64,000 nucleotides of DNA from Starkeya sp. ORNL1 (GTDB taxonomy: Bacteria > Pseudomonadota > Alphaproteobacteria > Rhizobiales > Xanthobacteraceae). Of the stretch, positions 1-64,000 are shown piece after piece (positions within the stretch are counted from its first letter, which is position 1; each line of letters starts with the position of its first letter). The notes below the pieces were generated by a model. It worked only from the letters and a program-made list of their open reading frames with translations. It was not told the origin of the DNA and made no database searches. A program made the position numbers and the translations under genes. The stretch lies in the NCBI RefSeq assembly GCF_012971745.1, contig NZ_CP048834.1, positions 3,038,001-3,102,000 on the forward strand, given 5' to 3'.

Positions 1-570
1 CCCCCGCGACTTCTCCTGGAAGGCGGCGGCCTTGCCGTGCTGGGCGACCATCGACTTGGTCTCCTCGAGCGCCTGCTCGGCGCTCGCAGCAGCGGCAGTG
101 AGTGCCGGGCCGAGCGGCGCGCCGGCCTCGGCCTGCGCCTCGAGTGTGCGGGCGAGAGGATCGAGCACGTCGAGGATGGTCTTGTCGCCCACCTTCGCCT
201 TGCCGCGCTCGGCGATGCCATTGGCGAAGGCGCGCCAGAAGACCGCGGCCTCCGCCGTGCCGATCGCCTCGGCGCTCTCCAGCGCCTTGCCGCCGCGCAG
301 AAAACCGGTGGCGGTCAGCGTGCCCATGGTCGAGGGCGCGGCCTTCGCCATGGCCGCACCGGCGGTGCGCAGCAGCTTGGCGAGTCCCGCCGGCGCACCC
401 TCCACCACGACGGCATCGTAGGCCGCGGCGAAGGACTTGCTCATGGTGATGCCGAGGTCGCTGTCGCCGACCTTGCCGTCGAGCGCGATCAGGAACTCGC
501 GCTGCTCGGCGAACACGTTTCGCCAGGCTTCGAAAAGCCGGATGATTTCCGCGGGTCCGATCGCGTCCAT
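1..570 (-). CDS. dhaL: DhaL-type kinase subunit (nucleotide-binding), partial
   Basis: This is the ADP/ATP-binding subunit of a dihydroxyacetone-kinase-type enzyme, which phosphorylates a small ketose with its DhaK partner in the cytoplasm. The first 190 codons are in the window and the 3' end lies beyond base 1. The DhaL metal-binding motif is visible near the N-terminus as DGKVGDSDLG (residues 31-40). The three aspartates that coordinate magnesium in the family are kept, but the usual DHG reads DLG. ATG at 570 starts 11 bp after the dhaK stop, so the two genes are one operon. No phosphotransferase partner (DhaM) is seen, so ATP-dependent action is likely but not proven. Confidence 0.85.
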   Translation of the reverse strand, partial: MDAIGPAEIIRLFEAWRNVFAEQREFLIALDGKVGDSDLGITMSKSFAAAYDAVVVEGAPAGLAKLLRTAGAAMAKAAPSTMGTLTATGFLRGGKALESAEAIGTAEAAVFWRAFANGIAERGKAKVGDKTILDVLDPLARTLEAQAEAGAPLGPALTAAAASAEQALEETKSMVAQHGKAAAFQEKSRG

Positions 571-580
571 GGCCGTCTCC

Positions 581-1582
581 TCACACCGCGACGTGGGTGA
601 AGAACGGCGTGTGCGCCGGGGCCGCCACCAGGCGATCCAGTTCCGCGTCGAGCGTCAGCACCGAGATCGAGGCGCCGGCCATTTCCATGGCGGTCGCGAA
701 CTCGCCGATCCACACATGCTTCACTTTGGCGCCGCGCCCCTCGATCAGCTGGGACACGCGGCGGAACAGGATGTAGAGCTCCTCGCGTGGCGTGCCGCCC
801 AGCCCGTTCACCAGAACGGCAACCTCGTCGCCCGTGGTCAGCGGATGTTCGGCGAAGATGCGCTCCATCATCTCGTCGACCACCTGGTCGGCAGGGGCGA
901 GCTTCTTCCGGCTTATGCCCGGCTCGCCATGGATGCCCATGCCGATTTCCATCTCGTCCTCGCCGATGGAGAAGGTGGCGTGCCCCACTTCGGGAACGAC
1001 GCAGCTCGACAGCGCGACGCCCATGGTCCGGGTGTTCAGCCGCGCCTTGTCGGCGATGCGCGCCACCTCATCGAGCGAAAGACCCTCGGCCGCCGCCGCG
1101 CCTGCCGCCTTGTAAACGAAGAAGATGCCGGCGACGCCGCGGCGCTTGTGCTCTTCGCCCACCACCGAGGAGGCGACGTCGTCATTGCCGATGACCTGCT
1201 TCACGCGGATGCCGTCAATGTCCGCAAGCTCGGCCGCCATGTCGAAATTGATGATGTCGCCGCTGTAATTGCCGAAGATGTAGAGCACGCCAGCGCCTTG
1301 GTCGATGTACTTGGTGACCTCGTGCATCTGGTCGGCGCTCGGCGACTGGAACACGCCGCCCACGGCGCAGCCATCGAGCATGCCGTCGCCCACATAGCCG
1401 AGGAACAGCGGCAGGTGGCCCGAGCCGCCGCCGGTGGCGATGCCGACCTTGCCGGCCTTCCGATTGGCGACCACGAGGCAGCGCTTGTCGTCGCCGACAT
1501 AGGTCACCTGCGGATGCGCGCGGTAGATGCCCTCCAGCATCTCGTCGACGAAGGTCGTCGCGTCATTGAGAAATTTTTTCAT
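581..1582 (-). CDS. dhaK: DhaK-type kinase subunit (ketose-binding)
   Basis: This 333-residue protein is the substrate-binding subunit of a dihydroxyacetone-kinase-family enzyme. The family's key residues fall at the same numbers as in E. coli DhaK: His56 in GGGSGH (51-56), Asp109 in NYSGD, and the covalent-binding His218 in MGIHGEPG. The stretch after GGGSGH reads LPLF instead of the usual EPxH, which marks a divergent subgroup; tetrulose (erythrulose) kinases are known among such paralogues. AGAGGGACA precedes ATG 1582. It is followed by dhaL and preceded at 44 bp by a sugar ABC permease gene, so the substrate is probably derived from the imported polyol or sugar. Confidence 0.88.
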   Translation of the reverse strand: MKKFLNDATTFVDEMLEGIYRAHPQVTYVGDDKRCLVVANRKAGKVGIATGGGSGHLPLFLGYVGDGMLDGCAVGGVFQSPSADQMHEVTKYIDQGAGVLYIFGNYSGDIINFDMAAELADIDGIRVKQVIGNDDVASSVVGEEHKRRGVAGIFFVYKAAGAAAAEGLSLDEVARIADKARLNTRTMGVALSSCVVPEVGHATFSIGEDEMEIGMGIHGEPGISRKKLAPADQVVDEMMERIFAEHPLTTGDEVAVLVNGLGGTPREELYILFRRVSQLIEGRGAKVKHVWIGEFATAMEMAGASISVLTLDAELDRLVAAPAHTPFFTHVAV

Positions 1583-1626
1583 CTTGTCCCTCTTCGGTCG
1601 CGCTATCGCTGGTTCGCAGTTTCAGT

Positions 1627-2661
1627 TCAGCTTTTTCTCTGGCACATCACGAAAAACGCGGCGGCGAGCAGGATGAAGCCGCCGACGACCACGCGCTGCC
1701 ACGTGCTCGGTATCCCCACCATCACCAGCACGCTGTTCACCACGACCACCAGCAGCACGCCGAGGATGGTGCCGAGGACCGTGCCGGTGCCGCCGGTGAT
1801 CCGCGCGCCGCCAAGCACGACCGCGGCTATCACGTTGATCTCGGTGCCGACCAGGTCGAACGGGTTGGCGTGGCGGTTGGCGCAGACATGGATGATGCCG
1901 GCCAGCCCGGCGAGCGCGCCCGCATAGGCGAAAAGGAAGACGTGGACGGTGCGCAGATTGTAGCCGACGCGCGCGGCGACATTGGCGTTGCCGCCGACCG
2001 CGAAGATGGCGCGGCCCATCAGCGTGCGGTTCAGCATCCACCAGGTGACCAGCGCCGCCACCGGCAGGATGAGAAAATAGACCGGCAAGGTGATGAGGGC
2101 GCCGTTCGACGCCTCGAACTGCACCAGCGGCATGCGGCCGAACGCGCCCATCTGGGGCGGCAGGGACATGATCCAGACGGTGCCGATGAAGGCAAGCAGT
2201 ATGCCGCGGAACAGATACTGGGTGCCGATGGTGACGATCAGCGAGGGCACCCGCAGATGGTGCACCAGCAGGCCGTTGACGACGCCGAGCAGCGCGCCGC
2301 CGGCCATGGCCATGAGCAACACCAGGACGATGGGCGCGCCGGGGAAATACTTCCCCACCAGCAGCGTCAGCGAATACATGGTGAACGCGGCGATCGCGGT
2401 GAACGACACGTCGATGCCGCCGGCGGCGAGGATGATGAAGACGCCGAGGGCGAACAGCCCCATCACCACGCTGGCCCGGCCGATGTCGATCAGGGTCGAG
2501 GGCTGCAGGAACGCCGGATTGATCACCGCCACGGCGAAGCAGATCGCCACCAGCAGGGCGAAGGTGATCGCCTCCGGACGCCGGCTCACCAATTGGACGA
2601 GACCGAACGAGCGCGCCTCGCGCGTGCTGGGTTGAATTCCTTCCAGCTGCGACGAGCTCAT
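1627..2661 (-). CDS. Ribose-type ABC transporter permease
   Basis: This 344-residue integral membrane protein belongs to the RbsC-like permease family (BPD_transp_2), with about eight to ten hydrophobic segments and the glycine-rich motif VLGGARITGGTGTVLG typical of the family near residue 265-280. It forms half of the transmembrane channel of a carbohydrate importer. ATG 2661 overlaps the stop of the ATPase gene (ATGA), which argues for this start over an upstream in-frame ATG at 2778. The substrate is unknown; RbsC-type systems carry pentoses, polyols or autoinducer-like sugars. Confidence 0.9.
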   Translation of the reverse strand: MSSSQLEGIQPSTREARSFGLVQLVSRRPEAITFALLVAICFAVAVINPAFLQPSTLIDIGRASVVMGLFALGVFIILAAGGIDVSFTAIAAFTMYSLTLLVGKYFPGAPIVLVLLMAMAGGALLGVVNGLLVHHLRVPSLIVTIGTQYLFRGILLAFIGTVWIMSLPPQMGAFGRMPLVQFEASNGALITLPVYFLILPVAALVTWWMLNRTLMGRAIFAVGGNANVAARVGYNLRTVHVFLFAYAGALAGLAGIIHVCANRHANPFDLVGTEINVIAAVVLGGARITGGTGTVLGTILGVLLVVVVNSVLVMVGIPSTWQRVVVGGFILLAAAFFVMCQRKS

Positions 2662-4214
2662 TGGACCATCTCCGTCTTTGAATCCAGCATGGCCCGGTAG
2701 AGCGAGTTCTCGTCGGCCTGTTCGGCGTCGAACTCCGCCACGATCCGCCCTGCATTCATCACCAGGATGCGGTCGCAATTCTGCAGGAGTTCGGGCAGGT
2801 CGTCGCTGACGATGACCAGTCCCATCCCCGCCTCGGCGAGCTGCTGGATGACACGGTAGATCGTATCCTTCGAGCCCACATCCACGCCGACCGTGGGGCC
2901 GTGAAGCAGCAGGAACCTGGGCAGGATGCTGAGCCAGCGCCCGATCAGGACGCGCTGCTGGTTGCCGCCGGAAAGCGCGCCCACCGGCAGTTCGAGATCG
3001 CGCGTATTGAGCCGCATGTCTTCGGACACCTTGGCGGCAAGCGCGCGGCCCTTTGCCTTGTCGACGATGCCGAAATTGTTGGCGAGCTTGCGCACCACAA
3101 GGGCGATCTCGTTCTCGAAGATCGATTTGTCGAGGAACAGCCCCTCGGCCAGACGATCCTCCGGCACATAGCCGATGCCCGCGGCGATGGCTTGCGAGGG
3201 GTGGTGGACGCGGATTTCGCGGCCCTCGATCGTCACCTTGCCCTCAATGGCGGGCGTGATGCCGGCGATCGCCGTGGCGAGCTCGTTGCGGCCGGAATCG
3301 GCGAGACCGGTGATGCCGAGGATTTCCCCCTTGCGGACGGCGAAGCTGATCTGCTCGAAGCCGGGCTGCCGAGAAAGCCGCTCGACGCGAAGAAGCTCCT
3401 CGTCCTGCGGCCGCCCGGTCCGGTAGCGCTGGGAATCGATCTGCCGTCCGGTCATCAGCTCGGCGAGCTGGCGCCTGGTGTAGCTCTCGATCGGCCCTTG
3501 GGCGACGCACTGGCCGTCGCGGAAGACGATGGCGTGGCCGCCGATGCGATAGCACTCTTCCAGCTTGTGGGTGACGAACAGCACGGCGACGTTCTCAGAG
3601 CGCAGGCGCGCGACGACACGGATGAGATTGTCGACCTCCCGGCGCGTGAGCGAGGTGGTCGGCTCGTCCATGATGACAAGCTTCGCCCGTGTGGCGATGG
3701 CGCGGGCGATGGCGACGAGCTGCCGCGACGCCAGCGGCAGCTCGGATACCACGGTGCCGAGGAAGCCCCGGTCCGTGGGCAGGCCGACCGTCTTGAGCGC
3801 GGCGCTCGCGGTCTGGCGCAGCCGCCCGCGGTCGAACAGCCGGGCAAGGTGGCCGCCGCTCATCACCAGTTGCTCGCTGAGCGCGACGTTCTCGGCCACG
3901 GTGAGATTCGGGATGAGCGAGAGGTCCTGGTAGACGGTCTCGATGCCCGCACTGAGCGCCTGGATCGGCGATAGCGCCCGGAAGGAATGGCCGTCGAGCA
4001 CGATCTCGCCTTCGTCCGGCGCTAGCGCCCCGGACATGATCTTGATCACGGTGCTCTTGCCGCAGCCATTCTCGCCGAGCAGATGGTAGGCATCGCCCGC
4101 CTCGAGCGAGAAGCCGACGCCGCGCAGGGCATGGACGCCGCCGAACCGCTTATGAATTCCTCGCACTTCGAGGAAATGGTCCGGCCGATGCGGATCGTTG
4201 TGATTGTCGGACAC
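2658..4214 (-). CDS. Ribose-type ABC transporter ATPase, duplicated ABC domain
   Basis: This 518-residue cytoplasmic ATPase has two ABC domains in tandem, as in RbsA/MglA. The N-terminal half has a complete Walker A (GENGCGKST) and an MDEPTTSL Walker B region. The C-terminal half has the degenerate Walker A (LADSGRNE) usual for this family and a SGGNQQ signature. The start is taken as GTG 4214 because GAGG lies 6 bp upstream and homology begins a few residues later; the frame stays open further upstream. It couples ATP hydrolysis to the flanking permeases. A stem-loop separates it from the binding-protein gene. Confidence 0.88.
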   Translation of the reverse strand: MSDNHNDPHRPDHFLEVRGIHKRFGGVHALRGVGFSLEAGDAYHLLGENGCGKSTVIKIMSGALAPDEGEIVLDGHSFRALSPIQALSAGIETVYQDLSLIPNLTVAENVALSEQLVMSGGHLARLFDRGRLRQTASAALKTVGLPTDRGFLGTVVSELPLASRQLVAIARAIATRAKLVIMDEPTTSLTRREVDNLIRVVARLRSENVAVLFVTHKLEECYRIGGHAIVFRDGQCVAQGPIESYTRRQLAELMTGRQIDSQRYRTGRPQDEELLRVERLSRQPGFEQISFAVRKGEILGITGLADSGRNELATAIAGITPAIEGKVTIEGREIRVHHPSQAIAAGIGYVPEDRLAEGLFLDKSIFENEIALVVRKLANNFGIVDKAKGRALAAKVSEDMRLNTRDLELPVGALSGGNQQRVLIGRWLSILPRFLLLHGPTVGVDVGSKDTIYRVIQQLAEAGMGLVIVSDDLPELLQNCDRILVMNAGRIVAEFDAEQADENSLYRAMLDSKTEMVQ

Positions 4215-4262
4215 GCGCGCGACCTCATTCACGCTACGCCGGGGACGCGGACGACCCGGCGG

Positions 4263-4287
4263 CCGGAGGCTCGGGTCGAGCCTCCGG
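4263..4287 (-). other. Intra-operon stem-loop after the binding-protein gene
   Basis: A perfect inverted repeat has 10-bp arms (CCGGAGGCTC and GAGCCTCCGG) and a 5-nt loop. It sits between the stop of the periplasmic binding-protein gene and the GTG start of the ATPase gene. No U-tract follows on the transcribed strand, so it looks like an mRNA-stabilising or partial-attenuation hairpin. Such structures commonly keep binding-protein mRNA more abundant than the downstream ABC genes. Confidence 0.55.
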
Positions 4288-4308
4288 GATAGCTTCAACA
4301 GCAACGGG

Positions 4309-5319
4309 TCAGAAGAGGAATTCCTTGTAGGTGTTCTTGTCGGCGAGGACCATGCCGTTGCCGATGATGAGCACACCTTCGCCGGGACCCTTGGTGATCT
4401 TCACCTTGTTGTAGCCGGGCACGCCGAGATCCATGCCGTCGGTGAGCGGCTTCTTGGCGAGCAGCAGCTTGGCGACCGAGTTCATCGCCATGCCCGCCTT
4501 CTGCGGATCCCAGAAGCCGATGGCGGTGATCGCGCCGGATTCGAGCAGGTCCGCCGAGGGGTTCGGCAGGCCGGTGCCGACCAGGCAGACCTTGCCGGTC
4601 AGGCCGGCTTCGTCGATGGCGCGGCCGACGCCGAGCACGTCATTGCCGGCGGAGGTCTGGAAGCCCTTGATATCAGGGTGCTTGCGCAGGATTTCCTTCG
4701 CCTTCTCATAGGTGGCGTTGGCGTCGTCGAACGACTCGTTGTTCGGGTCGACGAGTTGCATGCCCGGGTGGCTCTTGGCGTTCGCCTCGCCGGCGCCGAC
4801 CCACTGCAGGTGCGTGCGGCTGCCGAGCGAGCCGACGAAGGTGGTCCACTTGCCCTTGCCGCCCATGCACTGGGAGAGCCGCTCGTTCAGCGCCTTGCCG
4901 TATTCGGCGTTGTCGAACGCCTCGACATCGGCCTGGGTGTTCTTCTGGTTGTCGGCCTCGTGCGTCACCACGACGATGCCGCGGTCCATCGCGCGCTTCA
5001 GCGCGCCTTCAATCACCGCCGGGTCCATCGGCACCACGGCGAGCGCGTTCACGCCCTTGGCGGTGAGATCCTGGATGATCTGGAGCTGCTGCGCCGCATC
5101 GGCGGTCGCCGGTCCGTACTGCGTCGCCACGACGTCCGGATTGGCCTTCTGGAACGCCACGACGCCGGTGTTCAGGCGATCGAACCACGGAATGCCGCTG
5201 ATCTTCACCACGGTGGCGATCACCGGCTTGTCCTGCGCCACCAGCACGCCGGCCGAGCCGGCGACGATCGCCGCCGCCATCACGGAACCGACGAGGATCT
5301 TCTTCGAGAATGCGCCCAT
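4309..5319 (-). CDS. Sugar ABC transporter substrate-binding protein
   Basis: This 336-residue periplasmic binding protein of the RbsB/peripla_BP_4 type has a signal peptide (residues 1-24, basic start then a hydrophobic core ending in VLVA) and the two-lobed fold expected for sugar receptors. The phrase ALAVVPMDPAVIEGALKRA is typical of the hinge region. ATG 5319 is chosen because a strong ribosome binding site (GGAGGAAAC) lies just upstream. An upstream ATG at 5346 would only lengthen the leader. It delivers the sugar or polyol to the flanking permeases. The ligand is not identifiable. Confidence 0.9.
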   Translation of the reverse strand: MGAFSKKILVGSVMAAAIVAGSAGVLVAQDKPVIATVVKISGIPWFDRLNTGVVAFQKANPDVVATQYGPATADAAQQLQIIQDLTAKGVNALAVVPMDPAVIEGALKRAMDRGIVVVTHEADNQKNTQADVEAFDNAEYGKALNERLSQCMGGKGKWTTFVGSLGSRTHLQWVGAGEANAKSHPGMQLVDPNNESFDDANATYEKAKEILRKHPDIKGFQTSAGNDVLGVGRAIDEAGLTGKVCLVGTGLPNPSADLLESGAITAIGFWDPQKAGMAMNSVAKLLLAKKPLTDGMDLGVPGYNKVKITKGPGEGVLIIGNGMVLADKNTYKEFLF

Positions 5320-5376
5320 AGTTTCCTCCATTGTTGCCTCCCTCAAGAACCTTCGCGATGCGTGAGGGATTTCGCA

Positions 5377-6369
5377 TCACACGAGCGTTCGCCTCCTCTT
5401 CGGGGAAACGAAGCCGACCAGGTCGTAGCGGCCGACGGCCAGGAAGGTGAGAAGCAGCGCACCCCAGGCGAAATCGCGCACGAAGTTCGAAAGGCCGCCG
5501 AAATTCAAAAGGCTCGACATCAGCTGCAGGGCGATCGCCGCGAGCACGACGCAGATGATCCGGCCATAGCCGCCCTCCGGGCGGACGCCGGCCATGACCG
5601 CAATAAGGATCGCGATCAGAAGGTAGGACGTGCCGTAGTCCCACTTCACGTTGACGTTGCGTGCTGCAATGATGACGCCGGCGAGCCCGGACAGCGTGCC
5701 GCTCAGCGCATAGGTGGCGATCAGCACGCGCGTCTTCGGGAAGCCGGCATAGGTCGCCGCCTTGGGATTGGTTCCCATCAGCATGAGCCAGAGTCCGTAG
5801 GGCGTGTATTTGAGCATCGCGCCGATGAAGGTGGCCACCAGCACGAAGATCAGGAAACCGATCGGCACGCCCGCGAGCGTTCCCTCGCCGAGACTGGCGA
5901 GCGGCTCCGGACTGCCGACCGTGACCGCCCTCCCCTCGGAGACCACGACCGCGACGCCGGTAAAGGCCATCTGCGTGCCGAGCGTGCACAGGATCGGCGT
6001 GATGTTGAGGCGGCTGATCAGCACGCCGTTGATGGTGCCGCCGATGCAGCCCACGGCGATCGCGACCACGATGAAGGCCAGCGAGTAGGCGGCCTCCTGA
6101 TCCGCGCTGGAGAGGACCAGCCCGACGAGCACCGCGGAGAGCACGCTCGACAGATTGGCCAGCGCGATGCCGGAAAGATCGATGCCGCCATTGCCGGCGC
6201 ACATGGCCAAGGTGACGCCAATGGCGAGGAGGCCGATCTCGGGCAGCTGGCTCGCCATCGACTGGAGATTGAACAGGGACAGGAACGCGCCGCCGGAGAT
6301 CACCGCTCCGAGCGCGAGCAGCAGCACATTGATGGCGACGAGCATGACGAGCTGTCCGCCTGTCCGCAT
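5377..6369 (-). CDS. Ribose-type ABC transporter permease (first gene of the operon)
   Basis: This 330-residue polytopic membrane protein is of the RbsC family and is the second permease of the importer, so the channel is probably a heterodimer with the product of 1627-2661. GGAGGAGGCC precedes ATG 6369. It is the first gene of a leftward operon (permease, binding protein, ATPase, permease, dhaK, dhaL), divergent from the LacI-family gene across a 320-bp control region. Confidence 0.9.
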   Translation of the reverse strand: MRTGGQLVMLVAINVLLLALGAVISGGAFLSLFNLQSMASQLPEIGLLAIGVTLAMCAGNGGIDLSGIALANLSSVLSAVLVGLVLSSADQEAAYSLAFIVVAIAVGCIGGTINGVLISRLNITPILCTLGTQMAFTGVAVVVSEGRAVTVGSPEPLASLGEGTLAGVPIGFLIFVLVATFIGAMLKYTPYGLWLMLMGTNPKAATYAGFPKTRVLIATYALSGTLSGLAGVIIAARNVNVKWDYGTSYLLIAILIAVMAGVRPEGGYGRIICVVLAAIALQLMSSLLNFGGLSNFVRDFAWGALLLTFLAVGRYDLVGFVSPKRRRTLV

Positions 6370-6689
6370 GGCCTCCTCCCGGAGTTTTTTAGTAAATTCA
6401 GACCAGCTTCACTAAAATTCCTAGCAAAGCCTTCCGCGATGCGCAAGCCGACAGGAGGCCCTCGCTCGACGCCTTCAGAGCGTGGGCCCCAGTGCCGGCC
6501 GACTCCGAAGCTCGGCAATACCGCAGCGCATCACGACTTCGCTGCGGCGCGCCATCATCTACAGCTCGGATGGCAAGCCTGTTGCAAGCCGTAGTTTTTT
6601 GCCGTAACCGTCAAGGAGAGAGCTGCATTGTTTACTAAACAAAATTGCCATCCGGCAGCTCGCAAAAGGGCGCGGACGCGCTTCGGGCG
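6370..6689. promoter_or_regulatory. Divergent control region with TTTASTAAA operator candidates
   Basis: The 320 bp between the ABC operon and the LacI-family gene contain no convincing gene. They hold three copies of an AT-rich motif that stands out against the high-GC background: TTTAGTAAA at 6388-6396, TTCACTAAA at 6408-6416 and TTTACTAAA at 6631-6639. The 9-mer TTTASTAAA is palindromic around its centre. The first two flank the start of the ABC operon and the third lies 50 bp before the regulator's ATG. This fits operators for the adjacent LacI protein controlling both directions, but no site for this regulator is known to me. Confidence 0.5.
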
Positions 6690-7778
6690 ATGAAGCAGAA
6701 GCGATCTCTCACGATCCGGGACATTGCGGCTTTGGCCGGCGTGTCACCCTCCACCGTGTCTCTGGTGCTGAATGGCAAAGGGGAGATTTCCGGCGTCACC
6801 CGCGCGCGCGTGCTCGAGGCGGCAGCCAAGCTGAACTATGTCGCCCGAATCCCGCGACCGCGCCTTGAAGCCAGCGAGACCATCAGGTTCCTGAAGATCG
6901 CAAAGCACGGGCATACCGTGAACCGCGACCACAGCGTGTTCATCTCCGACTACATCGACGGTATGTCGGCGGAAGCGACGCGACGTGGCTATACGCTCGA
7001 GGTCGTGTCCTTCGAGGGCCAGCCGATCGGCGCAGTCGCGGAGTCGCTCGCCGCCGCGCCGGTCAGCGGCGTTATCGCGCTCGGCACCGAATTGTCGGAA
7101 GCCGACATCCGGATGATCCAGAGCCTCGGCCTGCCGACCGTGTTCATCGACACCGTCTTCGATGTGATCGACGCCAATTTCGTCAACATGAACAACGAGG
7201 ATGCGGTCCACAAAGTGCTGGTACGGCTGCGCAGCCAGGGTTTCAGCCGGATCGGCTTCGTTGCCAGCCACGTCGACACCACGAATTTCCGCCTGCGACA
7301 GGAGGCGTTCTTCCGCAACATGGCGCGGCTTGGCCTGGAGGCGAATCCCGGCCACATCCTCTCGGTCGAATCGACCTTCGATGGGGCCTATGCCGACGCC
7401 GTCCGCCTGCTCGGCGCAGGTATCGACCTCGCCGACTGCTATTTCTGCACCAACGACGTCATCGCCTATGGCTTCATCAAGGCACTGCGCGAGTTCAGCG
7501 TGCGGATCCCGGAAGACGTCGCCATCATCGGCTTCGACAATCTTCCGCTCAGCTCGACCATGGAACCGCCGCTGACCACCATAGACGTGTCGAAGCGCAA
7601 GATCGGCTATTTCGCCGTCACGGTACTCGACGACATCATCAATGCGCCCGAGACGCAGCCGCCGGTGAAGATCCTCGTCGGCGCCGAGCTGATCACGCGC
7701 GCCAGCGACGTGCCCGGCGGTTCGGCGCCGACTATCGCCCGCGTTCTGCGTCAGCCGCGGGCGACGCAATCGGCCTGA
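6690..7778 (+). CDS. LacI-family transcriptional regulator
   Basis: This 362-residue DNA-binding repressor or activator has an N-terminal LacI helix-turn-helix (LTIRDIAALAGVSPSTVSLVLN, about residues 6-27, read here in two parts LTIRDIAALAG and VSPSTVSLVLN) and a periplasmic-binding-protein-like effector domain. ATG 6690 is favoured because homology begins within five residues; a TTG at 6645 is possible and the ribosome binding site for either is weak. It is divergent from the ABC/dhaKL operon, so it most likely senses the imported sugar or its phosphate. Candidate operators are described in the preceding region. Confidence 0.9.
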   Translation: MKQKRSLTIRDIAALAGVSPSTVSLVLNGKGEISGVTRARVLEAAAKLNYVARIPRPRLEASETIRFLKIAKHGHTVNRDHSVFISDYIDGMSAEATRRGYTLEVVSFEGQPIGAVAESLAAAPVSGVIALGTELSEADIRMIQSLGLPTVFIDTVFDVIDANFVNMNNEDAVHKVLVRLRSQGFSRIGFVASHVDTTNFRLRQEAFFRNMARLGLEANPGHILSVESTFDGAYADAVRLLGAGIDLADCYFCTNDVIAYGFIKALREFSVRIPEDVAIIGFDNLPLSSTMEPPLTTIDVSKRKIGYFAVTVLDDIINAPETQPPVKILVGAELITRASDVPGGSAPTIARVLRQPRATQSA

Positions 7779-7824
7779 TGGAATGAAAGAAACCGGCGAA
7801 TAATCGTCGGGACGGGAGGAACCA

Positions 7825-8481
7825 ATGCCGCGCCTTGCCCTGGTCCATACCGTCCCCGCGCTGATCGAACGGTTCCGACCTTTGTTCGCGCAGGCACTGC
7901 CGGACTGGCAGAGCTACAACATTGCGGACGAGAGCCTGCTGCAGGATACGATCCGGGACGGGAGCCCTTCCGAGGTGACGGTGCGCCGGCTCGCCGCCTA
8001 TGTCTGCGGAGCCGCGGAGGCCGGGGCCGACGCCATTGTGGTGACCTGCTCCTCACTGGGCGACGCCACGGACGCGCTGCGCCCACTCATTCCGGTCCCA
8101 TTGTTCCGCATCGACCGCGGCATGGCGGCGGCAGCGGTCACGCGGGCGCCGCGCATCGGGGTGCTGGCGACGCTTTCGACCACACTTGGCCCGACCAGCC
8201 GGCTCATCCGTACCGAGGCCACCATCGCCGGGCGCGACTGCACCGTGATTGATCGGGTCTGCGACGGCGCATTCGAACGGCTGATGGTGGGGGACCGCTC
8301 CGGCCACGACGAAAACGTGCGCGCCGCCTTCGGTGAGCTCGCGACGCGGGTCGACATCGTGGTGCTGGCGCAGGCATCGATGGCCGGCGCGCTGACTTCG
8401 GCCGAGCCCACGACGGTGCCGGTGCTCACGAGCCCGGAGCTCGGCGTTTCCTACATTGCCACGCAGCTCGCCGCGGCCTGA
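7825..8481 (+). CDS. Asp/Glu racemase superfamily protein
   Basis: This 218-residue protein belongs to the aspartate/glutamate/hydantoin racemase superfamily. The first catalytic cysteine region is present (VTCSSLGDA, Cys75), but the position of the second catalytic cysteine reads VVLAQASM. A two-cysteine racemase mechanism is therefore unlikely, and the protein may act as an isomerase, decarboxylase or binding protein. GGGAGGAACC precedes ATG 7825. It lies 46 bp after the LacI-family gene and 47 bp before an aldo/keto reductase, so the three are probably co-transcribed. Its substrate is unknown. Confidence 0.75.
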   Translation: MPRLALVHTVPALIERFRPLFAQALPDWQSYNIADESLLQDTIRDGSPSEVTVRRLAAYVCGAAEAGADAIVVTCSSLGDATDALRPLIPVPLFRIDRGMAAAAVTRAPRIGVLATLSTTLGPTSRLIRTEATIAGRDCTVIDRVCDGAFERLMVGDRSGHDENVRAAFGELATRVDIVVLAQASMAGALTSAEPTTVPVLTSPELGVSYIATQLAAA

Positions 8482-8528
8482 AGGCCGGCGACGCTGCACC
8501 CTCTCACCCGTCAGTCGCGAGCAGGAAG

Positions 8529-9590
8529 ATGAAGTACAGGACGCTCGGCCGTTCCGGCCTCAAGGTATCGGCGCTCAGCATGGGCACCTTCTCGTTCGGC
8601 GGGGTCGGCGATTTCGCCAAGGTTGCAAATCACGGCGTCAAGGAGGCGCGCCGCCTCGTCGACGTGTGTCTCGACGGCGGGATCAACGTGTTCGACACCG
8701 CGAACATGTATTCGCTGGGCCGGTCCGAGGAGATCGTCGGCGAGGTGCTGGAGGGGCGCCGCGACCGTGTGCTGATCTCCTCCAAGGCGCGCATGCGCAT
8801 CGACGACGGGCCGAACGACGAAGGTACCTCGCGCTACCACCTCATCCGTGAATGCGAGCGCAGCCTCAAGCGCCTGCGCACCGACCACATCGACATCTAC
8901 TTCATGCATGAATGGGACGGCGTCACGCCGGTCGAGGAAATGCTCGGCGCGCTCGATACGCTGATCCAGCAGGGCAAGATCCGCTATATCGGCTGCTCCA
9001 ACTATTCCGGCTGGCACCTGATGAAAGCGCTCGGTGTCGCCGAGGCAATGAGGCTGCCGCGTTTCGTCGCGCAGCAGATCCACTACACGCTTGAAGCGCG
9101 CGAGGCGGAATACGAACTGCTCCCCATCGCGATCGACCAGGGCGTCGGCGTGATGGTGTGGAGCCCGCTCGCGGCCGGCCTGCTCTCCGGCGCGTTCGGG
9201 CGCGACCGGGCGCCGGCTTCATCCCGTCAGGCCGCTGGCTGGACCGAGCCGCCGATCCGCGATGCCGAGCGGTTGTGGAACATCGTCGACGTGCTCGATT
9301 CCATCGCCGCGGCCCGCGGCGTCACCGCCGCTCAGGTCGCACTGGCGTGGACGCTGACGCGGCCGGGCGTCGCGTCGCTGGTGGTCGGCGGCACCGAGGA
9401 GCAACACTTCCTCGACAACATCGCCGCCGTCGACCTTGAACTGGAAGCAGCCGAGTTGGAGCGCCTCAACCAGGCCAGCCGGGTGCCGTACATCTATCCC
9501 TATTGGCACCAGCACAATTTCGCCCGCGACCGGTTCAGCCCGGGCGACTGGGCATTGCATGCGAGCTACGAGGATCTCGGCAAGGTCTAG
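8529..9590 (+). CDS. Aldo/keto reductase
   Basis: This 353-residue NADPH-dependent (alpha/beta)8-barrel oxidoreductase of the AKR superfamily (KCNAB/YghZ-like) interconverts an aldehyde or ketone with an alcohol. The tetrad positions are visible: Asp and Tyr in FDTANMY, Lys in ISSKARM and His in YFMHEWDG. GCAGGAAG stands directly before ATG 8529. As the last gene of the regulator/racemase-like/AKR group it probably acts on the polyol or ketose handled by the adjacent ABC and DhaKL proteins. Its stop is followed by a convergent RidA gene. Confidence 0.88.
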   Translation: MKYRTLGRSGLKVSALSMGTFSFGGVGDFAKVANHGVKEARRLVDVCLDGGINVFDTANMYSLGRSEEIVGEVLEGRRDRVLISSKARMRIDDGPNDEGTSRYHLIRECERSLKRLRTDHIDIYFMHEWDGVTPVEEMLGALDTLIQQGKIRYIGCSNYSGWHLMKALGVAEAMRLPRFVAQQIHYTLEAREAEYELLPIAIDQGVGVMVWSPLAAGLLSGAFGRDRAPASSRQAAGWTEPPIRDAERLWNIVDVLDSIAAARGVTAAQVALAWTLTRPGVASLVVGGTEEQHFLDNIAAVDLELEAAELERLNQASRVPYIYPYWHQHNFARDRFSPGDWALHASYEDLGKV

Positions 9591-9643
9591 CCGGACGCGG
9601 GCGCGCAGCCGGGCATCGTCTCCGGCTTCGCGACCGATCGGCC

Positions 9644-10024
9644 TTACAGTGCAGCGGTCACCAGGATCTCGACCCGGCAGGCGGGATTGTTCATCTCTAC
9701 CTTGCCGCAGCAGCGAGCGGGCGTGCGGCCGGGCACCACCCACGCGTCCCACACCGCGTTGAAGGCGGCGAAATCCTCCATGGTGCGCAGCCACACCTGC
9801 GCGGTGAGGATGCGGCTGCGGTCGGTGCCGGCCTCCCTCAGCAGGTCGTCGATCTTCGCCAGAACCTGCCCTGCCTGCCCGGCAATATCGAGGCTCATGT
9901 CGTCGGGGATCTGCCCCGCCGTATAGGCGATGCCATTATGGGTCAGCGCCCGGCTGCGGCGGTGGTTCTGGTCGATGCGCGTGATGTCGTCCACGATGAA
10001 CATTCCCTGTCTGATTGAAACCAT
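9644..10024 (-). CDS. RidA/YjgF/UK114 family protein
   Basis: This 126-residue protein belongs to the RidA family. Members hydrolyse reactive enamine/imine intermediates or act as deaminase-like subunits. The conserved arginine is visible near the C-terminus in ACRVEIL. ATG 10024 lies 6 bp after the hyuB stop; an internal ATG at 10003 is an alternative. As the last gene of the hyuA-hyuB operon it probably deals with an unstable nitrogen-containing product of ring opening. Confidence 0.85.
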   Translation of the reverse strand: MVSIRQGMFIVDDITRIDQNHRRSRALTHNGIAYTAGQIPDDMSLDIAGQAGQVLAKIDDLLREAGTDRSRILTAQVWLRTMEDFAAFNAVWDAWVVPGRTPARCCGKVEMNNPACRVEILVTAAL

Positions 10025-10030
10025 GGCGGA

Positions 10031-11626
10031 TCAGCCGTGGAGCGCGCCGTAGCCGCCGCCGCCCGCCGTCTCCATCAGGATGCGGTCGCCGGCCTTGAGC
10101 ACGCGCGGCTCGGTCGGGTCGACCTGCTTGCCGTTGATGATGAGCCGGCCCGGCTTGCCCGCACCGCCGCCTGCGAAGCCCGAGGTCGGCGACTTCAACT
10201 GCGTCATCAGGAACGAGGCCATGACATCGGAGGCATCCGGCAGGATCTCGAATTCAAAGCTGATGCCGCCGCCGCCGCGGTGGCGACCCTCGCCGCCGCT
10301 GTCGCGGCGGATCTCGCGGCGCAGCACCTTGATCGGCGCGAGGTTCTCCATCATCTCGACCGGCGTGTTGCCGAGATTGGCGGGGAAGCTCAATGCCGAG
10401 AAACCGTCGCGCCGGGCGTTCGCGCCCTGGCCGGCATTGAGGAAATTGACGACGGCGAAACGCTTGGCGCGATACTCGCCCGACATGGTCAGCGACGAAT
10501 TGGGCGAGCCCGCCGCCCACACCTTGTCCGGCAGCACGTCGGCCAGAGCCTTGAACACCGCTGCCGGCAGCAGGTGGCCGATCGCGCTGCGGCCACCGGA
10601 GGCGGCCGGATAGGTCGGGTTCAGCAGCGAGCCGAGCGGCGCCTTGGTCGAGATCGGCAGGAAGCTGCCTTCATTGTTGGGAATGTCCGGGCAGAGCAGC
10701 GCCTTCAGACCATAGACGGTGTAGGCGAAAGTGTAGATCGGCACGACATTGAGCGCATGTGGCAGCTGCGGGCTGGTGCCGGCATAGTCGATGGCGATCT
10801 CGTCACCCTTCACGGTGAGCTCGCACTCGATCACGATCGGCTTGTCGAAGCCATCATGCTGCACGGTCGAGCGATAGACCCCGTCCGGAATCTGCCGGAT
10901 CGCGTCCCGCATCGCCCGTTCGGACCTCGCCCGCACCTCGGCGCCGAGATCGTCGAGATCCACAGTGTCGAGCAGGCCCTGCAGGCGCTCGGCCATGGTC
11001 CGGCAGCCGGAGACCTGGGCCCAGATATCGCCCATGCCCTGTTCGGGAACGCGGATGTTCTGCGAGATCACCTCGATCAGGATGTCATTGGCCTTGCCGC
11101 CGTCGAGCAGCCGCATCAACGGGATCTGCAGCCCCTCCTCATAGATCTCGCGGCTGGAATTGCTGCGCAGCTTGCCGCCGATGTCCGGCAGGTGCGAGAC
11201 CACGGCGGCGAAGGCCACCAGCTTGCCCTTGTGGAAGATCGGTGTCGCCGTGGTGACGTCATGGACATGGCCCGATCCCTTCCAGGGATCATTGGTAATG
11301 AAGACGTCGCCCGGCTTCATGGTCTCGGCCGGGAACCGGTCGAGGAAATGCCGCACCGTCGCCGGCAGGCAGCCGATGAATCCCGGCAGGCTCATGGTCG
11401 ATTGCGCCAGCGAGCGGCCCTGCGCATCGGTCAGCACGATGGCAAAATCATTGCCGTCTCGCACCAGGGTCGAGAAGCAGGTGCGCACAAAGGCCGCCGA
11501 CGCCTCGTCGACGACACTGATGAGACGCTTCCACAGGATTTCCAGCTCGATCGCGTCGAACTTCTCGTTCGGGACGGGTGCCTCGCTTGCCAGGGAAGAC
11601 GGGCGCTCTGCAACCAGGTTTTCCAT
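10031..11626 (-). CDS. hyuB: Hydantoinase B/oxoprolinase family subunit
   Basis: This 531-residue protein is a HyuB-type beta subunit of the hydantoinase/oxoprolinase/acetone-carboxylase superfamily. These enzymes use ATP with HyuA to open five-membered lactam, imide or hydantoin rings, or to carboxylate ketones. The family hallmarks are the FITNDPWKGSGH segment near residue 110 and the glycine-rich C-terminus ETAGGGGYG. It starts 1 bp after the hyuA stop, so the two subunits are coupled. The specific ring substrate cannot be deduced. Confidence 0.9.
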   Translation of the reverse strand: MENLVAERPSSLASEAPVPNEKFDAIELEILWKRLISVVDEASAAFVRTCFSTLVRDGNDFAIVLTDAQGRSLAQSTMSLPGFIGCLPATVRHFLDRFPAETMKPGDVFITNDPWKGSGHVHDVTTATPIFHKGKLVAFAAVVSHLPDIGGKLRSNSSREIYEEGLQIPLMRLLDGGKANDILIEVISQNIRVPEQGMGDIWAQVSGCRTMAERLQGLLDTVDLDDLGAEVRARSERAMRDAIRQIPDGVYRSTVQHDGFDKPIVIECELTVKGDEIAIDYAGTSPQLPHALNVVPIYTFAYTVYGLKALLCPDIPNNEGSFLPISTKAPLGSLLNPTYPAASGGRSAIGHLLPAAVFKALADVLPDKVWAAGSPNSSLTMSGEYRAKRFAVVNFLNAGQGANARRDGFSALSFPANLGNTPVEMMENLAPIKVLRREIRRDSGGEGRHRGGGGISFEFEILPDASDVMASFLMTQLKSPTSGFAGGGAGKPGRLIINGKQVDPTEPRVLKAGDRILMETAGGGGYGALHG

Positions 11627-11627
11627 G

Positions 11628-13742
11628 TCAGTCGAATTCCTTGATCGTCACGGCGACGGTGAGATCGGGCCGGATGGTGACGTCCGCCTCGACGGCGACG
11701 ACGATGGTGGATTCCCGCTCCTCGAGGATAAGCGGTCCCTTGAGCGTCTGCCCCGGCTGGACGGAGTAGCGATTATAGACCTCGACCATTCCGTAGCCGG
11801 CCTTGAGCGGCAGATAGATCGCACGCGCGCCGGTCGCCGCTGACCGTGCCTTGACGCGATCATCGCCCCATTCGAAATGGTGGCCTACGCTCGGCGCCCG
11901 GCCGACGAGGCGCCAGGTGATGACCTGCGGCGCCGCATTGGGCACCAGGCGGCCATAGAGCCGCTCATACTCGGCCTCGAAGGCGGCCAGCAACACCTTC
12001 GCCGTCGACGCCGAGACCTCCTCATAGGGAATGGACACGCTGATCTCGGCGCCCTGGCCGTAATAGCGCATCTCCGCGCCGATCACCCACTCGACCTGTT
12101 CGGCGCCCGCCGCGGCCAACTCGACCTCGCTCTGCCGGCGCAGCGCGGCCAGATTTGCCGCCACCTTGGCCCAATCGACATCGACCAGGAGCTGCGGGTT
12201 AGACCAGGCCCGATCGATGCGGGCCGGCGCCGCCAGCATGCCGAGGCAGGAACCCGCACCGGCGGCGATGGGGATCAGCACGCGCGGGATGCGCAGCTTG
12301 CGCGCCACTTCGACGGCATGGACCGGGCCGGCGCCGCCGGTCGCCACCATGGTGAAGTCGCGCGGATCGAGCCCGTTCTCGGCGATGTGGATCCTGGCCG
12401 CGCTCGCCATGTTCTCATTGACGACGTTGCAGATGCCCCAGGCCGCCTCGGTCGGCCCGACCTTGAGCTCGCCGGCGAGGCGCGACATCGCCTGTTCGGC
12501 GCCGGCGACATCGAGCTTCATCTCGCCGCCGAGGAAATTGTCGGGGCTGAGATAGCCGAGCAGCAGGTCGGCGTCGGTCACCGTGGGATCGGTGCCGCCG
12601 CGGCCATAGCAGGCAGGCCCCGGCACCGAACCGGAGGATTCCGGGCCGATATTGAGCAGGCCCAGCCGGTTGCAATGCGCGATCGAGCCGCCACCGGCGC
12701 CGATCTCGATCAGCTCGATGCTCGGGATCAGGATCGGCAGGCCGGAGCCGCGCTTGAAGCGCTCGACACGGGCGCATTCGAAGCTGTGCGCGATCGGCGC
12801 CTCGCCGCCCACGGCGACGCAGGCCTTGGCCGTGGTGCCACCCATGTCGAAGGCGAGCACCTGGTCGACGCCGTTCTGCCGGGCGGTGTTGAGAGCGGAC
12901 ATGACGCCGGCGGCAGGCCCCGACTCCAGCAGCAGGATGGGGGATTCCGCGCCCGATTCCGCCGAGCTGAAGCCGCCACTCGACACCATTACCCGCAGCG
13001 GAATGCTTGGGCGGATCGCCTCGATGCGTGAGCCAAGCTCTTTCAGATAGGTCGCGACCAGCGGCTTGACATAGGCATTGGCGGCCACCGTCGAGGTGCG
13101 CTCGAACTCCTTGATCTCGCGGGCGAGATCCGAGGAGAGCGACACTGAGAGACCCGGCAGTGCCGCCTTCAGCCTGGCTTCGATCTGCTTCTCGTGATCG
13201 GTGTTGATGTAGGAGTGCAGCAGCGAGACGGCGACGGATTCGACATCGAGCTTCGACAGTTCCCCGACCATACGGTCGAGATCGGCTTCAGTGAGCGGCG
13301 TCAGCACTTCGCCGCGCGCGTCCAGACGCTCATCGACCTCGACGCGGTGTTCCGCCTCGATCAGCGGCTTCGGCAGCTCGATATCGAGATCATAAATGTC
13401 GTAGCGCCACTCGCGGCCGATATCGAGCGCATCGCGCATGCCGCTGCTGGTGACCAGCGCGGTCTTCGCGCCCTTGCGCTCGATCAAAGTATTGGTGATG
13501 AGCGTCGTGCCGTGCACCACTTCCGCCAAAGCCGGCGCTGTGTCCTTGTCGGACAATTCGACCTGGCGCAGCAGGTCCTTGATGACCGTCGTCACCGCCT
13601 CGCCGGGATCGGCCGGCGTGGTCGGTGACTTCGCCACCCAGATCCGCCCCCGGGGTGACAAGGTCGCGACGCCGTCGGTGAAGGTTCCACCAATATCGAC
13701 GGCTACGCGCAAAGTATTGTCGAATGCGACAGGCTTGTTCAT
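11628..13742 (-). CDS. hyuA: Hydantoinase A/oxoprolinase family subunit
   Basis: This 704-residue ATP-binding subunit has an actin-like fold. The N-terminal phosphate-binding motif (AVDIGGTFTDG, residues 14-24) and a second nucleotide-binding loop (FDMGGTTAKACV, near 290) are present. It activates an amide or carbonyl with ATP while HyuB completes the chemistry. Acetone carboxylase would need a third small subunit, which is not present, so a lactamase/hydantoinase role is more likely. It is followed directly by hyuB and ridA and preceded at 38 bp by an aldehyde dehydrogenase gene, all on the same strand. Confidence 0.9.
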   Translation of the reverse strand: MNKPVAFDNTLRVAVDIGGTFTDGVATLSPRGRIWVAKSPTTPADPGEAVTTVIKDLLRQVELSDKDTAPALAEVVHGTTLITNTLIERKGAKTALVTSSGMRDALDIGREWRYDIYDLDIELPKPLIEAEHRVEVDERLDARGEVLTPLTEADLDRMVGELSKLDVESVAVSLLHSYINTDHEKQIEARLKAALPGLSVSLSSDLAREIKEFERTSTVAANAYVKPLVATYLKELGSRIEAIRPSIPLRVMVSSGGFSSAESGAESPILLLESGPAAGVMSALNTARQNGVDQVLAFDMGGTTAKACVAVGGEAPIAHSFECARVERFKRGSGLPILIPSIELIEIGAGGGSIAHCNRLGLLNIGPESSGSVPGPACYGRGGTDPTVTDADLLLGYLSPDNFLGGEMKLDVAGAEQAMSRLAGELKVGPTEAAWGICNVVNENMASAARIHIAENGLDPRDFTMVATGGAGPVHAVEVARKLRIPRVLIPIAAGAGSCLGMLAAPARIDRAWSNPQLLVDVDWAKVAANLAALRRQSEVELAAAGAEQVEWVIGAEMRYYGQGAEISVSIPYEEVSASTAKVLLAAFEAEYERLYGRLVPNAAPQVITWRLVGRAPSVGHHFEWGDDRVKARSAATGARAIYLPLKAGYGMVEVYNRYSVQPGQTLKGPLILEERESTIVVAVEADVTIRPDLTVAVTIKEFD

Positions 13743-13780
13743 GTCAGGGCGTCGTCTCTGAGCGGAAGTACGGGCTGTGT

Positions 13781-15193
13781 TCAGTAGGCGATGGTGATGA
13801 GCCGTTCCTCGGTCATCTCGCGAATGGCGTAGGCCGGCCCTTCGCGCCCGAAGCCGCTGTCCTTCACGCCGCCGAACGGCATGGCATCGACGCGGGCGCT
13901 CGACGCCTCATTGATGTGGACGCCGCCGAAGCGCAGCGCGCGGGCGGTGCGCATGGCGGTGCTGAGATCCGAGGTGAAAAGCCCGGCGGAGAGGCCGAAC
14001 GGGCTGGCATTGGCACGCGCGACGGCCTCGCCCAGATCGTCGAACTCGATGACGCAGACCACGGGCGCGAAGATCTCCTCGCAGACGACGCGCATCGTGT
14101 CATTGACCCGGTCGAGCACCGTAGGGGTGAAGACCACTCCCTCATGCGTGCCGCCGGTCAGGATGCGCGCGCCGCCCTCGACCGCCTCCTTCACCCAGGA
14201 TGCCGCCCGCTCGGCATGCTCGCGCGTGATCATCGGACCGATGACGACGGACGGATCGGCGGGATCGCCAACCTTGGTGGCGCGTACCGCCTCCAGCAGC
14301 CTGGGAACGAAGGTTCCGGCGATGCGGCGGTCGACGAACAGGCGCTGCACCGAGGTGCAGACCTGACCGGCCTTGCGGAAGCCGGCATTGAGGATGCGCG
14401 GGATCGCCCGATCGATATCGGCATCGTGGCAGACAATAGTGCTGGCGATGCTGCCGAGCTCCAGCTGCACGCCGCGCAGGCCCGCCGCCGCCTGGATCTC
14501 GCGCCCGACCCGCGTGCTGCCGGTGAAGGCATAGAAGGCGATGCGCTGATCGGCGAGCAGACGGCGCCCGATAGTGGCGCCCGGGCCATGCACCAAAGCG
14601 AGGAGTTCCGCCGGCAGGCCGGCATCGATCAGCACGCGGCACAATTCGACCGCGGAAAGCGGCGTGTGATCCGAAGGCTTGAGGACCACGGCATTGCCTC
14701 CGGCGAGCGCGGGGGCGACCTTGTGCGCCACCACGTTCAGCGGGGAATTGAACGGCGTGATGGCGCAGACCACGCCGCGCGGCACGCGGATGGTGAAGCC
14801 CATGCGATCGCGCACGCCCGCGCCGGATTCCATGGGCACAAGTTCGCCATTCAGCCGCTTGGCTTCCTCGGCGGAGAGCTGCAGCGTCTGGATGCAGCGG
14901 CGCACTTCATTGTCGCCGTCGGCGCGGGTGAAACCGGCCTCATCGCGCATCAGCGCGATCAAGGGCTCGACGCGTTCCTCAAGCAGAACCGCGGCTTTGG
15001 AGAGGATGAGGTAGCGGTCGTACGGCGTCAGCTTCGATGCCGAGACGGCGGCATAGGCGCCGGCCACGGCCTCATCGACCTGCTCGAGCGAGGCGACGGC
15101 CATCTCGCCGAAGATCTCGCCGCGATACTTGTCGGCGAGGCGGTCGGTCGAGACACCGTCGACCCAGCGGCCACCAATCAGAAGCTTCGACAT
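13781..15193 (-). CDS. NAD(P)-dependent aldehyde dehydrogenase
   Basis: This 470-residue aldehyde dehydrogenase superfamily enzyme oxidises an aldehyde to a carboxylic acid. The catalytic cysteine is in GQVCTS (about residue 278), and the general-base glutamate is in QLELGS, where most members have LELGG. ATG 15193 is used because homology starts at once (SKLLIGGRWV); a TTG 12 bp upstream is in frame. It sits 22 bp after a split TPP-dependent decarboxylase, an arrangement suggesting that a 2-oxo acid is decarboxylated to an aldehyde and then oxidised. Confidence 0.9.
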   Translation of the reverse strand: MSKLLIGGRWVDGVSTDRLADKYRGEIFGEMAVASLEQVDEAVAGAYAAVSASKLTPYDRYLILSKAAVLLEERVEPLIALMRDEAGFTRADGDNEVRRCIQTLQLSAEEAKRLNGELVPMESGAGVRDRMGFTIRVPRGVVCAITPFNSPLNVVAHKVAPALAGGNAVVLKPSDHTPLSAVELCRVLIDAGLPAELLALVHGPGATIGRRLLADQRIAFYAFTGSTRVGREIQAAAGLRGVQLELGSIASTIVCHDADIDRAIPRILNAGFRKAGQVCTSVQRLFVDRRIAGTFVPRLLEAVRATKVGDPADPSVVIGPMITREHAERAASWVKEAVEGGARILTGGTHEGVVFTPTVLDRVNDTMRVVCEEIFAPVVCVIEFDDLGEAVARANASPFGLSAGLFTSDLSTAMRTARALRFGGVHINEASSARVDAMPFGGVKDSGFGREGPAYAIREMTEERLITIAY

Positions 15194-15215
15194 CACCAAA
15201 CCCAAATATTCGCCG

Positions 15216-15827
15216 TCAGATCTTGTTGCTCAGCCCACTCATGAAGTTGAGGCGGATCTTGACCGGGTCGCGCTCGGTAGTGCCGGCCGGCTTCTCGCCG
15301 TCGATCTTGGCGACGATCAGCCAGGGGCCGTCGCCGGCCAGCGCCCGGTCCACCAGCGCATCGAAATGCTCCTCGTCCGCCGCCCATGCGCTCTGCGCCA
15401 GGCCGGCGCCGCGGGCGACCGCGACAATGTCGGTCGTCGTCGAGGTGAGGGTGTTCTGCCCGCCGGTGATCTGGTAGGCGCCATTGTCCCAGATGATGAT
15501 GGCGAGGTTCTTCTGCGCGGTGCTCGCGACCGTGCCGAAGGTGCCGAGCTGCATCAGGATGGAGCCGTCGCCATCCAGCGCGAACACCTTGCGCTGCGGC
15601 TGCGCCAGCGCGACGCCGAGCGCGATCGGGGTCGCAAGGCCCATGCTGCCGAGCATGTAGAAATTCTGCGGCCGCTGACCGCTCGCCCAGAGGTCGAAAT
15701 TGGTGTTGCCGATGCCGGCGACGACCGCCTCCTCCGACTTGAGCTTGGCGACGAACCGACGAGTCAGGACCGTGCGGTTCATCAGCTTGGCGGAGTGACG
15801 ATCGACGTTGGGTTCGATGTTCGACAT
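15216..15827 (-). CDS. TPP-dependent decarboxylase, beta (TPP-binding) subunit
   Basis: This 203-residue protein corresponds to the C-terminal, cofactor-binding half of a 2-oxo-acid decarboxylase, as in ComE (sulfopyruvate decarboxylase) and related phosphonopyruvate decarboxylases. The thiamine-diphosphate motif is visible: GDGS near residue 97 followed about 28 residues later by WDN. It needs the alpha subunit encoded immediately upstream. The following gene is an aldehyde dehydrogenase, so the product aldehyde is probably oxidised in the same pathway. The 2-oxo acid is not known. Confidence 0.85.
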   Translation of the reverse strand: MSNIEPNVDRHSAKLMNRTVLTRRFVAKLKSEEAVVAGIGNTNFDLWASGQRPQNFYMLGSMGLATPIALGVALAQPQRKVFALDGDGSILMQLGTFGTVASTAQKNLAIIIWDNGAYQITGGQNTLTSTTTDIVAVARGAGLAQSAWAADEEHFDALVDRALAGDGPWLIVAKIDGEKPAGTTERDPVKIRLNFMSGLSNKI

Positions 15828-15843
15828 TGCGTGTTCCCTCCCC

Positions 15844-16368
15844 TTACGCGGCGCGCTTGGTCAGGAGCGGAGACAGGATCATCGCGGCCGGCGCCTGGGT
15901 GGCGAAGGCCTGCTTGACCATGCCGCTGACGACGAACTCGACCTGGTCCATTTCCTGGATGGCGAAATGCTCGATGCCGAGGCTCTGCAGCACCGGGCGC
16001 ATGGTGCGGCAGACGATGGCCTGGCCCTGCTGGAATTCGCCGAGCGTGCCGCGCTCCGAGATCATCATCAGCAGCGGGATCTGGAACGGACAGGCCAGCG
16101 AGGCCAGCGCGTTGACGATGGTGGCGAAGCCGCTGGTCTGCATCAGCACGATGCCGCGCTTGCCGCCCATATAGGCACCGGTGGCGATCGCCACCGCTTC
16201 TTCCTCGCGGGCCGGCGAGACCAGCGTGAAATAGGCATCCGCCTGGAGCAGGCGGATCAGCCGCGCAAGCACATTGTCGGGGACATAGGTGATGAGACTG
16301 ACCTGGTTTTCCTTCAGTACTCGAACGACGATGTCTTCCCAGGTTTCCGTGGTCGCTTCGCCAGACAT
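15844..16368 (-). CDS. TPP-dependent decarboxylase, alpha subunit
   Basis: This 174-residue protein corresponds to the N-terminal pyrimidine-binding half of a thiamine-diphosphate enzyme (ComD-like). The activating glutamate region is visible (PAREEEAVAIATGAYMGG), followed by MQTSGFATIVNALASL, a phrase typical of phosphonopyruvate/sulfopyruvate decarboxylases. ATG 16368 is chosen over an upstream in-frame ATG (16428) because the family begins here; GGAA lies a few bases upstream. It is the first gene of the operon alpha, beta, aldehyde dehydrogenase, hyuA, hyuB, ridA. Confidence 0.85.
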   Translation of the reverse strand: MSGEATTETWEDIVVRVLKENQVSLITYVPDNVLARLIRLLQADAYFTLVSPAREEEAVAIATGAYMGGKRGIVLMQTSGFATIVNALASLACPFQIPLLMMISERGTLGEFQQGQAIVCRTMRPVLQSLGIEHFAIQEMDQVEFVVSGMVKQAFATQAPAAMILSPLLTKRAA

Positions 16369-16673
16369 CCGTATTCCAGCCCCAGATTTCGTGAAGGGAT
16401 CGCAGCGCCTTGACCGGCTGCTGATCATGGAAGGCGAGCTTTTCCCTCGCCCTGCTTGTCGTGAACGCTAGTTGTCGCCAACTGCCGGCGCAAATTGCTA
16501 ATTTTTGTCCATTATTCGGTTTTTCCGATTATTTACTTGCGGCTCCGGCCTCGGCGATCGAGGAGATCTTGGCCTGCCCAGACGATCTGCCGGTCGTCCC
16601 GGCACGCAGCCAGCCGTCCCGGGCACAAAAGCGGCCGGCCCTTCGATCGATCCGAGCTAGGTGTGATCCAGGC
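16369..16673. promoter_or_regulatory. AT-rich upstream region of the decarboxylase/hyu operon
   Basis: These 305 bp contain no gene. An unusually AT-rich patch at 16498-16540 lies about 150 bp before the alpha-subunit start and probably includes the promoter. The 17-mer at 16527-16543 (GATTATTTACTTGCGGC) matches 14 of 17 bases of 19944-19960 in the coxM control region. It may be a shared activator site. Confidence 0.4.
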
Positions 16674-17108
16674 CTATCCGGCGTCCTTGGCCGGAGCGGT
16701 CAGGAAGCTGCCCCGGCCGCTGGCGAGCAGCCGGCCGGCCTCGTCGAAGATCTCCGCCTCGCAGGTCGAGACCTGCTTGCCGAGCTTGATGACCCGCCCT
16801 TTGGCGATGAGATCGCCCTTGGTCGCCAGGCGGTGATAATCGACGCGAAGATCGATGGTCAGCACCGGCCGCCCCATGCTGTTCATCAGAGCAAGGTTCG
16901 CGGCGAAATCGATCAGGGCGGCATGGATGCCCCCCTGGGTCTGGCCGATGACGGGATTGGCGACCCATTCCGGGCGCCAGGTCGCCTTCAGTTCGATGGT
17001 GTCGTCGCCGAGCTCCAGTATCTTCAGGCCGAGCCAGGTGAGATAGGCGCTGCGATCGACGATGGCCTGGACGTCGGCAACCGTCTTGTCGAGTTTCTCG
17101 ATGCTCAT
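16674..17108 (-). CDS. PaaI-family hotdog thioesterase
   Basis: This 144-residue hotdog-fold acyl-CoA thioesterase hydrolyses a CoA ester to the free acid and CoA. The PaaI-type active-site region is visible as QTQGGIHAALIDFAANLAL (about residues 57-75), where family members usually have GGxxxxLAD/E. ATG 17108 overlaps the stop of the CoA-ligase gene (ATGA). It may act as a housekeeping thioesterase that frees CoA from dead-end esters made by that ligase. Confidence 0.85.
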   Translation of the reverse strand: MSIEKLDKTVADVQAIVDRSAYLTWLGLKILELGDDTIELKATWRPEWVANPVIGQTQGGIHAALIDFAANLALMNSMGRPVLTIDLRVDYHRLATKGDLIAKGRVIKLGKQVSTCEAEIFDEAGRLLASGRGSFLTAPAKDAG

Positions 17109-18631
17109 GCGCCCTGCCTTTCCGCCTTTGCCGCCTCGCGCAGCCGGCGTGCCTCGGCCTCCAGTGAGCGGCGGTCGATTTTGCCGACGCCGGTCATCGG
17201 CAGCGCATCGAGGAAGATCACCTTGCGCGGATACTGATAGGGAGGCGCGTTCTGCAGCGCGTGCTGCTTGACCTCCTCTTCCGACAGGTTCGATCCCACC
17301 CGTTTCACCAGGAAGGCATAGGGCACGCAGTGCTTGATCTCGTCCGGCGCCGGCACCACGATGGCCTGCTCGATGTCGTCGTGACGCTCCAGCATGAGTT
17401 CGACCTCGGCCGGATAGATGTTGTGGCCGCTCGAAGTGAACATGTCGTCGGAGCGGCCGACGAAATAGTACCAGCCGATCTCGTCGCGCCGCAGGATGTC
17501 GCCGGTATTGAACCAGCCTTCCGCGTCGAAGCGCTTGGCCATCTGCTCGGGATTGTTGTGATACCCGTTCATCATGCCGGGGCCGCGCACGTGCAGCGTG
17601 CCGAAATTCTCGTCATCGCCGCCGACGAGGCGGAACGCGTTGCCGGCAATCGGCCAGCCGATCGAATGGCGTGGGCGCAACGCGCCTTCCGGATGACGGC
17701 CGAATAGCGCCGCGCTGGTCTCGGTGATGCCGAAGATCAGATTGATCCTGGCATTGGGGAACAGCTCGGCCACCTGGTCGATCAGCTCGTCGGAGGCCGG
17801 GGCGCCACCCATGGTGGCGAGGCGGACGAAGGAATAGTCGTGCCCGTTCAGCAGGTCGCGCTGCTGCAGCATCATCGCGAAGATGGTGGGAACGCCCGAT
17901 ACCACCGTGGTGTGGTAGCGGTTGATCGCCTCGATATAGACGCGCGCGTCGAACTTGCGCATCAGCACGACGGTGGCGCCGCCGAACAGCACGCACTTGA
18001 TCGAGTTCATGGCGTGCTTGTGATAGAGCGGGGCGGCGACGATCATGCGGTCGGCCGGCGAGAAGTCGCGGTCCTGCGCGATGGTCTGGGCCACCCAGCT
18101 GTGCGCGCGGTGCGACAGCAGCACGCCCTTCGGACGCCCGGTCGAGCCCGACGTGTAGGGCTGGAAGGCGACGGAATCGTAAGCCGGCACGAAGGGCTCG
18201 AAGGGGCCGGGATCCTTGAAGGCGGCGAGCCCGTCCTCGACATCGACGAGCACGGCAGGTGCGTCGGCCGGCAGATTGCCCTTCAGATTGGCTTCGCAGA
18301 ATACCAGCTTGATGCCGGAATCCTCGATGATCCAGGCAATGGTGTCCCTGGGCAGCAGGATGCCCATCATCACCGGGACGACGCCGGCGCGCATCGCGCC
18401 GTAGAACACTTCGAGGAACTCGGCACGGTTGGAGCAGAACACGCCGATCCGGTCGCCCGGCTTGAAACCGCGCTTCACCAGCCCGCGGGCGACGGCGTCG
18501 CAGGAAGCGTGGTAGGTCGGATAATCGATCTCGCGGGGGTTCTGCGGATCCCACAGGTCGATGATGGCGAGGTGGCCCTTGTCGCGGCAATTGCCGCCAA
18601 GGCTGCCGAGGTTTCGGATGGCGTCGCTCAT
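17105..18631 (-). CDS. AMP-forming acyl-CoA synthetase
   Basis: This 508-residue member of the ANL superfamily activates a carboxylic acid to its CoA thioester with ATP. The phosphate-binding loop reads YTSGSTGRPKGVLLSH (near residue 155). Also seen are FGITETSAA (adenine/acid binding) and GWFNTGD followed by VGRSDDMF, the hinge region, and a C-terminal catalytic lysine in TGVGKIDRR. Start ATG 18631 overlaps the preceding reductase stop (ATGA). It shares an operon with the thioesterase and the reductase. Substrate unassigned; the sequence resembles cyclohexanecarboxylate/benzoate-type and long-chain ligases. Confidence 0.9.
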   Translation of the reverse strand: MSDAIRNLGSLGGNCRDKGHLAIIDLWDPQNPREIDYPTYHASCDAVARGLVKRGFKPGDRIGVFCSNRAEFLEVFYGAMRAGVVPVMMGILLPRDTIAWIIEDSGIKLVFCEANLKGNLPADAPAVLVDVEDGLAAFKDPGPFEPFVPAYDSVAFQPYTSGSTGRPKGVLLSHRAHSWVAQTIAQDRDFSPADRMIVAAPLYHKHAMNSIKCVLFGGATVVLMRKFDARVYIEAINRYHTTVVSGVPTIFAMMLQQRDLLNGHDYSFVRLATMGGAPASDELIDQVAELFPNARINLIFGITETSAALFGRHPEGALRPRHSIGWPIAGNAFRLVGGDDENFGTLHVRGPGMMNGYHNNPEQMAKRFDAEGWFNTGDILRRDEIGWYYFVGRSDDMFTSSGHNIYPAEVELMLERHDDIEQAIVVPAPDEIKHCVPYAFLVKRVGSNLSEEEVKQHALQNAPPYQYPRKVIFLDALPMTGVGKIDRRSLEAEARRLREAAKAERQGA

Positions 18632-19629
18632 GGCGTCACGATCACCTTGCCGAAGATACGGCGGCCTTCCAACAGCGCGATGCCCTCGGCCGCCCGCTCC
18701 AGCGGCAGCCGGGTTTCCATCACCGGCTTGAGCCGGCCGGAGGCGACATAATCGAGGCACGCCACGATGTCCTCGGCGACATAGGCGCGGCTGCCGATGA
18801 TCTCGGTCTCGCGGTGCCACAGGAAGCGCACATCGATGCTGCTGATATGCCCGGCGGTCGAGCCGCAGGTGAGGATCCGCCCACCCACCGCCATGCAGCG
18901 CTGGGTCTGGATCCAGGTGTCGCCGCCGGTGAAGTTGATGGCGACATCGACCCCCTTCTTGCCACTGGCGGTCCACACCGCGCGGGAGAACTCGGGGGTC
19001 TCGACATAATCGATGATGTGGTCGGCGCCGAGCTCCTTGAGCTTGCGCCCCTTCTCCTCACTGGAGGTGCAGGCATAGACCTCGCAGCCGGCCATCTTGG
19101 CGAATTGCAGGCAGGATACGCCGACGCCGCCACTGGCGCCGAGGATCAGCACCTTCTCGCCGGCCTTGATGTGGCCGCGGGTGAACAGCATGCGGTGCGA
19201 GGTGCCGTAGGCGATCGGCAAAGCCGCGGCTTCCTCGAAGCCGACGGCATCGGGGATGGCGATCAGCTGGCGGTGGTCGACCGCGATGAACTCGCACAGC
19301 CCGCCATTGCCGTTCTCGCCCAGCACGCCGCCGGTGGGAAAGCGGGGGAACAGCACGACGCGTTTGCCGACCCAGCTCGCATCCACGTCCTTGCCGACTT
19401 CGCGCACGATGCCGGCGATGTCGCCACCGGGGATGCGCGGCATCTGCGTCGGCATGTCCGGCATGCCGTGCATGACGAACACATCCATGTAGTTCAGGCC
19501 GCAGGCCTTGATCTCGATGAGCGCCTGGCCATCAGTGGGGACGGGCCTCTGCCATTCCTCGAATTTGAGCTGCTCGATGCCGCCATGCTGTTGCAGGGCG
19601 ACAACCTTCATCGTCGCATTCATCGCCAT
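18628..19629 (-). CDS. Medium-chain dehydrogenase/reductase (quinone oxidoreductase-like)
   Basis: This 333-residue NAD(P)H-dependent oxidoreductase of the MDR superfamily has a GroES-like N-terminal half and a Rossmann half with LGASGGVGVSCLQFA. The four-cysteine structural zinc site of alcohol dehydrogenases is missing, so it is more like quinone or enoyl reductases. ATG 19629 is used; ATGs at 19623 and 19611 are also plausible. It heads the reductase, CoA-ligase, thioesterase operon and is divergent from the coxMSL operon. Confidence 0.87.
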   Translation of the reverse strand: MAMNATMKVVALQQHGGIEQLKFEEWQRPVPTDGQALIEIKACGLNYMDVFVMHGMPDMPTQMPRIPGGDIAGIVREVGKDVDASWVGKRVVLFPRFPTGGVLGENGNGGLCEFIAVDHRQLIAIPDAVGFEEAAALPIAYGTSHRMLFTRGHIKAGEKVLILGASGGVGVSCLQFAKMAGCEVYACTSSEEKGRKLKELGADHIIDYVETPEFSRAVWTASGKKGVDVAINFTGGDTWIQTQRCMAVGGRILTCGSTAGHISSIDVRFLWHRETEIIGSRAYVAEDIVACLDYVASGRLKPVMETRLPLERAAEGIALLEGRRIFGKVIVTP

Positions 19630-20064
19630 CCGGATTCGGCCCCGTATCTGCGTCTCATCGTTCGTGGAGCCATGGATAAGGCGAAGATTCCGGGGCTACA
19701 AATTGTTAAATACTTTCGACTGTTCATATTCCGCAATATATCCAGGCGACCGGCGCGCCCGGACAAATGGTTGCAATATAAGGTTTATCCAGCCCCTTGC
19801 CGGGGATCTTCCGGCTTTGCATGCGGATTGAAGGTGCCCGGCAAACGGTCAGATTGAACAGCCCGCAGGCAATCGCCGCCTGCTTCCTCGGCAGCTTCCC
19901 GGCGAGGCTTTCAACATATTTTTAGAACGCAATAATCGAACGGAATTAGTTATTTGCGGCGATGGGACGGCGCCCCTAACAATCTGCCCGTCTGTGCCAT
20001 AATGACCGTCAATCGCGTGCGAAAGCCGCAGCGGCGGCCTTCAACGACCAGCCGAAGCAAGCCT
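19630..20064. promoter_or_regulatory. Divergent promoter region between reductase and coxM operons
   Basis: These 435 bp hold no gene and are AT-rich compared with the flanks, especially 19690-19790 and 19915-19960, so both promoters probably lie here. The 19929-19959 segment has an imperfect inverted repeat (CGCAATAA facing TTATTTGCG), a reasonable candidate for a LysR-type activator such as the one at 25551-26483. Part of it resembles 16527-16543. A short in-frame extension upstream of coxM (from 19954) is not supported by homology. Confidence 0.45.
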
Positions 20065-20940
20065 ATGAAGCCGCCGCCTTTCACCTATTTCCGTCCCGAC
20101 ACGCTCCAGGAGGCGATAGCCATCCTGGCGCGGACGGAGAATGCGAAGGTGCTCGCCGGCGGCCAGTCGCTGATGGCCATGCTGAACCTGCGCTACGTGT
20201 TTCCCGATGCGCTGGTCGACATCAACAACCTGTTCGACATTGCCGGCATCGAGATCCGCCCCGATAGGGTCCGGATCGGCGCGATGACCCGGCAGCGGCG
20301 CATCGAGATCGACGACGCCCTGTTCGAGGTGACGCCGATCTTCCGGGAGGCGCTCAAGCTGGTCGGCCACCGCCAGACGCGAAACCGGGGCACGATCGGC
20401 GGCAGCCTCTGCCATCTCGATCCCGCCTCCGAACTGCCGACGCTGGCGCTGCTGCTCGATGCCGAGATCGAGGCCACCGGACCGCACGGCCCCCGCCGCA
20501 TCCCGGTCGGCGAGTTCATCACCGGCTTCATGATGCCGGGGATCGCGGCCGACGAAATCGTCACCGCGATCGAGTTCGCGCCGTGGAGCGCGACGCACGG
20601 CCATGCCTTCCAGGAATTCGCCCGCCGCCACGGCGATTTCGCGGTCGCCTCCGCCGCGGTGCTGGTGGAGCGCAACGCCACCGGCATCATCGGGCGCGCC
20701 GCCATCGCCATCGGCGGCATCGGCTCGGTGCCGCAGCGCCATGCCGCCGGCGAGGCGTCGCTGATCGGCACCGATGGCGGTGCGGAGGCGATCAATCTCG
20801 CGCTTGAGAGCTGCTCGGAACTCGAGGCGCTCGGCGATTTCCATGGCAGCGCGGAGTACCGCTTGAGCGTCGCTCGAGCAATGCTCCGCAAGAGCTTGAG
20901 CATTGCTCTGGCTCGCGCATCGGACCGGGCGACGCGTTGA
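20065..20940 (+). CDS. Xanthine dehydrogenase-family FAD subunit (CoxM-like)
   Basis: This 291-residue flavoprotein is the medium subunit of a molybdenum hydroxylase. FAD-contact motifs are visible: AGGQSLMAML (about residues 32-41) and TIGGSLCHLDPASELP (about 111-126). It passes electrons from the iron-sulfur subunit to the acceptor. ATG 20065 is chosen because the family begins with this residue (KPPPFTYFRP). The last 25 residues are encoded by a short inverted repeat and look like an extension. It is followed by the iron-sulfur and molybdopterin subunits. Confidence 0.9.
   Translation: MKPPPFTYFRPDTLQEAIAILARTENAKVLAGGQSLMAMLNLRYVFPDALVDINNLFDIAGIEIRPDRVRIGAMTRQRRIEIDDALFEVTPIFREALKLVGHRQTRNRGTIGGSLCHLDPASELPTLALLLDAEIEATGPHGPRRIPVGEFITGFMMPGIAADEIVTAIEFAPWSATHGHAFQEFARRHGDFAVASAAVLVERNATGIIGRAAIAIGGIGSVPQRHAAGEASLIGTDGGAEAINLALESCSELEALGDFHGSAEYRLSVARAMLRKSLSIALARASDRATR
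20876..20908. repeat. Short inverted repeat inside the 3' end of the FAD-subunit gene
   Basis: Two 11-bp arms, GAGCAATGCTC (20876-20886) and GAGCATTGCTC (20898-20908), are exact reverse complements separated by 11 bp. The segment is in frame and encodes an odd C-terminal extension. It looks like a small palindromic repeat that landed in the gene end, or a hairpin between the subunit genes. Confidence 0.5.
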
Positions 20941-20942
20941 TA

Positions 20943-21428
20943 ATGTACGAGATCGAACTCCTGGTGAATGGCCGCCCCTATCGCGGCACGGCGGAATCCC
21001 GGACCACGCTGGCGGACTTCCTGCGCCACTCGCTCGGACTGACCGGCACGCATCTCGGCTGCGAGCATGGCGTGTGCGGTGCCTGCACCATACTGGTCGA
21101 CGGGGTCAGCGCCCGCGGCTGCCTGATGCTCGCCGTGCAGGCCGACGGGGCGATCGTGGAGACCGTCGAAGGGCTCGCCCGGCCGGACGGCACCCTGCAT
21201 CCGCTCCAGCAGGCGTTTCGCGACACCCATGGCCTGCAATGCGGCTTCTGTACGCCGGGGATGCTGATGACGCTGGTCGAATTGCTGCGCGAGACCCCCT
21301 CTCCCACGGAAGGGGAAGTGCGCGAGGCGATCTCCGGCAATATCTGCCGCTGCACCGGCTATCAGAGCATCGTCAACGCGGCGCTGCGCGCCTCCGGATC
21401 GTGCACGATCGAGGGCGAAGCGCCATGA
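20943..21428 (+). CDS. [2Fe-2S] iron-sulfur subunit of molybdenum hydroxylase (CoxS-like)
   Basis: This 161-residue electron-transfer subunit has two [2Fe-2S] clusters. The plant-type ferredoxin cluster ligands are in CEHGVCGAC (about residues 40-48) plus a later cysteine, and the alpha-helical cluster ligands are in CGFCTPGM and ICRCTGY. ATG 20943 begins 2 bp after the FAD-subunit stop. Its stop overlaps the molybdopterin-subunit start (ATGA), so the three subunits are translationally coupled. Confidence 0.93.
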   Translation: MYEIELLVNGRPYRGTAESRTTLADFLRHSLGLTGTHLGCEHGVCGACTILVDGVSARGCLMLAVQADGAIVETVEGLARPDGTLHPLQQAFRDTHGLQCGFCTPGMLMTLVELLRETPSPTEGEVREAISGNICRCTGYQSIVNAALRASGSCTIEGEAP

Positions 21429-23806
21429 CCGGGACCAGCACGCCCACGGACGCCAATGTGGTCACGCACGCTGCGGTCGGCCGCTCGGTGCCGCGGCTGG
21501 AAGACCCGGCGCTGCTCACCGGGCGGGGTCGCTTTCTCGACGACATCGTGCTGCCGGACATCCTGCATTGCGCCTTCGTGCGCAGCCCGCTCGCCCATGC
21601 CCGCATCGAACGGATCGATGTCGGGGCCGCCCGTGCGCTGGACGGCGTCCATGCCGTGCTGACCCTTGCCGACCTGCTGCCGATGCTGGCCTCGGGGCGT
21701 ATGCCGCTGGGGGCGAGCCCGATCAAGGGCGAGAACAGCAGCACCCCCTTCGTGCTGTCGAACAAGGAAGTCGCCTATGTCGGCGAGCCGATCGTGCTGG
21801 TGGTCGCCAAATCGCGCTATCTCGCCGAGGACGCAGCGGCTCTGGTGCAGCTTGAGCTGACGCCGCTCCCGGTGGTCTGCGATGCCCGCGAGGCGATGGA
21901 GCCCGGATCGCCGGTGGTGCGCACCGAGCTGAAGAGCAACTTGCTCAACTCGTTCAATGTCGGCTATGGCGAGGTCGAGGAGGCCTTCGCCAAGGCCGCC
22001 CACGTCTTCTCCGACGATCTCTGGCAGCATCGCGGCTGCGGTCATTCGATGGAAGGGCGCGGCGTTCTCGCCGAGATCAGGCCGGACAACGGGCTGTGCG
22101 TCTGGTCGTCGACGCAGATGCCGCACGATGTCTACTACATGCTCGCCGCCATGCTGGGCATCGACCAGAACGCGCTGCGCGTCATCACCCCGGATGTGGG
22201 CGGCGGGTTCGGCCCGAAATACTGCCTCTATCCGGAAGAGGCCGCGATCCCCGCCGCGACGCTGCTGCTCAAGCGCACGCTGAAATGGGTGGAGGACCGG
22301 CGCGAGACCTTCATCTCCTCGATCCAGGAGCGCGACCAGTATTGGTCGGTAGAGGTCGCCGCCGACGCTGAGGGCCACCTGCTCGGGGTGCGCGGGCGCA
22401 TGGTGCACGACCAGGGCGCCTATGCGCCCAAACCCGTCAACCTGCCCTACAACTCCGCGACCTCGATGAGCGGACCCTACATGCTGCCCGCCTACAGCAT
22501 GGACGTGCATGTCGTTCACACCAACAAGGTCCCGGTCTCCTCGGTGCGCGGCGCCGGCTATCCGCAGGCGGTGTTCGCCATGGAGCGGACGATGGACCTG
22601 ATCGCGGTCAAGCTGGGGCTGGACCGGGCAGAGGTCCGCCGGCGGAACCTGATCCCGCCGGAGAAGATGCCCTACACCAAGAAGCTCAAGGCCCGCTCCG
22701 GCGCCGCCATGGTCTATGACAGCGGCGACTATCTCGCCTCCCAGGCCGAGACGCTGGCCGCCGCCGGCTGGGATGATTTTCCCGAACGCCAGCGGCGTGC
22801 GCTCGCGGCGGGCCGCTATATCGGCATCGGCCTCGCCAATGCGGTGAAGGGCACCGGCCGCGGGCCGTTCGAGAGCGGGGTGGTGCGCGTCGGCCAGAAC
22901 GGCAAGGTCAGCGTCTTCACCGGCGCCGCGGCGATGGGACAGGGTCTCGCCACCGCGCTGGCGCAGATCTGCGCGGACGAGCTGGCGATACCGCCGGAAG
23001 ACGTGACGGTGATCGCCGGCGACACCTCCACAACGCCGTTCGGGCTCGGCGGCTTCGCCAGCCGCCAGCTCGTCACCGCGGGCTCATCCGTCCACCTCGC
23101 CTCGAAGGCGGTTGCCGGTAAGGCCATCAAGGCGGCGAGCGTGCTGCTGGAGGTGAGCGAGGACCAGCTCGAGCTCGGCGATGGCCGGGTCAGCGTCAAG
23201 GGCGGCAATCGCAGCATCAGCCTCGCCGAACTCGCGCAGATGCTGCGCGGCGCGCCCGGCTATGCGTTTCCGGCCCAGCTGGAGCCTGGGCTGGAGGCCA
23301 GCGTGCAGTGGAAGACCGATGCGCTCGCCTATGCCAATGCCTGCCATGTGGTCGAGGTCGAGGTCGAGCCGGAACTCGGCCACGTGGTGCTGACCCGCTA
23401 CGTGGCGCTGAACGATTCCGGCCGCATGATCAATCCCATGATCGTCGAGGGCCAGATCCATGGCGGCATCGTCCATGGCATCGGCAACGCGCTCTACGAG
23501 CTCATGGGCTATGACGCCGCCGCCCAGCCGGTGACGACGACCTTCCAGGAATATCTGCTGGTCACCGCCACCGAGCTGCCGACGCTCGAGACCATCTATC
23601 GCGAGACCCCCTCGCCGAAGAATCCGATCGGCGCCAAGGGTGTCGGCGAGACCGGCACCATTCCGGCCGCCGCCGCGGTGATCTCCGCAGTGGAGAATGC
23701 GCTCTCGCCGTTCGGCATCCGCATTTCCCAGACCCCCATCCCTCCCGAGACATTGTTCAACCTGATCGAAGCCGCGCGCCGGTCGCGCGCCGGATCGCCT
23801 GCATGA
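21425..23806 (+). CDS. Molybdopterin-binding subunit of xanthine dehydrogenase-family hydroxylase
   Basis: This 793-residue large subunit hydroxylates its substrate with water at a molybdenum centre. The N-terminal VGRSVPRLEDPALLTGRG opening and the C-terminal KGVGETGTIPA (about residue 738, with the catalytic glutamate) fit the family. The active-site loop reads SSVRGAGYP (about 371-379) rather than the AYRCSFR of true CO dehydrogenase, so a role in CO oxidation is rejected and hydroxylation of a heteroaromatic or similar substrate is more likely. ATG 21425 overlaps the previous stop. Confidence 0.9.
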   Translation: MTGTSTPTDANVVTHAAVGRSVPRLEDPALLTGRGRFLDDIVLPDILHCAFVRSPLAHARIERIDVGAARALDGVHAVLTLADLLPMLASGRMPLGASPIKGENSSTPFVLSNKEVAYVGEPIVLVVAKSRYLAEDAAALVQLELTPLPVVCDAREAMEPGSPVVRTELKSNLLNSFNVGYGEVEEAFAKAAHVFSDDLWQHRGCGHSMEGRGVLAEIRPDNGLCVWSSTQMPHDVYYMLAAMLGIDQNALRVITPDVGGGFGPKYCLYPEEAAIPAATLLLKRTLKWVEDRRETFISSIQERDQYWSVEVAADAEGHLLGVRGRMVHDQGAYAPKPVNLPYNSATSMSGPYMLPAYSMDVHVVHTNKVPVSSVRGAGYPQAVFAMERTMDLIAVKLGLDRAEVRRRNLIPPEKMPYTKKLKARSGAAMVYDSGDYLASQAETLAAAGWDDFPERQRRALAAGRYIGIGLANAVKGTGRGPFESGVVRVGQNGKVSVFTGAAAMGQGLATALAQICADELAIPPEDVTVIAGDTSTTPFGLGGFASRQLVTAGSSVHLASKAVAGKAIKAASVLLEVSEDQLELGDGRVSVKGGNRSISLAELAQMLRGAPGYAFPAQLEPGLEASVQWKTDALAYANACHVVEVEVEPELGHVVLTRYVALNDSGRMINPMIVEGQIHGGIVHGIGNALYELMGYDAAAQPVTTTFQEYLLVTATELPTLETIYRETPSPKNPIGAKGVGETGTIPAAAAVISAVENALSPFGIRISQTPIPPETLFNLIEAARRSRAGSPA

Positions 23807-23822
23807 AGCGAGGATTGCCAAG

Positions 23823-24809
23823 ATGCCGAAGAAACTCGAACTCACCCTCGCCTGCGGCGACTACGAGATCATCCGGCCGCTGAAGGAAGGCATCGTCCAG
23901 CCGGACGGCATCGAGCTGAACATCCTGACCAAGGCCGATTCCGCCACGCGCCATTGGCGTTTCTTCCGCGGCAACGAGTACGACATCGCCGAATGCTCGG
24001 CTTCCTCCTACATCGCCGCGCGCGATCGCGACATGCCGTTCCGCGCGCTGCCGGTGTTCCCGCATCGGCGCTTCCGCCACGGCTTCATCTTCACCAACAC
24101 CTCTAAGAACATCACCAAGCCGACCGACCTGATCGGCAAGAAGGTCGGCGTGAAGTTCTATCTGGTCACCGCGACGCTCTGGCTGCGCGGCATTCTCGAG
24201 CGCGAATACGGTGTCCCGCATCAGTCGATCGAATGGTTCGCCGAGCTCGACGAGGACATCAGCTTCACGCCGCCGCCCGGCCTGAAGCTGACCCGTCTGC
24301 CCGACGACAAGTCGGTCGAGGCCATGCTGGCCGAGGGCGAACTCGATGCGGTGCTGCATCCCGACATCATCGACCCGATCGTCCAGAACGATCCGCGCGT
24401 CGGGCGCCTGTTCCCGAACTACAAGGCAGAGGAAGAAGCCTATTTCGCCAGGACCGGCATCTTCCCGATCATGCACGTGCTCGGCCTGAAGCAGGAGCTG
24501 GTCGAAACCCACCCCTGGGTGGTTCCCAATCTCTACCAGGCGTTCGACGAAGCGAAGAACATCGCGATGAAGCGCATGCGCAATCCGCGCCTGGTGCCGC
24601 TCGCCTGGTATCAGGAAGCCTGGGACGAGCAGGAGAAGCTGCTCGGGCCGGACCCGTGGGAATACGGCCTGAGCGATGCGAACAGCCGGAACTTCGACAC
24701 GCTGGTGGGGTATTCGCATGATCAGGGACTGATCAGCCGCCACATCCCGCTCGATGAATTGTTCCTGCCGGTGTCGCAGGGCCGCAAGCGCGGCAAGTTC
24801 CGCACCTGA
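23823..24809 (+). CDS. 4,5-dihydroxyphthalate decarboxylase-like protein
   Basis: This 328-residue protein resembles the Pht5/4,5-dihydroxyphthalate decarboxylase family, which shares the periplasmic-binding-protein fold. The opening LTLACGDYEIIRPLKEG and the central LIGKKVGVKFY are typical. No signal peptide is present, which favours a cytoplasmic enzyme over a transport receptor. It starts 16 bp after the molybdenum-hydroxylase large subunit. A plausible order is ring hydroxylation followed by decarboxylation of an aromatic or heteroaromatic acid, though the substrate is inferred only from context. Confidence 0.8.
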   Translation: MPKKLELTLACGDYEIIRPLKEGIVQPDGIELNILTKADSATRHWRFFRGNEYDIAECSASSYIAARDRDMPFRALPVFPHRRFRHGFIFTNTSKNITKPTDLIGKKVGVKFYLVTATLWLRGILEREYGVPHQSIEWFAELDEDISFTPPPGLKLTRLPDDKSVEAMLAEGELDAVLHPDIIDPIVQNDPRVGRLFPNYKAEEEAYFARTGIFPIMHVLGLKQELVETHPWVVPNLYQAFDEAKNIAMKRMRNPRLVPLAWYQEAWDEQEKLLGPDPWEYGLSDANSRNFDTLVGYSHDQGLISRHIPLDELFLPVSQGRKRGKFRT

Positions 24810-24822
24810 GGGGAGATGGATC

Positions 24823-25419
24823 ATGGAAATCAAGAACAGCTTCGAGATCCCGCTGGCCCCGGATGCGGCCTGGAAGGTCCTGATGGACATTCCCCGCATC
24901 GCCCCCTGCATGCCCGGCGCCGAGCTGACCGGCCAGACGGCGGATGGCGGCTATGACGGCAAGGTCTCGGTCCGGCTCGGTCCGGTGGCGCTGTCGTTCA
25001 GCGGGGTCGCGCATTTCGTGGAGCGCGACGACCAGGCCAAGCGCGCGCTGGTGAAGGCCCAGGGTTCGGACCTGAAGGGGCGCGGCGGTGCGAGCGCACT
25101 CGTGACCTTCCAGCTCTCGCCGAGCGGGGCCGGCTCAAAGGCCGATATCTCCACCGATGTGACGCTGTCGGGACTGGTGGCGCAATATGGCCGCGGCGCC
25201 GGCGTCATCCAGGGGGTGGCGACCCAGATCGTCAATCAGTTCGCCGCCAATCTGCGGGCGCTGATCGAGGCGAGCTCAGCGCCGGTCTCCGGGGATGGCA
25301 AGCCCATGGCCGCGGCTCCCGTGCAACCGGCACCGGCCGCGGTCAAGCCGATCGGCGGCTTCTCGCTGATCTTCAGCGTGCTCTGGCAAAGCCTGCGGCG
25401 GCTCTGGGCGCGGGCGTAA
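24823..25419 (+). CDS. coxG: CoxG-family SRPBCC protein
   Basis: This 198-residue protein of the CoxG (carbon monoxide dehydrogenase subunit G) family has an SRPBCC ligand-binding domain (about residues 1-145), a proline/alanine linker and a hydrophobic C-terminal segment (FSLIFSVLWQSL) that could anchor it to the membrane. CoxG homologues are linked with maturation or with delivery of quinone/electrons for molybdenum hydroxylases. GAGGGGAGATGG lies before ATG 24823. It is the last gene of the coxM-S-L/decarboxylase operon. Confidence 0.88.
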   Translation: MEIKNSFEIPLAPDAAWKVLMDIPRIAPCMPGAELTGQTADGGYDGKVSVRLGPVALSFSGVAHFVERDDQAKRALVKAQGSDLKGRGGASALVTFQLSPSGAGSKADISTDVTLSGLVAQYGRGAGVIQGVATQIVNQFAANLRALIEASSAPVSGDGKPMAAAPVQPAPAAVKPIGGFSLIFSVLWQSLRRLWARA

Positions 25420-25430
25420 GGACTGCAGCC

Positions 25431-25540
25431 ACGTCATCCTGAGGTGCCCGGCAACGCCGGGCCTCGAAGGATGCCGTCCCAGAGCATCTCCTGCTTCAGC
25501 ATCCTTCGAGGCTCGCTTCGCGAGCACCTCAGGATGACGT
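25431..25540. repeat. Palindromic intergenic repeat, copy 1
   Basis: This 110-bp element begins ACGTCATCCT and ends AGGATGACGT. Its outer arms (GTCATCCTGAGGTGC facing GCACCTCAGGATGAC) and inner arms (CCTCGAAGGATG facing CATCCTTCGAGG) are inverted repeats, giving a long hairpin. Elements with these ends are common dispersed intergenic repeats in Hyphomicrobiales. It lies between the convergent coxG and LysR genes and may end both transcripts. Confidence 0.8.
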
Positions 25541-25550
25541 ACGTGCGCGA

Positions 25551-26483
25551 TCAGAAAACCTTGGCGCCGTACATCTGGTCGGCGGACTTGATGGTTGCCA
25601 TCAGTATTTCGAGGATCCGCTGCGTGCTCGGCGAATGCGAGCGCAGATGCCGGGTGATCAGGCAGATCTCCCGCGTGACCGAGGGATCGTGCAGTTCGCG
25701 GAATTCGAACTCGGCCAGCGGCCCGGTGCGTGCGGCGAGCGATGGCAGCACCGAGATCTTGCCGCCCAATTGCAGCAGCGCATAAAGCGACGTCGTGCTC
25801 GATGCGTGATCGTAGGATTCGGTCCGCTCCGTCAGCCCGAGCCCCGGGTGGGAGGCCAGCATGGCACCGATCCCGGTATCCTCGGTCAGCCCGATATATT
25901 CGTAGGGCTGGAGGTCGCTCCAGGTCAGCTTGCCTTTGCGCTCGGCCAGCGGGTGGTCGGGCGGAAAGATGACGCCGAACGGGTCGGTCATGACCGGCAT
26001 GTAGTCGAGATCGGGGAAATTGTTCAGCCGGCTGGAAAGGCCGAAGTCCTTTTCGCCATCCAGCACGGAACGCTCGATCTTGTCCGAGCCCTGGTCATAG
26101 ACCGATATGGTGACGTGCGGATACTGCCGCCGGAAGGCCCGCAAGGTCGGCGCCAGCACATGGGTCATCATCGACGGCGCGACGGCGATCCTGATATGGC
26201 CGCGCTGGCTTTTCGAGACCGCCTGCAGATCCGTGATCGCATTGTCGAAGTCGCGCAGCACCCGCTCGGCCACGACCTTGAACCAGACCGCGTCCTTGGT
26301 CAGCTCGACGCGGCGCGTGGTCCGGTCGAACAGCTTCAGCCCGGCGGATTCCTCCAGCTGCTTGATGGTCGCCGTGAGCGAGGACTGCGTCTGGAACAGC
26401 CGGTGCGCCGCCAATGTGAACGATCCGGTTTCGGCCACGGCCACGAAGCACCGCAGATGCCGAAGCGAAATTCGTGCGCCCAT
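25551..26483 (-). CDS. LysR-family transcriptional regulator
   Basis: This 310-residue regulator has an N-terminal winged helix-turn-helix (ISLRHLRCFVAVAETGSFT, then AAHRLFQTQSSLTATIKQLE) and a periplasmic-binding-like inducer domain. It lies between the molybdenum-hydroxylase operon and the TPP-enzyme/TctABC operon and is enclosed by two copies of the same palindromic repeat. It is a natural candidate for the inducer-responsive activator of the surrounding catabolic operons. No autoregulatory site was confirmed, as its upstream region is filled by repeat copy 2. Confidence 0.9.
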   Translation of the reverse strand: MGARISLRHLRCFVAVAETGSFTLAAHRLFQTQSSLTATIKQLEESAGLKLFDRTTRRVELTKDAVWFKVVAERVLRDFDNAITDLQAVSKSQRGHIRIAVAPSMMTHVLAPTLRAFRRQYPHVTISVYDQGSDKIERSVLDGEKDFGLSSRLNNFPDLDYMPVMTDPFGVIFPPDHPLAERKGKLTWSDLQPYEYIGLTEDTGIGAMLASHPGLGLTERTESYDHASSTTSLYALLQLGGKISVLPSLAARTGPLAEFEFRELHDPSVTREICLITRHLRSHSPSTQRILEILMATIKSADQMYGAKVF

Positions 26484-26828
26484 TCCGTCCTAGGCCTTCA
26501 CCCTGATTACCGCGCAACGACCTACCATGAAACGAATCCAAGAAGGGTGTCAAAGAACGCGAAAGCGCTGGGAGCATGTGGATATGCGTGGTCGCGGCTC
26601 CGCTGTCCCCTGGAGATGAACGTCATCCTGAGGTGCCGCACGGCGGCCTCGAAGGATGCCCGTCCCCGATGACGGCCCTCTTCTTGACCATCCTTCGAGG
26701 CTCGCTGCGCTCGCACCTCAGGATGACGTCGACTACTCCACACACGCGCGGGGCGACGCCGGATCCGGCGTCGCCCCGCGAACAGTTCTGCGAATAGCCC
26801 CGTGCGCAAAGCGCCGGACAGACGCTGC
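26484..26828. repeat. Intergenic region with palindromic repeat, copy 2
   Basis: The 345 bp between the LysR start and the stop of the TPP-enzyme gene hold no gene. Bases 26621-26728 are a second copy of the palindromic repeat seen at 25431-25540, again with CGTCATCCTGAGGTGC at one end and its complement at the other. The LysR promoter must lie between 26484 and about 26620. A short GGCGTCGCC-containing inverted sequence near 26753-26778 is probably incidental. Confidence 0.7.
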
Positions 26829-28571
26829 TCAGTCGTGCTGGGTGATGATGTCCACCAATGCCGGCTGGCCTGTCGTCGCCACGATCTCGGCGGCGCGCGC
26901 CAAGGCCGCCCTCACCGCTTCGGGCTTGTCGATCGGACCCTCGGCCCACCAGCCCTGCGCCCGGGCGATGCTGGCGAAATCCGGCGCCGGGCCGTCGATC
27001 TCCATGCCGATATAGGCGTTCTCCACCGGACGGGCGCGCTGATGCGCCATGTGCTCCTGATGCGCCCAGTCATTGTAATAGGCCCGGTTATTGACCATGA
27101 CGACGAGCATCGGGATCTTGTAGTAAGCCGCCACCCACAGCGTGCCGAGATCGAACATCAGGTCGCCATCGGGCTGCAGATCCACCACCAGCCGGCCGGT
27201 GCCCTTATAGGCGAGCGCCACGCCGAGCGAGATGCCGATCTGGGTGGCGGTGCCGAGGCTGTCGCCGGGATGGCGATAGGGCTTGTCGAAATCCCAGATC
27301 TTCCGGGCCCACCCCCGCGAGGTGCCGGCGGTGAGCACCCAATCGTAATTGCGCACGACCTCCCAGACCTCCCTGGCGAGCCGCGCCGTGGATAGCGGCG
27401 TCTCATCCGCCACCGCGTCGGCCTGCGCCTGCCAGGACGCCCAGCGCTTGTCGTGCCTGGCAGCCAGAGCCTCGCGACGCGCGGCGCGACGCTGTTCACT
27501 GGCAGCGTCGGACTGCGCCCTGAGTGCGCGACACAGTTCCACCAGTTGCGGCAGCGCCGAGACGGTGTCGGCGGCGACGTCGAGCTCCAGCGGCAGCAGC
27601 CGGCCATAATCGTGCGACCAGCCACGGATGCCCGAATAGCTGAAGCCGAGCGACATCGAGCGGGCGCCCTCGGGGATGTGCGAGGTCACCACCCGCGTCG
27701 CCGAATCGACCGAGGTGACGGCCGCCTCGCCGTCCTTGCAGTCGAGGAACAGCACCAGATCGGCTTCCTTGACGATGTCCGTGCCCGTCAGGTTCAAGGG
27801 ATGCCGGTTGGGCATGTTGAGGCGCGCGCCGGTGTCGATCACCCCCGAGGCAGTGATTTCGGCGAGTTCGGGGATCAGCGTGAAGGCATTGGGATCGCGG
27901 CCGGCGAAACCGGCCACGATCAATGGACGCTCGGCCGCCATCAGCGCCGCCGCCAGCTTCGCCAGTGCCGCGGGATCGGCACCCTGCGGCGCCGGCAGGC
28001 TGAAATGCGCGGGATCCAGCAGCGCGATCGGCTCGGTCAGCGCCTGCTCCTGCAGGTCCGCGTCGAGCGAGATGTAGACCGGGCCGGCAGGACCGGACTG
28101 CGCGATGTTCCAGCCGCGGATGAGCGATTCCGGGGTCGCGGCCAGCGAGCGCGGCTCGTCATCCCATTTCACATAGTCGCGTACCGCGTTGCCCTGGACG
28201 TTGGCGCTGTGGAACCAGTCGATCGCCGGGCGCCGGCGTGCGGTATCGGCAGGACCGGAACCGCCGAGCACCAGCATCGGCACGCGATCATGGAAGGCGT
28301 AATAGATGCCCATGGTCGCCTGGAGCAGCCCCACGAGATCGTGCAGGGCCACCGCCATCGGCCGGCCCGTCGCCTTGGCGTAGCCATGGGCGACGCCGAT
28401 GGCGACCTTCTCATGCTGGCAGCAGATCAGCTCAGGGCCGCCGCCTTCCCAATTGACCAGCGAGTCGTGCAGGCCGCGGAAGGAGGCGCCGGGGTTCAGG
28501 CTGATATAGGGGATGCCGAAGGAGCGGATGACGTCGACCATCAGGTCGGAACCGTATTTCGCCTCGCTCAT
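26829..28571 (-). CDS. Acetolactate synthase-like TPP-dependent enzyme
   Basis: This 580-residue full-length thiamine-diphosphate enzyme has three domains. The activating glutamate is in CQHEKVAIGVAHGYAK (about residues 52-67) and the cofactor motif in PDGDLMFDLGTLW, followed by VNNRAYYND. The closest characterised types are acetolactate-synthase-like and benzoylformate-decarboxylase-like enzymes; a biosynthetic IlvB role is unlikely given the catabolic context and lack of an IlvN gene. ATG 28571 overlaps the stop of the preceding dehydrogenase gene (ATGA). Confidence 0.85.
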   Translation of the reverse strand: MSEAKYGSDLMVDVIRSFGIPYISLNPGASFRGLHDSLVNWEGGGPELICCQHEKVAIGVAHGYAKATGRPMAVALHDLVGLLQATMGIYYAFHDRVPMLVLGGSGPADTARRRPAIDWFHSANVQGNAVRDYVKWDDEPRSLAATPESLIRGWNIAQSGPAGPVYISLDADLQEQALTEPIALLDPAHFSLPAPQGADPAALAKLAAALMAAERPLIVAGFAGRDPNAFTLIPELAEITASGVIDTGARLNMPNRHPLNLTGTDIVKEADLVLFLDCKDGEAAVTSVDSATRVVTSHIPEGARSMSLGFSYSGIRGWSHDYGRLLPLELDVAADTVSALPQLVELCRALRAQSDAASEQRRAARREALAARHDKRWASWQAQADAVADETPLSTARLAREVWEVVRNYDWVLTAGTSRGWARKIWDFDKPYRHPGDSLGTATQIGISLGVALAYKGTGRLVVDLQPDGDLMFDLGTLWVAAYYKIPMLVVMVNNRAYYNDWAHQEHMAHQRARPVENAYIGMEIDGPAPDFASIARAQGWWAEGPIDKPEAVRAALARAAEIVATTGQPALVDIITQHD

Positions 28572-29392
28572 CGAATGAGATCCTCGGAGATGCCGGCCTT
28601 GCGCATGATCGGCTTCACCTGCTCGCGCAGCAGGCCGGCGATCGGCAGCGTCAGCCGGGCCTGGTCGCCCATCTCCAGCACGATCTGCATGTCCTTGTGA
28701 GCCCACGGGATCCGGTGCATGTCCTTCCAGTGCTCGAGCGGCCAGTTGGTGCCGCTGGAGCGCAGCAGCGCCGGGATCAGCTTTTCCTTCGGCACGCCGT
28801 GGCTCTCGGCAATGGCGAGCGCCTCATGGTCGGCGACCAGCGCCGCCCACAGCAGCATGTTGTTCATGGCCTTGCCGACCATGCCGGCGCCGACCTCGCC
28901 GAGGTGGAAGATCTCCTTGCCGCACGGCTCCATGACCGGACGGACCTCCTCGACCACGTCGTCGGCACCGCCGACCAGCCATACGAGATAGGCCTCCTGC
29001 GCGCCGCGCTCGCCCTGGCACACCGGCGCATCGACGAAACGGACGCCGCGCTCCGCGCAGCGGGCCGCCAGATCCTTGGCCTGTGCAGGCGTGATGGTGC
29101 TGGCGACCACGACAATGGCGCCCTTCGCGGCACCGGCAAGGATCCCTTGGGGACCACAGATCGCGGCTTCGACCTCGTCATAGAAGCCCGGCATGACGAA
29201 GATGATGTCCGACGCGGCGGCGACAGCGCTGGCCGACGCCGCCCCCTTGCCGCCAAGCGTCTCGACGGCCGCGACCGCCTCGGGGACCGGGTCATATGCG
29301 GTGAGTTCGAAGCCCGCGGCAACGATATGGCCGGACATGGGACGCCCCATCCGGCCCGCACCGATGAAACCAATGCGAGGTTTGATAGTCAT
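28568..29392 (-). CDS. NAD(P)-dependent beta-hydroxyacid dehydrogenase
   Basis: This 274-residue protein is of the 3-hydroxyisobutyrate dehydrogenase family. The Rossmann motif GFIGAGRMGRPM is at residues 7-18, the substrate-binding segment VDAPVCQG in the middle, and the catalytic lysine in GKAMNN near residue 175. It oxidises a beta-hydroxyacid to the semialdehyde, or reduces tartronate-semialdehyde-like compounds. GAAGGCAG lies before ATG 29392. With the overlapping TPP enzyme it could form a glyoxylate-carboligase-like pair (condensation then reduction), which is only an inference. Confidence 0.88.
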   Translation of the reverse strand: MTIKPRIGFIGAGRMGRPMSGHIVAAGFELTAYDPVPEAVAAVETLGGKGAASASAVAAASDIIFVMPGFYDEVEAAICGPQGILAGAAKGAIVVVASTITPAQAKDLAARCAERGVRFVDAPVCQGERGAQEAYLVWLVGGADDVVEEVRPVMEPCGKEIFHLGEVGAGMVGKAMNNMLLWAALVADHEALAIAESHGVPKEKLIPALLRSSGTNWPLEHWKDMHRIPWAHKDMQIVLEMGDQARLTLPIAGLLREQVKPIMRKAGISEDLIR

Positions 29393-29605
29393 TCTGCCTT
29401 CACTCCGAATATCATTAGAAACATACGGCGCACGCTCGGTCCGCAATTGAACCAAGAGGGCGTCAGTTTTCGTGTTCCTAAAGAAAGCGAGCAAGAAAGG
29501 CGGGAACGATAAATCAAAATATAACTAGATGTATTCTCTCGATATTTCACAATGTGTCCGGAGCAATGGGCTTCGCGTGGCCCTCCTCTTTTGAATCCAG
29601 GAGAT

Positions 29606-29661
29606 GCCGGAGCATGTTCCGCGTCAGTCGAGAGACTCTTGCGACGGGAACATGCTCCGGC
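29606..29661. repeat. Inverted repeat at the tctB 3' end
   Basis: Two perfect 15-bp arms, GCCGGAGCATGTTCC (29606-29620) and GGAACATGCTCCGGC (29647-29661), flank a 26-bp loop that itself contains a small hairpin (AGTC GAGA GACT). The element starts 13 bp beyond the tctB stop, so it probably ends or stabilises the tct transcript. GGAGCATGTTCC-type palindromes recur in related genomes as dispersed repeats. Confidence 0.7.
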
Positions 29662-29674
29662 GGTTCAAGCTCGA

Positions 29675-30289
29675 TCACTCGCCGAACAGCGGGAAGATGC
29701 CGGGCGGCAGCGGCAAATGCAGGACCTGATCGAACAGTAGGAAGATCACCCCTGCGGTGCCCAGCACATAGAGGAAGCACACCAGCCACGACGACTTGGC
29801 CACGAAGCGCAGATACAGCACCGTGAAGATCGGCAAGGTGACGAGCAGCCCGAACAGATACAGCCCGACAAAGAACAGCACGATCCAGCCGATGGATTCG
29901 GCCCACATGCGCCCGTCGGCACGGGCGAAGATCTTGTGGAACTCATCCTCATTGCCCTGGTCCTCGTCGACATCGGCGACGAGGGTGATTTCGCCATCCG
30001 CCTTGGCAGCACCATCGGCGGCGAGGCTCTGCGCCACGACCGGGGGTGCCGGGCTGGCGACCACCATCGGGGCCGCAGCAAACAGGTTCCACACCAGCGA
30101 GGCCAGCTTGAGCAGGATGAAGATGGTGCTGGTCGCGCTCAGCAGCCGCGGAAAGAACGCGGTGCCGCTTGGCCAGCCCAGGGTCAGCACATAGGCGCTG
30201 ACCATGAGCACCAGCAGGACCAGGGTGATGACCCAATCGCCATAGTCGATGGCCTTGCGAGAGGTTGCGTGCACGCGTGAGCTGGTCAT
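29675..30289 (-). CDS. tctB: Tripartite tricarboxylate transporter small membrane subunit
   Basis: This 204-residue protein has four hydrophobic segments in two pairs (about residues 19-37, 49-70, 134-160 and 170-192) separated by an acidic, alanine-rich loop, the layout of TctB-family proteins. It partners the large TctA subunit in secondary uptake of a carboxylate. ATG 30289 overlaps the tctA stop (ATGA). Confidence 0.85.
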   Translation of the reverse strand: MTSSRVHATSRKAIDYGDWVITLVLLVLMVSAYVLTLGWPSGTAFFPRLLSATSTIFILLKLASLVWNLFAAAPMVVASPAPPVVAQSLAADGAAKADGEITLVADVDEDQGNEDEFHKIFARADGRMWAESIGWIVLFFVGLYLFGLLVTLPIFTVLYLRFVAKSSWLVCFLYVLGTAGVIFLLFDQVLHLPLPPGIFPLFGE

Positions 30290-31791
30290 GACTGCACTTC
30301 CTTGAGCTGGTCCTTGGGCCGGCGCGAACTCTTCAGGGTGGCCCACCCGGTCTTGAACAGGATCACCGCCACCGCCGCGGCAAGCAGCATGACGAGCGGG
30401 CGCTGTATCCAGCTCCAGCCATAGAGCGAGGTCGACAGGAACAGATAGCGCTCACAGAGATCGCCCAGCACGGCGCCGAGCAGGAACGGCACGCGCGGCC
30501 AGTTCCATCTGAGGCAGACCACGCCGAGGATTGCGGCCCCGAGCATGATCCACACATCGAACATGCTGTTGTTCTCGGAATAGGCGCCGAGCACGACGAC
30601 GATGAGCAGGAACGGAACCAGGATAGGGCCTTCGGTGAAGGTCAGGCGCGCCAGCGGCTTGAGCAAAGGCAGCGCCGCGATCACCACGATGATGTTGGCG
30701 ATGATGGTGATCCAGACCATCGAGAAGGTCACGTCGAGATGCGTCGTCAGCATCTCCGGTCCCGGATTGAGCCCGGTGATGAGGAACGCATTGAGCAGAA
30801 TGGCGGTGGACACGCTGCCGGGAAGGCCGACGGCGATCATCGGCACCAGCGAACTGCCGTCCTTGGCGTTGTTGTTGCCCGCTGCGGCGAGCAGCCCTTC
30901 GATGCTGCCCTTGCCGAACTGCTCGGGGGTCTTGGAGGTCTGCTTGGCATGGCCATAGGCGATGAACTGCGAGACCGACCCGCCGACGCCGGGGATGACG
31001 CCGATGCCAGAGCCGATCAGGCCGGCGACGGCGACGGTCTTCCAATAGCGGAAGGTGTCGAGAACGCCCTCGCCGACCCCGACGATCTGCCGGCTGGCGG
31101 CCTTGCCGGCGATGCTCTCCTTGCTCAGCATCAGCTGAAGGATTTCCGGACCGCCGAACAACCCGATGACGATCGGGATGATGCCGAGCCCTTCCCACAG
31201 ATCGAGCTGGCCGAACACATAGCGCGGCACGCCGGCCTGGGGATCGATGCCGACCAGGGCGATCAACAGGCCGAACGTGCCCATGATCATGCCCTTGAGC
31301 ATCTGCCCGCGCGACAGCGAGGCGATGAACACCATGCCCACCAGGGTCAGCATGAAGAATTCGGGCGGCCCGAAGGCCATGACCATCGGCCGGATGATCG
31401 GGATGGAGAGCGCCAGGAACGCGGCACCGATCACGGCACCGAGCAGCGAACTCATCAGCACCGCGCCGAGAGCGCGTCCGGCCTGGCCCTTTCTCGCCAT
31501 CGGATGGCCGTCGAGCACCACCGCGGCTGATGTCGCCTCGCCTGGAATGCCGAACAGCACCGAGGTGATGTCACCTGTCGTCGAGGTGACGACCTTCATG
31601 CCGAGCAGGAAGGAGAACACATGGATCGGCTCCATGCCGAAGGTGAAGGGGAGCATGAGGGCCATGGCGACCGGCCCGCCGATCCCCGGCAGGATGCCGA
31701 CAATGAAGCCGATGAAGATGCCTATCAGCATCAACCCCATCGAGCCCGGGCTGAGAACCTGGAGCAGGCCGGAAAGCGCTGCATCGAGCAT
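30286..31791 (-). CDS. tctA: Tripartite tricarboxylate transporter large permease
   Basis: This 501-residue permease with about eleven to twelve transmembrane segments belongs to the TctA family. The signature GILPGIGGPVAMALMLPFTF (residues 33-52) and its repeat GVIPGVGGSVSQFIAY (near 263) are present. It drives ion-coupled import of an organic acid captured by the TctC receptor. It follows tctC by about 150 bp and overlaps tctB. Confidence 0.93.
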   Translation of the reverse strand: MLDAALSGLLQVLSPGSMGLMLIGIFIGFIVGILPGIGGPVAMALMLPFTFGMEPIHVFSFLLGMKVVTSTTGDITSVLFGIPGEATSAAVVLDGHPMARKGQAGRALGAVLMSSLLGAVIGAAFLALSIPIIRPMVMAFGPPEFFMLTLVGMVFIASLSRGQMLKGMIMGTFGLLIALVGIDPQAGVPRYVFGQLDLWEGLGIIPIVIGLFGGPEILQLMLSKESIAGKAASRQIVGVGEGVLDTFRYWKTVAVAGLIGSGIGVIPGVGGSVSQFIAYGHAKQTSKTPEQFGKGSIEGLLAAAGNNNAKDGSSLVPMIAVGLPGSVSTAILLNAFLITGLNPGPEMLTTHLDVTFSMVWITIIANIIVVIAALPLLKPLARLTFTEGPILVPFLLIVVVLGAYSENNSMFDVWIMLGAAILGVVCLRWNWPRVPFLLGAVLGDLCERYLFLSTSLYGWSWIQRPLVMLLAAAVAVILFKTGWATLKSSRRPKDQLKEVQS

Positions 31792-31900
31792 GAGTTAGTC
31801 CTATCCGCATATGGTAGAGCGGATGCTCACCGAGCCGGCAGGGATATGCCCGCCCGATGAAGCAGCCGATTGCCGGGAAAACGCCTGAACGGACGTCGCC

Positions 31901-31945
31901 TTACGCGCCGCGGTTACGTGCTGCAGTTACGTGCCGCAGTTACTT
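31901..31945. repeat. Tandem 13-bp repeat spanning the tctC stop codon
   Basis: Three imperfect 13-bp units on the + strand begin TTACGCGCCGCGG, TTACGTGCTGCAG and TTACGTGCCGCAG, followed by the start of a fourth at the end of tctC. On the coding strand each unit supplies a TAA. Because 13 is not a multiple of three, the TAAs fall in all three frames, giving a redundant stop. Confidence 0.7.
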
Positions 31946-33013
31946 GCCATACGACTTGCGAAGCAGCTCAAGATAGTCCTTCGGAGCCCCTTCGGTGACG
32001 CCGCGGATCAGGCCGGCGATCTGCTGGCCGCTGAGCGGAGCCACCGGACGGTTCAGCTTCTTGGACTCCTCGAGCAGCGGCGCGCTTGCCATGGTCCGAT
32101 CGAAGGCGTCGCGCAGGCACTTCAGGCGATCTTCCGGTATCTTGGGCGGACCCGCCAGCGACCGGCCGGCGGCGACGACGTCGGATTGCGCCTTCACCAT
32201 GGGTGCGTGCTTGGCATCGACGACGTCGGACAGCGATTTCACGTTCATCTCGCCCGGTATGTCGCCGGTGCCATAGGCCCACAGGATGCGTGCGGTGCCG
32301 GCCTTCTCGGCCACCTGCGCGGCGCTGAGCGAGGACGAGAACAGGTCCAGCTCGCCGCGGCCCAGCGAGGCATAGACCTCGGGCGCGCCGCTGAAGCCGG
32401 TGATGACGTCGGCATTCAGTTCGAGGACCTTGGTCAGCAGCGAGGCTTCGATGTAGTCGATGTCACCGACGCCAGAGGAACCGATGCGGACCTTGCGCTC
32501 AGTCCCCAGCTTCTTGAGGTCTTCGACGGTCTTCACCGGGCTGCCGGGCGAGGTCGCGATCACGTCCGGCTCACCGGAGACCCGGCCGATCCAGGAGAAT
32601 TCGCCGCTCTTGAACTCGACGCCATCGGCGCCGCCAAGCTCGGAGGTTACCATGCCGCTGGCGGACATCAGCTGGATCCTGAGGCCATCCGGCTTTGCCT
32701 TCCAGGTCTGGTTGGTGCCCAGCAGTCCGCCGGCGCCGGGCTGGTTGCGCACGATCATGTTCGCCGCGCCAAGCTCGCCGCCCATGAACTTCGCGACCAT
32801 GCGCCCATAGACGTCGAAACCGCCGCCGGGGGAGAACGGGACGATGAGTTCGACAGTCTTGTTCTTGAAGAATGCGCACGCGTCATCCGCCTGCGCATTG
32901 CCGGCGGCGCCGGTCACAACGGCAAGGGATGCAACCAGTGGCAGCGCGAACCGGCGCAAGCTTCGACCGAATTTGGTAACTTCAATTCTACCGGACGCTG
33001 AAAGCGCGTACAT
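31940..33013 (-). CDS. tctC: Tripartite tricarboxylate transporter receptor (Bug/TctC family)
   Basis: This 357-residue periplasmic receptor has a signal peptide (residues 1-42, core LPLVASLAVVTGAAGNAQA) and the Bug-family signature VPFSPGGGFDVYGR (about 58-71) that binds carboxylate groups. It is the first gene of the tctC-A-B operon, which also appears to include the downstream dehydrogenase and TPP enzyme. It likely sets the substrate of the uptake system, probably a carboxylated intermediate or the growth substrate of this region. ATG 33013 is used; an in-frame start further in would lose part of the signal peptide. Confidence 0.88.
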   Translation of the reverse strand: MYALSASGRIEVTKFGRSLRRFALPLVASLAVVTGAAGNAQADDACAFFKNKTVELIVPFSPGGGFDVYGRMVAKFMGGELGAANMIVRNQPGAGGLLGTNQTWKAKPDGLRIQLMSASGMVTSELGGADGVEFKSGEFSWIGRVSGEPDVIATSPGSPVKTVEDLKKLGTERKVRIGSSGVGDIDYIEASLLTKVLELNADVITGFSGAPEVYASLGRGELDLFSSSLSAAQVAEKAGTARILWAYGTGDIPGEMNVKSLSDVVDAKHAPMVKAQSDVVAAGRSLAGPPKIPEDRLKCLRDAFDRTMASAPLLEESKKLNRPVAPLSGQQIAGLIRGVTEGAPKDYLELLRKSYGK

Positions 33014-33743
33014 CGACTTCTCCGCTCATGGATTGGAAGGACGACTGCATCATCCGGCAAGTCGTGCTGATACGACTTGCCGCGCGATCAATCGGACGGA
33101 GAAATTATGACAACGTCCAGCTTTGCAATGGCGCGAGAAAATACGTCTTCGCCTCAACTGCAAATGCTACGGAATCGCTGCGTAAAGCGCATGTAATCGA
33201 CGCAGCTCCCAGAACAATAGCCATTGGTTCCCCTCATTTTTGCCTGATACACATCGTGCGTGTGTCTAAAGGCTATTATGGCCCGCGCAGGCATCGGAAC
33301 AAATGGATAATATTTCTGGCTTATTCGTTTTTGCTTATATATTGCCTACTCCTGCGCGAGCAGTCGCCGCCGCGGACAAAGTGTAAGCTGGATCGGCGGC
33401 GCCGGTCGCCACGAATATCGCGCCCAATTTGAGCACGCCACCGCGCGGATCTCCCGAATTCGCTTAAAATATAGCGTATCGTCGAGGGGCGGCGCCGATA
33501 ATGTGGGCCTACCCGTCCATCGCAAAGGTTGCGTGACGAGGCTGGTCCGGCGCCCTCGCCATCCGCCGGAAACTGGCGGCTAGCGGCTTGTGGAAAAACC
33601 CAATCCTACCATAATACCTGCCATGAACCGTTCCACCCTTTGCCCAAGCTCGGGAGCTTGCATGTCCATCATTCTCAATCGGCGGCGCATGCCTGGGCTC
33701 GTTGGTTCCCGCCAGGAGGCATGACGGCCGGCCTCGGGCCGAT
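33014..33743. other. Non-coding stretch between tctC and a small exported protein gene
   Basis: These 730 bp have no credible gene. Open frames on both strands have arginine- and serine-rich translations without recognisable domains. Bases 33100-33350 are clearly AT-richer than the flanks and should contain the tctC promoter. The base composition changes here from the uniform high GC of the left half to the more mixed right half. Confidence 0.5.
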
Positions 33744-34043
33744 TCAGGCGCGCGTTCCACCGGAAATGACGCAGACCGCGTTGGCTGCGCCAAGGCCCTT
33801 ATACGAGATTGAAGGGGACCCATCGGCATTGATGGTCACCGATACGATTACGCCCGCACTCTGGGCCTCGTAATGGTGGTCACTGACCTTCTTCAGATCA
33901 GCCTCCTTTCCGTTGATATAGATCGGGCCGCCCTCCTCCGTGCGTACGTCGATATTCCCGGGACAAGAGGCATTCAGTTCTGGGATGTCGGCTTGCGCTC
34001 CCGCGCCCATCAGCAGCACAGCTGCGACTATCGCGCTTTTCAT
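33744..34043 (-). CDS. Small exported protein of unknown function
   Basis: This 99-residue protein has a clear signal peptide (MKSAIVAAVLLMGAGAQA) and a mature part beginning DIPELNASCPGNIDV. Two cysteines (mature region and near the C-terminus) could form a disulfide in the periplasm. Phrases such as GGPIYINGKEA and ADGSPSISYKG look like those of a widespread family of small secreted proteobacterial proteins of unknown function. GGAGG lies 9 bp before ATG 34043. It appears to be a single-gene unit. Confidence 0.75.
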   Translation of the reverse strand: MKSAIVAAVLLMGAGAQADIPELNASCPGNIDVRTEEGGPIYINGKEADLKKVSDHHYEAQSAGVIVSVTINADGSPSISYKGLGAANAVCVISGGTRA

Positions 34044-34525
34044 CTTCGCCTCCTCCCGAGTGCCAGCGCCTCACGGTTGTCGGGCAAAATTCTTGCCTGA
34101 CTGGATACGGAACGCCGTTCCTGCCGGCCGCGTTCGGTCTCCGCAAAGTTTGTCATTGCAGCAAGCCAAGGGGCGGCGCCACAAAGCGCTCAAACTGTGA
34201 TGGCGGTCACAGCATCGCTCGCGCGAATGTTTCAATTTCATTGGGCCAAGGCGACGGGAGTTGTCTTGAGCTGGCGGCGTCCTCCGGTTAGCCGACCCCC
34301 GGAGGCGCCGCCATATCCCCGCCGGGCAAAAGCCCCGCCATCCAACGAGAATGGCGCAGGCTGGCCTCGCTGCGCCAGCTTCGAGGCCAGCGCACAAACG
34401 ATCAGCCCCCAATTTCCGGCGCCTGTCAGAGCCGAAACCGTGGGGGCACCGCGAGCCAGGCGGAACTTTGGCGCCAGCACGCAGTAGACGGCATACGAAG
34501 AGGGGCTCCTACCGTCGAGGGTCCG
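34044..34525. other. Intergenic region, nothing recognised
   Basis: The 482 bp between the divergent small exported and small membrane protein genes contain only overlapping open frames with low-complexity arginine/alanine-rich translations. Promoters for both genes are expected here. No repeat or motif stood out. Confidence 0.4.
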
Positions 34526-34750
34526 ATGCTCGTCATCCTGTCTGGTGCGCTCTTCATTCTTGCTGGCGTCCTCTATTTGGGCGTCGCGGCAATCTTGAAC
34601 GGCCCTCTGAGCCGTTCGCGCCGTTCGGCGGCAGCAAGTGATACCCTCGAACCGCCGGAGCGCGGCATCAGCGTCTTTGGGCTGTCGCGAAACTGGCCTG
34701 GCCTGGCGCTCCTCGCGCTGGGCAGTCTTCTCATGTTGACGGGGGTCTAA
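34526..34750 (+). CDS. Small membrane protein, two transmembrane segments
   Basis: This 74-residue protein is predicted from its two hydrophobic stretches (LVILSGALFILAGVLYLGVA at 2-21 and GLALLALGSLLMLTG at 59-73) joined by a polar loop of about 35 residues. A purine-rich GTCGAGGG lies upstream of ATG 34526. No family was recognised. Its stop codon lies within a strong hairpin, consistent with a real transcription unit. Confidence 0.55.
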   Translation: MLVILSGALFILAGVLYLGVAAILNGPLSRSRRSAAASDTLEPPERGISVFGLSRNWPGLALLALGSLLMLTGV

Positions 34751-34760
34751 AACCCCCGTC
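34738..34760. terminator. Hairpin at the end of the small membrane protein gene
   Basis: Perfect 9-bp arms GACGGGGGT and ACCCCCGTC flank a 5-nt loop CTAAA that contains the stop codon. The sequence following on the + strand is purine-rich with no U-tract, so it may be a stem-loop stabiliser or a weak bidirectional terminator between convergent transcripts. Confidence 0.45.
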
Positions 34761-34778
34761 GAGGAGAGGCGCAGACAT

Positions 34779-35190
34779 CTATTTGGCGGCCCGCCGTACC
34801 GTCTCGGGCGCCTGGCCGATGCGCCACTGGTAGGGCGGCAGCGTGCCGTTGACCGCGAAGTCGCCGATGATCCGGTCCTTGTAGATGCGCGGATTGTGCG
34901 AGGAGAGCGTGCGGGCGTTGCGCCAGTGACGGTCGAGGCCAAGCGGCTTGCGCGTCGCCGAGGCGCCGAGCGCGTCGAACAGGAGGGTCGAGGCGTCGAG
35001 CACGAGTCTCGTCACCACGCTCTGGGCCTGTGCGGTCTCCAGCTCGGCGATGGCGTTCGCTGCCTCCTCCGCCGCGTCGTCCCCGGCGAAGCGGGCATCG
35101 AAGGTGCACTGCAGCGAACCGGCTGCGTGCAGCGCGATGGCGCCGGCGGAATAGGCGGCGGCGCGGAAATCGCGCTCGCCAACCGCATTC
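34779..35190 (-). pseudogene. Acyl-CoA dehydrogenase family (DszC/SfnB-like), C-terminal fragment
   Basis: About 130 residues are clearly the C-terminal helical domain of an acyl-CoA dehydrogenase-type flavoprotein: AGSLQCTFDARF, then LDASTLLFDALGASATRK and HWRNARTLSSHNPRIYKD at the end. This ending is typical of the DszC/SfnB branch used in desulfonation and sulfone metabolism. The N-terminal two thirds are missing. Upstream of about 35190 the frame runs antisense through an Rrf2 regulator fragment, so this is the truncated end of a deletion rather than a gene. Confidence 0.8.
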
Positions 35191-35531
35191 CCAAGAAGTT
35201 CCTCGACACCATACTTCTGGAACTGAAGAATGCCGGCATGGTGCGATCGAAGAAGGGGCCCGGCGGCGGCTACCGTCTGGCCGGGCGGCCCAAGGACATC
35301 CACGTCGGCCATATCATCCGAGCGCTGGACGGGCCGCTGGCGCCGATCAATTGTGCAAGCAAGAGCGCCTATCTTCCCTGCGAAGACTGCCCCGATCTCG
35401 AAGCCTGCGCGGTGCGCATCACCATGACCAAGGTCCGCGACGCCGCCTCCGATATCCTCGACCGGATGACGCTGGACGAGATGATCATGTACGGCCGCGT
35501 CCGTGATCCCGACCTGATGTACCACATCTGA
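35164..35531 (+). pseudogene. Rrf2-family regulator, C-terminal fragment
   Basis: About 120 residues match the Rrf2 family from the second helix of its DNA-binding domain onward: ANRIPKKFLDTILLELKNAG, then GPGGGYRLAGRP and HIIRALDGPLAPINC, with four cysteines in the linker (C, CEDC, C) that could bind an Fe-S cluster or sense thiols. The first 35-40 residues, including the start codon, are missing, and the upstream bases belong to the acyl-CoA dehydrogenase fragment on the other strand. It is probably not translated. Confidence 0.8.
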
Positions 35532-36132
35532 TGCTCGGTACCTTGGGACGACGGTTTGCGTGGGCCTGTGACCCCATCAGCGCACCGCTGCCAAAAGCCC
35601 CCGACCTTGCGGCGGATGCTTGGGGCATTTCGTGGCCCCGTGGGCGCTCGGGTGGGTCATTTTGATTTTGATCACTGCCCCACTTCTGGCCCCATTTCTG
35701 TCTTGAGATAGAGAGGGTCAACATGGGCAGTTTGCAGCGAGCGCAGGACGCTGCTTGGAGGGTGCAGTCCCTCCTGCCCGGTTTGGTGATGGACTTCAAG
35801 GCAGTTCCTTGGAAGCCTGCGGCGGTGCGCGGAGCCTTCCAGCCTGTACTTCGATATGGGTCTTTCGAGACCAACGCAGGCTGCGCTCTCCCGTGTCGAC
35901 CTCCTCACGGCGCTTGATAGGTCGATGAACCTATCAAGCGCCCGAACAAGGCAGCCGGGCGGGACCTGCGGCTTGAGGCCGAGCGGGTACAACATCCGCG
36001 TGGCCCGGAGCGCCGTCCGCCTGCCGTCGCTCGAGAGCACGGTGGACTACCCGTCGCAAGAAGACCCCTCCGCCGGAATCCGGACCTGTGACCACGCTGT
36101 ACGCCGCAAAAGGCACAGGACGTGGAGAACAG
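35532..36132. other. Non-coding stretch after the deletion scar, with a strong hairpin
   Basis: About 600 bp show no recognisable gene; the open frames here lack domains. One structural feature is clear: a perfect hairpin at 35909-35942 with 14-bp arms (GGCGCTTGATAGGT and ACCTATCAAGCGCC) and a 6-nt loop, without a U-tract. The promoter of the crotonase gene and the first 29-bp regulatory element (36133-36161) follow directly. Confidence 0.5.
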
Positions 36133-36161
36133 AAACCTTGGTATCGGTGACACCTTCGTCC
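36133..36161 (+). promoter_or_regulatory. 29-bp double-palindrome element E, upstream of crotonase gene
   Basis: Site 1 is AAACCTTGGTAT, the spacer CGGTG, site 2 ACACCTTCGTCC. The element ends 66 bp before the GTG of the crotonase-family gene. It has the same 12-5-12 architecture as the elements at 46226, 47187, 53175, 57618 and 59615. Confidence 0.65.
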
Positions 36162-36227
36162 AATCGCGCCCGAGAGATAAACAACATCTAACAGGGGCTC
36201 TTCCGTGAAGCGATCCAGGAGGGTCCC

Positions 36228-37067
36228 GTGGACGGCAATGTAACCCCCGCACAGCTTCGAGTGCTTCGGCGCACGCCCGCATATTGGCGCGTCACCTTCG
36301 AAAACCCACCGCTCAATGTGATGGGGCCGCAGATGGTCCGTGAATTCACGACGCTGATCGACGCCATCGAAGCCGACGACGAACTGCGCGTCCTAGTGTT
36401 TGATAGCGCAGTCGAGGGCTTTTTCCTTAACCACTCCTACTTCAAGGCTCGGATCGCGGATATCCTGTCATTGCCGCCGGGACCAACGGGCTTGCCGCCG
36501 TGGCCGGATTTCCTCGTGCGCCTGACCCGGGCTCCGGTTGCTTCGATCGCCCTGATCCGCGGACGCGCTACTGGCAACGGCAGCGAGATCACGCTGGCAT
36601 GTGACATGGCGTTCGCCAGCCTGGAAAAGGCCATCATCTCGCAGTGGGAAGTCGGTGTGGGCATGGTTGCCGGCGGCGGCCCAATGGCCCGACTGCCGCA
36701 ACTCATAGGGCGGAATCGCGCAATGGAGGTGCTGCTCACCTCGGAGGACATCAGCGCCGATCAGGCCGAAGCCTACGGTTATATCAATCGGGCCCTGCCC
36801 GACGCCCGACTGGATGACTACGTTGACGCGATCGCGAACCGGATCGCCAAGTTCGACAAGTGGGCGCTCGCCCAGACCAAGCGCCTGGTCAACACCAGCC
36901 TGCCACCGGACGTGGAACTTGGAGCCGGCTGGGAGGCGTGCGTTGCTTCTCTTGGCCGCCCGGCGGCGCAGGACGGAATCAAGGCCCTTACCGACAGAGG
37001 CTTCCAAACGCCCGGTGATGTCGAGAACCGACTTGCCTTCCATCTCGGCGAACTTCCGCAACGTTAG
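36228..37067 (+). CDS. Enoyl-CoA hydratase/isomerase (crotonase) family protein
   Basis: This 279-residue crotonase-fold protein starts at GTG 36228, with GGAGGG 5 bp upstream. The oxyanion-hole segments are recognisable: residues around LVFDSAVEGFFLNH and RGRATGNGSEITLACDMAFAS. The usual catalytic glutamate positions are not obviously conserved, so its acyl-CoA reaction is uncertain. It is followed at 41 bp by a GlcG/HbpS-family gene and preceded by 29-bp element E, placing the pair in the putative local stress regulon. Confidence 0.82.
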   Translation: MDGNVTPAQLRVLRRTPAYWRVTFENPPLNVMGPQMVREFTTLIDAIEADDELRVLVFDSAVEGFFLNHSYFKARIADILSLPPGPTGLPPWPDFLVRLTRAPVASIALIRGRATGNGSEITLACDMAFASLEKAIISQWEVGVGMVAGGGPMARLPQLIGRNRAMEVLLTSEDISADQAEAYGYINRALPDARLDDYVDAIANRIAKFDKWALAQTKRLVNTSLPPDVELGAGWEACVASLGRPAAQDGIKALTDRGFQTPGDVENRLAFHLGELPQR

Positions 37068-37108
37068 TCGCCGACCCCCTCGGCGCCCCCCAAGCTATAG
37101 GAGACAGC

Positions 37109-37630
37109 ATGAAGACGTTAATTGTAGCGGTCGCTCTCTATGGCGTCACGGCGTTCGGCCCGCCGGCCCTGTCTGAACCGCAGCGGGCGAGCGCCTATCA
37201 GTATGTGCTCCCCCTGGACCTCGCCGTTGAGGCGGCTACGGAAGCGGTGAGTGTATGCGGCCTCCAGGGCTATCGGGTCACAGCGACGGTCGTTGACATG
37301 GATGGCATCCCGAAGGTCGTGCTCCGCGGCGATGGCGCCACAGTCCACACGCGCGAATCGAGTTTTGAGAAAGCGTTCACGGTCGTCACGCTCGGCCCGG
37401 AATTCAACTTCGACACATCCGCCGCGCTCTTCGAGCTCGTCAAGACCAATCCATACGCGCCGCGCCTGGCGCAGGTCCACCACGTTATGGCACTCCCCGG
37501 CGCGGTCGCCTTTCACGCGGCCGGCGCGATCGTCGCCGCGTTGGGGGTCGGCGGCGCGCCGGGTGGCGACAAAGACGAGGTTTGCGCGAGGGCAGGCGTA
37601 TCGAGGGTCGAGGACCGCCTGCCCCATTGA
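37109..37630 (+). CDS. GlcG/HbpS-family (DUF336) exported protein
   Basis: This 173-residue protein has a signal peptide (about residues 1-22, ending ALS) and a GlcG/HbpS domain: LPLDLAVEAATEAVSVCG, VVDMDGIPKVVLRGDGA and the ending DEVCARAG are typical. Characterised relatives bind haem and can sense redox stress (HbpS) or act with dehydrogenases. ATAGGAGACAGC precedes ATG 37109. It is probably co-transcribed with the crotonase gene. Its ligand is not known. Confidence 0.8.
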   Translation: MKTLIVAVALYGVTAFGPPALSEPQRASAYQYVLPLDLAVEAATEAVSVCGLQGYRVTATVVDMDGIPKVVLRGDGATVHTRESSFEKAFTVVTLGPEFNFDTSAALFELVKTNPYAPRLAQVHHVMALPGAVAFHAAGAIVAALGVGGAPGGDKDEVCARAGVSRVEDRLPH

Positions 37631-38186
37631 TGCATCGCCCTATCCGACTTGAGTCGGTCCAATAAGCACTCCGACCCTTATGGCCAGACCGCCTTTACTT
37701 TGGTGAAGGGTTCGAGTGGCAGCCCTTCCTTCTCTGCGCGGACTCGCCACGCCGTCGACGTCCGATTGGTCGCGTGTGACGTCGGGCGTTCATGTTGTCA
37801 CGCGATGGAAGTAGGAACCGCGCATTTGCCGGACGAGTCTTTGGCGTGATCAAGATATCGAATGTTGGCCCTACAATCCGATCAACGGCTCGGCGATGCC
37901 CTGAATCTGTCAGGCAAATCGAGATTTGTTGGGAGCGGCGACGCGTGAGCCAGCTTCGCTGAATGGTGCGTCACGCCCCGGGTGCGTCACGCCCCAGGAG
38001 CGGCTCGCCGAAGATTAGGGAGACAACACGAAAACCAGAACGAGCCTGCACTGGCATCCCAAGTCCCTCGCGGCCTTACCTTCAATCGGGCGAGCGTCCT
38101 TCGAGGAGCAGTGCCTGACGCTTAGCCTCGAGCGCCACGCAAGCCTGTAGCACCCAAAAGCCAAACAGGTTGGAAGCGGCTGGCGC
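37631..38186. other. Non-coding stretch with a tandem 15-bp repeat
   Basis: This stretch of about 560 bp holds no credible gene. GGTGCGTCACGCCCC occurs twice in tandem (37965-37979 and 37981-37995), one base apart. The copy number of two and the position far from any start give no hint of function. The promoter of the response-regulator gene lies just to the right. Confidence 0.45.
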
Positions 38187-38198
38187 ATACGTTGGTAT
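38187..38198. promoter_or_regulatory. Single 12-bp palindrome G, upstream of the response-regulator gene
   Basis: ATACGTTGGTAT is one full half of the double element found at six other places. It lies 59 bp before the ATG of the FixJ-type regulator, a good position for autoregulation. No second half is present at the 5-bp spacing. Confidence 0.5.
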
Positions 38199-38257
38199 AA
38201 GCCGCAGCGGGCCTCCGGCGGTGCTACCGTGGCCGATCAATGTGAGGGCCATGCCAA

Positions 38258-38881
38258 ATGCCGATAGAGACCGGCGAACGGCCGATCGTTCATGTTGTAG
38301 ACGACGACGCCTCAATGCGTGGCGCGCTTGAGAGTCTGTTTGATTCTGTGGAACTTTGCGCTCGCACCTATGGAACAGCTCAGGATTTCCTGAACAGCGG
38401 CTATATTTGTCGTCCCGGATGCATTGTCATTGACGTGCTCCTCCCCGACATGAACGGTCTCGAATTTCAGGTCAAGCTAACTCAGATTGGCATTCGTCTT
38501 CCGGTTGTTGTCATGACAGGGCATGGCGACATCCCAATGTCGGTTTCAGCCATGAAGCTCGGAGCCGTGGATTTCCTGCCCAAACCTTTCCATGACCAAG
38601 ACATGCTGTGCGCGGTCATGGCTGCAATCGATCGCGATCGCCACGAGCTCGAGCTTGAGGGCAATCTTTCGGAGTTGCAAAAGCGGTTCGCAACGCTCTC
38701 GTGCCGGGAACAGCAGGTCATGTCGCTGGTAACAAAAGGAAGGCTCAATAAGCAGGCAGCCTGGGAACTCGGAATTAGCGAGATCACGGTTAAGGTCCAT
38801 CGAGGCGGCGCCATGAGAAAGATGGAAGCGCGGACCTTGCCTGAACTAGTCAGAATGGCTGATTTGATCGCTCGTCACTGA
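38258..38881 (+). CDS. FixJ/TodT-type response regulator (receiver + LuxR HTH)
   Basis: This 207-residue two-component output protein has a receiver domain (about residues 10-120; acidic pocket VVDDDAS, phospho-acceptor Asp59 in VIDVLLP, Lys in LPKPF) and a LuxR/GerE helix-turn-helix (about 144-205, LNKQAAWELGISEITVKVHRG). GerE-domain proteins bind short inverted repeats as dimers, matching the 12-bp palindromes in this region. A copy lies upstream of its own start. It is next to a single-domain regulator and a MASE4 histidine kinase, likely partners. Confidence 0.92.
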   Translation: MPIETGERPIVHVVDDDASMRGALESLFDSVELCARTYGTAQDFLNSGYICRPGCIVIDVLLPDMNGLEFQVKLTQIGIRLPVVVMTGHGDIPMSVSAMKLGAVDFLPKPFHDQDMLCAVMAAIDRDRHELELEGNLSELQKRFATLSCREQQVMSLVTKGRLNKQAAWELGISEITVKVHRGGAMRKMEARTLPELVRMADLIARH

Positions 38882-38978
38882 ACTGACTAGAAAGCCAATT
38901 CCGCATCTCACCGCGCGCATGCGTCGCGACTACGTATATCTATTTTATTCAATTGTTACATCAAAATAAGGACGGCTC

Positions 38979-39347
38979 GTGCCGAGAATTCATTCATTAA
39001 TAGTTGTCGATGACGATGTGTCTTTTCGCAATGCACTTGTCGCGTTGCTTGATTCTATGGATTATGACGCACAAGGGTTCGCGTCGGCTGAGGCCTTCCT
39101 TGCTGCGCGCGCTGACATATCGTGCGACTGCGTGATCACCGACGTTCACATGCCGGGGATGAACGGCTTTGACCTTCAGCGGCTGCTCTTGAGCTGCAAC
39201 TCCAAAGTACCAATGATAATGATCACTGCCCGCGCCGAACCGGGGCTTGAGGCGCAAGCCTTGGCGAGCGGAGCCACCTGCCTGCTCAAGAAGCCCTTCG
39301 AATCCGGGGCCTTGATAGCTTGCATTGAAGCCGCGCTAAAGCCGTAG
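38979..39347 (+). CDS. Single-domain response regulator
   Basis: This 122-residue receiver has no output domain; the acidic pocket is VVDDDV, the phospho-acceptor Asp55 is in VITDVHMPGMNG and the conserved lysine in LLKKPFES. It starts at GTG 38979, with AAGGA 8 bp upstream. Such proteins serve as phosphorelay intermediates or phosphate sinks. It lies between the FixJ-type regulator and the MASE4 kinase on the same strand. Confidence 0.88.
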   Translation: MPRIHSLIVVDDDVSFRNALVALLDSMDYDAQGFASAEAFLAARADISCDCVITDVHMPGMNGFDLQRLLLSCNSKVPMIMITARAEPGLEAQALASGATCLLKKPFESGALIACIEAALKP

Positions 39348-39541
39348 GGACGGAAGTGCTGCCTTCTCGCGGGACTGCCCCCACATATACACGCCGGCGT
39401 CCACGCGGCGACCTCTGGCCGCGTACGAGCAGCTAGCTTTCGAAGCAGGGGAGACTATGGTGCTCACACGCGCCGGCGGCGTGCGACCGGATTGGCTATC
39501 CGAACACCAACTCGCGCAGCTTTAACGGCTTCGAATACGCA

Positions 39542-41149
39542 ATGTATGCGAACAGTCCGCGCACTCTACCAGGCGACAATGCCCTGGTCCTCACAGGAGC
39601 TCCGCCAAGCCGGGCGCAGAAGCTGGTCGCGCTGGGCGTCGTGCCCACGATGTTGGCACTCGCGTTCTGTGTCGCCCGACCATTCGCAACCGTGCAACTG
39701 CGCCCGATCGAGGCCTTCGTGCCGTTCTACGTAACGACAATTTTTGTGACAGACGTCGTTACCGCCGTCATCCTGTTCTCGCAATTTTCAATTCTGCGCA
39801 CGCGCGGCCTATTGATTATTGCGAACGGATACGTATTCGCAGCGCTGGTCCTAATTCCGTATGCCTTATCGTTTCCCGGGCTATTCGAGTCAGGCACAGT
39901 CTTAGTTGGCGGCCTGCAAAGCACGGCTTGGATCTACATCCTCAGGCATTGCGGCCTTGCCGCGTATATGAGCGCATTTGCGCTCTCGAACAGTGATGCC
40001 AAAAATGCCACCGTGCGCAGTGGCGTGCGCAAGGCCATTTTTCTAAGTATAAGTGCAACGATCGTAATCGTCCTTGCTGTCTCCGCCTTGTGCCTTTGGG
40101 GTCAATTTTTACTGCCTACGGCCACGGCCGACAATATACGCTTCGGTTCAAGCTGGTTTTACTACGCCGGGGCGCCGACGGCGTCATTTTATGGACTTGC
40201 TATGATGCTTCTCTGGCGGCAGCGACGCACCGTACTGGGCCTGTGGCTAATTGTTGTGGCCTTTGTCCACCTCGCCGGAATCCCGCTCAGCTTCTTCCCA
40301 TCGTCGAGCCGTTTCAGCGTGGGATGGTATACCGTCGTGATGACCAACCTAACGGCGAATAGCCTGGTTCTCATTATTCTCCTCGTCCAGATTTCGACGC
40401 TCTACACCCACGTCTTGCTGGCGGTTCGTGCGCAGCAACGCGAGCGAGAGGCGCGCCTGGTCACCGGTGACGCCGTGGCCGCCATGATCGCGCACGAAGT
40501 GAAACAACCACTTGCGGCCATGATTACGCGCGCCGAGGCGAGCCTCCGAAGGTTGGAGCGCTCCGCGCCAGAGCTCGACAAGGCGAAGGATGACATCAAA
40601 CAGATCACCGCCGATGGATATCGAGCAGCAGATATCATCGACAGCATCCGCGCGAATTTCAAGAAAGACCAGAGGATGCGGGCAGCCTTAGACGTCCACA
40701 ACCTGATCGCAGACACGACGGTCCTGATTCGCGACGAACTGCAAAAGCAGCGGATCGCGCTTAAGATTGAGCTCAACTCCAATCGGTTGGATGTTTCCGG
40801 CGACAGAACCCAGCTACAACATGTGCTCTTGAATTTGGTCTCGAACGCGGCGGAATCGATGGCAGCCGCCCGTGGAACTCGGGTCCTTACAGTGAGGACA
40901 GAGCTCCGCGACAATAACGAAGTCGTGGTATCGGTCGCTGACACAGGAACCGGCATCAGCCCACAAAACATCGAGCGAATCTTCAATCCGCTCTTCACAA
41001 CAAAAACTACTGGTATGGGCATGGGTCTCCCGATCTGCCGCTCCATCATAGAAGCGCACGGCGGACGCATCTGGGTTGCGCCGAACACCCCTCAAGGCGC
41101 CGTGTTCAACTTCGCGCTGTCGCTCGATGCGACGGCCGCTGGCGTTTAG
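39542..41149 (+). CDS. MASE4-domain sensor histidine kinase
   Basis: This 535-residue membrane kinase has an N-terminal MASE4-type sensor (about seven transmembrane segments, residues 28-290; a phrase such as TDVVTAVILFSQFSILRTR is characteristic), a dimerisation/phospho-acceptor helix with His318 (IAHEVKQPLAAM) and a HATPase domain (N-box NLVSNAAES, G-boxes DTGTGI and GMGMGL). HEV-QPL kinases usually pair with FixJ-type regulators, as here. It probably senses a membrane-associated or lipophilic signal. The 195 bp upstream hold no gene. Confidence 0.9.
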   Translation: MYANSPRTLPGDNALVLTGAPPSRAQKLVALGVVPTMLALAFCVARPFATVQLRPIEAFVPFYVTTIFVTDVVTAVILFSQFSILRTRGLLIIANGYVFAALVLIPYALSFPGLFESGTVLVGGLQSTAWIYILRHCGLAAYMSAFALSNSDAKNATVRSGVRKAIFLSISATIVIVLAVSALCLWGQFLLPTATADNIRFGSSWFYYAGAPTASFYGLAMMLLWRQRRTVLGLWLIVVAFVHLAGIPLSFFPSSSRFSVGWYTVVMTNLTANSLVLIILLVQISTLYTHVLLAVRAQQREREARLVTGDAVAAMIAHEVKQPLAAMITRAEASLRRLERSAPELDKAKDDIKQITADGYRAADIIDSIRANFKKDQRMRAALDVHNLIADTTVLIRDELQKQRIALKIELNSNRLDVSGDRTQLQHVLLNLVSNAAESMAAARGTRVLTVRTELRDNNEVVVSVADTGTGISPQNIERIFNPLFTTKTTGMGMGLPICRSIIEAHGGRIWVAPNTPQGAVFNFALSLDATAAGV

Positions 41150-41434
41150 CCGACTATCCCTCAAGGGTGCCGGTTTCAAGATGAGCCACTTCAATGGCAG
41201 CCATCATTGGTTCCGTGCCCCCCCGGAAGGTTCGATCGACTGCGCCAGAAAACTCCCGCGCACAATCCGGCGCTAGCCACCACTTAGAAGATTAGACCAG
41301 GAAAGCGATTGACCGAATCTGAGGCTGCGCGTCGCGAGGCGCGCTCCAAGCCAATGCCCAACTACATGCAATGTCGTCGCGACGATCACAATCGCGAAAC
41401 ATTTACATCCGCTGGCGGCATCGAAGGCTGGGGC

Positions 41435-42376
41435 TCAGGTCGCCCGGGGGATGAAGCCGGGTACGCCAGTTTCGACCACAGCGTTGAATCGGACATTCGT
41501 GGTTATGCCGTTACGAATCTCCTGGAGGGCATCTTGCGGCAGGGTGGAGACATCGAAGTTCTCTTGGATATGGCCGAGCCTGGTGGAGGTGGTAAGGAAG
41601 GCGGTGCCGCGTTGTATAGCCCAAGCAAGCGCAACCTGCGCCGGCGTCTTGCCGACCCGCCCTGCGATGGCCGTAATCACGGGGTCGTCCACCACCCTCG
41701 GATCCATGTTGTGCCCCAATGCCGCAAACGCCTGAAGGACAATCCCGTGCTCGCGACAGAAATCGACCAGCTCCCATTCGGGCAGATAAGGATGGGACTC
41801 AACCTGCACCACCGCAGGCTTGATCCGCGCCGAAGCAACGATCTCGCGTAGCTTTTCTAAAGTGATATCCGATAAGCCGATTGACCTGCACTGACCGTCG
41901 TCGACCAGTCGCTCGAGTGCCTGCCACGTCTCGATTAAAGTCACGCCAGAATCATAGATTACCTGACCGCGCTCATCCCTCGGATCCTGCTCATCACCCG
42001 GCCGAAAGGCAAACGGAGTGTGGATGAGATAGCAATCCAGATAGTCAATCTGTAGCCGCCGAAGGCTAGCGTCGAAGGCAGCTCTGACCCGCTCGGGGCG
42101 ATGATTGGTGTTCCATAGCTTCGTAGTAACAAAGACATCCTCTCGTCGCGTTATACCCGCATCGAAAGCAGCCCGCATCGCATCGCCAACCGCACCTTCG
42201 TTACGGTAGCGTTCCGCACAATCGAGATGTCGAAATCCCACTTCCAATGCAGTCTGTGTAGCTTGCCTTGTTGCCAGGAGATCCGGGATCAGCGTCCCGA
42301 AACCAACCGCGGGGATCGAGCCGGATCCATTAGCCAGGGGAATCCGCGTATAGCGGAGCATATCGGGGGATGTCAT
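41435..42376 (-). CDS. Aldo/keto reductase
   Basis: This 313-residue AKR-superfamily barrel enzyme reduces aldehydes or ketones with NADPH. The tetrad positions can be read: Asp and Tyr in HLDCAERY, Lys in VTTKLWNT and His in YLIHTPF. The start is ATG 42376, preceded by AAGGAGT at 7-8 bp; another ATG at 42381 overlaps but is closed at once by TGA. No 29-bp element was found upstream. It lies 160 bp from the MFS efflux gene on the same strand and may be controlled with it. Confidence 0.88.
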   Translation of the reverse strand: MTSPDMLRYTRIPLANGSGSIPAVGFGTLIPDLLATRQATQTALEVGFRHLDCAERYRNEGAVGDAMRAAFDAGITRREDVFVTTKLWNTNHRPERVRAAFDASLRRLQIDYLDCYLIHTPFAFRPGDEQDPRDERGQVIYDSGVTLIETWQALERLVDDGQCRSIGLSDITLEKLREIVASARIKPAVVQVESHPYLPEWELVDFCREHGIVLQAFAALGHNMDPRVVDDPVITAIAGRVGKTPAQVALAWAIQRGTAFLTTSTRLGHIQENFDVSTLPQDALQEIRNGITTNVRFNAVVETGVPGFIPRAT

Positions 42377-42536
42377 TTCATACTCCTTTGGCGGTGCTGT
42401 GGCCCAATGAAGCGCGGACCGGATTTCTGTGGCGACCGCGCCTCAGAACACGCGGTCGATTGGAAGAGCCCGCGCATCCGCATAGCCCGGCCCCCAAAGT
42501 CGAAGAGAACGCCGTCGTTGCCGCGGTCCTCGAATG

Positions 42537-44033
42537 TCACGTGGCCAAGCGTGGATTGCGCAAAAGCAGCACGAGTGGGCTCACGATCAGCATCGCGATC
42601 ATCATTAGCTCGAACTGGTCGATGATCCCGACAAATGCTGCCTGGTGAGTAACCAAATGATTCAGTGTCGCGAGGGCAGGCCCGGTGATCTCCCCGGTAG
42701 GGTGAGCGGCTGCACGGAACGGCGTAAGGTTCTTTGCGAGCGCCAGGTGCATCGCCTGGGTTGTGTCGTAAAAGAATATCTGGACCAACGCGATGCCGAT
42801 CGTGCTGCCGTAAAGGCGGGAGAGATTGAAGAGCATTGTGCCATCTGCGCGGAACGCCGGATCGAGCGTAGCGAAAGCCGTATTCGTGAGCGCAGGCAAC
42901 AAGATGCCTAAGCCCGCTCCCTGGAACACGCCAGCGACGATGACGGGCCGCCAGTCCATCGCCGGTGAATAGCCGAGCATTCGCCAATTCGCGTAGATCA
43001 CGAGAACCAGCCCGACGGCCACAAGCAGCCGCTTGTCGATTCGCGCTGGAATGCGGACCGTCAGTATCAGCGCGCCCACGAGCGCGATGCTGCGCGGAAT
43101 TGCCATATAGCCTGTGGTGTCAGCCGGGTAGCCAAGTAGCTCGTCAAGCATCGGCGACGTCAATGCCATTGTCGGCAGCAGCACAAGGCCAACTGCAAAG
43201 TACATGATCGTAGAAATAATGAAATTTCGATCTTTGAACAAGGCTTTATCGAGATAATGGACCTTTGCGGTCAGGACATGCACGAAATAGAGATAGAAAC
43301 CGAGTGCCGAAGCAGTCGCCTCTGCCCATATTTCGGCTGAGTTGAACCACTCCATACGTTCACCACGGTCAAGCAGCAGCTGCAGACCAATCAAGCCTAG
43401 CGAGAACGCTGCCAGGCCGAAGAAGTCGAAGGGCAGTGTTTGCTCGACCCGCTTCTCCCGAAGCGTGAGCGCCACTGTGAAAGAAATTAGCCCCGCAATC
43501 GGTAGACTGACATAAAAGATCAAGCGCCAATCGTGATACTCACAGAGCCAGCCGCCGATGCTTGGGCCGCTCACGATGCCCAGCACGGAAATCACTGTCC
43601 ACACCAAGCTTATGCCGGCCCGTCGCACAGGCGGCGCTATGTCGAGCAGGATCGCCAAGGATAGCGGAGCTAGGATGCCGCTCGCGCCGCCTTGGACGAA
43701 GCGGGCGGCGATGAACTGCAGCGACGTGTCCGCACGCGTGGCAAGCACAAGGCCAAGAGCGAAAACGACGATCGAGACCTGATAGACGGCCTTTCGCCCA
43801 TAGCGGCTCGCGAGCCAATGTGCCAACGGCATGGTGACGATGCTCGCCGCGAGGTATGAGGAAAATACCCAACCGGCCTCGTCGTCGGCCATCGAAAGGG
43901 TACCTTGGATATGAAGCAAGGCCGCATTTGGCAGTGAGACATTGACCGCTTGAATATAAGTCGCTGCTAGTGCCGCAACTGTAAGGGCGCGGCGGCCGTC
44001 GGCTGCAGCGTTCGATTCCATCAGGACACTCAT
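42537..44033 (-). CDS. DHA2-family MFS efflux transporter (EmrB-like)
   Basis: This 498-residue 14-helix drug:H+ antiporter has the MFS motif A variant LASRYGRKAVY near residue 80 and the motif C region GIVSGPSIGGWL near 155. It works with the adjacent HlyD-type adaptor to expel toxic compounds across both membranes. ATG 44033 overlaps the stop of the adaptor gene (ATGA), which argues against an upstream in-frame ATG at 44078. It is divergently controlled with the TetR gene. Confidence 0.9.
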   Translation of the reverse strand: MSVLMESNAAADGRRALTVAALAATYIQAVNVSLPNAALLHIQGTLSMADDEAGWVFSSYLAASIVTMPLAHWLASRYGRKAVYQVSIVVFALGLVLATRADTSLQFIAARFVQGGASGILAPLSLAILLDIAPPVRRAGISLVWTVISVLGIVSGPSIGGWLCEYHDWRLIFYVSLPIAGLISFTVALTLREKRVEQTLPFDFFGLAAFSLGLIGLQLLLDRGERMEWFNSAEIWAEATASALGFYLYFVHVLTAKVHYLDKALFKDRNFIISTIMYFAVGLVLLPTMALTSPMLDELLGYPADTTGYMAIPRSIALVGALILTVRIPARIDKRLLVAVGLVLVIYANWRMLGYSPAMDWRPVIVAGVFQGAGLGILLPALTNTAFATLDPAFRADGTMLFNLSRLYGSTIGIALVQIFFYDTTQAMHLALAKNLTPFRAAAHPTGEITGPALATLNHLVTHQAAFVGIIDQFELMMIAMLIVSPLVLLLRNPRLAT

Positions 44034-45259
44034 TTGGCCGCCTCCACCGCGAGGACAGCCTGGAAGGGATGGCGCCACGTGCGCCGATAGCCCGTATCCA
44101 CCCTCACGTTGGCACTGACGCCGGAGAACAGCGGTAGGCTCGGATCGACCTCATCGAGCTCAAGGCGGACCGGCAGACGCTGGACGACCTTAACCCAATT
44201 ACCCGTCGCGTTCTCGGGCGGGAGGACCGCAAAATCTGATCCGGTTCCCGGGCTCATACTGACGATGTGAGCCCTAAAGGTATGGTCCGGATAGGCGTCA
44301 ACGTCGATTGCTGCCTCCTGCCCCGGACGCATATGTGTCAGGCCCGTCTCCCGGAAATTCGCCTCGATCCAGATGTGTCGGCTAGACATCAGCGAAAACA
44401 CGGCTGCACCGGGACTAACAAAGTCGCCGATTTGAAGGTCATCGACTCTTGTCACGATGCCGTCATCGGGCGCCGTCACCGCAGCATAAGAGAGGTTGAG
44501 CCTGGCCCGATCTAGCTCGGCCCTCGCTGCGCGAACCGACGGATGGCGATCTACCTCGATATTCGGATCGCCATTCAACGCAACCACGGTGCTGGCGATC
44601 TGCTGTTCGATCGATGCGATGTGCTGTCGGGCGACCTTCAGGTCGGTCTCGGCTCTCTCATAGGCAGCGCGTGGTGTCCAATCAGAAGCAACAAGCGACT
44701 TCTTGCGGCCGAACTCGCGTTCAGCGAATTCCGCGGAATCCTTTGCCGATTGGAGCTCCGTCAGTTGCCGACGATAGGTCGCCCTAAGCCCGCCAACCTC
44801 GAGACGCGCGCTGCCCAGCCGCGCCTCCGCCTGATCGACTGAGATCTGATACGGCTCCGGATCGATACGGAACAGGAGTTGGCCTCGTCGGACGCGCTGA
44901 TTGTCCACGATGGCAATTTCGATTGCTTGGCCAGCGACCCTCGCGTTGATCGTTTCCTTTGCAACCCGGACAAAGGCATCATCCGTCGACACATAGGGCT
45001 CCTCACTCAAATAGAATCCCGCACCGACAGAAGCCGCAATTAGTGGAAGGATGATTAGCAAGGGACGGCGCAGGCGCTCCCGTAGGGTCCTACTCGGTAT
45101 CAAAGCGCCTTGGCCCACTCCGGGACCATCTATTCCCTCCCTCGACTGCACACTGATCTGTGAGAGCCGCGCCACATTCTCCGCGTCCCCAGCGATTTCG
45201 GAAATCGTCAAACAGCCGTGTGGCGCAGGCGAGGAGTGCATGGTGGGTCTCATAGGCAT
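44030..45259 (-). CDS. HlyD/EmrA-family membrane fusion protein
   Basis: This 409-residue periplasmic adaptor has one N-terminal transmembrane helix (about residues 63-81, PLLIILPLIAASVGAGFYL), a lipoyl-like domain split by a long coiled-coil hairpin (about 140-220) and a beta-barrel with the family phrase VTAPDDGIVTRV. It connects the MFS pump to an outer-membrane channel. Start ATG 45259 is tentative: ATGs at 45253 and 45241 are also in frame, none has a good ribosome binding site, and 45259 lies next to a TetR operator candidate. Confidence 0.85.
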   Translation of the reverse strand: MPMRPTMHSSPAPHGCLTISEIAGDAENVARLSQISVQSREGIDGPGVGQGALIPSRTLRERLRRPLLIILPLIAASVGAGFYLSEEPYVSTDDAFVRVAKETINARVAGQAIEIAIVDNQRVRRGQLLFRIDPEPYQISVDQAEARLGSARLEVGGLRATYRRQLTELQSAKDSAEFAEREFGRKKSLVASDWTPRAAYERAETDLKVARQHIASIEQQIASTVVALNGDPNIEVDRHPSVRAARAELDRARLNLSYAAVTAPDDGIVTRVDDLQIGDFVSPGAAVFSLMSSRHIWIEANFRETGLTHMRPGQEAAIDVDAYPDHTFRAHIVSMSPGTGSDFAVLPPENATGNWVKVVQRLPVRLELDEVDPSLPLFSGVSANVRVDTGYRRTWRHPFQAVLAVEAAK

Positions 45260-45262
45260 TGA

Positions 45263-45335
45263 ATTTTGTACTGCGTCGCATAAATATGGACGACTGAAAT
45301 CGCCGTCAAGGTTTTTGTGCGAAATGGTACAAAAT
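45263..45335. promoter_or_regulatory. Inverted operator pair between efflux operon and TetR gene
   Basis: ATTTTGTAC (45263-45271) and its exact reverse complement GTACAAAAT (45327-45335) face each other across the 64-bp divergent start region. One lies at the adaptor start and the other at the TetR start. This symmetric arrangement is that expected of a TetR repressor blocking both promoters. Confidence 0.55.
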
Positions 45336-45947
45336 AGAGACACGAAGACTACGCGTCGAGGGCGGCCACGCGCGTATGACCCCCAAGCGGCACTGCAGCG
45401 AGCGAGAGACAAATTCTGGATGAGTGGATACTCCAGAACATCCCTTGACGAAATTTGCGCCGCGACCGGAATGAACCGGCCGAGCCTCTACGCGGCTTTC
45501 GGCGATAAGCATTCGCTCTATCTGAAGGCGCTCGAACAATATTGGAGCCTAGTTCTTGGAGCGACGACAGGGGCGCTCCAAGACAGCGACCAAACACTGC
45601 GCGAGGCCCTAATGCGCGCGTATGACGAGCAATTATCAATCTACTTCTCTGAAGACGGTTCGTCGCGCGGCTGCTTTGCAATCGGCACCGCCACAACCGA
45701 GGCCGCCGAGGATCGTGAGATCCGGGATGTCCTCGCGGAGGGACTTCGCGGGCTCGATGCTGACTTCGAAGCCCGTCTCCAAATAGCGCACCAGAGAGGT
45801 GAACTGAAGAACGACGCCAATCCCGCGGCGCTGGCAGTCCTGGCATCCGCTACGCTACATACCCTTGCGATCCGTGCCCGAGCAGGCGTCAACCTCGCCG
45901 ATCTAAGGGAGATTGCGCGAAAGGCAGTGGATGTCATCTGCGGATGA
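45324..45947 (+). CDS. TetR-family transcriptional regulator
   Basis: This 207-residue repressor has the TetR N-terminal DNA-binding domain (TSLDEICAATGMNRPSLYAAF, read as TSLDEICAATG then MNRPSLYAAF, residues about 41-61, followed by DKHSLYLKAL) and a C-terminal ligand domain resembling the AcrR/TetR_C efflux group. ATG 45324 begins in an inverted-repeat half-site. It is divergent from the HlyD/MFS efflux operon, so it probably represses it until a toxic ligand binds. Confidence 0.9.
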   Translation: MVQNRDTKTTRRGRPRAYDPQAALQRARDKFWMSGYSRTSLDEICAATGMNRPSLYAAFGDKHSLYLKALEQYWSLVLGATTGALQDSDQTLREALMRAYDEQLSIYFSEDGSSRGCFAIGTATTEAAEDREIRDVLAEGLRGLDADFEARLQIAHQRGELKNDANPAALAVLASATLHTLAIRARAGVNLADLREIARKAVDVICG

Positions 45948-46225
45948 CCGGCGGACGATCGATCGGAATGGATCAGGCGACGTATGTCTCGCCGCCCGTG
46001 CTCCTCGTTTGTGCTGGTCCGGTTTAACCGTCGGGCTCCCCGGTCAATGGTCAAAAAATACCGATCATCCAAGATCACCGAATCCTTTCCGTTGATGTTA
46101 CTTGTGACGAGAATCCTGCGCCGGACGGGTAATGACCAAGTGTAGGACATGACGTTTCTCCTCTTGGCGCGTCATTGCCTAGCTAGTCGTTTCCATGTAC
46201 GGCCATGACAGCTATTGAGGCGACT
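45948..46225 (-). pseudogene. Cupin-like gene remnant (N-terminal part)
   Basis: An ATG at 46150 with a near-ideal ribosome binding site (AAGAGGAG) starts a frame whose first 40 residues resemble the N-terminus of small cupin proteins (RRILVTSNINGKDSVILDD). The similarity fades after about 46050, and the frame then runs antisense through the TetR gene, so only the gene head seems to survive. A 29-bp element lies 75 bp upstream. The cupin call rests on a short segment and may be wrong. Confidence 0.3.
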
Positions 46226-46254
46226 GTACATTGGTGTCGCCGGTACCTTCGTAT
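46226..46254 (+). promoter_or_regulatory. 29-bp double-palindrome element A
   Basis: Site 1 is GTACATTGGTGT, the spacer CGCCG, site 2 GTACCTTCGTAT. It lies 75 bp upstream of the cupin-like remnant start (ATG 46150, - strand). The region to its right, 46255-46567, has no recognisable gene, so the remnant is the only plausible target. Confidence 0.65.
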
Positions 46255-46567
46255 TAGGCCAAGGAGACCATGGGTCTGCACCCCTCGCTCGCTGAGGCAG
46301 CGAATCGCGGGAGCGGCACCGTAGCGCTATGAGTAAGCGGTAGTGGGCGGACCCGAGAAAGAGCGGCGATTACGCTTGGTAAACCTCGATAGGCATTCCC
46401 GGCGCGTCGCCAACGACATACACCCGCTCTCAACAATACGGCCGTTGACGATACCGTTGGCCAGCGCTCCTACCTACCTTGCCAATGAGGTGGTGGGCGA
46501 GAGTGGCCGTATCGACCGGCTGCTCCGGCCGAGCAAGCGGCCGAAGGCGACCCCAGACGCAATCGGT
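46255..46567. other. Intergenic stretch, nothing recognised
   Basis: These 313 bp contain short open frames on both strands with no domain or convincing ribosome binding site. They may hold decayed coding sequence, but I could not assign a family. Confidence 0.35.
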
Positions 46568-46948
46568 TCAGGGCATCCGCTCGACCCATTCCGCGCGTGA
46601 GGGTCCTGGCTCGAACGGATCGCTGAAGTACTGAGTTTCGTGAGCCACCTTCCCATCGCGGAACTCCATGATGCTCACGGTGTAAGAGGGCCGCCCGTCA
46701 TAGCTGAGGACAAATTCAGTGACCCAGAGATTACCAGCGCCGGTTATCCGCCGTACTGTGAAGCGTTTCCGGTTCGGCTGGGCGGCGCGGGAGGCCTGGA
46801 TATTCCGGCGCCCGCGGATGCGCTCGCCGGATTGCGGATACTCAAGCACTGAATCCTCCCGATAAAGCTTGTGCTCCGCCTCGAGATCGTTCGCATCGGA
46901 GGCAACCCAGTGGCGATCCAAGGCCGCTCGAATTTCTGCGTCCTTCAT
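46568..46948 (-). CDS. SnoaL-like/nuclear transport factor 2 family protein
   Basis: This 126-residue cone-shaped alpha+beta protein is of the NTF2/SnoaL superfamily, which includes small isomerases, hydrolases, epoxide hydrolases and ligand-binding proteins. Typical phrases are RAALDRHWVASDANDLEAEH and the ending SIMEFRDGKVAHETQYFSDP. AAGGAG lies 8 bp before ATG 46948. Its upstream region is shared with the DJ-1/PfpI gene, where 29-bp element H lies 238 bp away. Confidence 0.82.
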   Translation of the reverse strand: MKDAEIRAALDRHWVASDANDLEAEHKLYREDSVLEYPQSGERIRGRRNIQASRAAQPNRKRFTVRRITGAGNLWVTEFVLSYDGRPSYTVSIMEFRDGKVAHETQYFSDPFEPGPSRAEWVERMP

Positions 46949-47186
46949 ATCAGATCTCCTTGACCATGGCCGTCGACCTCAGAATGCCGACCGCTGTACT
47001 TGGCACACTCTCGCAGAGTACGGCTGGCCGGCTGGTCGAAGCCGAACCGACTTTTCCCTGTCGTCTGCCTTTCTTGGTGCACCCGTCTCGCGCAACTCGC
47101 GCCCGGGCGCAATTATACCGCGATCGCAACCACCTCCCGCTTCTTCGCTTGTGAAAGTTAAATCACGATCGTTCCTTCGCGAATTG
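46949..47186. other. Divergent intergenic region, left part
   Basis: The space between the SnoaL-like gene and the DJ-1/PfpI gene is 337 bp. This part has no gene and should hold the SnoaL-like promoter. Element H and the DJ-1 promoter fill the right part. Confidence 0.35.
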
Positions 47187-47215
47187 ATACGATGGTCTCA
47201 CCGATACCAACGTGC
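47187..47215 (-). promoter_or_regulatory. 29-bp double-palindrome element H, upstream of DJ-1/PfpI gene
   Basis: On the - strand, site 1 is GCACGTTGGTAT, the spacer CGGTG and site 2 AGACCATCGTAT. The element ends 70 bp before the ATG of the DJ-1/PfpI gene. The TTGCAC flank before site 1 also occurs at elements B and C. Confidence 0.65.
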
Positions 47216-47285
47216 AACTGCTTTTGCTCGGAACCTGTGGCGGAATGACAGCCGCCGGTTCCGCCTCATACACTGGAGAAGGACG

Positions 47286-47996
47286 ATGAGGGTTCTGATG
47301 GTATTGACGTCGCACGACAAGCTCGGTGATACCGGCCGCAAGACCGGCTTCTGGCTCGAGGAAGGGGCCGCCCCGTATTACGTGTTCCGTGATGCCGGCG
47401 TCGCCTTGACACTCGCCTCCCCCAAGGGGGGTGAACCGCCGATTGATCCGAAGAGCGACCTGCCCGAGAACCAGACGCCGGCTATGGCGCGGTTCAAGCA
47501 GGATCTCGCAGCACAGAGGGACTTTGCCAACACCCAAAAGCTCGAAAATATGCGTTCGGAGGATTTTGACGCGATCTTCTATTCTGGTGGCCACGGGCCA
47601 ATGTGGGATCTGGTAGACAGTCTGGTCTCCATTGCACTGATCGAATCCTTCTACAACGCTGGCAAGCCAGTGGCCGCCGTCTGCCATGCTCCGGCGGTGC
47701 TTCATCGCGTTACATTCCGGGGCGAGCCGATCGTGCGAGGTAAACGCGTCACGGGCTTCGCCAATAGCGAAGAAGAAGAAGTTCAACTCACCCATGTCGT
47801 CCCATTTCTTGTCGAGGATGAGCTCAAGCGCCTCGGTGGACTCTTTGAAAAGGCGCCGAATTGGCAGAGTTTCGTCATTACCGATGGGCGACTGATCACG
47901 GGACAGAACCCAGCTTCCTCGACCGATGGCGCCGAGGCCCTGCTACGGCTGGTCTCCCAGTTGAAGACTTCGGAGCACACCTCAAACGCCGCGTGA
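47286..47996 (+). CDS. DJ-1/PfpI-family protein (Hsp31-like)
   Basis: This 236-residue protein is of the class-I glutamine-amidotransferase-like DJ-1/PfpI superfamily. The nucleophilic cysteine elbow is AAVCHAPAVL (about residue 137), and the GGHGPMWDL segment supplies the oxyanion region. Relatives act as glyoxalase III/methylglyoxalases or chaperones against reactive-carbonyl damage. GGAGAAGG precedes ATG 47286. Element H lies upstream, so it is a likely member of the stress regulon. Confidence 0.87.
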   Translation: MRVLMVLTSHDKLGDTGRKTGFWLEEGAAPYYVFRDAGVALTLASPKGGEPPIDPKSDLPENQTPAMARFKQDLAAQRDFANTQKLENMRSEDFDAIFYSGGHGPMWDLVDSLVSIALIESFYNAGKPVAAVCHAPAVLHRVTFRGEPIVRGKRVTGFANSEEEEVQLTHVVPFLVEDELKRLGGLFEKAPNWQSFVITDGRLITGQNPASSTDGAEALLRLVSQLKTSEHTSNAA

Positions 47997-48166
47997 CTGA
48001 TGCTACTCGGCCGCCATCTACAATACCGCGCGGCGCTTCAAGTCATCCTCTCCAATCCTACCGGGCCGGCATTCAGCCGGCCTGGCATATGCTGCGATCG
48101 CCTCCCCCTGGCCCCGGCAGTGCAGAGCCAGCCGGGAGTGCCGGTACGGCTATTTGGGGGCAATTC

Positions 48167-48907
48167 ATGCACGGCATTGGCATCGGTTCTCAAACGCACC
48201 TCCATCCGAACAACTGCGGCACGCAGCAGCCGAGGGGCGATGGTTGGATCATCGCTTTCAGTCATGAGCTCGCTCAGTCGATCGCCGCGATCGCATTGCA
48301 TGGTCAGGCCAGCAAGCAGTGGTTGGATGGCATCGAACTCGCCCATGAGGAGGCTCGCGCAAACATCGATGAAATAGTCCAGAACGCACTGCGAGCTGGT
48401 GAGATCCTTCGTCGCATTCGCGCGCTGTCTGGAAGCGGAGAGCTCGAATTGGTGGAACTTGATCTCAACGAACTCATGGCGACGTGCGCGGCGACGATTG
48501 AGAGCGAACTCATCTGGAACAATGTACGTCTGTGCGTCACCTATTCACAAGCCGCGCCACGTGTGTCCGGCGACAGCATGATGCTCGCAACGGCCATTCT
48601 TAACTTACTACGCAATGGCCTTTCGGCGATGGCGCGGGTGGACGATCGGGCGCTAGAGCTTCGCTTGCGGTCGTGTTGGGATGCCAGGGGAGTACGTGTG
48701 ACTGTGACGGACAACGGAGTCGGAATGGACGGTAGGGACCTCGATCTGCCATTCAGGTCATTCTTTACTACCGAGGCTAATGGAATGGGAGTCGGGCTGT
48801 CACTGTGTCGGGCAATCGTCGAACTACATGGAGGGTCGATTTGGGCCGAGAACAATGATGGCCACGGAGCCGCTTTTCACATTGTTCTGCCGCGGCTTCA
48901 GCGGTGA
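48167..48907 (+). CDS. Soluble sensor-less histidine kinase
   Basis: This 246-residue kinase has a phospho-acceptor helix with His33 (AFSHELAQSIAAIALHGQ) and a complete HATPase domain (LLRNGLSAM, VTDNGVGMD, GMGVGLSLC) but no transmembrane or PAS domain. The His-box resembles the HEL-QPL kinases that work with FixJ-type regulators. GGGGG lies 6 bp before ATG 48167; the frame is open upstream without homology. It starts 170 bp after the DJ-1/PfpI gene and may be co-transcribed with it. It probably feeds the regulators at 38258-39347. Confidence 0.82.
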   Translation: MHGIGIGSQTHLHPNNCGTQQPRGDGWIIAFSHELAQSIAAIALHGQASKQWLDGIELAHEEARANIDEIVQNALRAGEILRRIRALSGSGELELVELDLNELMATCAATIESELIWNNVRLCVTYSQAAPRVSGDSMMLATAILNLLRNGLSAMARVDDRALELRLRSCWDARGVRVTVTDNGVGMDGRDLDLPFRSFFTTEANGMGVGLSLCRAIVELHGGSIWAENNDGHGAAFHIVLPRLQR

Positions 48908-48985
48908 GCACTCGCCGCAGGTCGAAAATGGACGTGAAGCAATTATAAGCTGACCCATAGCATAACTAGTTTATCAGGCGCACAC

Positions 48986-50746
48986 TTAGAGATCGAGCTG
49001 GACATCTGAAATAGGCCGCGCACAACATATGAGGGTCGATCCATCGGCCGCTTCCTCGAGAGGCTGGGGGTCGTAATTTACATCGCCATCGATCAGGCCC
49101 GTTTCGCAGGTGTGGCACACGCCACTCCGGCACGACCAACGAACCGGCACCGAGCATGCCTCCGCAAGTTCAAGAAGACTGCTGTAGCGTTCCGCCCAAG
49201 GCGTCGTCACGCCACTGCGCACGAATGTGACCGAGGGACCCGAGCCTCTCGGGCCTGCCGGTTGGTGTGGCGCACCATCAGCGTCGGATACGACGCCCGG
49301 TGCGAGCGAGGGAGCCGCTCCGAAGAGCTCGACATGGACTCGGGATTTGCTCACACCCCAACCATCGAGGCCGGAACGCAAGTCCGCGAGGAAGGTGGGC
49401 GGACCGCACAAGTAGAAATCCGCCGAGGGTGGAACGCCAATCTCGCGAAGCCACGACGCGTTGACGTGGCCCTGCTGGTCGTAGTCGACACCTGCTCGGT
49501 CGCTCGGGCCCGGTCGACTGAAGACGATGCGGGAATGGACTTCTTTCAAACCGGCCAACAGCGCCTTGACCTCCACGCCAAAGACCTCGCTTTCACCGTT
49601 TCGCGTTGAATGAATCCACCAAAGCTCTCTTCTCAAACGTGATTGAGATGCGACCGCCGCGTACAGCATGGCAAGGACGGGCGTGATGCCAACCCCTCCA
49701 CTCAGCAGGACGAGGGGCGAGTCGCTCTGGTCCAGGGTGAAGGTTCCGCGCGGCGCACTGCTCTCGAGAATATTGCCAATCTCGACCCGCTTGTGGAAAT
49801 AGCTACTGCCTGGCCCACCTTCATTCTTGACGGCGATACGATAAACGCCGGCGTCGGGCGCCCCGCAGAGTGAATAGATGCGGGAGACGATCGAGGCGCT
49901 GCCCGTTGCCGGCAGACGGAAAACGAGATGCTGCCCGGGAAGATAGGTCGGAAGCGCCGACCGGTCGATTGCTTCCAGCGTGAACGAACGAATGTCATCG
50001 CTTTCTTGGGACATCGTGACCACCCGCAGCGGCCGAAACCCGGTCCAGGCGGCCTTGGGCTCAGGAGGGACAAGGCCCGCGTTCCCGCTCAAACCCGTTT
50101 TGCTCTTCATCTCCAACAGTGATTTGAAGGAGCTTTGCCAACCGACGCTCAGCATCGGGATACGCAGCGCTCGCTCAAGATTTTCAATTGGGTGATCAGA
50201 CGAATAAAGAAGGGTGTCGATGTCGGCTACCGTCATCTGTTCCGGCCCGTCGGCCACCTTCACGATTGGATCCCCTGCCGCCACGAAGCCTTCTTCAATG
50301 ACGCGGAAATAAAATCCCGGCCGACGATGCGCAACCAAGAGCGACGGCAACTGGGCATGCTCGAGTCGGATACCGACCCTGTAGCATGTGACGCGGGGTT
50401 GGCTGACTTCGAAGAGCGCGCCGCCGATGCGATACTGGTCGCCTATGCAAACGTCGGCATCGGCAAGACCGGTGACGGTAAAATTCTCGCCAAAACTCCC
50501 GGGCTCCATCCCGGGTCTACCGAGGTATTCCTCCCAGTAGTGATATGACTCCAGCTGGTAAACCATGACAGCACGTTGCTCCCCACCGTGACCATCACGG
50601 TCGCCCTGCCCGTCACCGTCAATATTTAGCCGACGAACGAAAACCCGCCCAGGGACCGGCGACTTCCAGACTGCAGTCCGAACCGTCCGACCCTGCCATT
50701 GGATATCGCGCGGCAGCCCTACATTGACCGAGGTGAGGAACGACAT
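48986..50746 (-). CDS. MOSC-ferredoxin reductase-[2Fe-2S] fusion protein
   Basis: This 586-residue protein has three modules. An N-terminal MOSC domain (about residues 1-210; SFGENF and the conserved cysteine in PRVTCYRV) is followed by a ferredoxin-NADP reductase-type FAD/NAD unit (about 240-480; RIYSLCG, GGVGITPVLAML, FYLCGPP) and a C-terminal plant-type [2Fe-2S] domain (CRSGVCHTCETG and ICCARP). YiiM-like MOSC fusions reduce N-hydroxylated bases. It starts 30 bp after egtD in the egtB-egtD operon, an unusual neighbour, and may reduce thiol/sulfur species or N-oxygenated toxins. Confidence 0.9.
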   Translation of the reverse strand: MSFLTSVNVGLPRDIQWQGRTVRTAVWKSPVPGRVFVRRLNIDGDGQGDRDGHGGEQRAVMVYQLESYHYWEEYLGRPGMEPGSFGENFTVTGLADADVCIGDQYRIGGALFEVSQPRVTCYRVGIRLEHAQLPSLLVAHRRPGFYFRVIEEGFVAAGDPIVKVADGPEQMTVADIDTLLYSSDHPIENLERALRIPMLSVGWQSSFKSLLEMKSKTGLSGNAGLVPPEPKAAWTGFRPLRVVTMSQESDDIRSFTLEAIDRSALPTYLPGQHLVFRLPATGSASIVSRIYSLCGAPDAGVYRIAVKNEGGPGSSYFHKRVEIGNILESSAPRGTFTLDQSDSPLVLLSGGVGITPVLAMLYAAVASQSRLRRELWWIHSTRNGESEVFGVEVKALLAGLKEVHSRIVFSRPGPSDRAGVDYDQQGHVNASWLREIGVPPSADFYLCGPPTFLADLRSGLDGWGVSKSRVHVELFGAAPSLAPGVVSDADGAPHQPAGPRGSGPSVTFVRSGVTTPWAERYSSLLELAEACSVPVRWSCRSGVCHTCETGLIDGDVNYDPQPLEEAADGSTLICCARPISDVQLDL

Positions 50747-50776
50747 GGAGCCATCTCTCGCTGTAGCCGCTTTGGA

Positions 50777-51760
50777 TCAGGGTGCGGGCGACGGCGAAGT
50801 CAGCTTCGCGAGGATGAGTGAAAAATACTCGCGCGCATCTGTCCACTCGCCAACCGGCGTCCAACCACCGGCCCGCAGCAACAAGCGCGCCTCGCGCACG
50901 CCGTACTTCAGGCTGTTCTCCGTGTGTATCGTCTCTCCCAGCGACATCGCAAAGATTTCGCCATCGATGATAAATTCCACATCACGCGTTGCTTCAAGGT
51001 GCATCTCAATCCGCGACTCGTCCTCGTTCCAGCGAACCCGATGCCTGAAGGCGTCAACCGGGATGGAACCCAGTAGTTCGCGATTAATCCTCCGGAGAAG
51101 GTTGAGGTTAAAATCAGCGGTGACTCCCTCCGCATCATCGTAGGCGGCCAGAAGGGTGCTGCTGTCTTTCGTTCGGTCTATGCCAATCAGCAGCATAGAA
51201 TCCGAGCCGAGTATCCCGGCCATGCCTCGCAAGAGGTCGACCGCCGCGGGTACGAGCATGTTGCCGATCGTTGACCCCGGAAAGAACCCGAGCCTTGGCA
51301 GGCCGTCAATGGAGCCAGGGAGTTTCAGCGGTCTGGTAAAGTCCCCCTCGACCTCATGTACGGGAAGCGTTGGGAACGCAGAACGAATAAGCGCCGCCGA
51401 TGCATGTAGAAACTCGCCAGATATATCGATCGGCACGTATGCGGATGGCTCGATGGCTGAGAGCAGCATTGGCGTCTTTGCCGATGAACCCGAACCAAAT
51501 TCGACCACCGCTCGGCGCGGCCCAGTCAGCGTCGCGATAGCGTTTACCGCGTTGGCCAGAATTTCACGCTCTGTACGCGTCGGATAGTACTCCGGCAGTG
51601 CAGTGATCCGCTCGAAAATTCTGGATCCGCGAAGATCGTAGAACCATCGAGCAGGGATCGCCCGCCGCCGCTGACTGAGACCAGCAATAACGTCTTCGCG
51701 AAACGCGGGGTCAGGCAGGAAGGGCGCATTGTGGCGTGTCTCGATCGACCGAACAAGCAT
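50777..51760 (-). CDS. egtD: L-histidine N-alpha-methyltransferase EgtD
   Basis: This 327-residue SAM-dependent enzyme trimethylates histidine to hercynine, the first step of ergothioneine biosynthesis. The SAM-binding motif VVEFGSGSSAKT (about residues 69-80) and the family phrases PARWFYDLRGSRIFERIT and PEYYPTRTE are clear. Its length matches the family. ATG 51760 shares a base with the egtB stop, so the two are coupled. Confidence 0.94.
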   Translation of the reverse strand: MLVRSIETRHNAPFLPDPAFREDVIAGLSQRRRAIPARWFYDLRGSRIFERITALPEYYPTRTEREILANAVNAIATLTGPRRAVVEFGSGSSAKTPMLLSAIEPSAYVPIDISGEFLHASAALIRSAFPTLPVHEVEGDFTRPLKLPGSIDGLPRLGFFPGSTIGNMLVPAAVDLLRGMAGILGSDSMLLIGIDRTKDSSTLLAAYDDAEGVTADFNLNLLRRINRELLGSIPVDAFRHRVRWNEDESRIEMHLEATRDVEFIIDGEIFAMSLGETIHTENSLKYGVREARLLLRAGGWTPVGEWTDAREYFSLILAKLTSPSPAP

Positions 51761-53046
51761 CAGATGTCCCTCGCAAGACGGACGCCAGTGAACTGCCAGC
51801 GCTGATGTGGGTAGAAGAAATTGCGATAGCTGGCGCGGACGTGACCGCGTGGAGTTGCACAACTTCCGCCCTTCAGAACGAATTGGCCGGACATGAACTT
51901 TCCATTGTATTCGCCAACGGCTCCGGGTGCCGCGCGAAAGCCTGGGTAGGCGAGATACGCCGAGGCGGTCCATTCCCAGACGTCACCGAACATCTGGGCG
52001 ACACCATCGGCGTGACTGGCCGGCCATGCGCGGACCGCTTCTGCGCGATCGAGTAAATTGCCCTCGGTGTCGTTGAGATTCTCGGCCGCGCTTTCCCATT
52101 CGGCTTCCGTCGGCAGGCGCGCCCCTGCCCAGCGAGCGAAAGCGTCGGCCTCATAGAAGCTGATGTGTTGAACCGGAGCGCTCTCGTCCAAGGCCGTTAC
52201 GCCGTCCAGTCCAAATTGACCCCACGAGCCACCTTCGTCTCGCCGCCAATAGAGAGGCGCGTCGATTGCATTTTGTCTAACCCAGGCCCAGCCGTCCGCC
52301 AGCCAATTGCCTACTGTGACGTACCCTCCATCTTCAATGAAGGCCTGCCATTCTCCGTTGGTGACCACACGATCAGCTATGGCGTGAGGCGTGAGCCAGG
52401 TCTTGTGACGCGGGCATTCGCAGTCAAAAGCGAAACCGCGACCGGCATGCCCGACGTTCACCGGCCCTTCACGCCCTTCGATCCACCTGACCGGCCGGGA
52501 AACATCGAGGGGCCTCGGCCCGCGTGATGGCCAGACAGCCGGCGCAAGCGGGTTCTGGGCGAAAAGATTGAGAAGATCAGTGAGAAGGAGTTCCTGATGC
52601 TGTTCCTCATGGTGGCAGCCCAAAGTCAAGAGTTCGAGGGCTTCAAGAGGCAGCAGGCCGATTGCTGATCGAACCGCATCATCGACGTGGAGGCGATAGG
52701 CGCGTGTCTCGTCAAGCGACGGACGAGTTATAAGTCCGCGAGACGCTCGACCAATCCGGGCCCCTTTCGCCTCATAGTAGCTGTTGTACAGGAAAGGAAA
52801 GCGAGCATCGAAGAGGCGGTATCCAGGAACGAATTCGGCCAACACAAACGTCTCGAAGAACCACGTCGTATGCGCCAAATGCCATTTTACCGGGGACGCA
52901 TCCGGCATCGATTGCACAGACGCATCGGCGTCGGAAAGATTCTCCGCGAGCGCGAGACTTAAGGCGCGTACGTGGCTGAATCGCCCTGCCGACGACTCCG
53001 TGGCGGACTCCGCCCATGTATCGATCGTCTTAACGGTCGCTGCCAT
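51760..53046 (-). CDS. egtB: Ergothioneine biosynthesis sulfoxide synthase EgtB
   Basis: This 428-residue non-haem iron enzyme joins a thiol substrate (cysteine or gamma-glutamylcysteine) to hercynine with oxygen. The DinB-like N-terminal half has the metal-binding histidines in WHLAHTTWFF and HHEEQHQEL (HX3HXE). The C-terminal half is the sulfatase-modifying-factor-like fold (GDVWEWTASAY, and LKGGSC). ATG 53046 is used, with GAGGG upstream. It is the first gene of the egtB-egtD-MOSC operon and element B lies 128 bp upstream. Confidence 0.93.
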   Translation of the reverse strand: MAATVKTIDTWAESATESSAGRFSHVRALSLALAENLSDADASVQSMPDASPVKWHLAHTTWFFETFVLAEFVPGYRLFDARFPFLYNSYYEAKGARIGRASRGLITRPSLDETRAYRLHVDDAVRSAIGLLPLEALELLTLGCHHEEQHQELLLTDLLNLFAQNPLAPAVWPSRGPRPLDVSRPVRWIEGREGPVNVGHAGRGFAFDCECPRHKTWLTPHAIADRVVTNGEWQAFIEDGGYVTVGNWLADGWAWVRQNAIDAPLYWRRDEGGSWGQFGLDGVTALDESAPVQHISFYEADAFARWAGARLPTEAEWESAAENLNDTEGNLLDRAEAVRAWPASHADGVAQMFGDVWEWTASAYLAYPGFRAAPGAVGEYNGKFMSGQFVLKGGSCATPRGHVRASYRNFFYPHQRWQFTGVRLARDI

Positions 53047-53693
53047 CGAGAGCCCTCTACATCTATGCAATAAAACCGACTTCCTCGGGAGACCCGTGGC
53101 GTAGCTGACCGGTTAACCCCGTGTCCTCGTGCCCGCCGGGGATATATTCGCTCAAGAGCCGTAAAGCGACGATTGCACTTAGGTATGGCCAGTACCTTCG
53201 TATAGGTCCGCGACCCAAGTCGAGCGGGGTGTTCCTTTCGCGGCCTCACTTCCAACATTTGGAAGTTCAGGCAACCAAGACATCGGCACGTCGAGTTGTC
53301 ACGTCGTCGGCGCAATGACGTTGCTCACACGGGACTGCACGCCCTTCGCCACCTGGGCTAGGCAACCGGGCGGCGACAGCGGCGCAATCCCATGCCCATC
53401 CGACTTTCAGGCCTCGCAGGTCCGCCAGCCAGGGCCCTGGCTAGCCTTTCGGCTCCCTGTTTTGGTACGCGATAGCTTTGTGTTCCGCCGCCTCTCGTGA
53501 GCGTGATTGCGAATTGCCCACCATGGGGCACTGAATCCTCATAGTGGAAAGGTGCTGAACACCATCATCTGCCTATTCTGGCGCTGCCCGACGACGACAT
53601 CTCTAATAAGTGGAGACTGCACCCAATTCGCCGATTTTTACTTTCGGGAGTCGCACCGGTCTCTGACTCTGGCGTAATGGCGCACTGCACAAT
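53047..53693. other. Non-coding stretch between egtB and mug
   Basis: The 647 bp contain no recognised gene. They hold element B (53175-53203) and, to its right, a perfect 8-bp-arm palindrome (ACTTCCAA, CAT, TTGGAAGT; 53248-53266) that could be another operator or a small hairpin. The mug gene ends just to the right, so the rest is probably its 3' region. Confidence 0.5.
53175..53203 (+). promoter_or_regulatory. 29-bp double-palindrome element B, upstream of egtB
   Basis: Site 1 is GCACTTAGGTAT, the spacer GGCCA, site 2 GTACCTTCGTAT. It lies 128 bp before the egtB start on the opposite strand. The CGATTGCAC sequence at its left edge is shared with element C. Confidence 0.65.
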
Positions 53694-54218
53694 TCAGGTT
53701 CTTGGGCAGCGCTGCTTTACCGCTTGATTGAGTTGACCGTAGGCGCTGACCAATTGATCGAGGCCAAACGCGCGATTTCGTCCACTCGGATTTGGCAAGA
53801 GCCACACTGCAGCGCCGCCGATTGTGATCTGCTGGGGTCCCCACGCGATCTCCCGTTGGCCGGATAGCGCCGCATAGGCTGCCTTGCCGAGAAAAGCGAC
53901 AAAGCGAGGTGCAAAGTGAACGATCTTTCGTTCAAATTCCATGGCGGCCGCGATGAATTCTTGTTCCGAAAGGTCATCTGCCCGCGCCGTCGGCCGCTCA
54001 ACGACCACGGTCAGACCGCAACCGTAGTCCAGGATCGCACGGTCGTTCTCAGGAAGGATTTCCTCCGGAGTGAAGCCGGCAAGGTGGATCGCGCGCCAGA
54101 AGCGATTGTTCCTCCCGACAAAATGATGCCCCGAGGCGGCTGCGGAGATTCCGGGATTGATCCCGCAGAAGACCACGGAAAGGTGCGGGGCGATGATATC
54201 AGCGAGCGGTTTGGCCAT
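53694..54218 (-). CDS. mug: Mismatch-specific DNA glycosylase (Mug/TDG family)
   Basis: This 174-residue DNA repair enzyme removes uracil, thymine or etheno-cytosine from mismatched DNA. The active-site motif GINPG (about residues 19-23, Asn activates water) and the second motif NPSGRN (about 142-147) define the family. Mug is known to excise 3,N4-ethenocytosine, a lesion formed from vinyl-epoxide and lipid-peroxidation aldehydes. As the last gene of the epoxide hydrolase operon, its job may be to repair that damage. Confidence 0.9.
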   Translation of the reverse strand: MAKPLADIIAPHLSVVFCGINPGISAAASGHHFVGRNNRFWRAIHLAGFTPEEILPENDRAILDYGCGLTVVVERPTARADDLSEQEFIAAAMEFERKIVHFAPRFVAFLGKAAYAALSGQREIAWGPQQITIGGAAVWLLPNPSGRNRAFGLDQLVSAYGQLNQAVKQRCPRT

Positions 54219-54257
54219 GGGTATGCCTCACAATTTCGGCCCCACCGTCGTTGCGGA

Positions 54258-54686
54258 TTAGCGTATGGAGACAAGGTAATTTCTTAATGCCACGGCCTGA
54301 TTATGCTCGGTGTCCTTGGCCCCGTACAGCAATGTCACTTTGCCGTTCTTGAGAAGGTCACAAAGTTGGCCGAGCGCGCGTTCGTCCTGCGCCAACTCTA
54401 TATAGTAGCGCCGGCAAAATTCCTCCCAGCGATCTGGGTCATGGCCGAACCATTTTCGTAGGGAGGTGCTCGGCGCTATGTTCTTCAGCCACAGGGTCAG
54501 GGCCGCGGTTTGCTTTGTCAGTCCCCGCGGCCAGATGCGATCGACCAGCACGCGAGCGCCATCATCGGTGTCCGCCTTCTCATAGATTCGCTTTGTCCAA
54601 AGATCTTTCGCCGACGCCGCTGCCGCGGCGCCGATCATGTGACGACGGCGCTCATCGATCGTCTCCGGAAAACTGACGGTGTTCAT
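54258..54686 (-). CDS. DUF488 family protein
   Basis: This 142-residue protein is of the DUF488 family, whose function is unknown. Typical phrases are KRIYEKADTDDGARVLVDRIWPRG, here in the first half, and LKNGKVTLLYGAKDTEHNQA near the end. The tyrosine/aspartate/cysteine set of the family is partly present. It lies 39 bp upstream of mug and 55 bp after an SDR gene in the same operon. Confidence 0.82.
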   Translation of the reverse strand: MNTVSFPETIDERRRHMIGAAAAASAKDLWTKRIYEKADTDDGARVLVDRIWPRGLTKQTAALTLWLKNIAPSTSLRKWFGHDPDRWEEFCRRYYIELAQDERALGQLCDLLKNGKVTLLYGAKDTEHNQAVALRNYLVSIR

Positions 54687-54741
54687 GGTGATGCCTCTCT
54701 AGGTGCGGCAATGCGCTTTGAAGTCCTGATGCGTCCGGACG

Positions 54742-55494
54742 TCACGAGACGAGCTGCTGGCCGCCGTCAATGTCGTAGGTCGCGCCCGTCAGCGCGGTGT
54801 TGCTCATGATGTGAACAGCGAGCGCGGCGATGTCGGCGGGTCCAACGACGCGCCGGATCGGTAGTGTCGCGCGCAGTTCCTCGCGCCGTTTGTCGAGATT
54901 CTCGCCGAGCAGCGATGCCGACAGCGGGGTGTCGACGAAGCCGGCAGCGATCAGGTTGACGCGGACCGGCGCCAGTTCGAGCGCCAGATTGGCGATGAGC
55001 GCGGGAAACGCCACGGTAACCGTCGAGACGATGGCGAGGCCCGGCCGTGGGCGACGCGCGCCGGTGCCGCCCATGAAGATCAGCGAGCCGGCCGGCCTGA
55101 CCTTTCCGGCAGCGCTGCGCGCGACATTGAGCGCGAGCAGCAGGTGCTCGGTGAGATCGCGCCGCGCCTCCTCGGGAGGCATTTCGAGCGGGGAACGGTA
55201 GTGCGGGGCGCCGGCGGTGACCATGACGTGGTCGACCGGTTCCGGCAGATCCCGGAAGAACGACTCCAGGGCGGACGGATCATTGGCATCGAAGGCGGCG
55301 GTGCGCTCCGCGCCGACCTCGCGCGCCGCCTGATCGAGCCGGTCGCGATTGCGCCCGGCAAGGATGATTCCGGCGCCTTCAGTGCGGGCACGCCGGGCGG
55401 TCTCCAGCCCGATGCCGGCGCTGCCACCGATGACGATGACGGTCTGTCCGAGCAGTTCGGGCTTGCGCCGCATGGGGATTGCCGAGGTGCTCAT
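54742..55494 (-). CDS. Short-chain dehydrogenase/reductase
   Basis: This 250-residue SDR enzyme has the Rossmann motif VIGGSAGIGLE (about residues 20-30) and MGGTGARRP where many SDRs have a catalytic serine. The classical YxxxK motif is replaced (STVTVAFPA), so activity may be lower or unconventional. GGAGGATCC precedes ATG 55494. It follows the VOC gene by 55 bp in the epoxide hydrolase operon. Confidence 0.85.
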   Translation of the reverse strand: MSTSAIPMRRKPELLGQTVIVIGGSAGIGLETARRARTEGAGIILAGRNRDRLDQAAREVGAERTAAFDANDPSALESFFRDLPEPVDHVMVTAGAPHYRSPLEMPPEEARRDLTEHLLLALNVARSAAGKVRPAGSLIFMGGTGARRPRPGLAIVSTVTVAFPALIANLALELAPVRVNLIAAGFVDTPLSASLLGENLDKRREELRATLPIRRVVGPADIAALAVHIMSNTALTGATYDIDGGQQLVS

Positions 55495-55549
55495 GGATCC
55501 TCCGATCGCCACGTCAGGCCGGGCTAGCGTGCCTCCCGTGAAGCGCGTT

Positions 55550-56179
55550 CTACTTCGGCAGTTCCCGGCCGAGCTGCTCGGCCACCATGTATTGCGCGTA
55601 CCAGTCCGGCCAGGTCTCGTCGTGCCGGCCGCCGGTGCGCTTTTCATGCTCGCCATGCGCGGTTGCGGCGCGCCGCAGCGCTGCCGCGAGGTCGGCTCCG
55701 GAGCCGAAGCTGGTCGCCTTCGAGTCGATCCGCCCCGGAAACCGGGTGGTGATCTCCTGGAGCAGCCAGCCATTGCCGTCGGGATCGTTGAACGTCGCGA
55801 ACGAGACGTAGCTGCGTCCCTCCGGATCCCGGCCATTGATGGCCGGCTGTCCCGGTCCGGCACGGTGGAACACGTCGCTCACATCGGCGCCGTGGGCGAC
55901 GAGGTCGGCGCGCGCCGCCACGATGTCCGACACGATGAGATAGAGCCCCTGCGCCGAGCCCGGCGCGGCCGCGGTGACGCCCTTGCCGAAGTGGATCGAG
56001 CCCGGCGAGCCGGGAGGCGTGAACTGCACCACCCGGAACGTGTCGCCGACCGGGAAGTCGGCATCGAGCCGCCAGCCGAGGCCTGCGTAGAACTGCTTGG
56101 AGCGGTCGACGTCCGCGACCGGAATGACGACGACCTCGAGCTTCAGGTCGACGGGACGCGCACTTGCGGTGTCTGACAT
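55550..56179 (-). CDS. VOC superfamily (glyoxalase/bleomycin-resistance-type) protein
   Basis: This 209-residue protein has a VOC domain (about residues 12-125; VVVIPVADVDRSKQFYAGLGW and TFNDPDGNGWLLQEI) and a charged C-terminal tail. VOC members include glyoxalase I, dioxygenases and drug-binding proteins. ATG 56179 is favoured, since GGAAACGGCC lies just upstream; ATG 56197 adds six residues. It lies 52 bp after the epoxide hydrolase gene, consistent with electrophile detoxification. Confidence 0.85.
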   Translation of the reverse strand: MSDTASARPVDLKLEVVVIPVADVDRSKQFYAGLGWRLDADFPVGDTFRVVQFTPPGSPGSIHFGKGVTAAAPGSAQGLYLIVSDIVAARADLVAHGADVSDVFHRAGPGQPAINGRDPEGRSYVSFATFNDPDGNGWLLQEITTRFPGRIDSKATSFGSGADLAAALRRAATAHGEHEKRTGGRHDETWPDWYAQYMVAEQLGRELPK

Positions 56180-56231
56180 GGCCGTTTCCTTTTCCATGCG
56201 GGTGGGCCTGATCCTGCCCGCCCCGTCCGGT

Positions 56232-57533
56232 TCAGATTTGCTGGCGCAGCGGACGGAACGACGTCCTGAGCTCGGCGCTGAAGGCCGCGGGCTGTTCCCA
56301 GGCGGCGAAGTGGCCGCCCTTGGGCAGCCGATTGTAATGGATGAGCTTCGGATACGCCTTCTGCGCCCAGCTCTGCGGCGCCTGGTAGATCTCGTCCGGG
56401 AAGGCGCTCACGGCGACCGGGATCTTGATGCCGCGGGGGTCGAAGAAGCCTCCCGTCGGAAAGTGCGCATTGTCCCAATAGAGGCGCGCCGAGGAGATCG
56501 GGGTGTTGGTCAGCCAGTACAGGGTGACATTGTCGAGGATGTCGTCGCGGGTCAGGCCCTCGGACTTGCCGTCGAACACGCCGGCGATCAGCTCGTAGCT
56601 GCGGATGTCGTGGTCGAGCATCCAGGCCGCCAGTCCGACCGGCGAGTCCACGATGCCGTAGAGCGTCTGCGGGCGGTTGTTCATCTCGATCGCGTAGCCC
56701 AGCCCGTTCTTGTAGAAATCGTCGAGCTGATCCCAGGCGCGCTTTTCGTCCGGCGACAGGCCGGCCGGCGGCGGGCCGCCGGCGGCGAGCGCCTTCGAGA
56801 TGTCGGCAGGAACGGTGGCCGCCATGTTGGTGTGGATGCCGAGCAATCCCGGCGGTTCCTGCACCGCCATCAGTTCGGTGACCGCGTTGCCCCAGTCGCC
56901 GCCCTGCGCGACATATTTGGTGTAGCCGAGGCGTTGCATCAGCGTCGCCCAGGCTTTGGCGATGCGCACGGGGGTCCAGCCGGGCGCCGTCGGCTTGCCG
57001 GAGAAGCCGTAACCGGGCAGCGAGGGGATCACCACGTCGAACGCGTCCGCTGCGCTCCCGCCATGCGCCGTGGGATCGGTGAGTGGCGCGATGATCTTGA
57101 TCTGCTCGATGATCGAGCCGGGCCAGCCATGGGTGATGATCACCGGCAGCGCCTTGTCGTGCTTCGAGCGGACATGGATGAAGTGGATGTCGAGCCCGTC
57201 GATCTCGGTGACGAAGTTCGGCAGCGCCTTCAACTGCGCCTCGCATTTGCTCCAGTCATAGTCGCTCGCCCAATATTGCGCGAGCTTGCGGGCGGTGGCG
57301 AGTTGCACGCCCTGCGTGGTGTCCGTCACCGTCTCCTTGTCCGGCCAGCGGGTTGCGGCCACGCGCCGGCGCAGATCGGCGACGTCCTCCGGCGGGAAGC
57401 TGATGGTGAACGGGCGAATCTGGTCGCCCGCCGCGGCGGCGAGCGAGGGCGACGGGAACAGGCTTGCAGCACCGGTAGCGGCGGCGGCGACAAGCACATC
57501 ACGTCGCGTGAGGTACGAGTGTGGGTCCGACAT
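56232..57533 (-). CDS. Epoxide hydrolase-family protein with Tat-type leader
   Basis: This 433-residue alpha/beta hydrolase of the microsomal epoxide hydrolase (EHN) family opens epoxides with water. The EHN domain (FTISFPPEDVADLRRRVAAT), the oxyanion loop HGWPGS, the nucleophile in GGDWGN (about residue 200) and the general-base histidine in KGGHFAAWEQP are all present. The leader contains RRDVLVAAAATGAASLF, a twin-arginine signal, so it is probably exported folded. It is the first gene of the five-gene operon and elements C and F lie upstream. Confidence 0.9.
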   Translation of the reverse strand: MSDPHSYLTRRDVLVAAAATGAASLFPSPSLAAAAGDQIRPFTISFPPEDVADLRRRVAATRWPDKETVTDTTQGVQLATARKLAQYWASDYDWSKCEAQLKALPNFVTEIDGLDIHFIHVRSKHDKALPVIITHGWPGSIIEQIKIIAPLTDPTAHGGSAADAFDVVIPSLPGYGFSGKPTAPGWTPVRIAKAWATLMQRLGYTKYVAQGGDWGNAVTELMAVQEPPGLLGIHTNMAATVPADISKALAAGGPPPAGLSPDEKRAWDQLDDFYKNGLGYAIEMNNRPQTLYGIVDSPVGLAAWMLDHDIRSYELIAGVFDGKSEGLTRDDILDNVTLYWLTNTPISSARLYWDNAHFPTGGFFDPRGIKIPVAVSAFPDEIYQAPQSWAQKAYPKLIHYNRLPKGGHFAAWEQPAAFSAELRTSFRPLRQQI

Positions 57534-58097
57534 GGCAGTCTGTCCTCCGTGGCCGCGGCCTCGGCCGGATAAGGCGGCCGCACGTCACGCTCGGCCATCG
57601 ATCGCCGAATGGCGATTGCACGATGGTATCGCCAATACCTTGATATCGGCTGGCGACCCTCCGCATGGGCGCCAAGACGGCTCACCAAAGCAAAAAACTT
57701 CAAACCGATACCAAGGTACTATCGGCCACCAGACCGCGGTTGGCGCATGGTTCCCACGCGGTGGTGAAGCGCTCTCGTTGGAAGAGCTAACGATGCGCTC
57801 TCGAACCGAATTTCGACCTTCGATCGGGAGGCTATTGTTGAGACGAAGCGACTGGTCGACATCACGAGCCTAGCCCCGGGTTCCGAAAATCGCACCCGGG
57901 TGGCGTGGCTTTGCTTGGCGCACTGAACCGACCGGCTGCCCGGAAGCGAATAAATAAGTCGATGACTGTGGGTTTCACCAGCGGGGCAAGGTCGAGACGA
58001 TGTGGGATATTACGTTGGACGGATCTGCCTTTGAGTTCATGAAAATAGAGGTGACCGACGTCAGATTCAGCAATCTGGATTGTGGGGCCGGATTGCC
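57534..58097. promoter_or_regulatory. Divergent region with elements C and F
   Basis: The 564 bp between the epoxide hydrolase and flavoprotein genes have no gene. Element C (57618-57646) and the single palindrome F (57708-57719, ATACCAAGGTAC) lie in its left part, 84 and 174 bp before the epoxide hydrolase start. The right part, before the flavoprotein gene, shows no clear motif. Confidence 0.55.
57618..57646 (+). promoter_or_regulatory. 29-bp double-palindrome element C, upstream of epoxide hydrolase operon
   Basis: Site 1 is GCACGATGGTAT, the spacer CGCCA, site 2 ATACCTTGATAT. It lies 84 bp before the epoxide hydrolase ATG on the opposite strand. Confidence 0.65.
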
Positions 58098-59474
58098 ATG
58101 AGCCTTACCTTCGACGCGATCATCATCGGTGCCGGGCAGGCCGGGCCATCGCTTGCCGGCCGCCTTGCCGACGCCGGCATGAGCGTCGCCATCGTCGAGC
58201 GCAAGTTCTTTGGCGGCACCTGTGTCAACACCGGCTGCAAGCCGACTAAGACACTGGTGGCAAGCGCCTATGCGGCCCGCATGGCCGCCCGCGCGGCGGA
58301 GTATGGCGTAGTCATCGATGGGCCGCCGCGCATCGACATGGCGCGCGTGAAGGCGCGTGCCGGCAAAGTGATCACCGACTCGCGCCAGGGGATCGAGAGC
58401 TGGCTGGGCGGCATGGCAAATTGTGCCGTGCTGCGTGGCCATGCCCGCTTCGAGGGACCGGACAGGCTCCGGGTCGGCGACGAGATGCTCACCGCGCCGC
58501 GCATTTTCCTCAATGTCGGCGGGCGCGCCGCGGTGCCGGACATGCCCGGCGTCGACACCGTGCCGTTCCTGACCAACAGCAACATGGTCGAACTCGACCA
58601 TCTGCCGAAGCATCTCGTGGTGATCGGCGGCAGCTATATCGGGCTCGAATTCGCGCAGATGTATCGCCGCTTCGGCGCCGATGTCACAGTCGTGGAGATG
58701 AATGACCGCCTGGTCTCGCGCGAGGACGAGGACGTCTCGGCAGCGATCGCCGACATATTGGCGGCGGAAGGCGTCGGCATCCGCGTTGGTGCCAAGTGCA
58801 TCCGGCTCGCACCGCATGGCGAAGGGGTGGCGGTCGCGGTCGACTGCGTGAGCGGCGCGCCGGAGATCATGGGATCGCACGTCCTGCTGGCGGTCGGTCG
58901 CCGGCCCAATACCGACGATCTCGGCCTGGAGATCGCCGGCGTCGAGACCGATGCGCGCGGCTACATCAAGGTCGACGACCACCTCGCCACCAACGTGCCC
59001 GGCATCTGGGCGATGGGCGATTGCAACGGCCGCGGCGCCTTCACCCATACCGCCTATAACGACTTCGAGATCGTCGCTGCCAATCTGCTTGACGGGCAGG
59101 ACTGGAAGCTAAGCCAACGGGTGCCGGGCTACGCGCTCTATACCGATCCGCCGCTCGGGCGGGTCGGCATGACCGAGACGGCGGCGCGTGCCACCGGTCG
59201 CCCCTTGCTCATCGGCAAGCGACTGATGACGCGGGTCGGCCGCGCGGTGGAGAAAGGCGAGACGCAGGGCTTCATGAAAGTCGCCGTCGACGCCGAGACC
59301 AAGCGGATCCTCGGCGCCGCGATCCTCGGCACCGGCGGCGATGAGGCGATCCACGGCATACTGGACATGATGAATGCCGGCGCACCGTACACGACGCTGC
59401 AGCGCGCCGTGCCGATCCACCCGACCGTCTCCGAACTCATCCCCACCATGCTGGGTGAGATGAAGCCGGGCTAG
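58098..59474 (+). CDS. Flavoprotein pyridine nucleotide-disulfide oxidoreductase
   Basis: This 458-residue class I flavoprotein is related to mercuric and glutathione-type reductases. The FAD-binding GAGQAGPSLAG (about residues 11-21), the redox-active disulfide CVNTGC with KPTKTL, the NAD-binding GGSYIGLEFA and the second FAD segment WAMGDCNG are present, and the C-terminal domain carries the dimer-interface histidine in VPIHPTVSEL. Extra mercury-binding cysteines are lacking, so thiol or quinone reduction is more likely. ATG 58098 is chosen by homology. Confidence 0.9.
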   Translation: MSLTFDAIIIGAGQAGPSLAGRLADAGMSVAIVERKFFGGTCVNTGCKPTKTLVASAYAARMAARAAEYGVVIDGPPRIDMARVKARAGKVITDSRQGIESWLGGMANCAVLRGHARFEGPDRLRVGDEMLTAPRIFLNVGGRAAVPDMPGVDTVPFLTNSNMVELDHLPKHLVVIGGSYIGLEFAQMYRRFGADVTVVEMNDRLVSREDEDVSAAIADILAAEGVGIRVGAKCIRLAPHGEGVAVAVDCVSGAPEIMGSHVLLAVGRRPNTDDLGLEIAGVETDARGYIKVDDHLATNVPGIWAMGDCNGRGAFTHTAYNDFEIVAANLLDGQDWKLSQRVPGYALYTDPPLGRVGMTETAARATGRPLLIGKRLMTRVGRAVEKGETQGFMKVAVDAETKRILGAAILGTGGDEAIHGILDMMNAGAPYTTLQRAVPIHPTVSELIPTMLGEMKPG

Positions 59475-59614
59475 GGGTCGAACATGGTGGAAACTCGACG
59501 CGATCCACGACGCGCGATGGAGTTCGATCCTACCGTACGGCTGCTAGGCCTCGCGAGGATGGTGAACCTTGAATCGCCGGCGGAGACTCGAACCGCGAGC
59601 AATTGATCCGTTCT

Positions 59615-59643
59615 ATACCAACGTATCGCAAATACCTTCGTTC
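59615..59643 (+). promoter_or_regulatory. 29-bp double-palindrome element D, upstream of DUF4331 gene
   Basis: Site 1 is ATACCAACGTAT, the spacer CGCAA, site 2 ATACCTTCGTTC. It lies 106 bp before the ATG of the DUF4331 gene. The tail TTCGTTCAAT resembles the TTCGTCCAAT of element E. Confidence 0.65.
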
Positions 59644-59749
59644 AATATCTTCTTACTTTCGCCGCTGTCACTTCTGTCCTGCGCCGCGATTTCCGTCGCC
59701 CTGTGGTTTTACCGCTACTATCGATTCTCGCGCCAAGGAGCACGTGAAG

Positions 59750-60730
59750 ATGTCGCATCATTATTCAGGTCCCAACTTTGGTTTTCCCAAGGCGGATGCG
59801 CGTCTAGATTTAACCGATCTCTATGCATTTCCCAAACCGGGAGACCCTGAGAAGTCCATATTGATCGTGAATGTGCATCCGTCCGCCACACTGATTGGTT
59901 CGGAAGTCACAACTGTCGAGCCGTTTGCGCCCGATGCCCTTTACGAGGTTATGATTGATACCAATGGTGATGCGGTGGTCGACATTTCGTATCGAGTAAG
60001 TGTTTCGCCGTCATCACAAGGTGTGCAGATAGCCACGGTTCGCCGCATAGAGGCGGAGGCGACCGCGGAGTCGGGCGACCGCGAGCGGATTGTGATTATG
60101 GGGGCGCCGGTTTCGACAGGCAGGCACGCCCAAATAACGACAGCTGGAGATTACCGACTTTTTGCAGGTTGGCGCAGTGAGCCGTTCTTCTTCGACACGT
60201 TAGGCGCGGTGGATAATCTTAACTTCACCGGTGCTGATTTCTTCGCAGACAAGAATGTGTGCAGCATCGTACTAGAAATGCCCAACTCCGCGTTGGGGTC
60301 TATGTCCGTTGGCCTGTGGGCTCGGGTATTGGACAAACAAGGCGAAGGTTGGGTACAGGTCGAACGTGGAGCACGCCCCCAGCAGGCCGTATTTCTGCCC
60401 GGTGACGAACGCGAGTCCTATCTCGCTGGCCAGCCCGCCGACGACGGCCGGTTTATCTCGACTTTCGCGCATGCTCTTGAGCACACGGGTGGATATGCGC
60501 CCGACGAAGCGGAAGCGGTCGCCAGGACGTTGCTGCCTGATATTCTTGCCTACGATCCCACACGACCGGCGTCATTTCCCAAGAACGGTAGAACGCTGAC
60601 CGACGATGCTGCAGATACGTTTATCGCAATACTTACGAATGGTAGACTAAAGGGTGACGGCGTGGGTCCGCACGCCGATCTCCTTCCTGACTTTCCCTAT
60701 TTGGCGCCGCCGCATTACGCGGCTGAGTGA
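59750..60730 (+). CDS. DUF4331 family protein
   Basis: This 326-residue protein belongs to the DUF4331 family of unknown function; the opening GFPKADARLDLTDLYAFP, the central TGADFFADKNVCSIVLEMP and the C-terminal DAADTFIAILTNGR are characteristic. No signal peptide is seen with ATG 59750, for which AAGGAG lies 9-10 bp upstream. The frame is open to 59603 but without homology. Element D lies upstream, placing it in the putative regulon. It is followed at 81 bp by hupE. Confidence 0.82.
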   Translation: MSHHYSGPNFGFPKADARLDLTDLYAFPKPGDPEKSILIVNVHPSATLIGSEVTTVEPFAPDALYEVMIDTNGDAVVDISYRVSVSPSSQGVQIATVRRIEAEATAESGDRERIVIMGAPVSTGRHAQITTAGDYRLFAGWRSEPFFFDTLGAVDNLNFTGADFFADKNVCSIVLEMPNSALGSMSVGLWARVLDKQGEGWVQVERGARPQQAVFLPGDERESYLAGQPADDGRFISTFAHALEHTGGYAPDEAEAVARTLLPDILAYDPTRPASFPKNGRTLTDDAADTFIAILTNGRLKGDGVGPHADLLPDFPYLAPPHYAAE

Positions 60731-60811
60731 GCCATCGGTCATTCATGTTGGCGCGAGTCGTTCCTCCAGCGGCGAGCGAGTTTGATCATCAAAACCACCT
60801 AGGAGATTAAG

Positions 60812-61396
60812 ATGCGATCGCTCCTGATAAGTGGCGTTTTGGCGATAGTATTTATGACTCCAGCCGCAGCGCATCCGAGCATTTTGCATGGAATTTCCTT
60901 TGCAGCGGGCGTGGCTCATCCTCTTGCCGGGCTTGATCACATTGTTGCAATGGTGGCAGTTGGCCTCTGGGCGGCTATCAAAGGCAACCGCGCCCTCTGG
61001 GTGTGGCCCGTAACCTTTGTCGCGGTCATGTTGATAGGAGCTGCGCTGGGTTTTGCGCATATCAGCTTACCCTTTGTTGAACCTGGGATCCTGGCCTCCG
61101 TCGTAGTGCTGGGGCTTATGGTGGCGTTCGCGACCGACCCGCCGATATGGGTAGGGGTCGTAATCATAAGCATCTTCGCACTGCTGCATGGTCACGTGCA
61201 CGGAGTCGAAGGTTCCAGTTTGGGAGGCGGTTTTGAGTATATGGCGGGTTTCGCGCTTGCTACAGCGACATTGCACGCAGTCGGCATCAGCCTCGCGTTC
61301 ACATTACGGCGTGCGGCGGCCTCGGAGTCGGTGAATCGTTTCGTTGGTCTTATCTGCTCGATCGTTGGCATCGGATTGTACGTGGGGGTTCTATGA
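60812..61396 (+). CDS. hupE: HupE/UreJ-family membrane protein
   Basis: This 194-residue polytopic membrane protein has a signal-like N-terminus (ending PAAAHPS) and about six transmembrane segments. The family metal motif HPLAGLDHIVAMVAVG (about residues 36-51) and the later ALLHGHVHG are present. HupE/UreJ proteins import nickel or cobalt for hydrogenase or urease, but neither is in the window. CTAGGAGATTAAG precedes ATG 60812. It is likely co-transcribed with the DUF4331 gene. Confidence 0.85.
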   Translation: MRSLLISGVLAIVFMTPAAAHPSILHGISFAAGVAHPLAGLDHIVAMVAVGLWAAIKGNRALWVWPVTFVAVMLIGAALGFAHISLPFVEPGILASVVVLGLMVAFATDPPIWVGVVIISIFALLHGHVHGVEGSSLGGGFEYMAGFALATATLHAVGISLAFTLRRAAASESVNRFVGLICSIVGIGLYVGVL

Positions 61397-61397
61397 C

Positions 61398-61417
61398 GCC
61401 CGCGGGCGCTTTTTCTC
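61398..61417. terminator. Weak GC-palindrome with T-run after hupE
   Basis: The self-complementary GCCCGCGGGC immediately after the hupE stop is followed by GCTTTTTC. It could serve as a short terminator on the + strand, although the loop would be very small. The rest of the 243-bp convergent gap before the amidase stop shows nothing else. Confidence 0.3.
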
Positions 61418-61639
61418 GTCTGAGCGACTGCTCTCAATCGGGGTGCATTCTTAGCCCGTAAGCAAGATCCGGATTAGAAGTCTCTCGACGGAGCAGATGG
61501 GGCGATGTTTAGATTGAGCAAACGTGATGTTGGTTTGTCGGATGCCCCGACAGCTTAACTCGAGTGGGCTGGGGGCGTGCAGGTGCTCCTACCAAGCGAA
61601 GGATTATACGCGTCTCGCTCCCGTGGAGCGGCCGATTGG

Positions 61640-63082
61640 CTACGCCCCCGCTTCGGTAGTACGTCCGGTCGCTGCAGGTTGCCAACGTGGAGGCCACCGG
61701 TACGGGTAATCTACTTCAATCGCAGCGGCGACGCGGATTGCAAGGTCCTCCCGTTGTGTGGGGGTCGCAATGTGAACTCCGATCGGCAGGTCGTCAGCGG
61801 AAAGGCCCGCGGGTACGCTGAGCGCCGGGCACCAGGGCACCCAATTGAAAATCGAGGTCATGTCGAGGCCGTGCTTGCGGCCGTCCGGCGTGACCAGATG
61901 ATAGCGGGCGTCATCCTCGTCCGCGCAAACGGCCGGACGGGTCATGGTTGGACTGAGGAGGACGTCATAGTTGCGGAATAGTTCGGACAGAACATCCCAT
62001 TGCTGCTTGCGCAGAACATCCAGTTCCTTGATCGACACGGCGTCGTAGGTCCGTCCTCGCGCGATCACGGCGGAGAGCCGCGGGTCGGCGAGAGGCCCAA
62101 TCTTATCAAGGGCGTCGCCGATAAACGCCGCGAGATAGACGTGCCAATGGCGGACCCAACCGTCGGCAATAGCGCGGGTCCAGCCGAGGTTCAAATAGCT
62201 GACCACGGCCCCGGCCCGCTCCAGGGACGCGGCCACTTCGGAAAGGCGCGAGCGCACTTCGGGTTGAACAGCGAAGAATCCCAGGTCGTCGCTCACCGCG
62301 ATCCTTAGCCCCTTGACGCCGGCGCCAGGGTCCAGGCTCGGAAGATCGGGAATAAAGGTCCTGGGATCGGATGGCGTCGATCCACACACCAGTGGCAGGC
62401 TATACGTAAGGTCAGCGACCGTCCGCGTCAGTAATCCATGGTGCTGGATGTCGTCGACGAAGGAAGGCTGGTCGTCGAGCGGGATGCGGCCCGCCGCCGG
62501 CTTTATTCCGACGAGGCCCGTGCAGGCCGCCGGAATGCGAACCGAACCGCCCATGTCGGTGCCTTCGGCGACAGCGACGCAACCGGTCGCGACCGCTACC
62601 GCCGATCCTCCCGACGATCCGCCCGGCGTTCGTTCATCGTTCCACGGATTCCGCGTGACCCCGTGCAGCGGGCTATCGCAGAAACTGCTCGATGCGCATT
62701 CGGAGAGCGTGGTCTTCCCGAGAATCAGGGCGTCGGCATGGCGGAAGCGCTGCACCACGACGGCATCGGACCGCGCGATATTTTCGGCAAAGGCATAAGA
62801 GCCGAAGCGATTGCCAAGACCCTTGACCGGGGTGCAGTCCTTGATGGCGACCGGCACGCCGGCAAGCGCGCCGAGTCGCTCGCCTGTGGCGCGGCGGCGG
62901 TCGATATGGCGCGCCGCCGCCCGCATGCCTTCGGCATCGATCTGCGCGAAGCAGTTCAGTTCCGCCTGAACCTCGATAGAGCGAGCAATCGCAGCCTCCG
63001 CGATATCGATCGCACGCGCCTCTCCATTTCGCACGGCGGCAGCGATTGTGGAGACGGGAGACCAAGGCCCTATTTCGCTCAC
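61640..63082 (-). CDS. Amidase signature family enzyme
   Basis: This 480-residue amidase hydrolyses a carboxamide to acid and ammonia. The Ser-cisSer-Lys triad is visible: Lys in AIKDC (about residue 81), the cis-serine in GGSSGGS (about 155-161) and the nucleophile in GTDMGGSVRIP (about 180). GTG 63082 is chosen, since GAAGGAAAC lies 3-5 bp upstream and the family starts a few residues later. A TTG start at 63175 would add 31 residues that do not look like the family. The substrate is unknown. Confidence 0.87.
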   Translation of the reverse strand: MSEIGPWSPVSTIAAAVRNGEARAIDIAEAAIARSIEVQAELNCFAQIDAEGMRAAARHIDRRRATGERLGALAGVPVAIKDCTPVKGLGNRFGSYAFAENIARSDAVVVQRFRHADALILGKTTLSECASSSFCDSPLHGVTRNPWNDERTPGGSSGGSAVAVATGCVAVAEGTDMGGSVRIPAACTGLVGIKPAAGRIPLDDQPSFVDDIQHHGLLTRTVADLTYSLPLVCGSTPSDPRTFIPDLPSLDPGAGVKGLRIAVSDDLGFFAVQPEVRSRLSEVAASLERAGAVVSYLNLGWTRAIADGWVRHWHVYLAAFIGDALDKIGPLADPRLSAVIARGRTYDAVSIKELDVLRKQQWDVLSELFRNYDVLLSPTMTRPAVCADEDDARYHLVTPDGRKHGLDMTSIFNWVPWCPALSVPAGLSADDLPIGVHIATPTQREDLAIRVAAAIEVDYPYRWPPRWQPAATGRTTEAGA

Positions 63083-63189
63083 GATGTTTCCTTCAAGACA
63101 GACTTGCCATTTTTCAGGTATTTCGTCCGGCGCGCACGACCATATGGCTCCGCGATAAAGCAAGTGCGAAGACAAGCGCCCATACCGGT

Positions 63190-63567
63190 CTATGCTGTCA
63201 CGGCTTTCCGGAAGGTGTCCTTACGCGCAATCTTCCCATCCTTGAATCGGAGCAGATCGACACCCCTGACGGTGACGAACACGCCGTCGGCTCGCGTGCC
63301 GCGAAACGTCCATTCGCTGAAGCCTTGGTCGCCGCACACGACGTGCTGGGCTTCCTCCCATCGGGAATCCGGGAATGCCTCCCAGATTGCTGCGAAGGCA
63401 CGCTTAACCGAATCGAACCCGGAATAGCGCTCGCCGAACGCGTGCTTGCCGGCAGCGGCCTCGAACACGCAGTCTTCGGCAAACAACGCCATCAGCCTTT
63501 CGATTCTGTGCGAGTTCCACGCGTCGCAATGTAGTTCCATCAGCCGCAGATTATCGGTTGCATCCAT
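63190..63567 (-). CDS. SnoaL-like/nuclear transport factor 2 family protein
   Basis: This 125-residue NTF2-fold protein has the typical opening LMELHCDAWNSHRIERLMALF and the ending GVDLLRFKDGKIARKDTF. Members include polyketide cyclases, isomerases and binding proteins, so no specific reaction can be given. It lies about 105 bp upstream of the amidase start and about 60 bp after a PLP-enzyme gene, all on the same strand. Confidence 0.85.
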   Translation of the reverse strand: MDATDNLRLMELHCDAWNSHRIERLMALFAEDCVFEAAAGKHAFGERYSGFDSVKRAFAAIWEAFPDSRWEEAQHVVCGDQGFSEWTFRGTRADGVFVTVRGVDLLRFKDGKIARKDTFRKAVTA

Positions 63568-63627
63568 GACATATACTTCTCACAAACCCTTGATCGGCAA
63601 GTTAGTTTTGCAGTCGGCAACCCGAAT

Positions 63628-64000
63628 TCAACGAGCACGGGACTCGGCAACGCTTTCTCGGAGGCTCTCGAGGTATGCATCGACGACGGGAGCCTGATGC
63701 AACGTGATCATGCCCATATGCACCGCGCGGGGCGTCGTCATCGTCCGCACGAACCAGCCCCGCCGCGTCATCGCGGAGACGATTGCGTCGAGAGGAGCGT
63801 CGGCGGAGCGCCAGGCGAGGACGGGCAGATCCGGATCGCCGACGACCTCGATACCCTCAATGGCTTCAAGCCCATCCCTGAGTCGGCCAAAAGCCTCCAG
63901 TATCTGCCTGGCGATTCGGACATAACCGTCATGGCCCAGATAGCGCATCACCGCCCATGCAGCGGCGATGGGAGCTGCCGACCGCGTGCCGGCGAGGCCG
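63628..64000 (-). CDS. PLP-dependent decarboxylase/lyase (group II), C-terminal part
   Basis: About 124 residues at the C-terminus of a PLP-dependent fold-type I enzyme resembling sphingosine-1-phosphate lyase/glutamate decarboxylase. The segment GLAGTRSAAPIAAAWAVMRY, read across the window end, with LGHDGYVRIARQILEA, is typical. The gene's 5' part, including the PLP-binding lysine, lies beyond base 64000. It would be the first gene of the SnoaL/amidase group. Confidence 0.8.
   Translation of the reverse strand, partial: GLAGTRSAAPIAAAWAVMRYLGHDGYVRIARQILEAFGRLRDGLEAIEGIEVVGDPDLPVLAWRSADAPLDAIVSAMTRRGWFVRTMTTPRAVHMGMITLHQAPVVDAYLESLRESVAESRAR

Follow-up and report, generated by a model that had tools for sequence, protein, structure and literature searches.

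The closest described parallels to the element analysed here are the two-component systems StyS/StyR and TodS/TodT, in which response regulators of the NarL/FixJ type control styrene and toluene genes, respectively. The site of TodT and StyR is given as ATAAACN4GTTTAT (PMC5874301), and phosphorylated StyR is reported to activate transcription from a site at about -40 and to bind two sites cooperatively (PMC2442086). The TdiR-type site of anaerobic toluene genes is described as a 12-bp palindrome upstream of the -35 box (PMC5874301).

The window, a 64,000-nucleotide stretch of the Starkeya sp. ORNL1 genome, contains six copies of an element that reads, in the direction of the gene, AYACCAARGTAT-CGNCG-AYACCWWSGTGCAATNGM (directional consensus over 82 elements). 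Each unit has two RYAC-N4-GTRY palindromes (consensus RYACNWWSGTRY), 17 bp apart and immediately upstream of the -35 box, an arrangement fitting the AC-N4-GT core palindrome located just upstream of -35 in NarL/FixJ-type (StyR/TodT-like) regulons. The inner AC-N4-GT is common to the element and the StyR and TodT sites, and the closest solved structure of the associated regulators is that of StyR. The arrangement proposed for the element would further resemble what is reported for StyR, an activating site at about -40 and two dimers that bind cooperatively (PMC2442086). The outer bases differ (ATAAAC...GTTTAT in StyR/TodT sites, RYAC...GTRY in the element), as does the helix (TVKVHRH in StyR, TVKAHRG or TVKVHRG in the cluster regulators). 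Unlike the StyR/TodT sites, the element pairs its palindromes at a constant step of 17 bp and is fused to the -35 box, and whereas StyR and TodT serve one catabolic operon, the element precedes many dispersed targets of a detoxification type. The consensus RYACNWWSGTRY does not match ATAAACN4GTTTAT exactly; the way of working would be StyR-like, but we do not class the set as a TodT-box regulon. TdiR-type sites are likewise 12-bp palindromes upstream of -35, but differ in sequence (GGTGTTCGCACC) and in being proposed as single sites. The test oligonucleotide of Thermus CsoR TTHA1953 includes ATACCTTGGTAT (PMC10318464); this regulator belongs to a different family and its motif has one palindrome. 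We rejected it as kin of the element and regard the resemblance as due to chance. Literature searches found no description of the element in print and, in agreement with the preliminary description, no consensus of this form.

Layout and direction of the element

The six elements recognized in the preliminary description are all present (table 1), well beyond chance: they score 37-51 bits against a 35-bp model trained without them, the top score across 20 mononucleotide shuffles of the window being 5.1 bits. That model provided the held-out test, the later scanning models having drawn on sites from the host and from its relatives. The remaining window matches of at least 15 bits are weaker readings of the same six sites, and none at this threshold falls in bases 1-36000, consistent with the earlier impression that the first 36 kb are free of the element. 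The exact 5-bp gap noted between the palindromes was also corroborated, as a distance of 17 bp between 12-mer starts accounts for 28 pairs and no other distance, up to 80 bp, for more than two. The unit exceeds the 29 bp originally proposed, extending over about 35 bp with a -10 following at a fixed distance; conservation ends near positions -2 and 38, the -10 letters excepted.

The two single 12-mers reported previously do occur (table 1) and are not full elements. The 17-mer around the one preceding the local response-regulator gene is found exactly, genus-wide, in the host only, at 38182-38198 and at 2.36 Mb, where it adjoins a paralogous kinase/regulator system; allowing one mismatch adds two other genus genomes, with control matches in three.

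Orientation relative to the gene had been considered mixed, a view overturned by the consensus, the -10 register and divergent pairs, according to which the element is directional. The gene-proximal palindrome continues into CAATNG, a -35-like box. Further downstream, A occupies position 56 in 51 of the 82 elements (p 2.9e-15) and T position 60, also in 51 of 82 (p 2.6e-16), these P values being descriptive as the sequences are related. Both letters occur together in 31/82 elements, compared with other offsets that average 3.0 and never exceed 9, and the two positions lie outside the model that oriented the elements; in the opposite orientation, the A and T positions match in 20/82 and 16/82. 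The 82 elements are partly orthologous, with 72 left once redundancy was filtered at 60% identity over the 40 bases downstream. All 13 element pairs within 300 bp point outward to divergent genes; seven of them include no training site, and an eighth so counted contains the L056 training site under another locus name. The assigned gene direction is contradicted by 6 of 30 one-sided elements, a count from which 34 elements flanked by genes on both sides, or on neither, were excluded.

Both -10 letters are in register at only two of the six window promoters. The distance to a start codon, put at 66-128 bp, stands for crotonase (66 bp), DJ-1 (70 bp), epoxide hydrolase (84 bp), DUF4331 (106 bp) and egtB (128 bp). 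For the element at 46226-46254, previously assigned to a cupin-like remnant, no intact gene was found in the direction in which it points.

Table 1. Elements, single palindromes, predicted targets and regulatory genes in the window.
Feature	Coordinates	Strand	Remarks
Element, crotonase	36133..36167	+	29 bp plus CAAT/-35 extension; register -10 place 36187-36192 TCTAAC, without A56 and T60
Element, no intact target gene recognized	46220..46254	-	leftward; register -10 place 46195-46200 GTACAT
Element, DJ-1/PfpI gene	47187..47221	+	register -10 place 47241-47246 CGGAAT
Element, egtB	53169..53203	-	register -10 place 53144-53149 GAATAT, with A56 and T60
Element, epoxide hydrolase gene	57612..57646	-	register -10 place 57587-57592 GAGCGT, with A56 and T60
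Element, DUF4331 gene	59615..59649	+	register -10 place 59669-59674 CACTTC
Single 12-mer palindrome	38187..38198	+	59 bp before local response-regulator gene; without distal palindrome and CAATNG extension
Single 12-mer palindrome, half element	57708..57719	+	17 bits, proximal-half model
Crotonase (ECH_1), target	36228..37067	+
FixJ/StyR-type response regulator (Response_reg + GerE)	38258..38881	+	candidate binder
Receiver-only response regulator	38979..39347	+
MASE4 sensor histidine kinase	39542..41149	+	candidate partner
DJ-1/PfpI family protein, target	47286..47996	+
egtD-like ORF (Methyltransf_33)	50777-51973		overlaps egtB-like gene
egtB-like (FGE-sulfatase + DinB_2), target	51760..53046	-	overlaps egtD-like ORF
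Glyoxalase	55550-56197		next after epoxide hydrolase
Epoxide hydrolase (EHN + Abhydrolase_1), target	56232..57533	-	followed by glyoxalase
DUF4331 protein, target	59750..60730	+

Distribution and associated response regulators

A relaxed consensus matches 11 places in the host genome (reversed control, 0), ten of them forming two clusters, one in this window and one at 5.48-5.49 Mb. Contrary to the preliminary description, the regulon is not local: beyond the second host cluster, others occur in further Hyphomicrobiales, Azospirillum and Variovorax, and clusters with an altered spacer in Acidobacteriota and Lysobacter. Among 397 genomes of the order, five match the strict pattern with up to one mismatch, and one genome has a control match. 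Upstream conservation before orthologous genes holds in that the element is retained in other genera, and placement is not random, just 7 of 62 elements falling in ORF bodies, which make up 65% of bases. Doubtful matches at 5,421,492 (15.4 bits) and in G259 (22.9 bits), L062 and L078 were not counted as element regions.

A full receiver + HTH (StyR/FixJ-type) regulator gene is present in 21 of 22 element regions, and in 3 of 60 epoxide-hydrolase loci lacking the element. Counted as a family that includes receiver-only proteins, response regulators occur in 17/21 element regions versus 5/57 element-lacking epoxide-hydrolase loci (p=1.8e-9, likewise descriptive), with L062, L078 and L082 left out and controls shorter than 12 kb dropped to leave 57. 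Wider DNA, taken after the association had been noticed, revealed a regulator in all six epoxide-hydrolase regions previously without one, a comparison favouring the widened regions (up to about 60 kb) over the controls (about 21 kb). Four former control loci with a related regulator (L045, L080, L087 and L113) proved to carry an element with another spacer. Pfam confirmed the receiver + GerE composition for the window, L011, L016 and L035. Within the genus, the 5.49-Mb regulator has close relatives (63-86%; next best, 48%) in the element-bearing genomes G007, G010 and G021; the fifth element genome, G421, has a different FixJ-type regulator in its cluster. One clade contains 17 of 20 cluster regulators, and the TVKAHRG helix is found in 19 of 20.

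There are exceptions: L106 has a clade regulator and no element was found there, L130 has an element and no regulator in the 20 kb covered, and the L072 locus contains elements without a regulator. In G427, and apparently in G436, the regulator and the epoxide hydrolase are on different contigs, the regulator lying beside another element. The window's regulator falls outside the main clade, with the helix TVKVHRG; in Bradyrhizobium L049, the 21 kb covered around its 69% relative contain no element, and that genome yields a single weak strict-pattern match. The window sites may be served by the local FixJ-type regulator, the 5.49-Mb one, or both.

Proposed activation and alternatives

The sequence-level evidence comprises the element, its spacing and direction, the -10 register and the association with regulator genes; binding of the regulator to the element, activation rather than repression, and an inducing signal are what we infer. 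The element would form the activator part of a composite sigma70-type promoter dependent on an activator, in which a -35-like hexamer at positions 32-37 would be followed, after 17 bp, by a -10 at positions 55-60, its A and T taking the -11 and -7 places. Each RYAC-N4-GTRY palindrome would bind one dimer of the cluster-encoded StyR/FixJ-type regulator. With a start 7 bp past the -10, the proximal dimer would be centred near -43 and the distal one near -60, so that the former would abut the weak -35 box and contact RNA polymerase; phosphorylation by a sensor kinase would be the expected switch. Judging from these sequence features, we consider it probable that transcription at the element is activated by a StyR/FixJ-type response regulator bound as two dimers. 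The element would most likely serve as the docking site of an activator under sensor control, encoded beside detoxification-type genes in several groups of soil bacteria; the FixJ/StyR-type response regulator is the best candidate binder, the preliminary description having named no regulator.

The same protein might instead repress, or do both depending on its phosphorylation level, like StyR at STY1/STY2. The overlap with the -35-like box would suit a repressor, and one model reported for StyR-P has the promoter closed by binding at two sites (PMC2442086), but the weak -35 (TNGM) with the element upstream of it represents the usual activator place, and we deem repression, alone or in such a dual role, unlikely. 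That the element is an operator for the large Trans_reg_C + STAND ATPase regulator appears very improbable: although clusters in G000 (5.49 Mb), G007, G010, G021, G028 and G421, as well as L042, encode such a protein, its genes are not associated with the element (6/21 element regions versus 17/57 element-lacking epoxide-hydrolase loci), Bradyrhizobium epoxide-hydrolase loci have the gene and lack the element, and none was noticed in the window.

Palindromic operators are usual for TetR proteins, and the gene at 45324-45947, beside an HlyD/MFS efflux pair, has a TetR_N match; however, TetR is absent from the families recurring in at least four element regions, and the direction of the element and its fixed place immediately before -35 are better suited to an activator, making a TetR-type repressor very improbable. 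The clustered and patchy distribution in the order would agree with copies of a small mobile or dispersed repeat devoid of a regulatory role, but the confined conservation, the scarcity in ORF bodies and the recurrence of the same gene families downstream render this extremely improbable.

Gene content and input of the putative regulon

Epoxide hydrolase, DJ-1/PfpI, crotonase, SDR and glyoxalase recur as targets across element regions, the share of epoxide hydrolases being inflated as the regions were mostly reached via this gene. As predicted families, the targets fit the label of a stress regulon. We tentatively suggest an undescribed, patchy, probably horizontally moving detoxification regulon, comprising these and other genes, common to Pseudomonadota and Acidobacteriota and possibly run by one response-regulator subfamily whose input has been rewired. 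The element with its direction, -35 and -10 would provide a sequence-level handle on coregulated genes whose annotation is poor (epoxide hydrolase, DJ-1/PfpI, DUF4331 and an unnamed family), name the likely regulator and make targets predictable in any genome; the signal sensed by the clusters and the passage of a response regulator from kinase control to another input would become directly testable.

Sensor kinases are present in the window, L054, L055 and L114, among the clusters scanned for them. Most clusters, the window included, have canonical receivers. The receivers of six of the 20 cluster regulators are degenerate, lacking the acid pair, or the phospho-acceptor and lysine; the acid pair of L154 and L168 was not judged, their sequences starting too late. 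Degenerate receivers have a Trans_reg_C/STAND ATPase nearby in six clusters (G000 at 5.49 Mb, G007, G010, G021, G028 and G421), pointing tentatively to replacement of the kinase by a STAND switch; against this, canonical receivers with such an ATPase in the vicinity also occur in the regulator of L042 and in additional regulators of L158 and L164.

The element in the host genome

The preliminary description had placed six elements in the window, and placed them correctly. When a matrix was built from these six sites, as that description had proposed, a site at 5.4825 Mb on which it had not been trained reached 40.2 bits, on a par with the six members themselves, and the top score across nine further stretches of the host (L009, L012-L019) was 15.4. 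The relaxed 29-bp pattern, allowing at most two mismatches, matched 11 distinct places in the 6.29-Mb genome (none in the reversed-pattern control): the window (3.074-3.098 Mb) accounts for six, the stretch 5.482-5.493 Mb for four, and the last, at 5.4215 Mb, is doubtful. With three mismatches allowed, noise becomes visible (32 rows versus 8 in the reversed control); at this setting the second cluster gains a site at 5.4771 Mb, which the strict pattern also finds when one mismatch is allowed. The window element at 46226 lies in an interval where it faces no intact gene, and is possibly a remnant of a lost gene. In the host, two paralogous kinase/FixJ-type systems are each preceded by an identical 17-mer containing one palindrome.

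Features of the window, the host genome (G000) and the fetched loci (L-numbers)
Feature	Location	Remark
Window regulator (receiver+HTH)	window 38258..38881 (+)	
Interval holding the 46226 element	window 45947-46568	
17-mer	window 38182-38198; G000:C1:2361026-2361042	
50-nt repeat, two copies	window 25491-25540; 26680-26729	88% identical; internal inverted repeat by eye
TetR-type regulator gene	window 45324-45947	divergent from efflux pair
HlyD/MFS efflux pair	window 42537-45412	
MOSC fusion	window 48986-50746	with FAD/NAD-binding and 2Fe-2S domains
Target family without Pfam match	L036:14656-15180	
Cluster regulator	L011:7720-8409	degenerate receiver
Cluster regulator	L036:10169-10912	degenerate receiver
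Cluster regulator	L037:18883-19719	degenerate receiver
Cluster regulator	L038:5764-6522	degenerate receiver
Cluster regulator	L035:6299-7030	degenerate receiver
Cluster regulator	L153:6160-6888	degenerate receiver

Spread, direction and target genes

Epoxide hydrolase (EH) loci were fetched with an alignment of five epoxide hydrolases, and the element model, with a threshold of 15 bits, picked out 40 places in the best 80 of 570; 20 models with shuffled columns yielded 0-7 at the laxer threshold of 12. A split model with a free spacer found elements in 20 of these 80 loci (0-1 loci in 10 column shuffles), including four deposited as Acidobacteriota with a spacer of 6 (L045, L072, L080, L087) and a Lysobacter locus with a spacer of 2 (L113), whose element does not adjoin the EH gene. 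Of 14 further genomes searched, 13 carry elements grouped on one or few contigs and the fourteenth, that of L049, has a single weak match; the control matched once in all 14. Order-wide, the strict pattern at no more than one mismatch matched 5 of 397 genomes, and the control matched one. Within the genus, the relaxed pattern matched somehow in 19 of 30 genomes, single matches being meaningless because the control also matched in 7; full-type elements recur in five (G000, G007, G010, G021, G421). L082 is the G021 region (contig C219, identical elements); G021 is a MAG in the host's genus deposited as Xanthobacteraceae. The elements and regulator of L042, deposited as Mycobacterium sp. KBS0706, resemble those of Pseudomonadota, and its organism name looks doubtful.

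A model trained on 17 elements close to EH set the direction for aligning the 82 distinct elements, whose consensus is AYACCAARGTAT-CGNCG-AYACCWWSGTGCAATNGM; conservation within positions -6 to 39 is partly imposed by the choice of orientation, since the direction model covers them. The -10 positions fall outside that model, and there A56 and T60 each occur in 51 of 82 elements (20 and 16 in reversed orientation) and together in 31 (other offsets: mean 3.0, at most 9). The spacing from T32-N-G34 to the -10 is 17 bp. Individual element promoters are weak; in the window, both -10 letters are present in two of six, and T32 with G34 in four. All 13 element pairs less than 300 bp apart point outwards, as do the two elements that share one palindrome (step 17 bp) in L158 and in L168. 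Direction agrees with the gene in 24 of 30 elements having a gene on one side only (p=7e-4); of the six that disagree, one (window 47187) is an ORF assignment error, because DJ-1 starts at 47286.

One of 14 query proteins lies within 800 bp in the pointed direction of 58 of the 82 elements: EH (21), DJ-1 (9), crotonase (8), SDR of two families (7), glyoxalase (4), a family without Pfam match (4), DUF4331 (2), MOSC/ferredoxin reductase (2) and egtB (1). The other 24 have no recognised target by this search. On the opposite side a query protein was found for 23 of 82, many being the partner of a divergent pair. An electrophile theme for the regulon is suggested by the gene families alone. No element was found before the window MOSC fusion; its relatives in L156 and L172 have one in front.

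The associated response regulator

All-against-all clustering of ORFs made a response-regulator family by far the strongest associate besides the bait (17 of 21 element regions versus 5 of 57 element-lacking EH loci, p=1.8e-9), the next families reaching p of about 0.001. Among the best 80 of 570 EH loci under the free-spacer model, 12 have both element and regulator, 8 the element only, 3 the regulator only (L049, L088, L106) and 57 neither (p=6.7e-7). For six of the eight element-only loci the regulator was found after widening, that of L082 lies in L037, and in L072 none was found in the locus. Altogether a receiver+HTH regulator occurs in 21 of 22 element regions (13 of 21 initially, then L074, G421 and, once the fetched DNA was widened, another six EH regions), L130 being the sole miss. 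In Azospirillum (G427), and apparently in Rhizobium tubonense (G436), it stands beside another element on a different contig than EH. The window also encodes a TetR-type regulator.

A tree of 43 regulators places 17 of the 20 cluster regulators within a clade of 25 rows (support 100/98), and the cluster label changes 7 times versus 14.7 in shuffles. The helix TVKAHRG is found in 19 of 20 cluster regulators versus 6 of 23 others, five of these six coming from element-bearing loci or genomes. At E up to 1e-30, the window regulator has nine matches in the host genome. Its own helix reads TVKVHRG, and its partner in the tree is a Bradyrhizobium protein; judged from sequence, the window promoters may thus be under the control of the local regulator, of the 5.49-Mb regulator acting in trans, or of the two together.

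The solved structure nearest to the cluster regulators is StyR, which, according to PMC2442086, activates from a site at about -40, two dimers binding cooperatively. PMC5874301 gives ATAAACN4GTTTAT for StyR/TodT sites and GGTGTTCGCACC for the TdiR site. By analogy, the element would work like these sites, but its sequence departs from the TodT consensus. Literature searches, motif strings included, turned up no published description of the element among the records listed. Among the six cluster regulators with degenerate receivers, four are without the acid pair and two without phospho-acceptor and lysine; a gene for a Trans_reg_C/STAND ATPase protein lies near all six.
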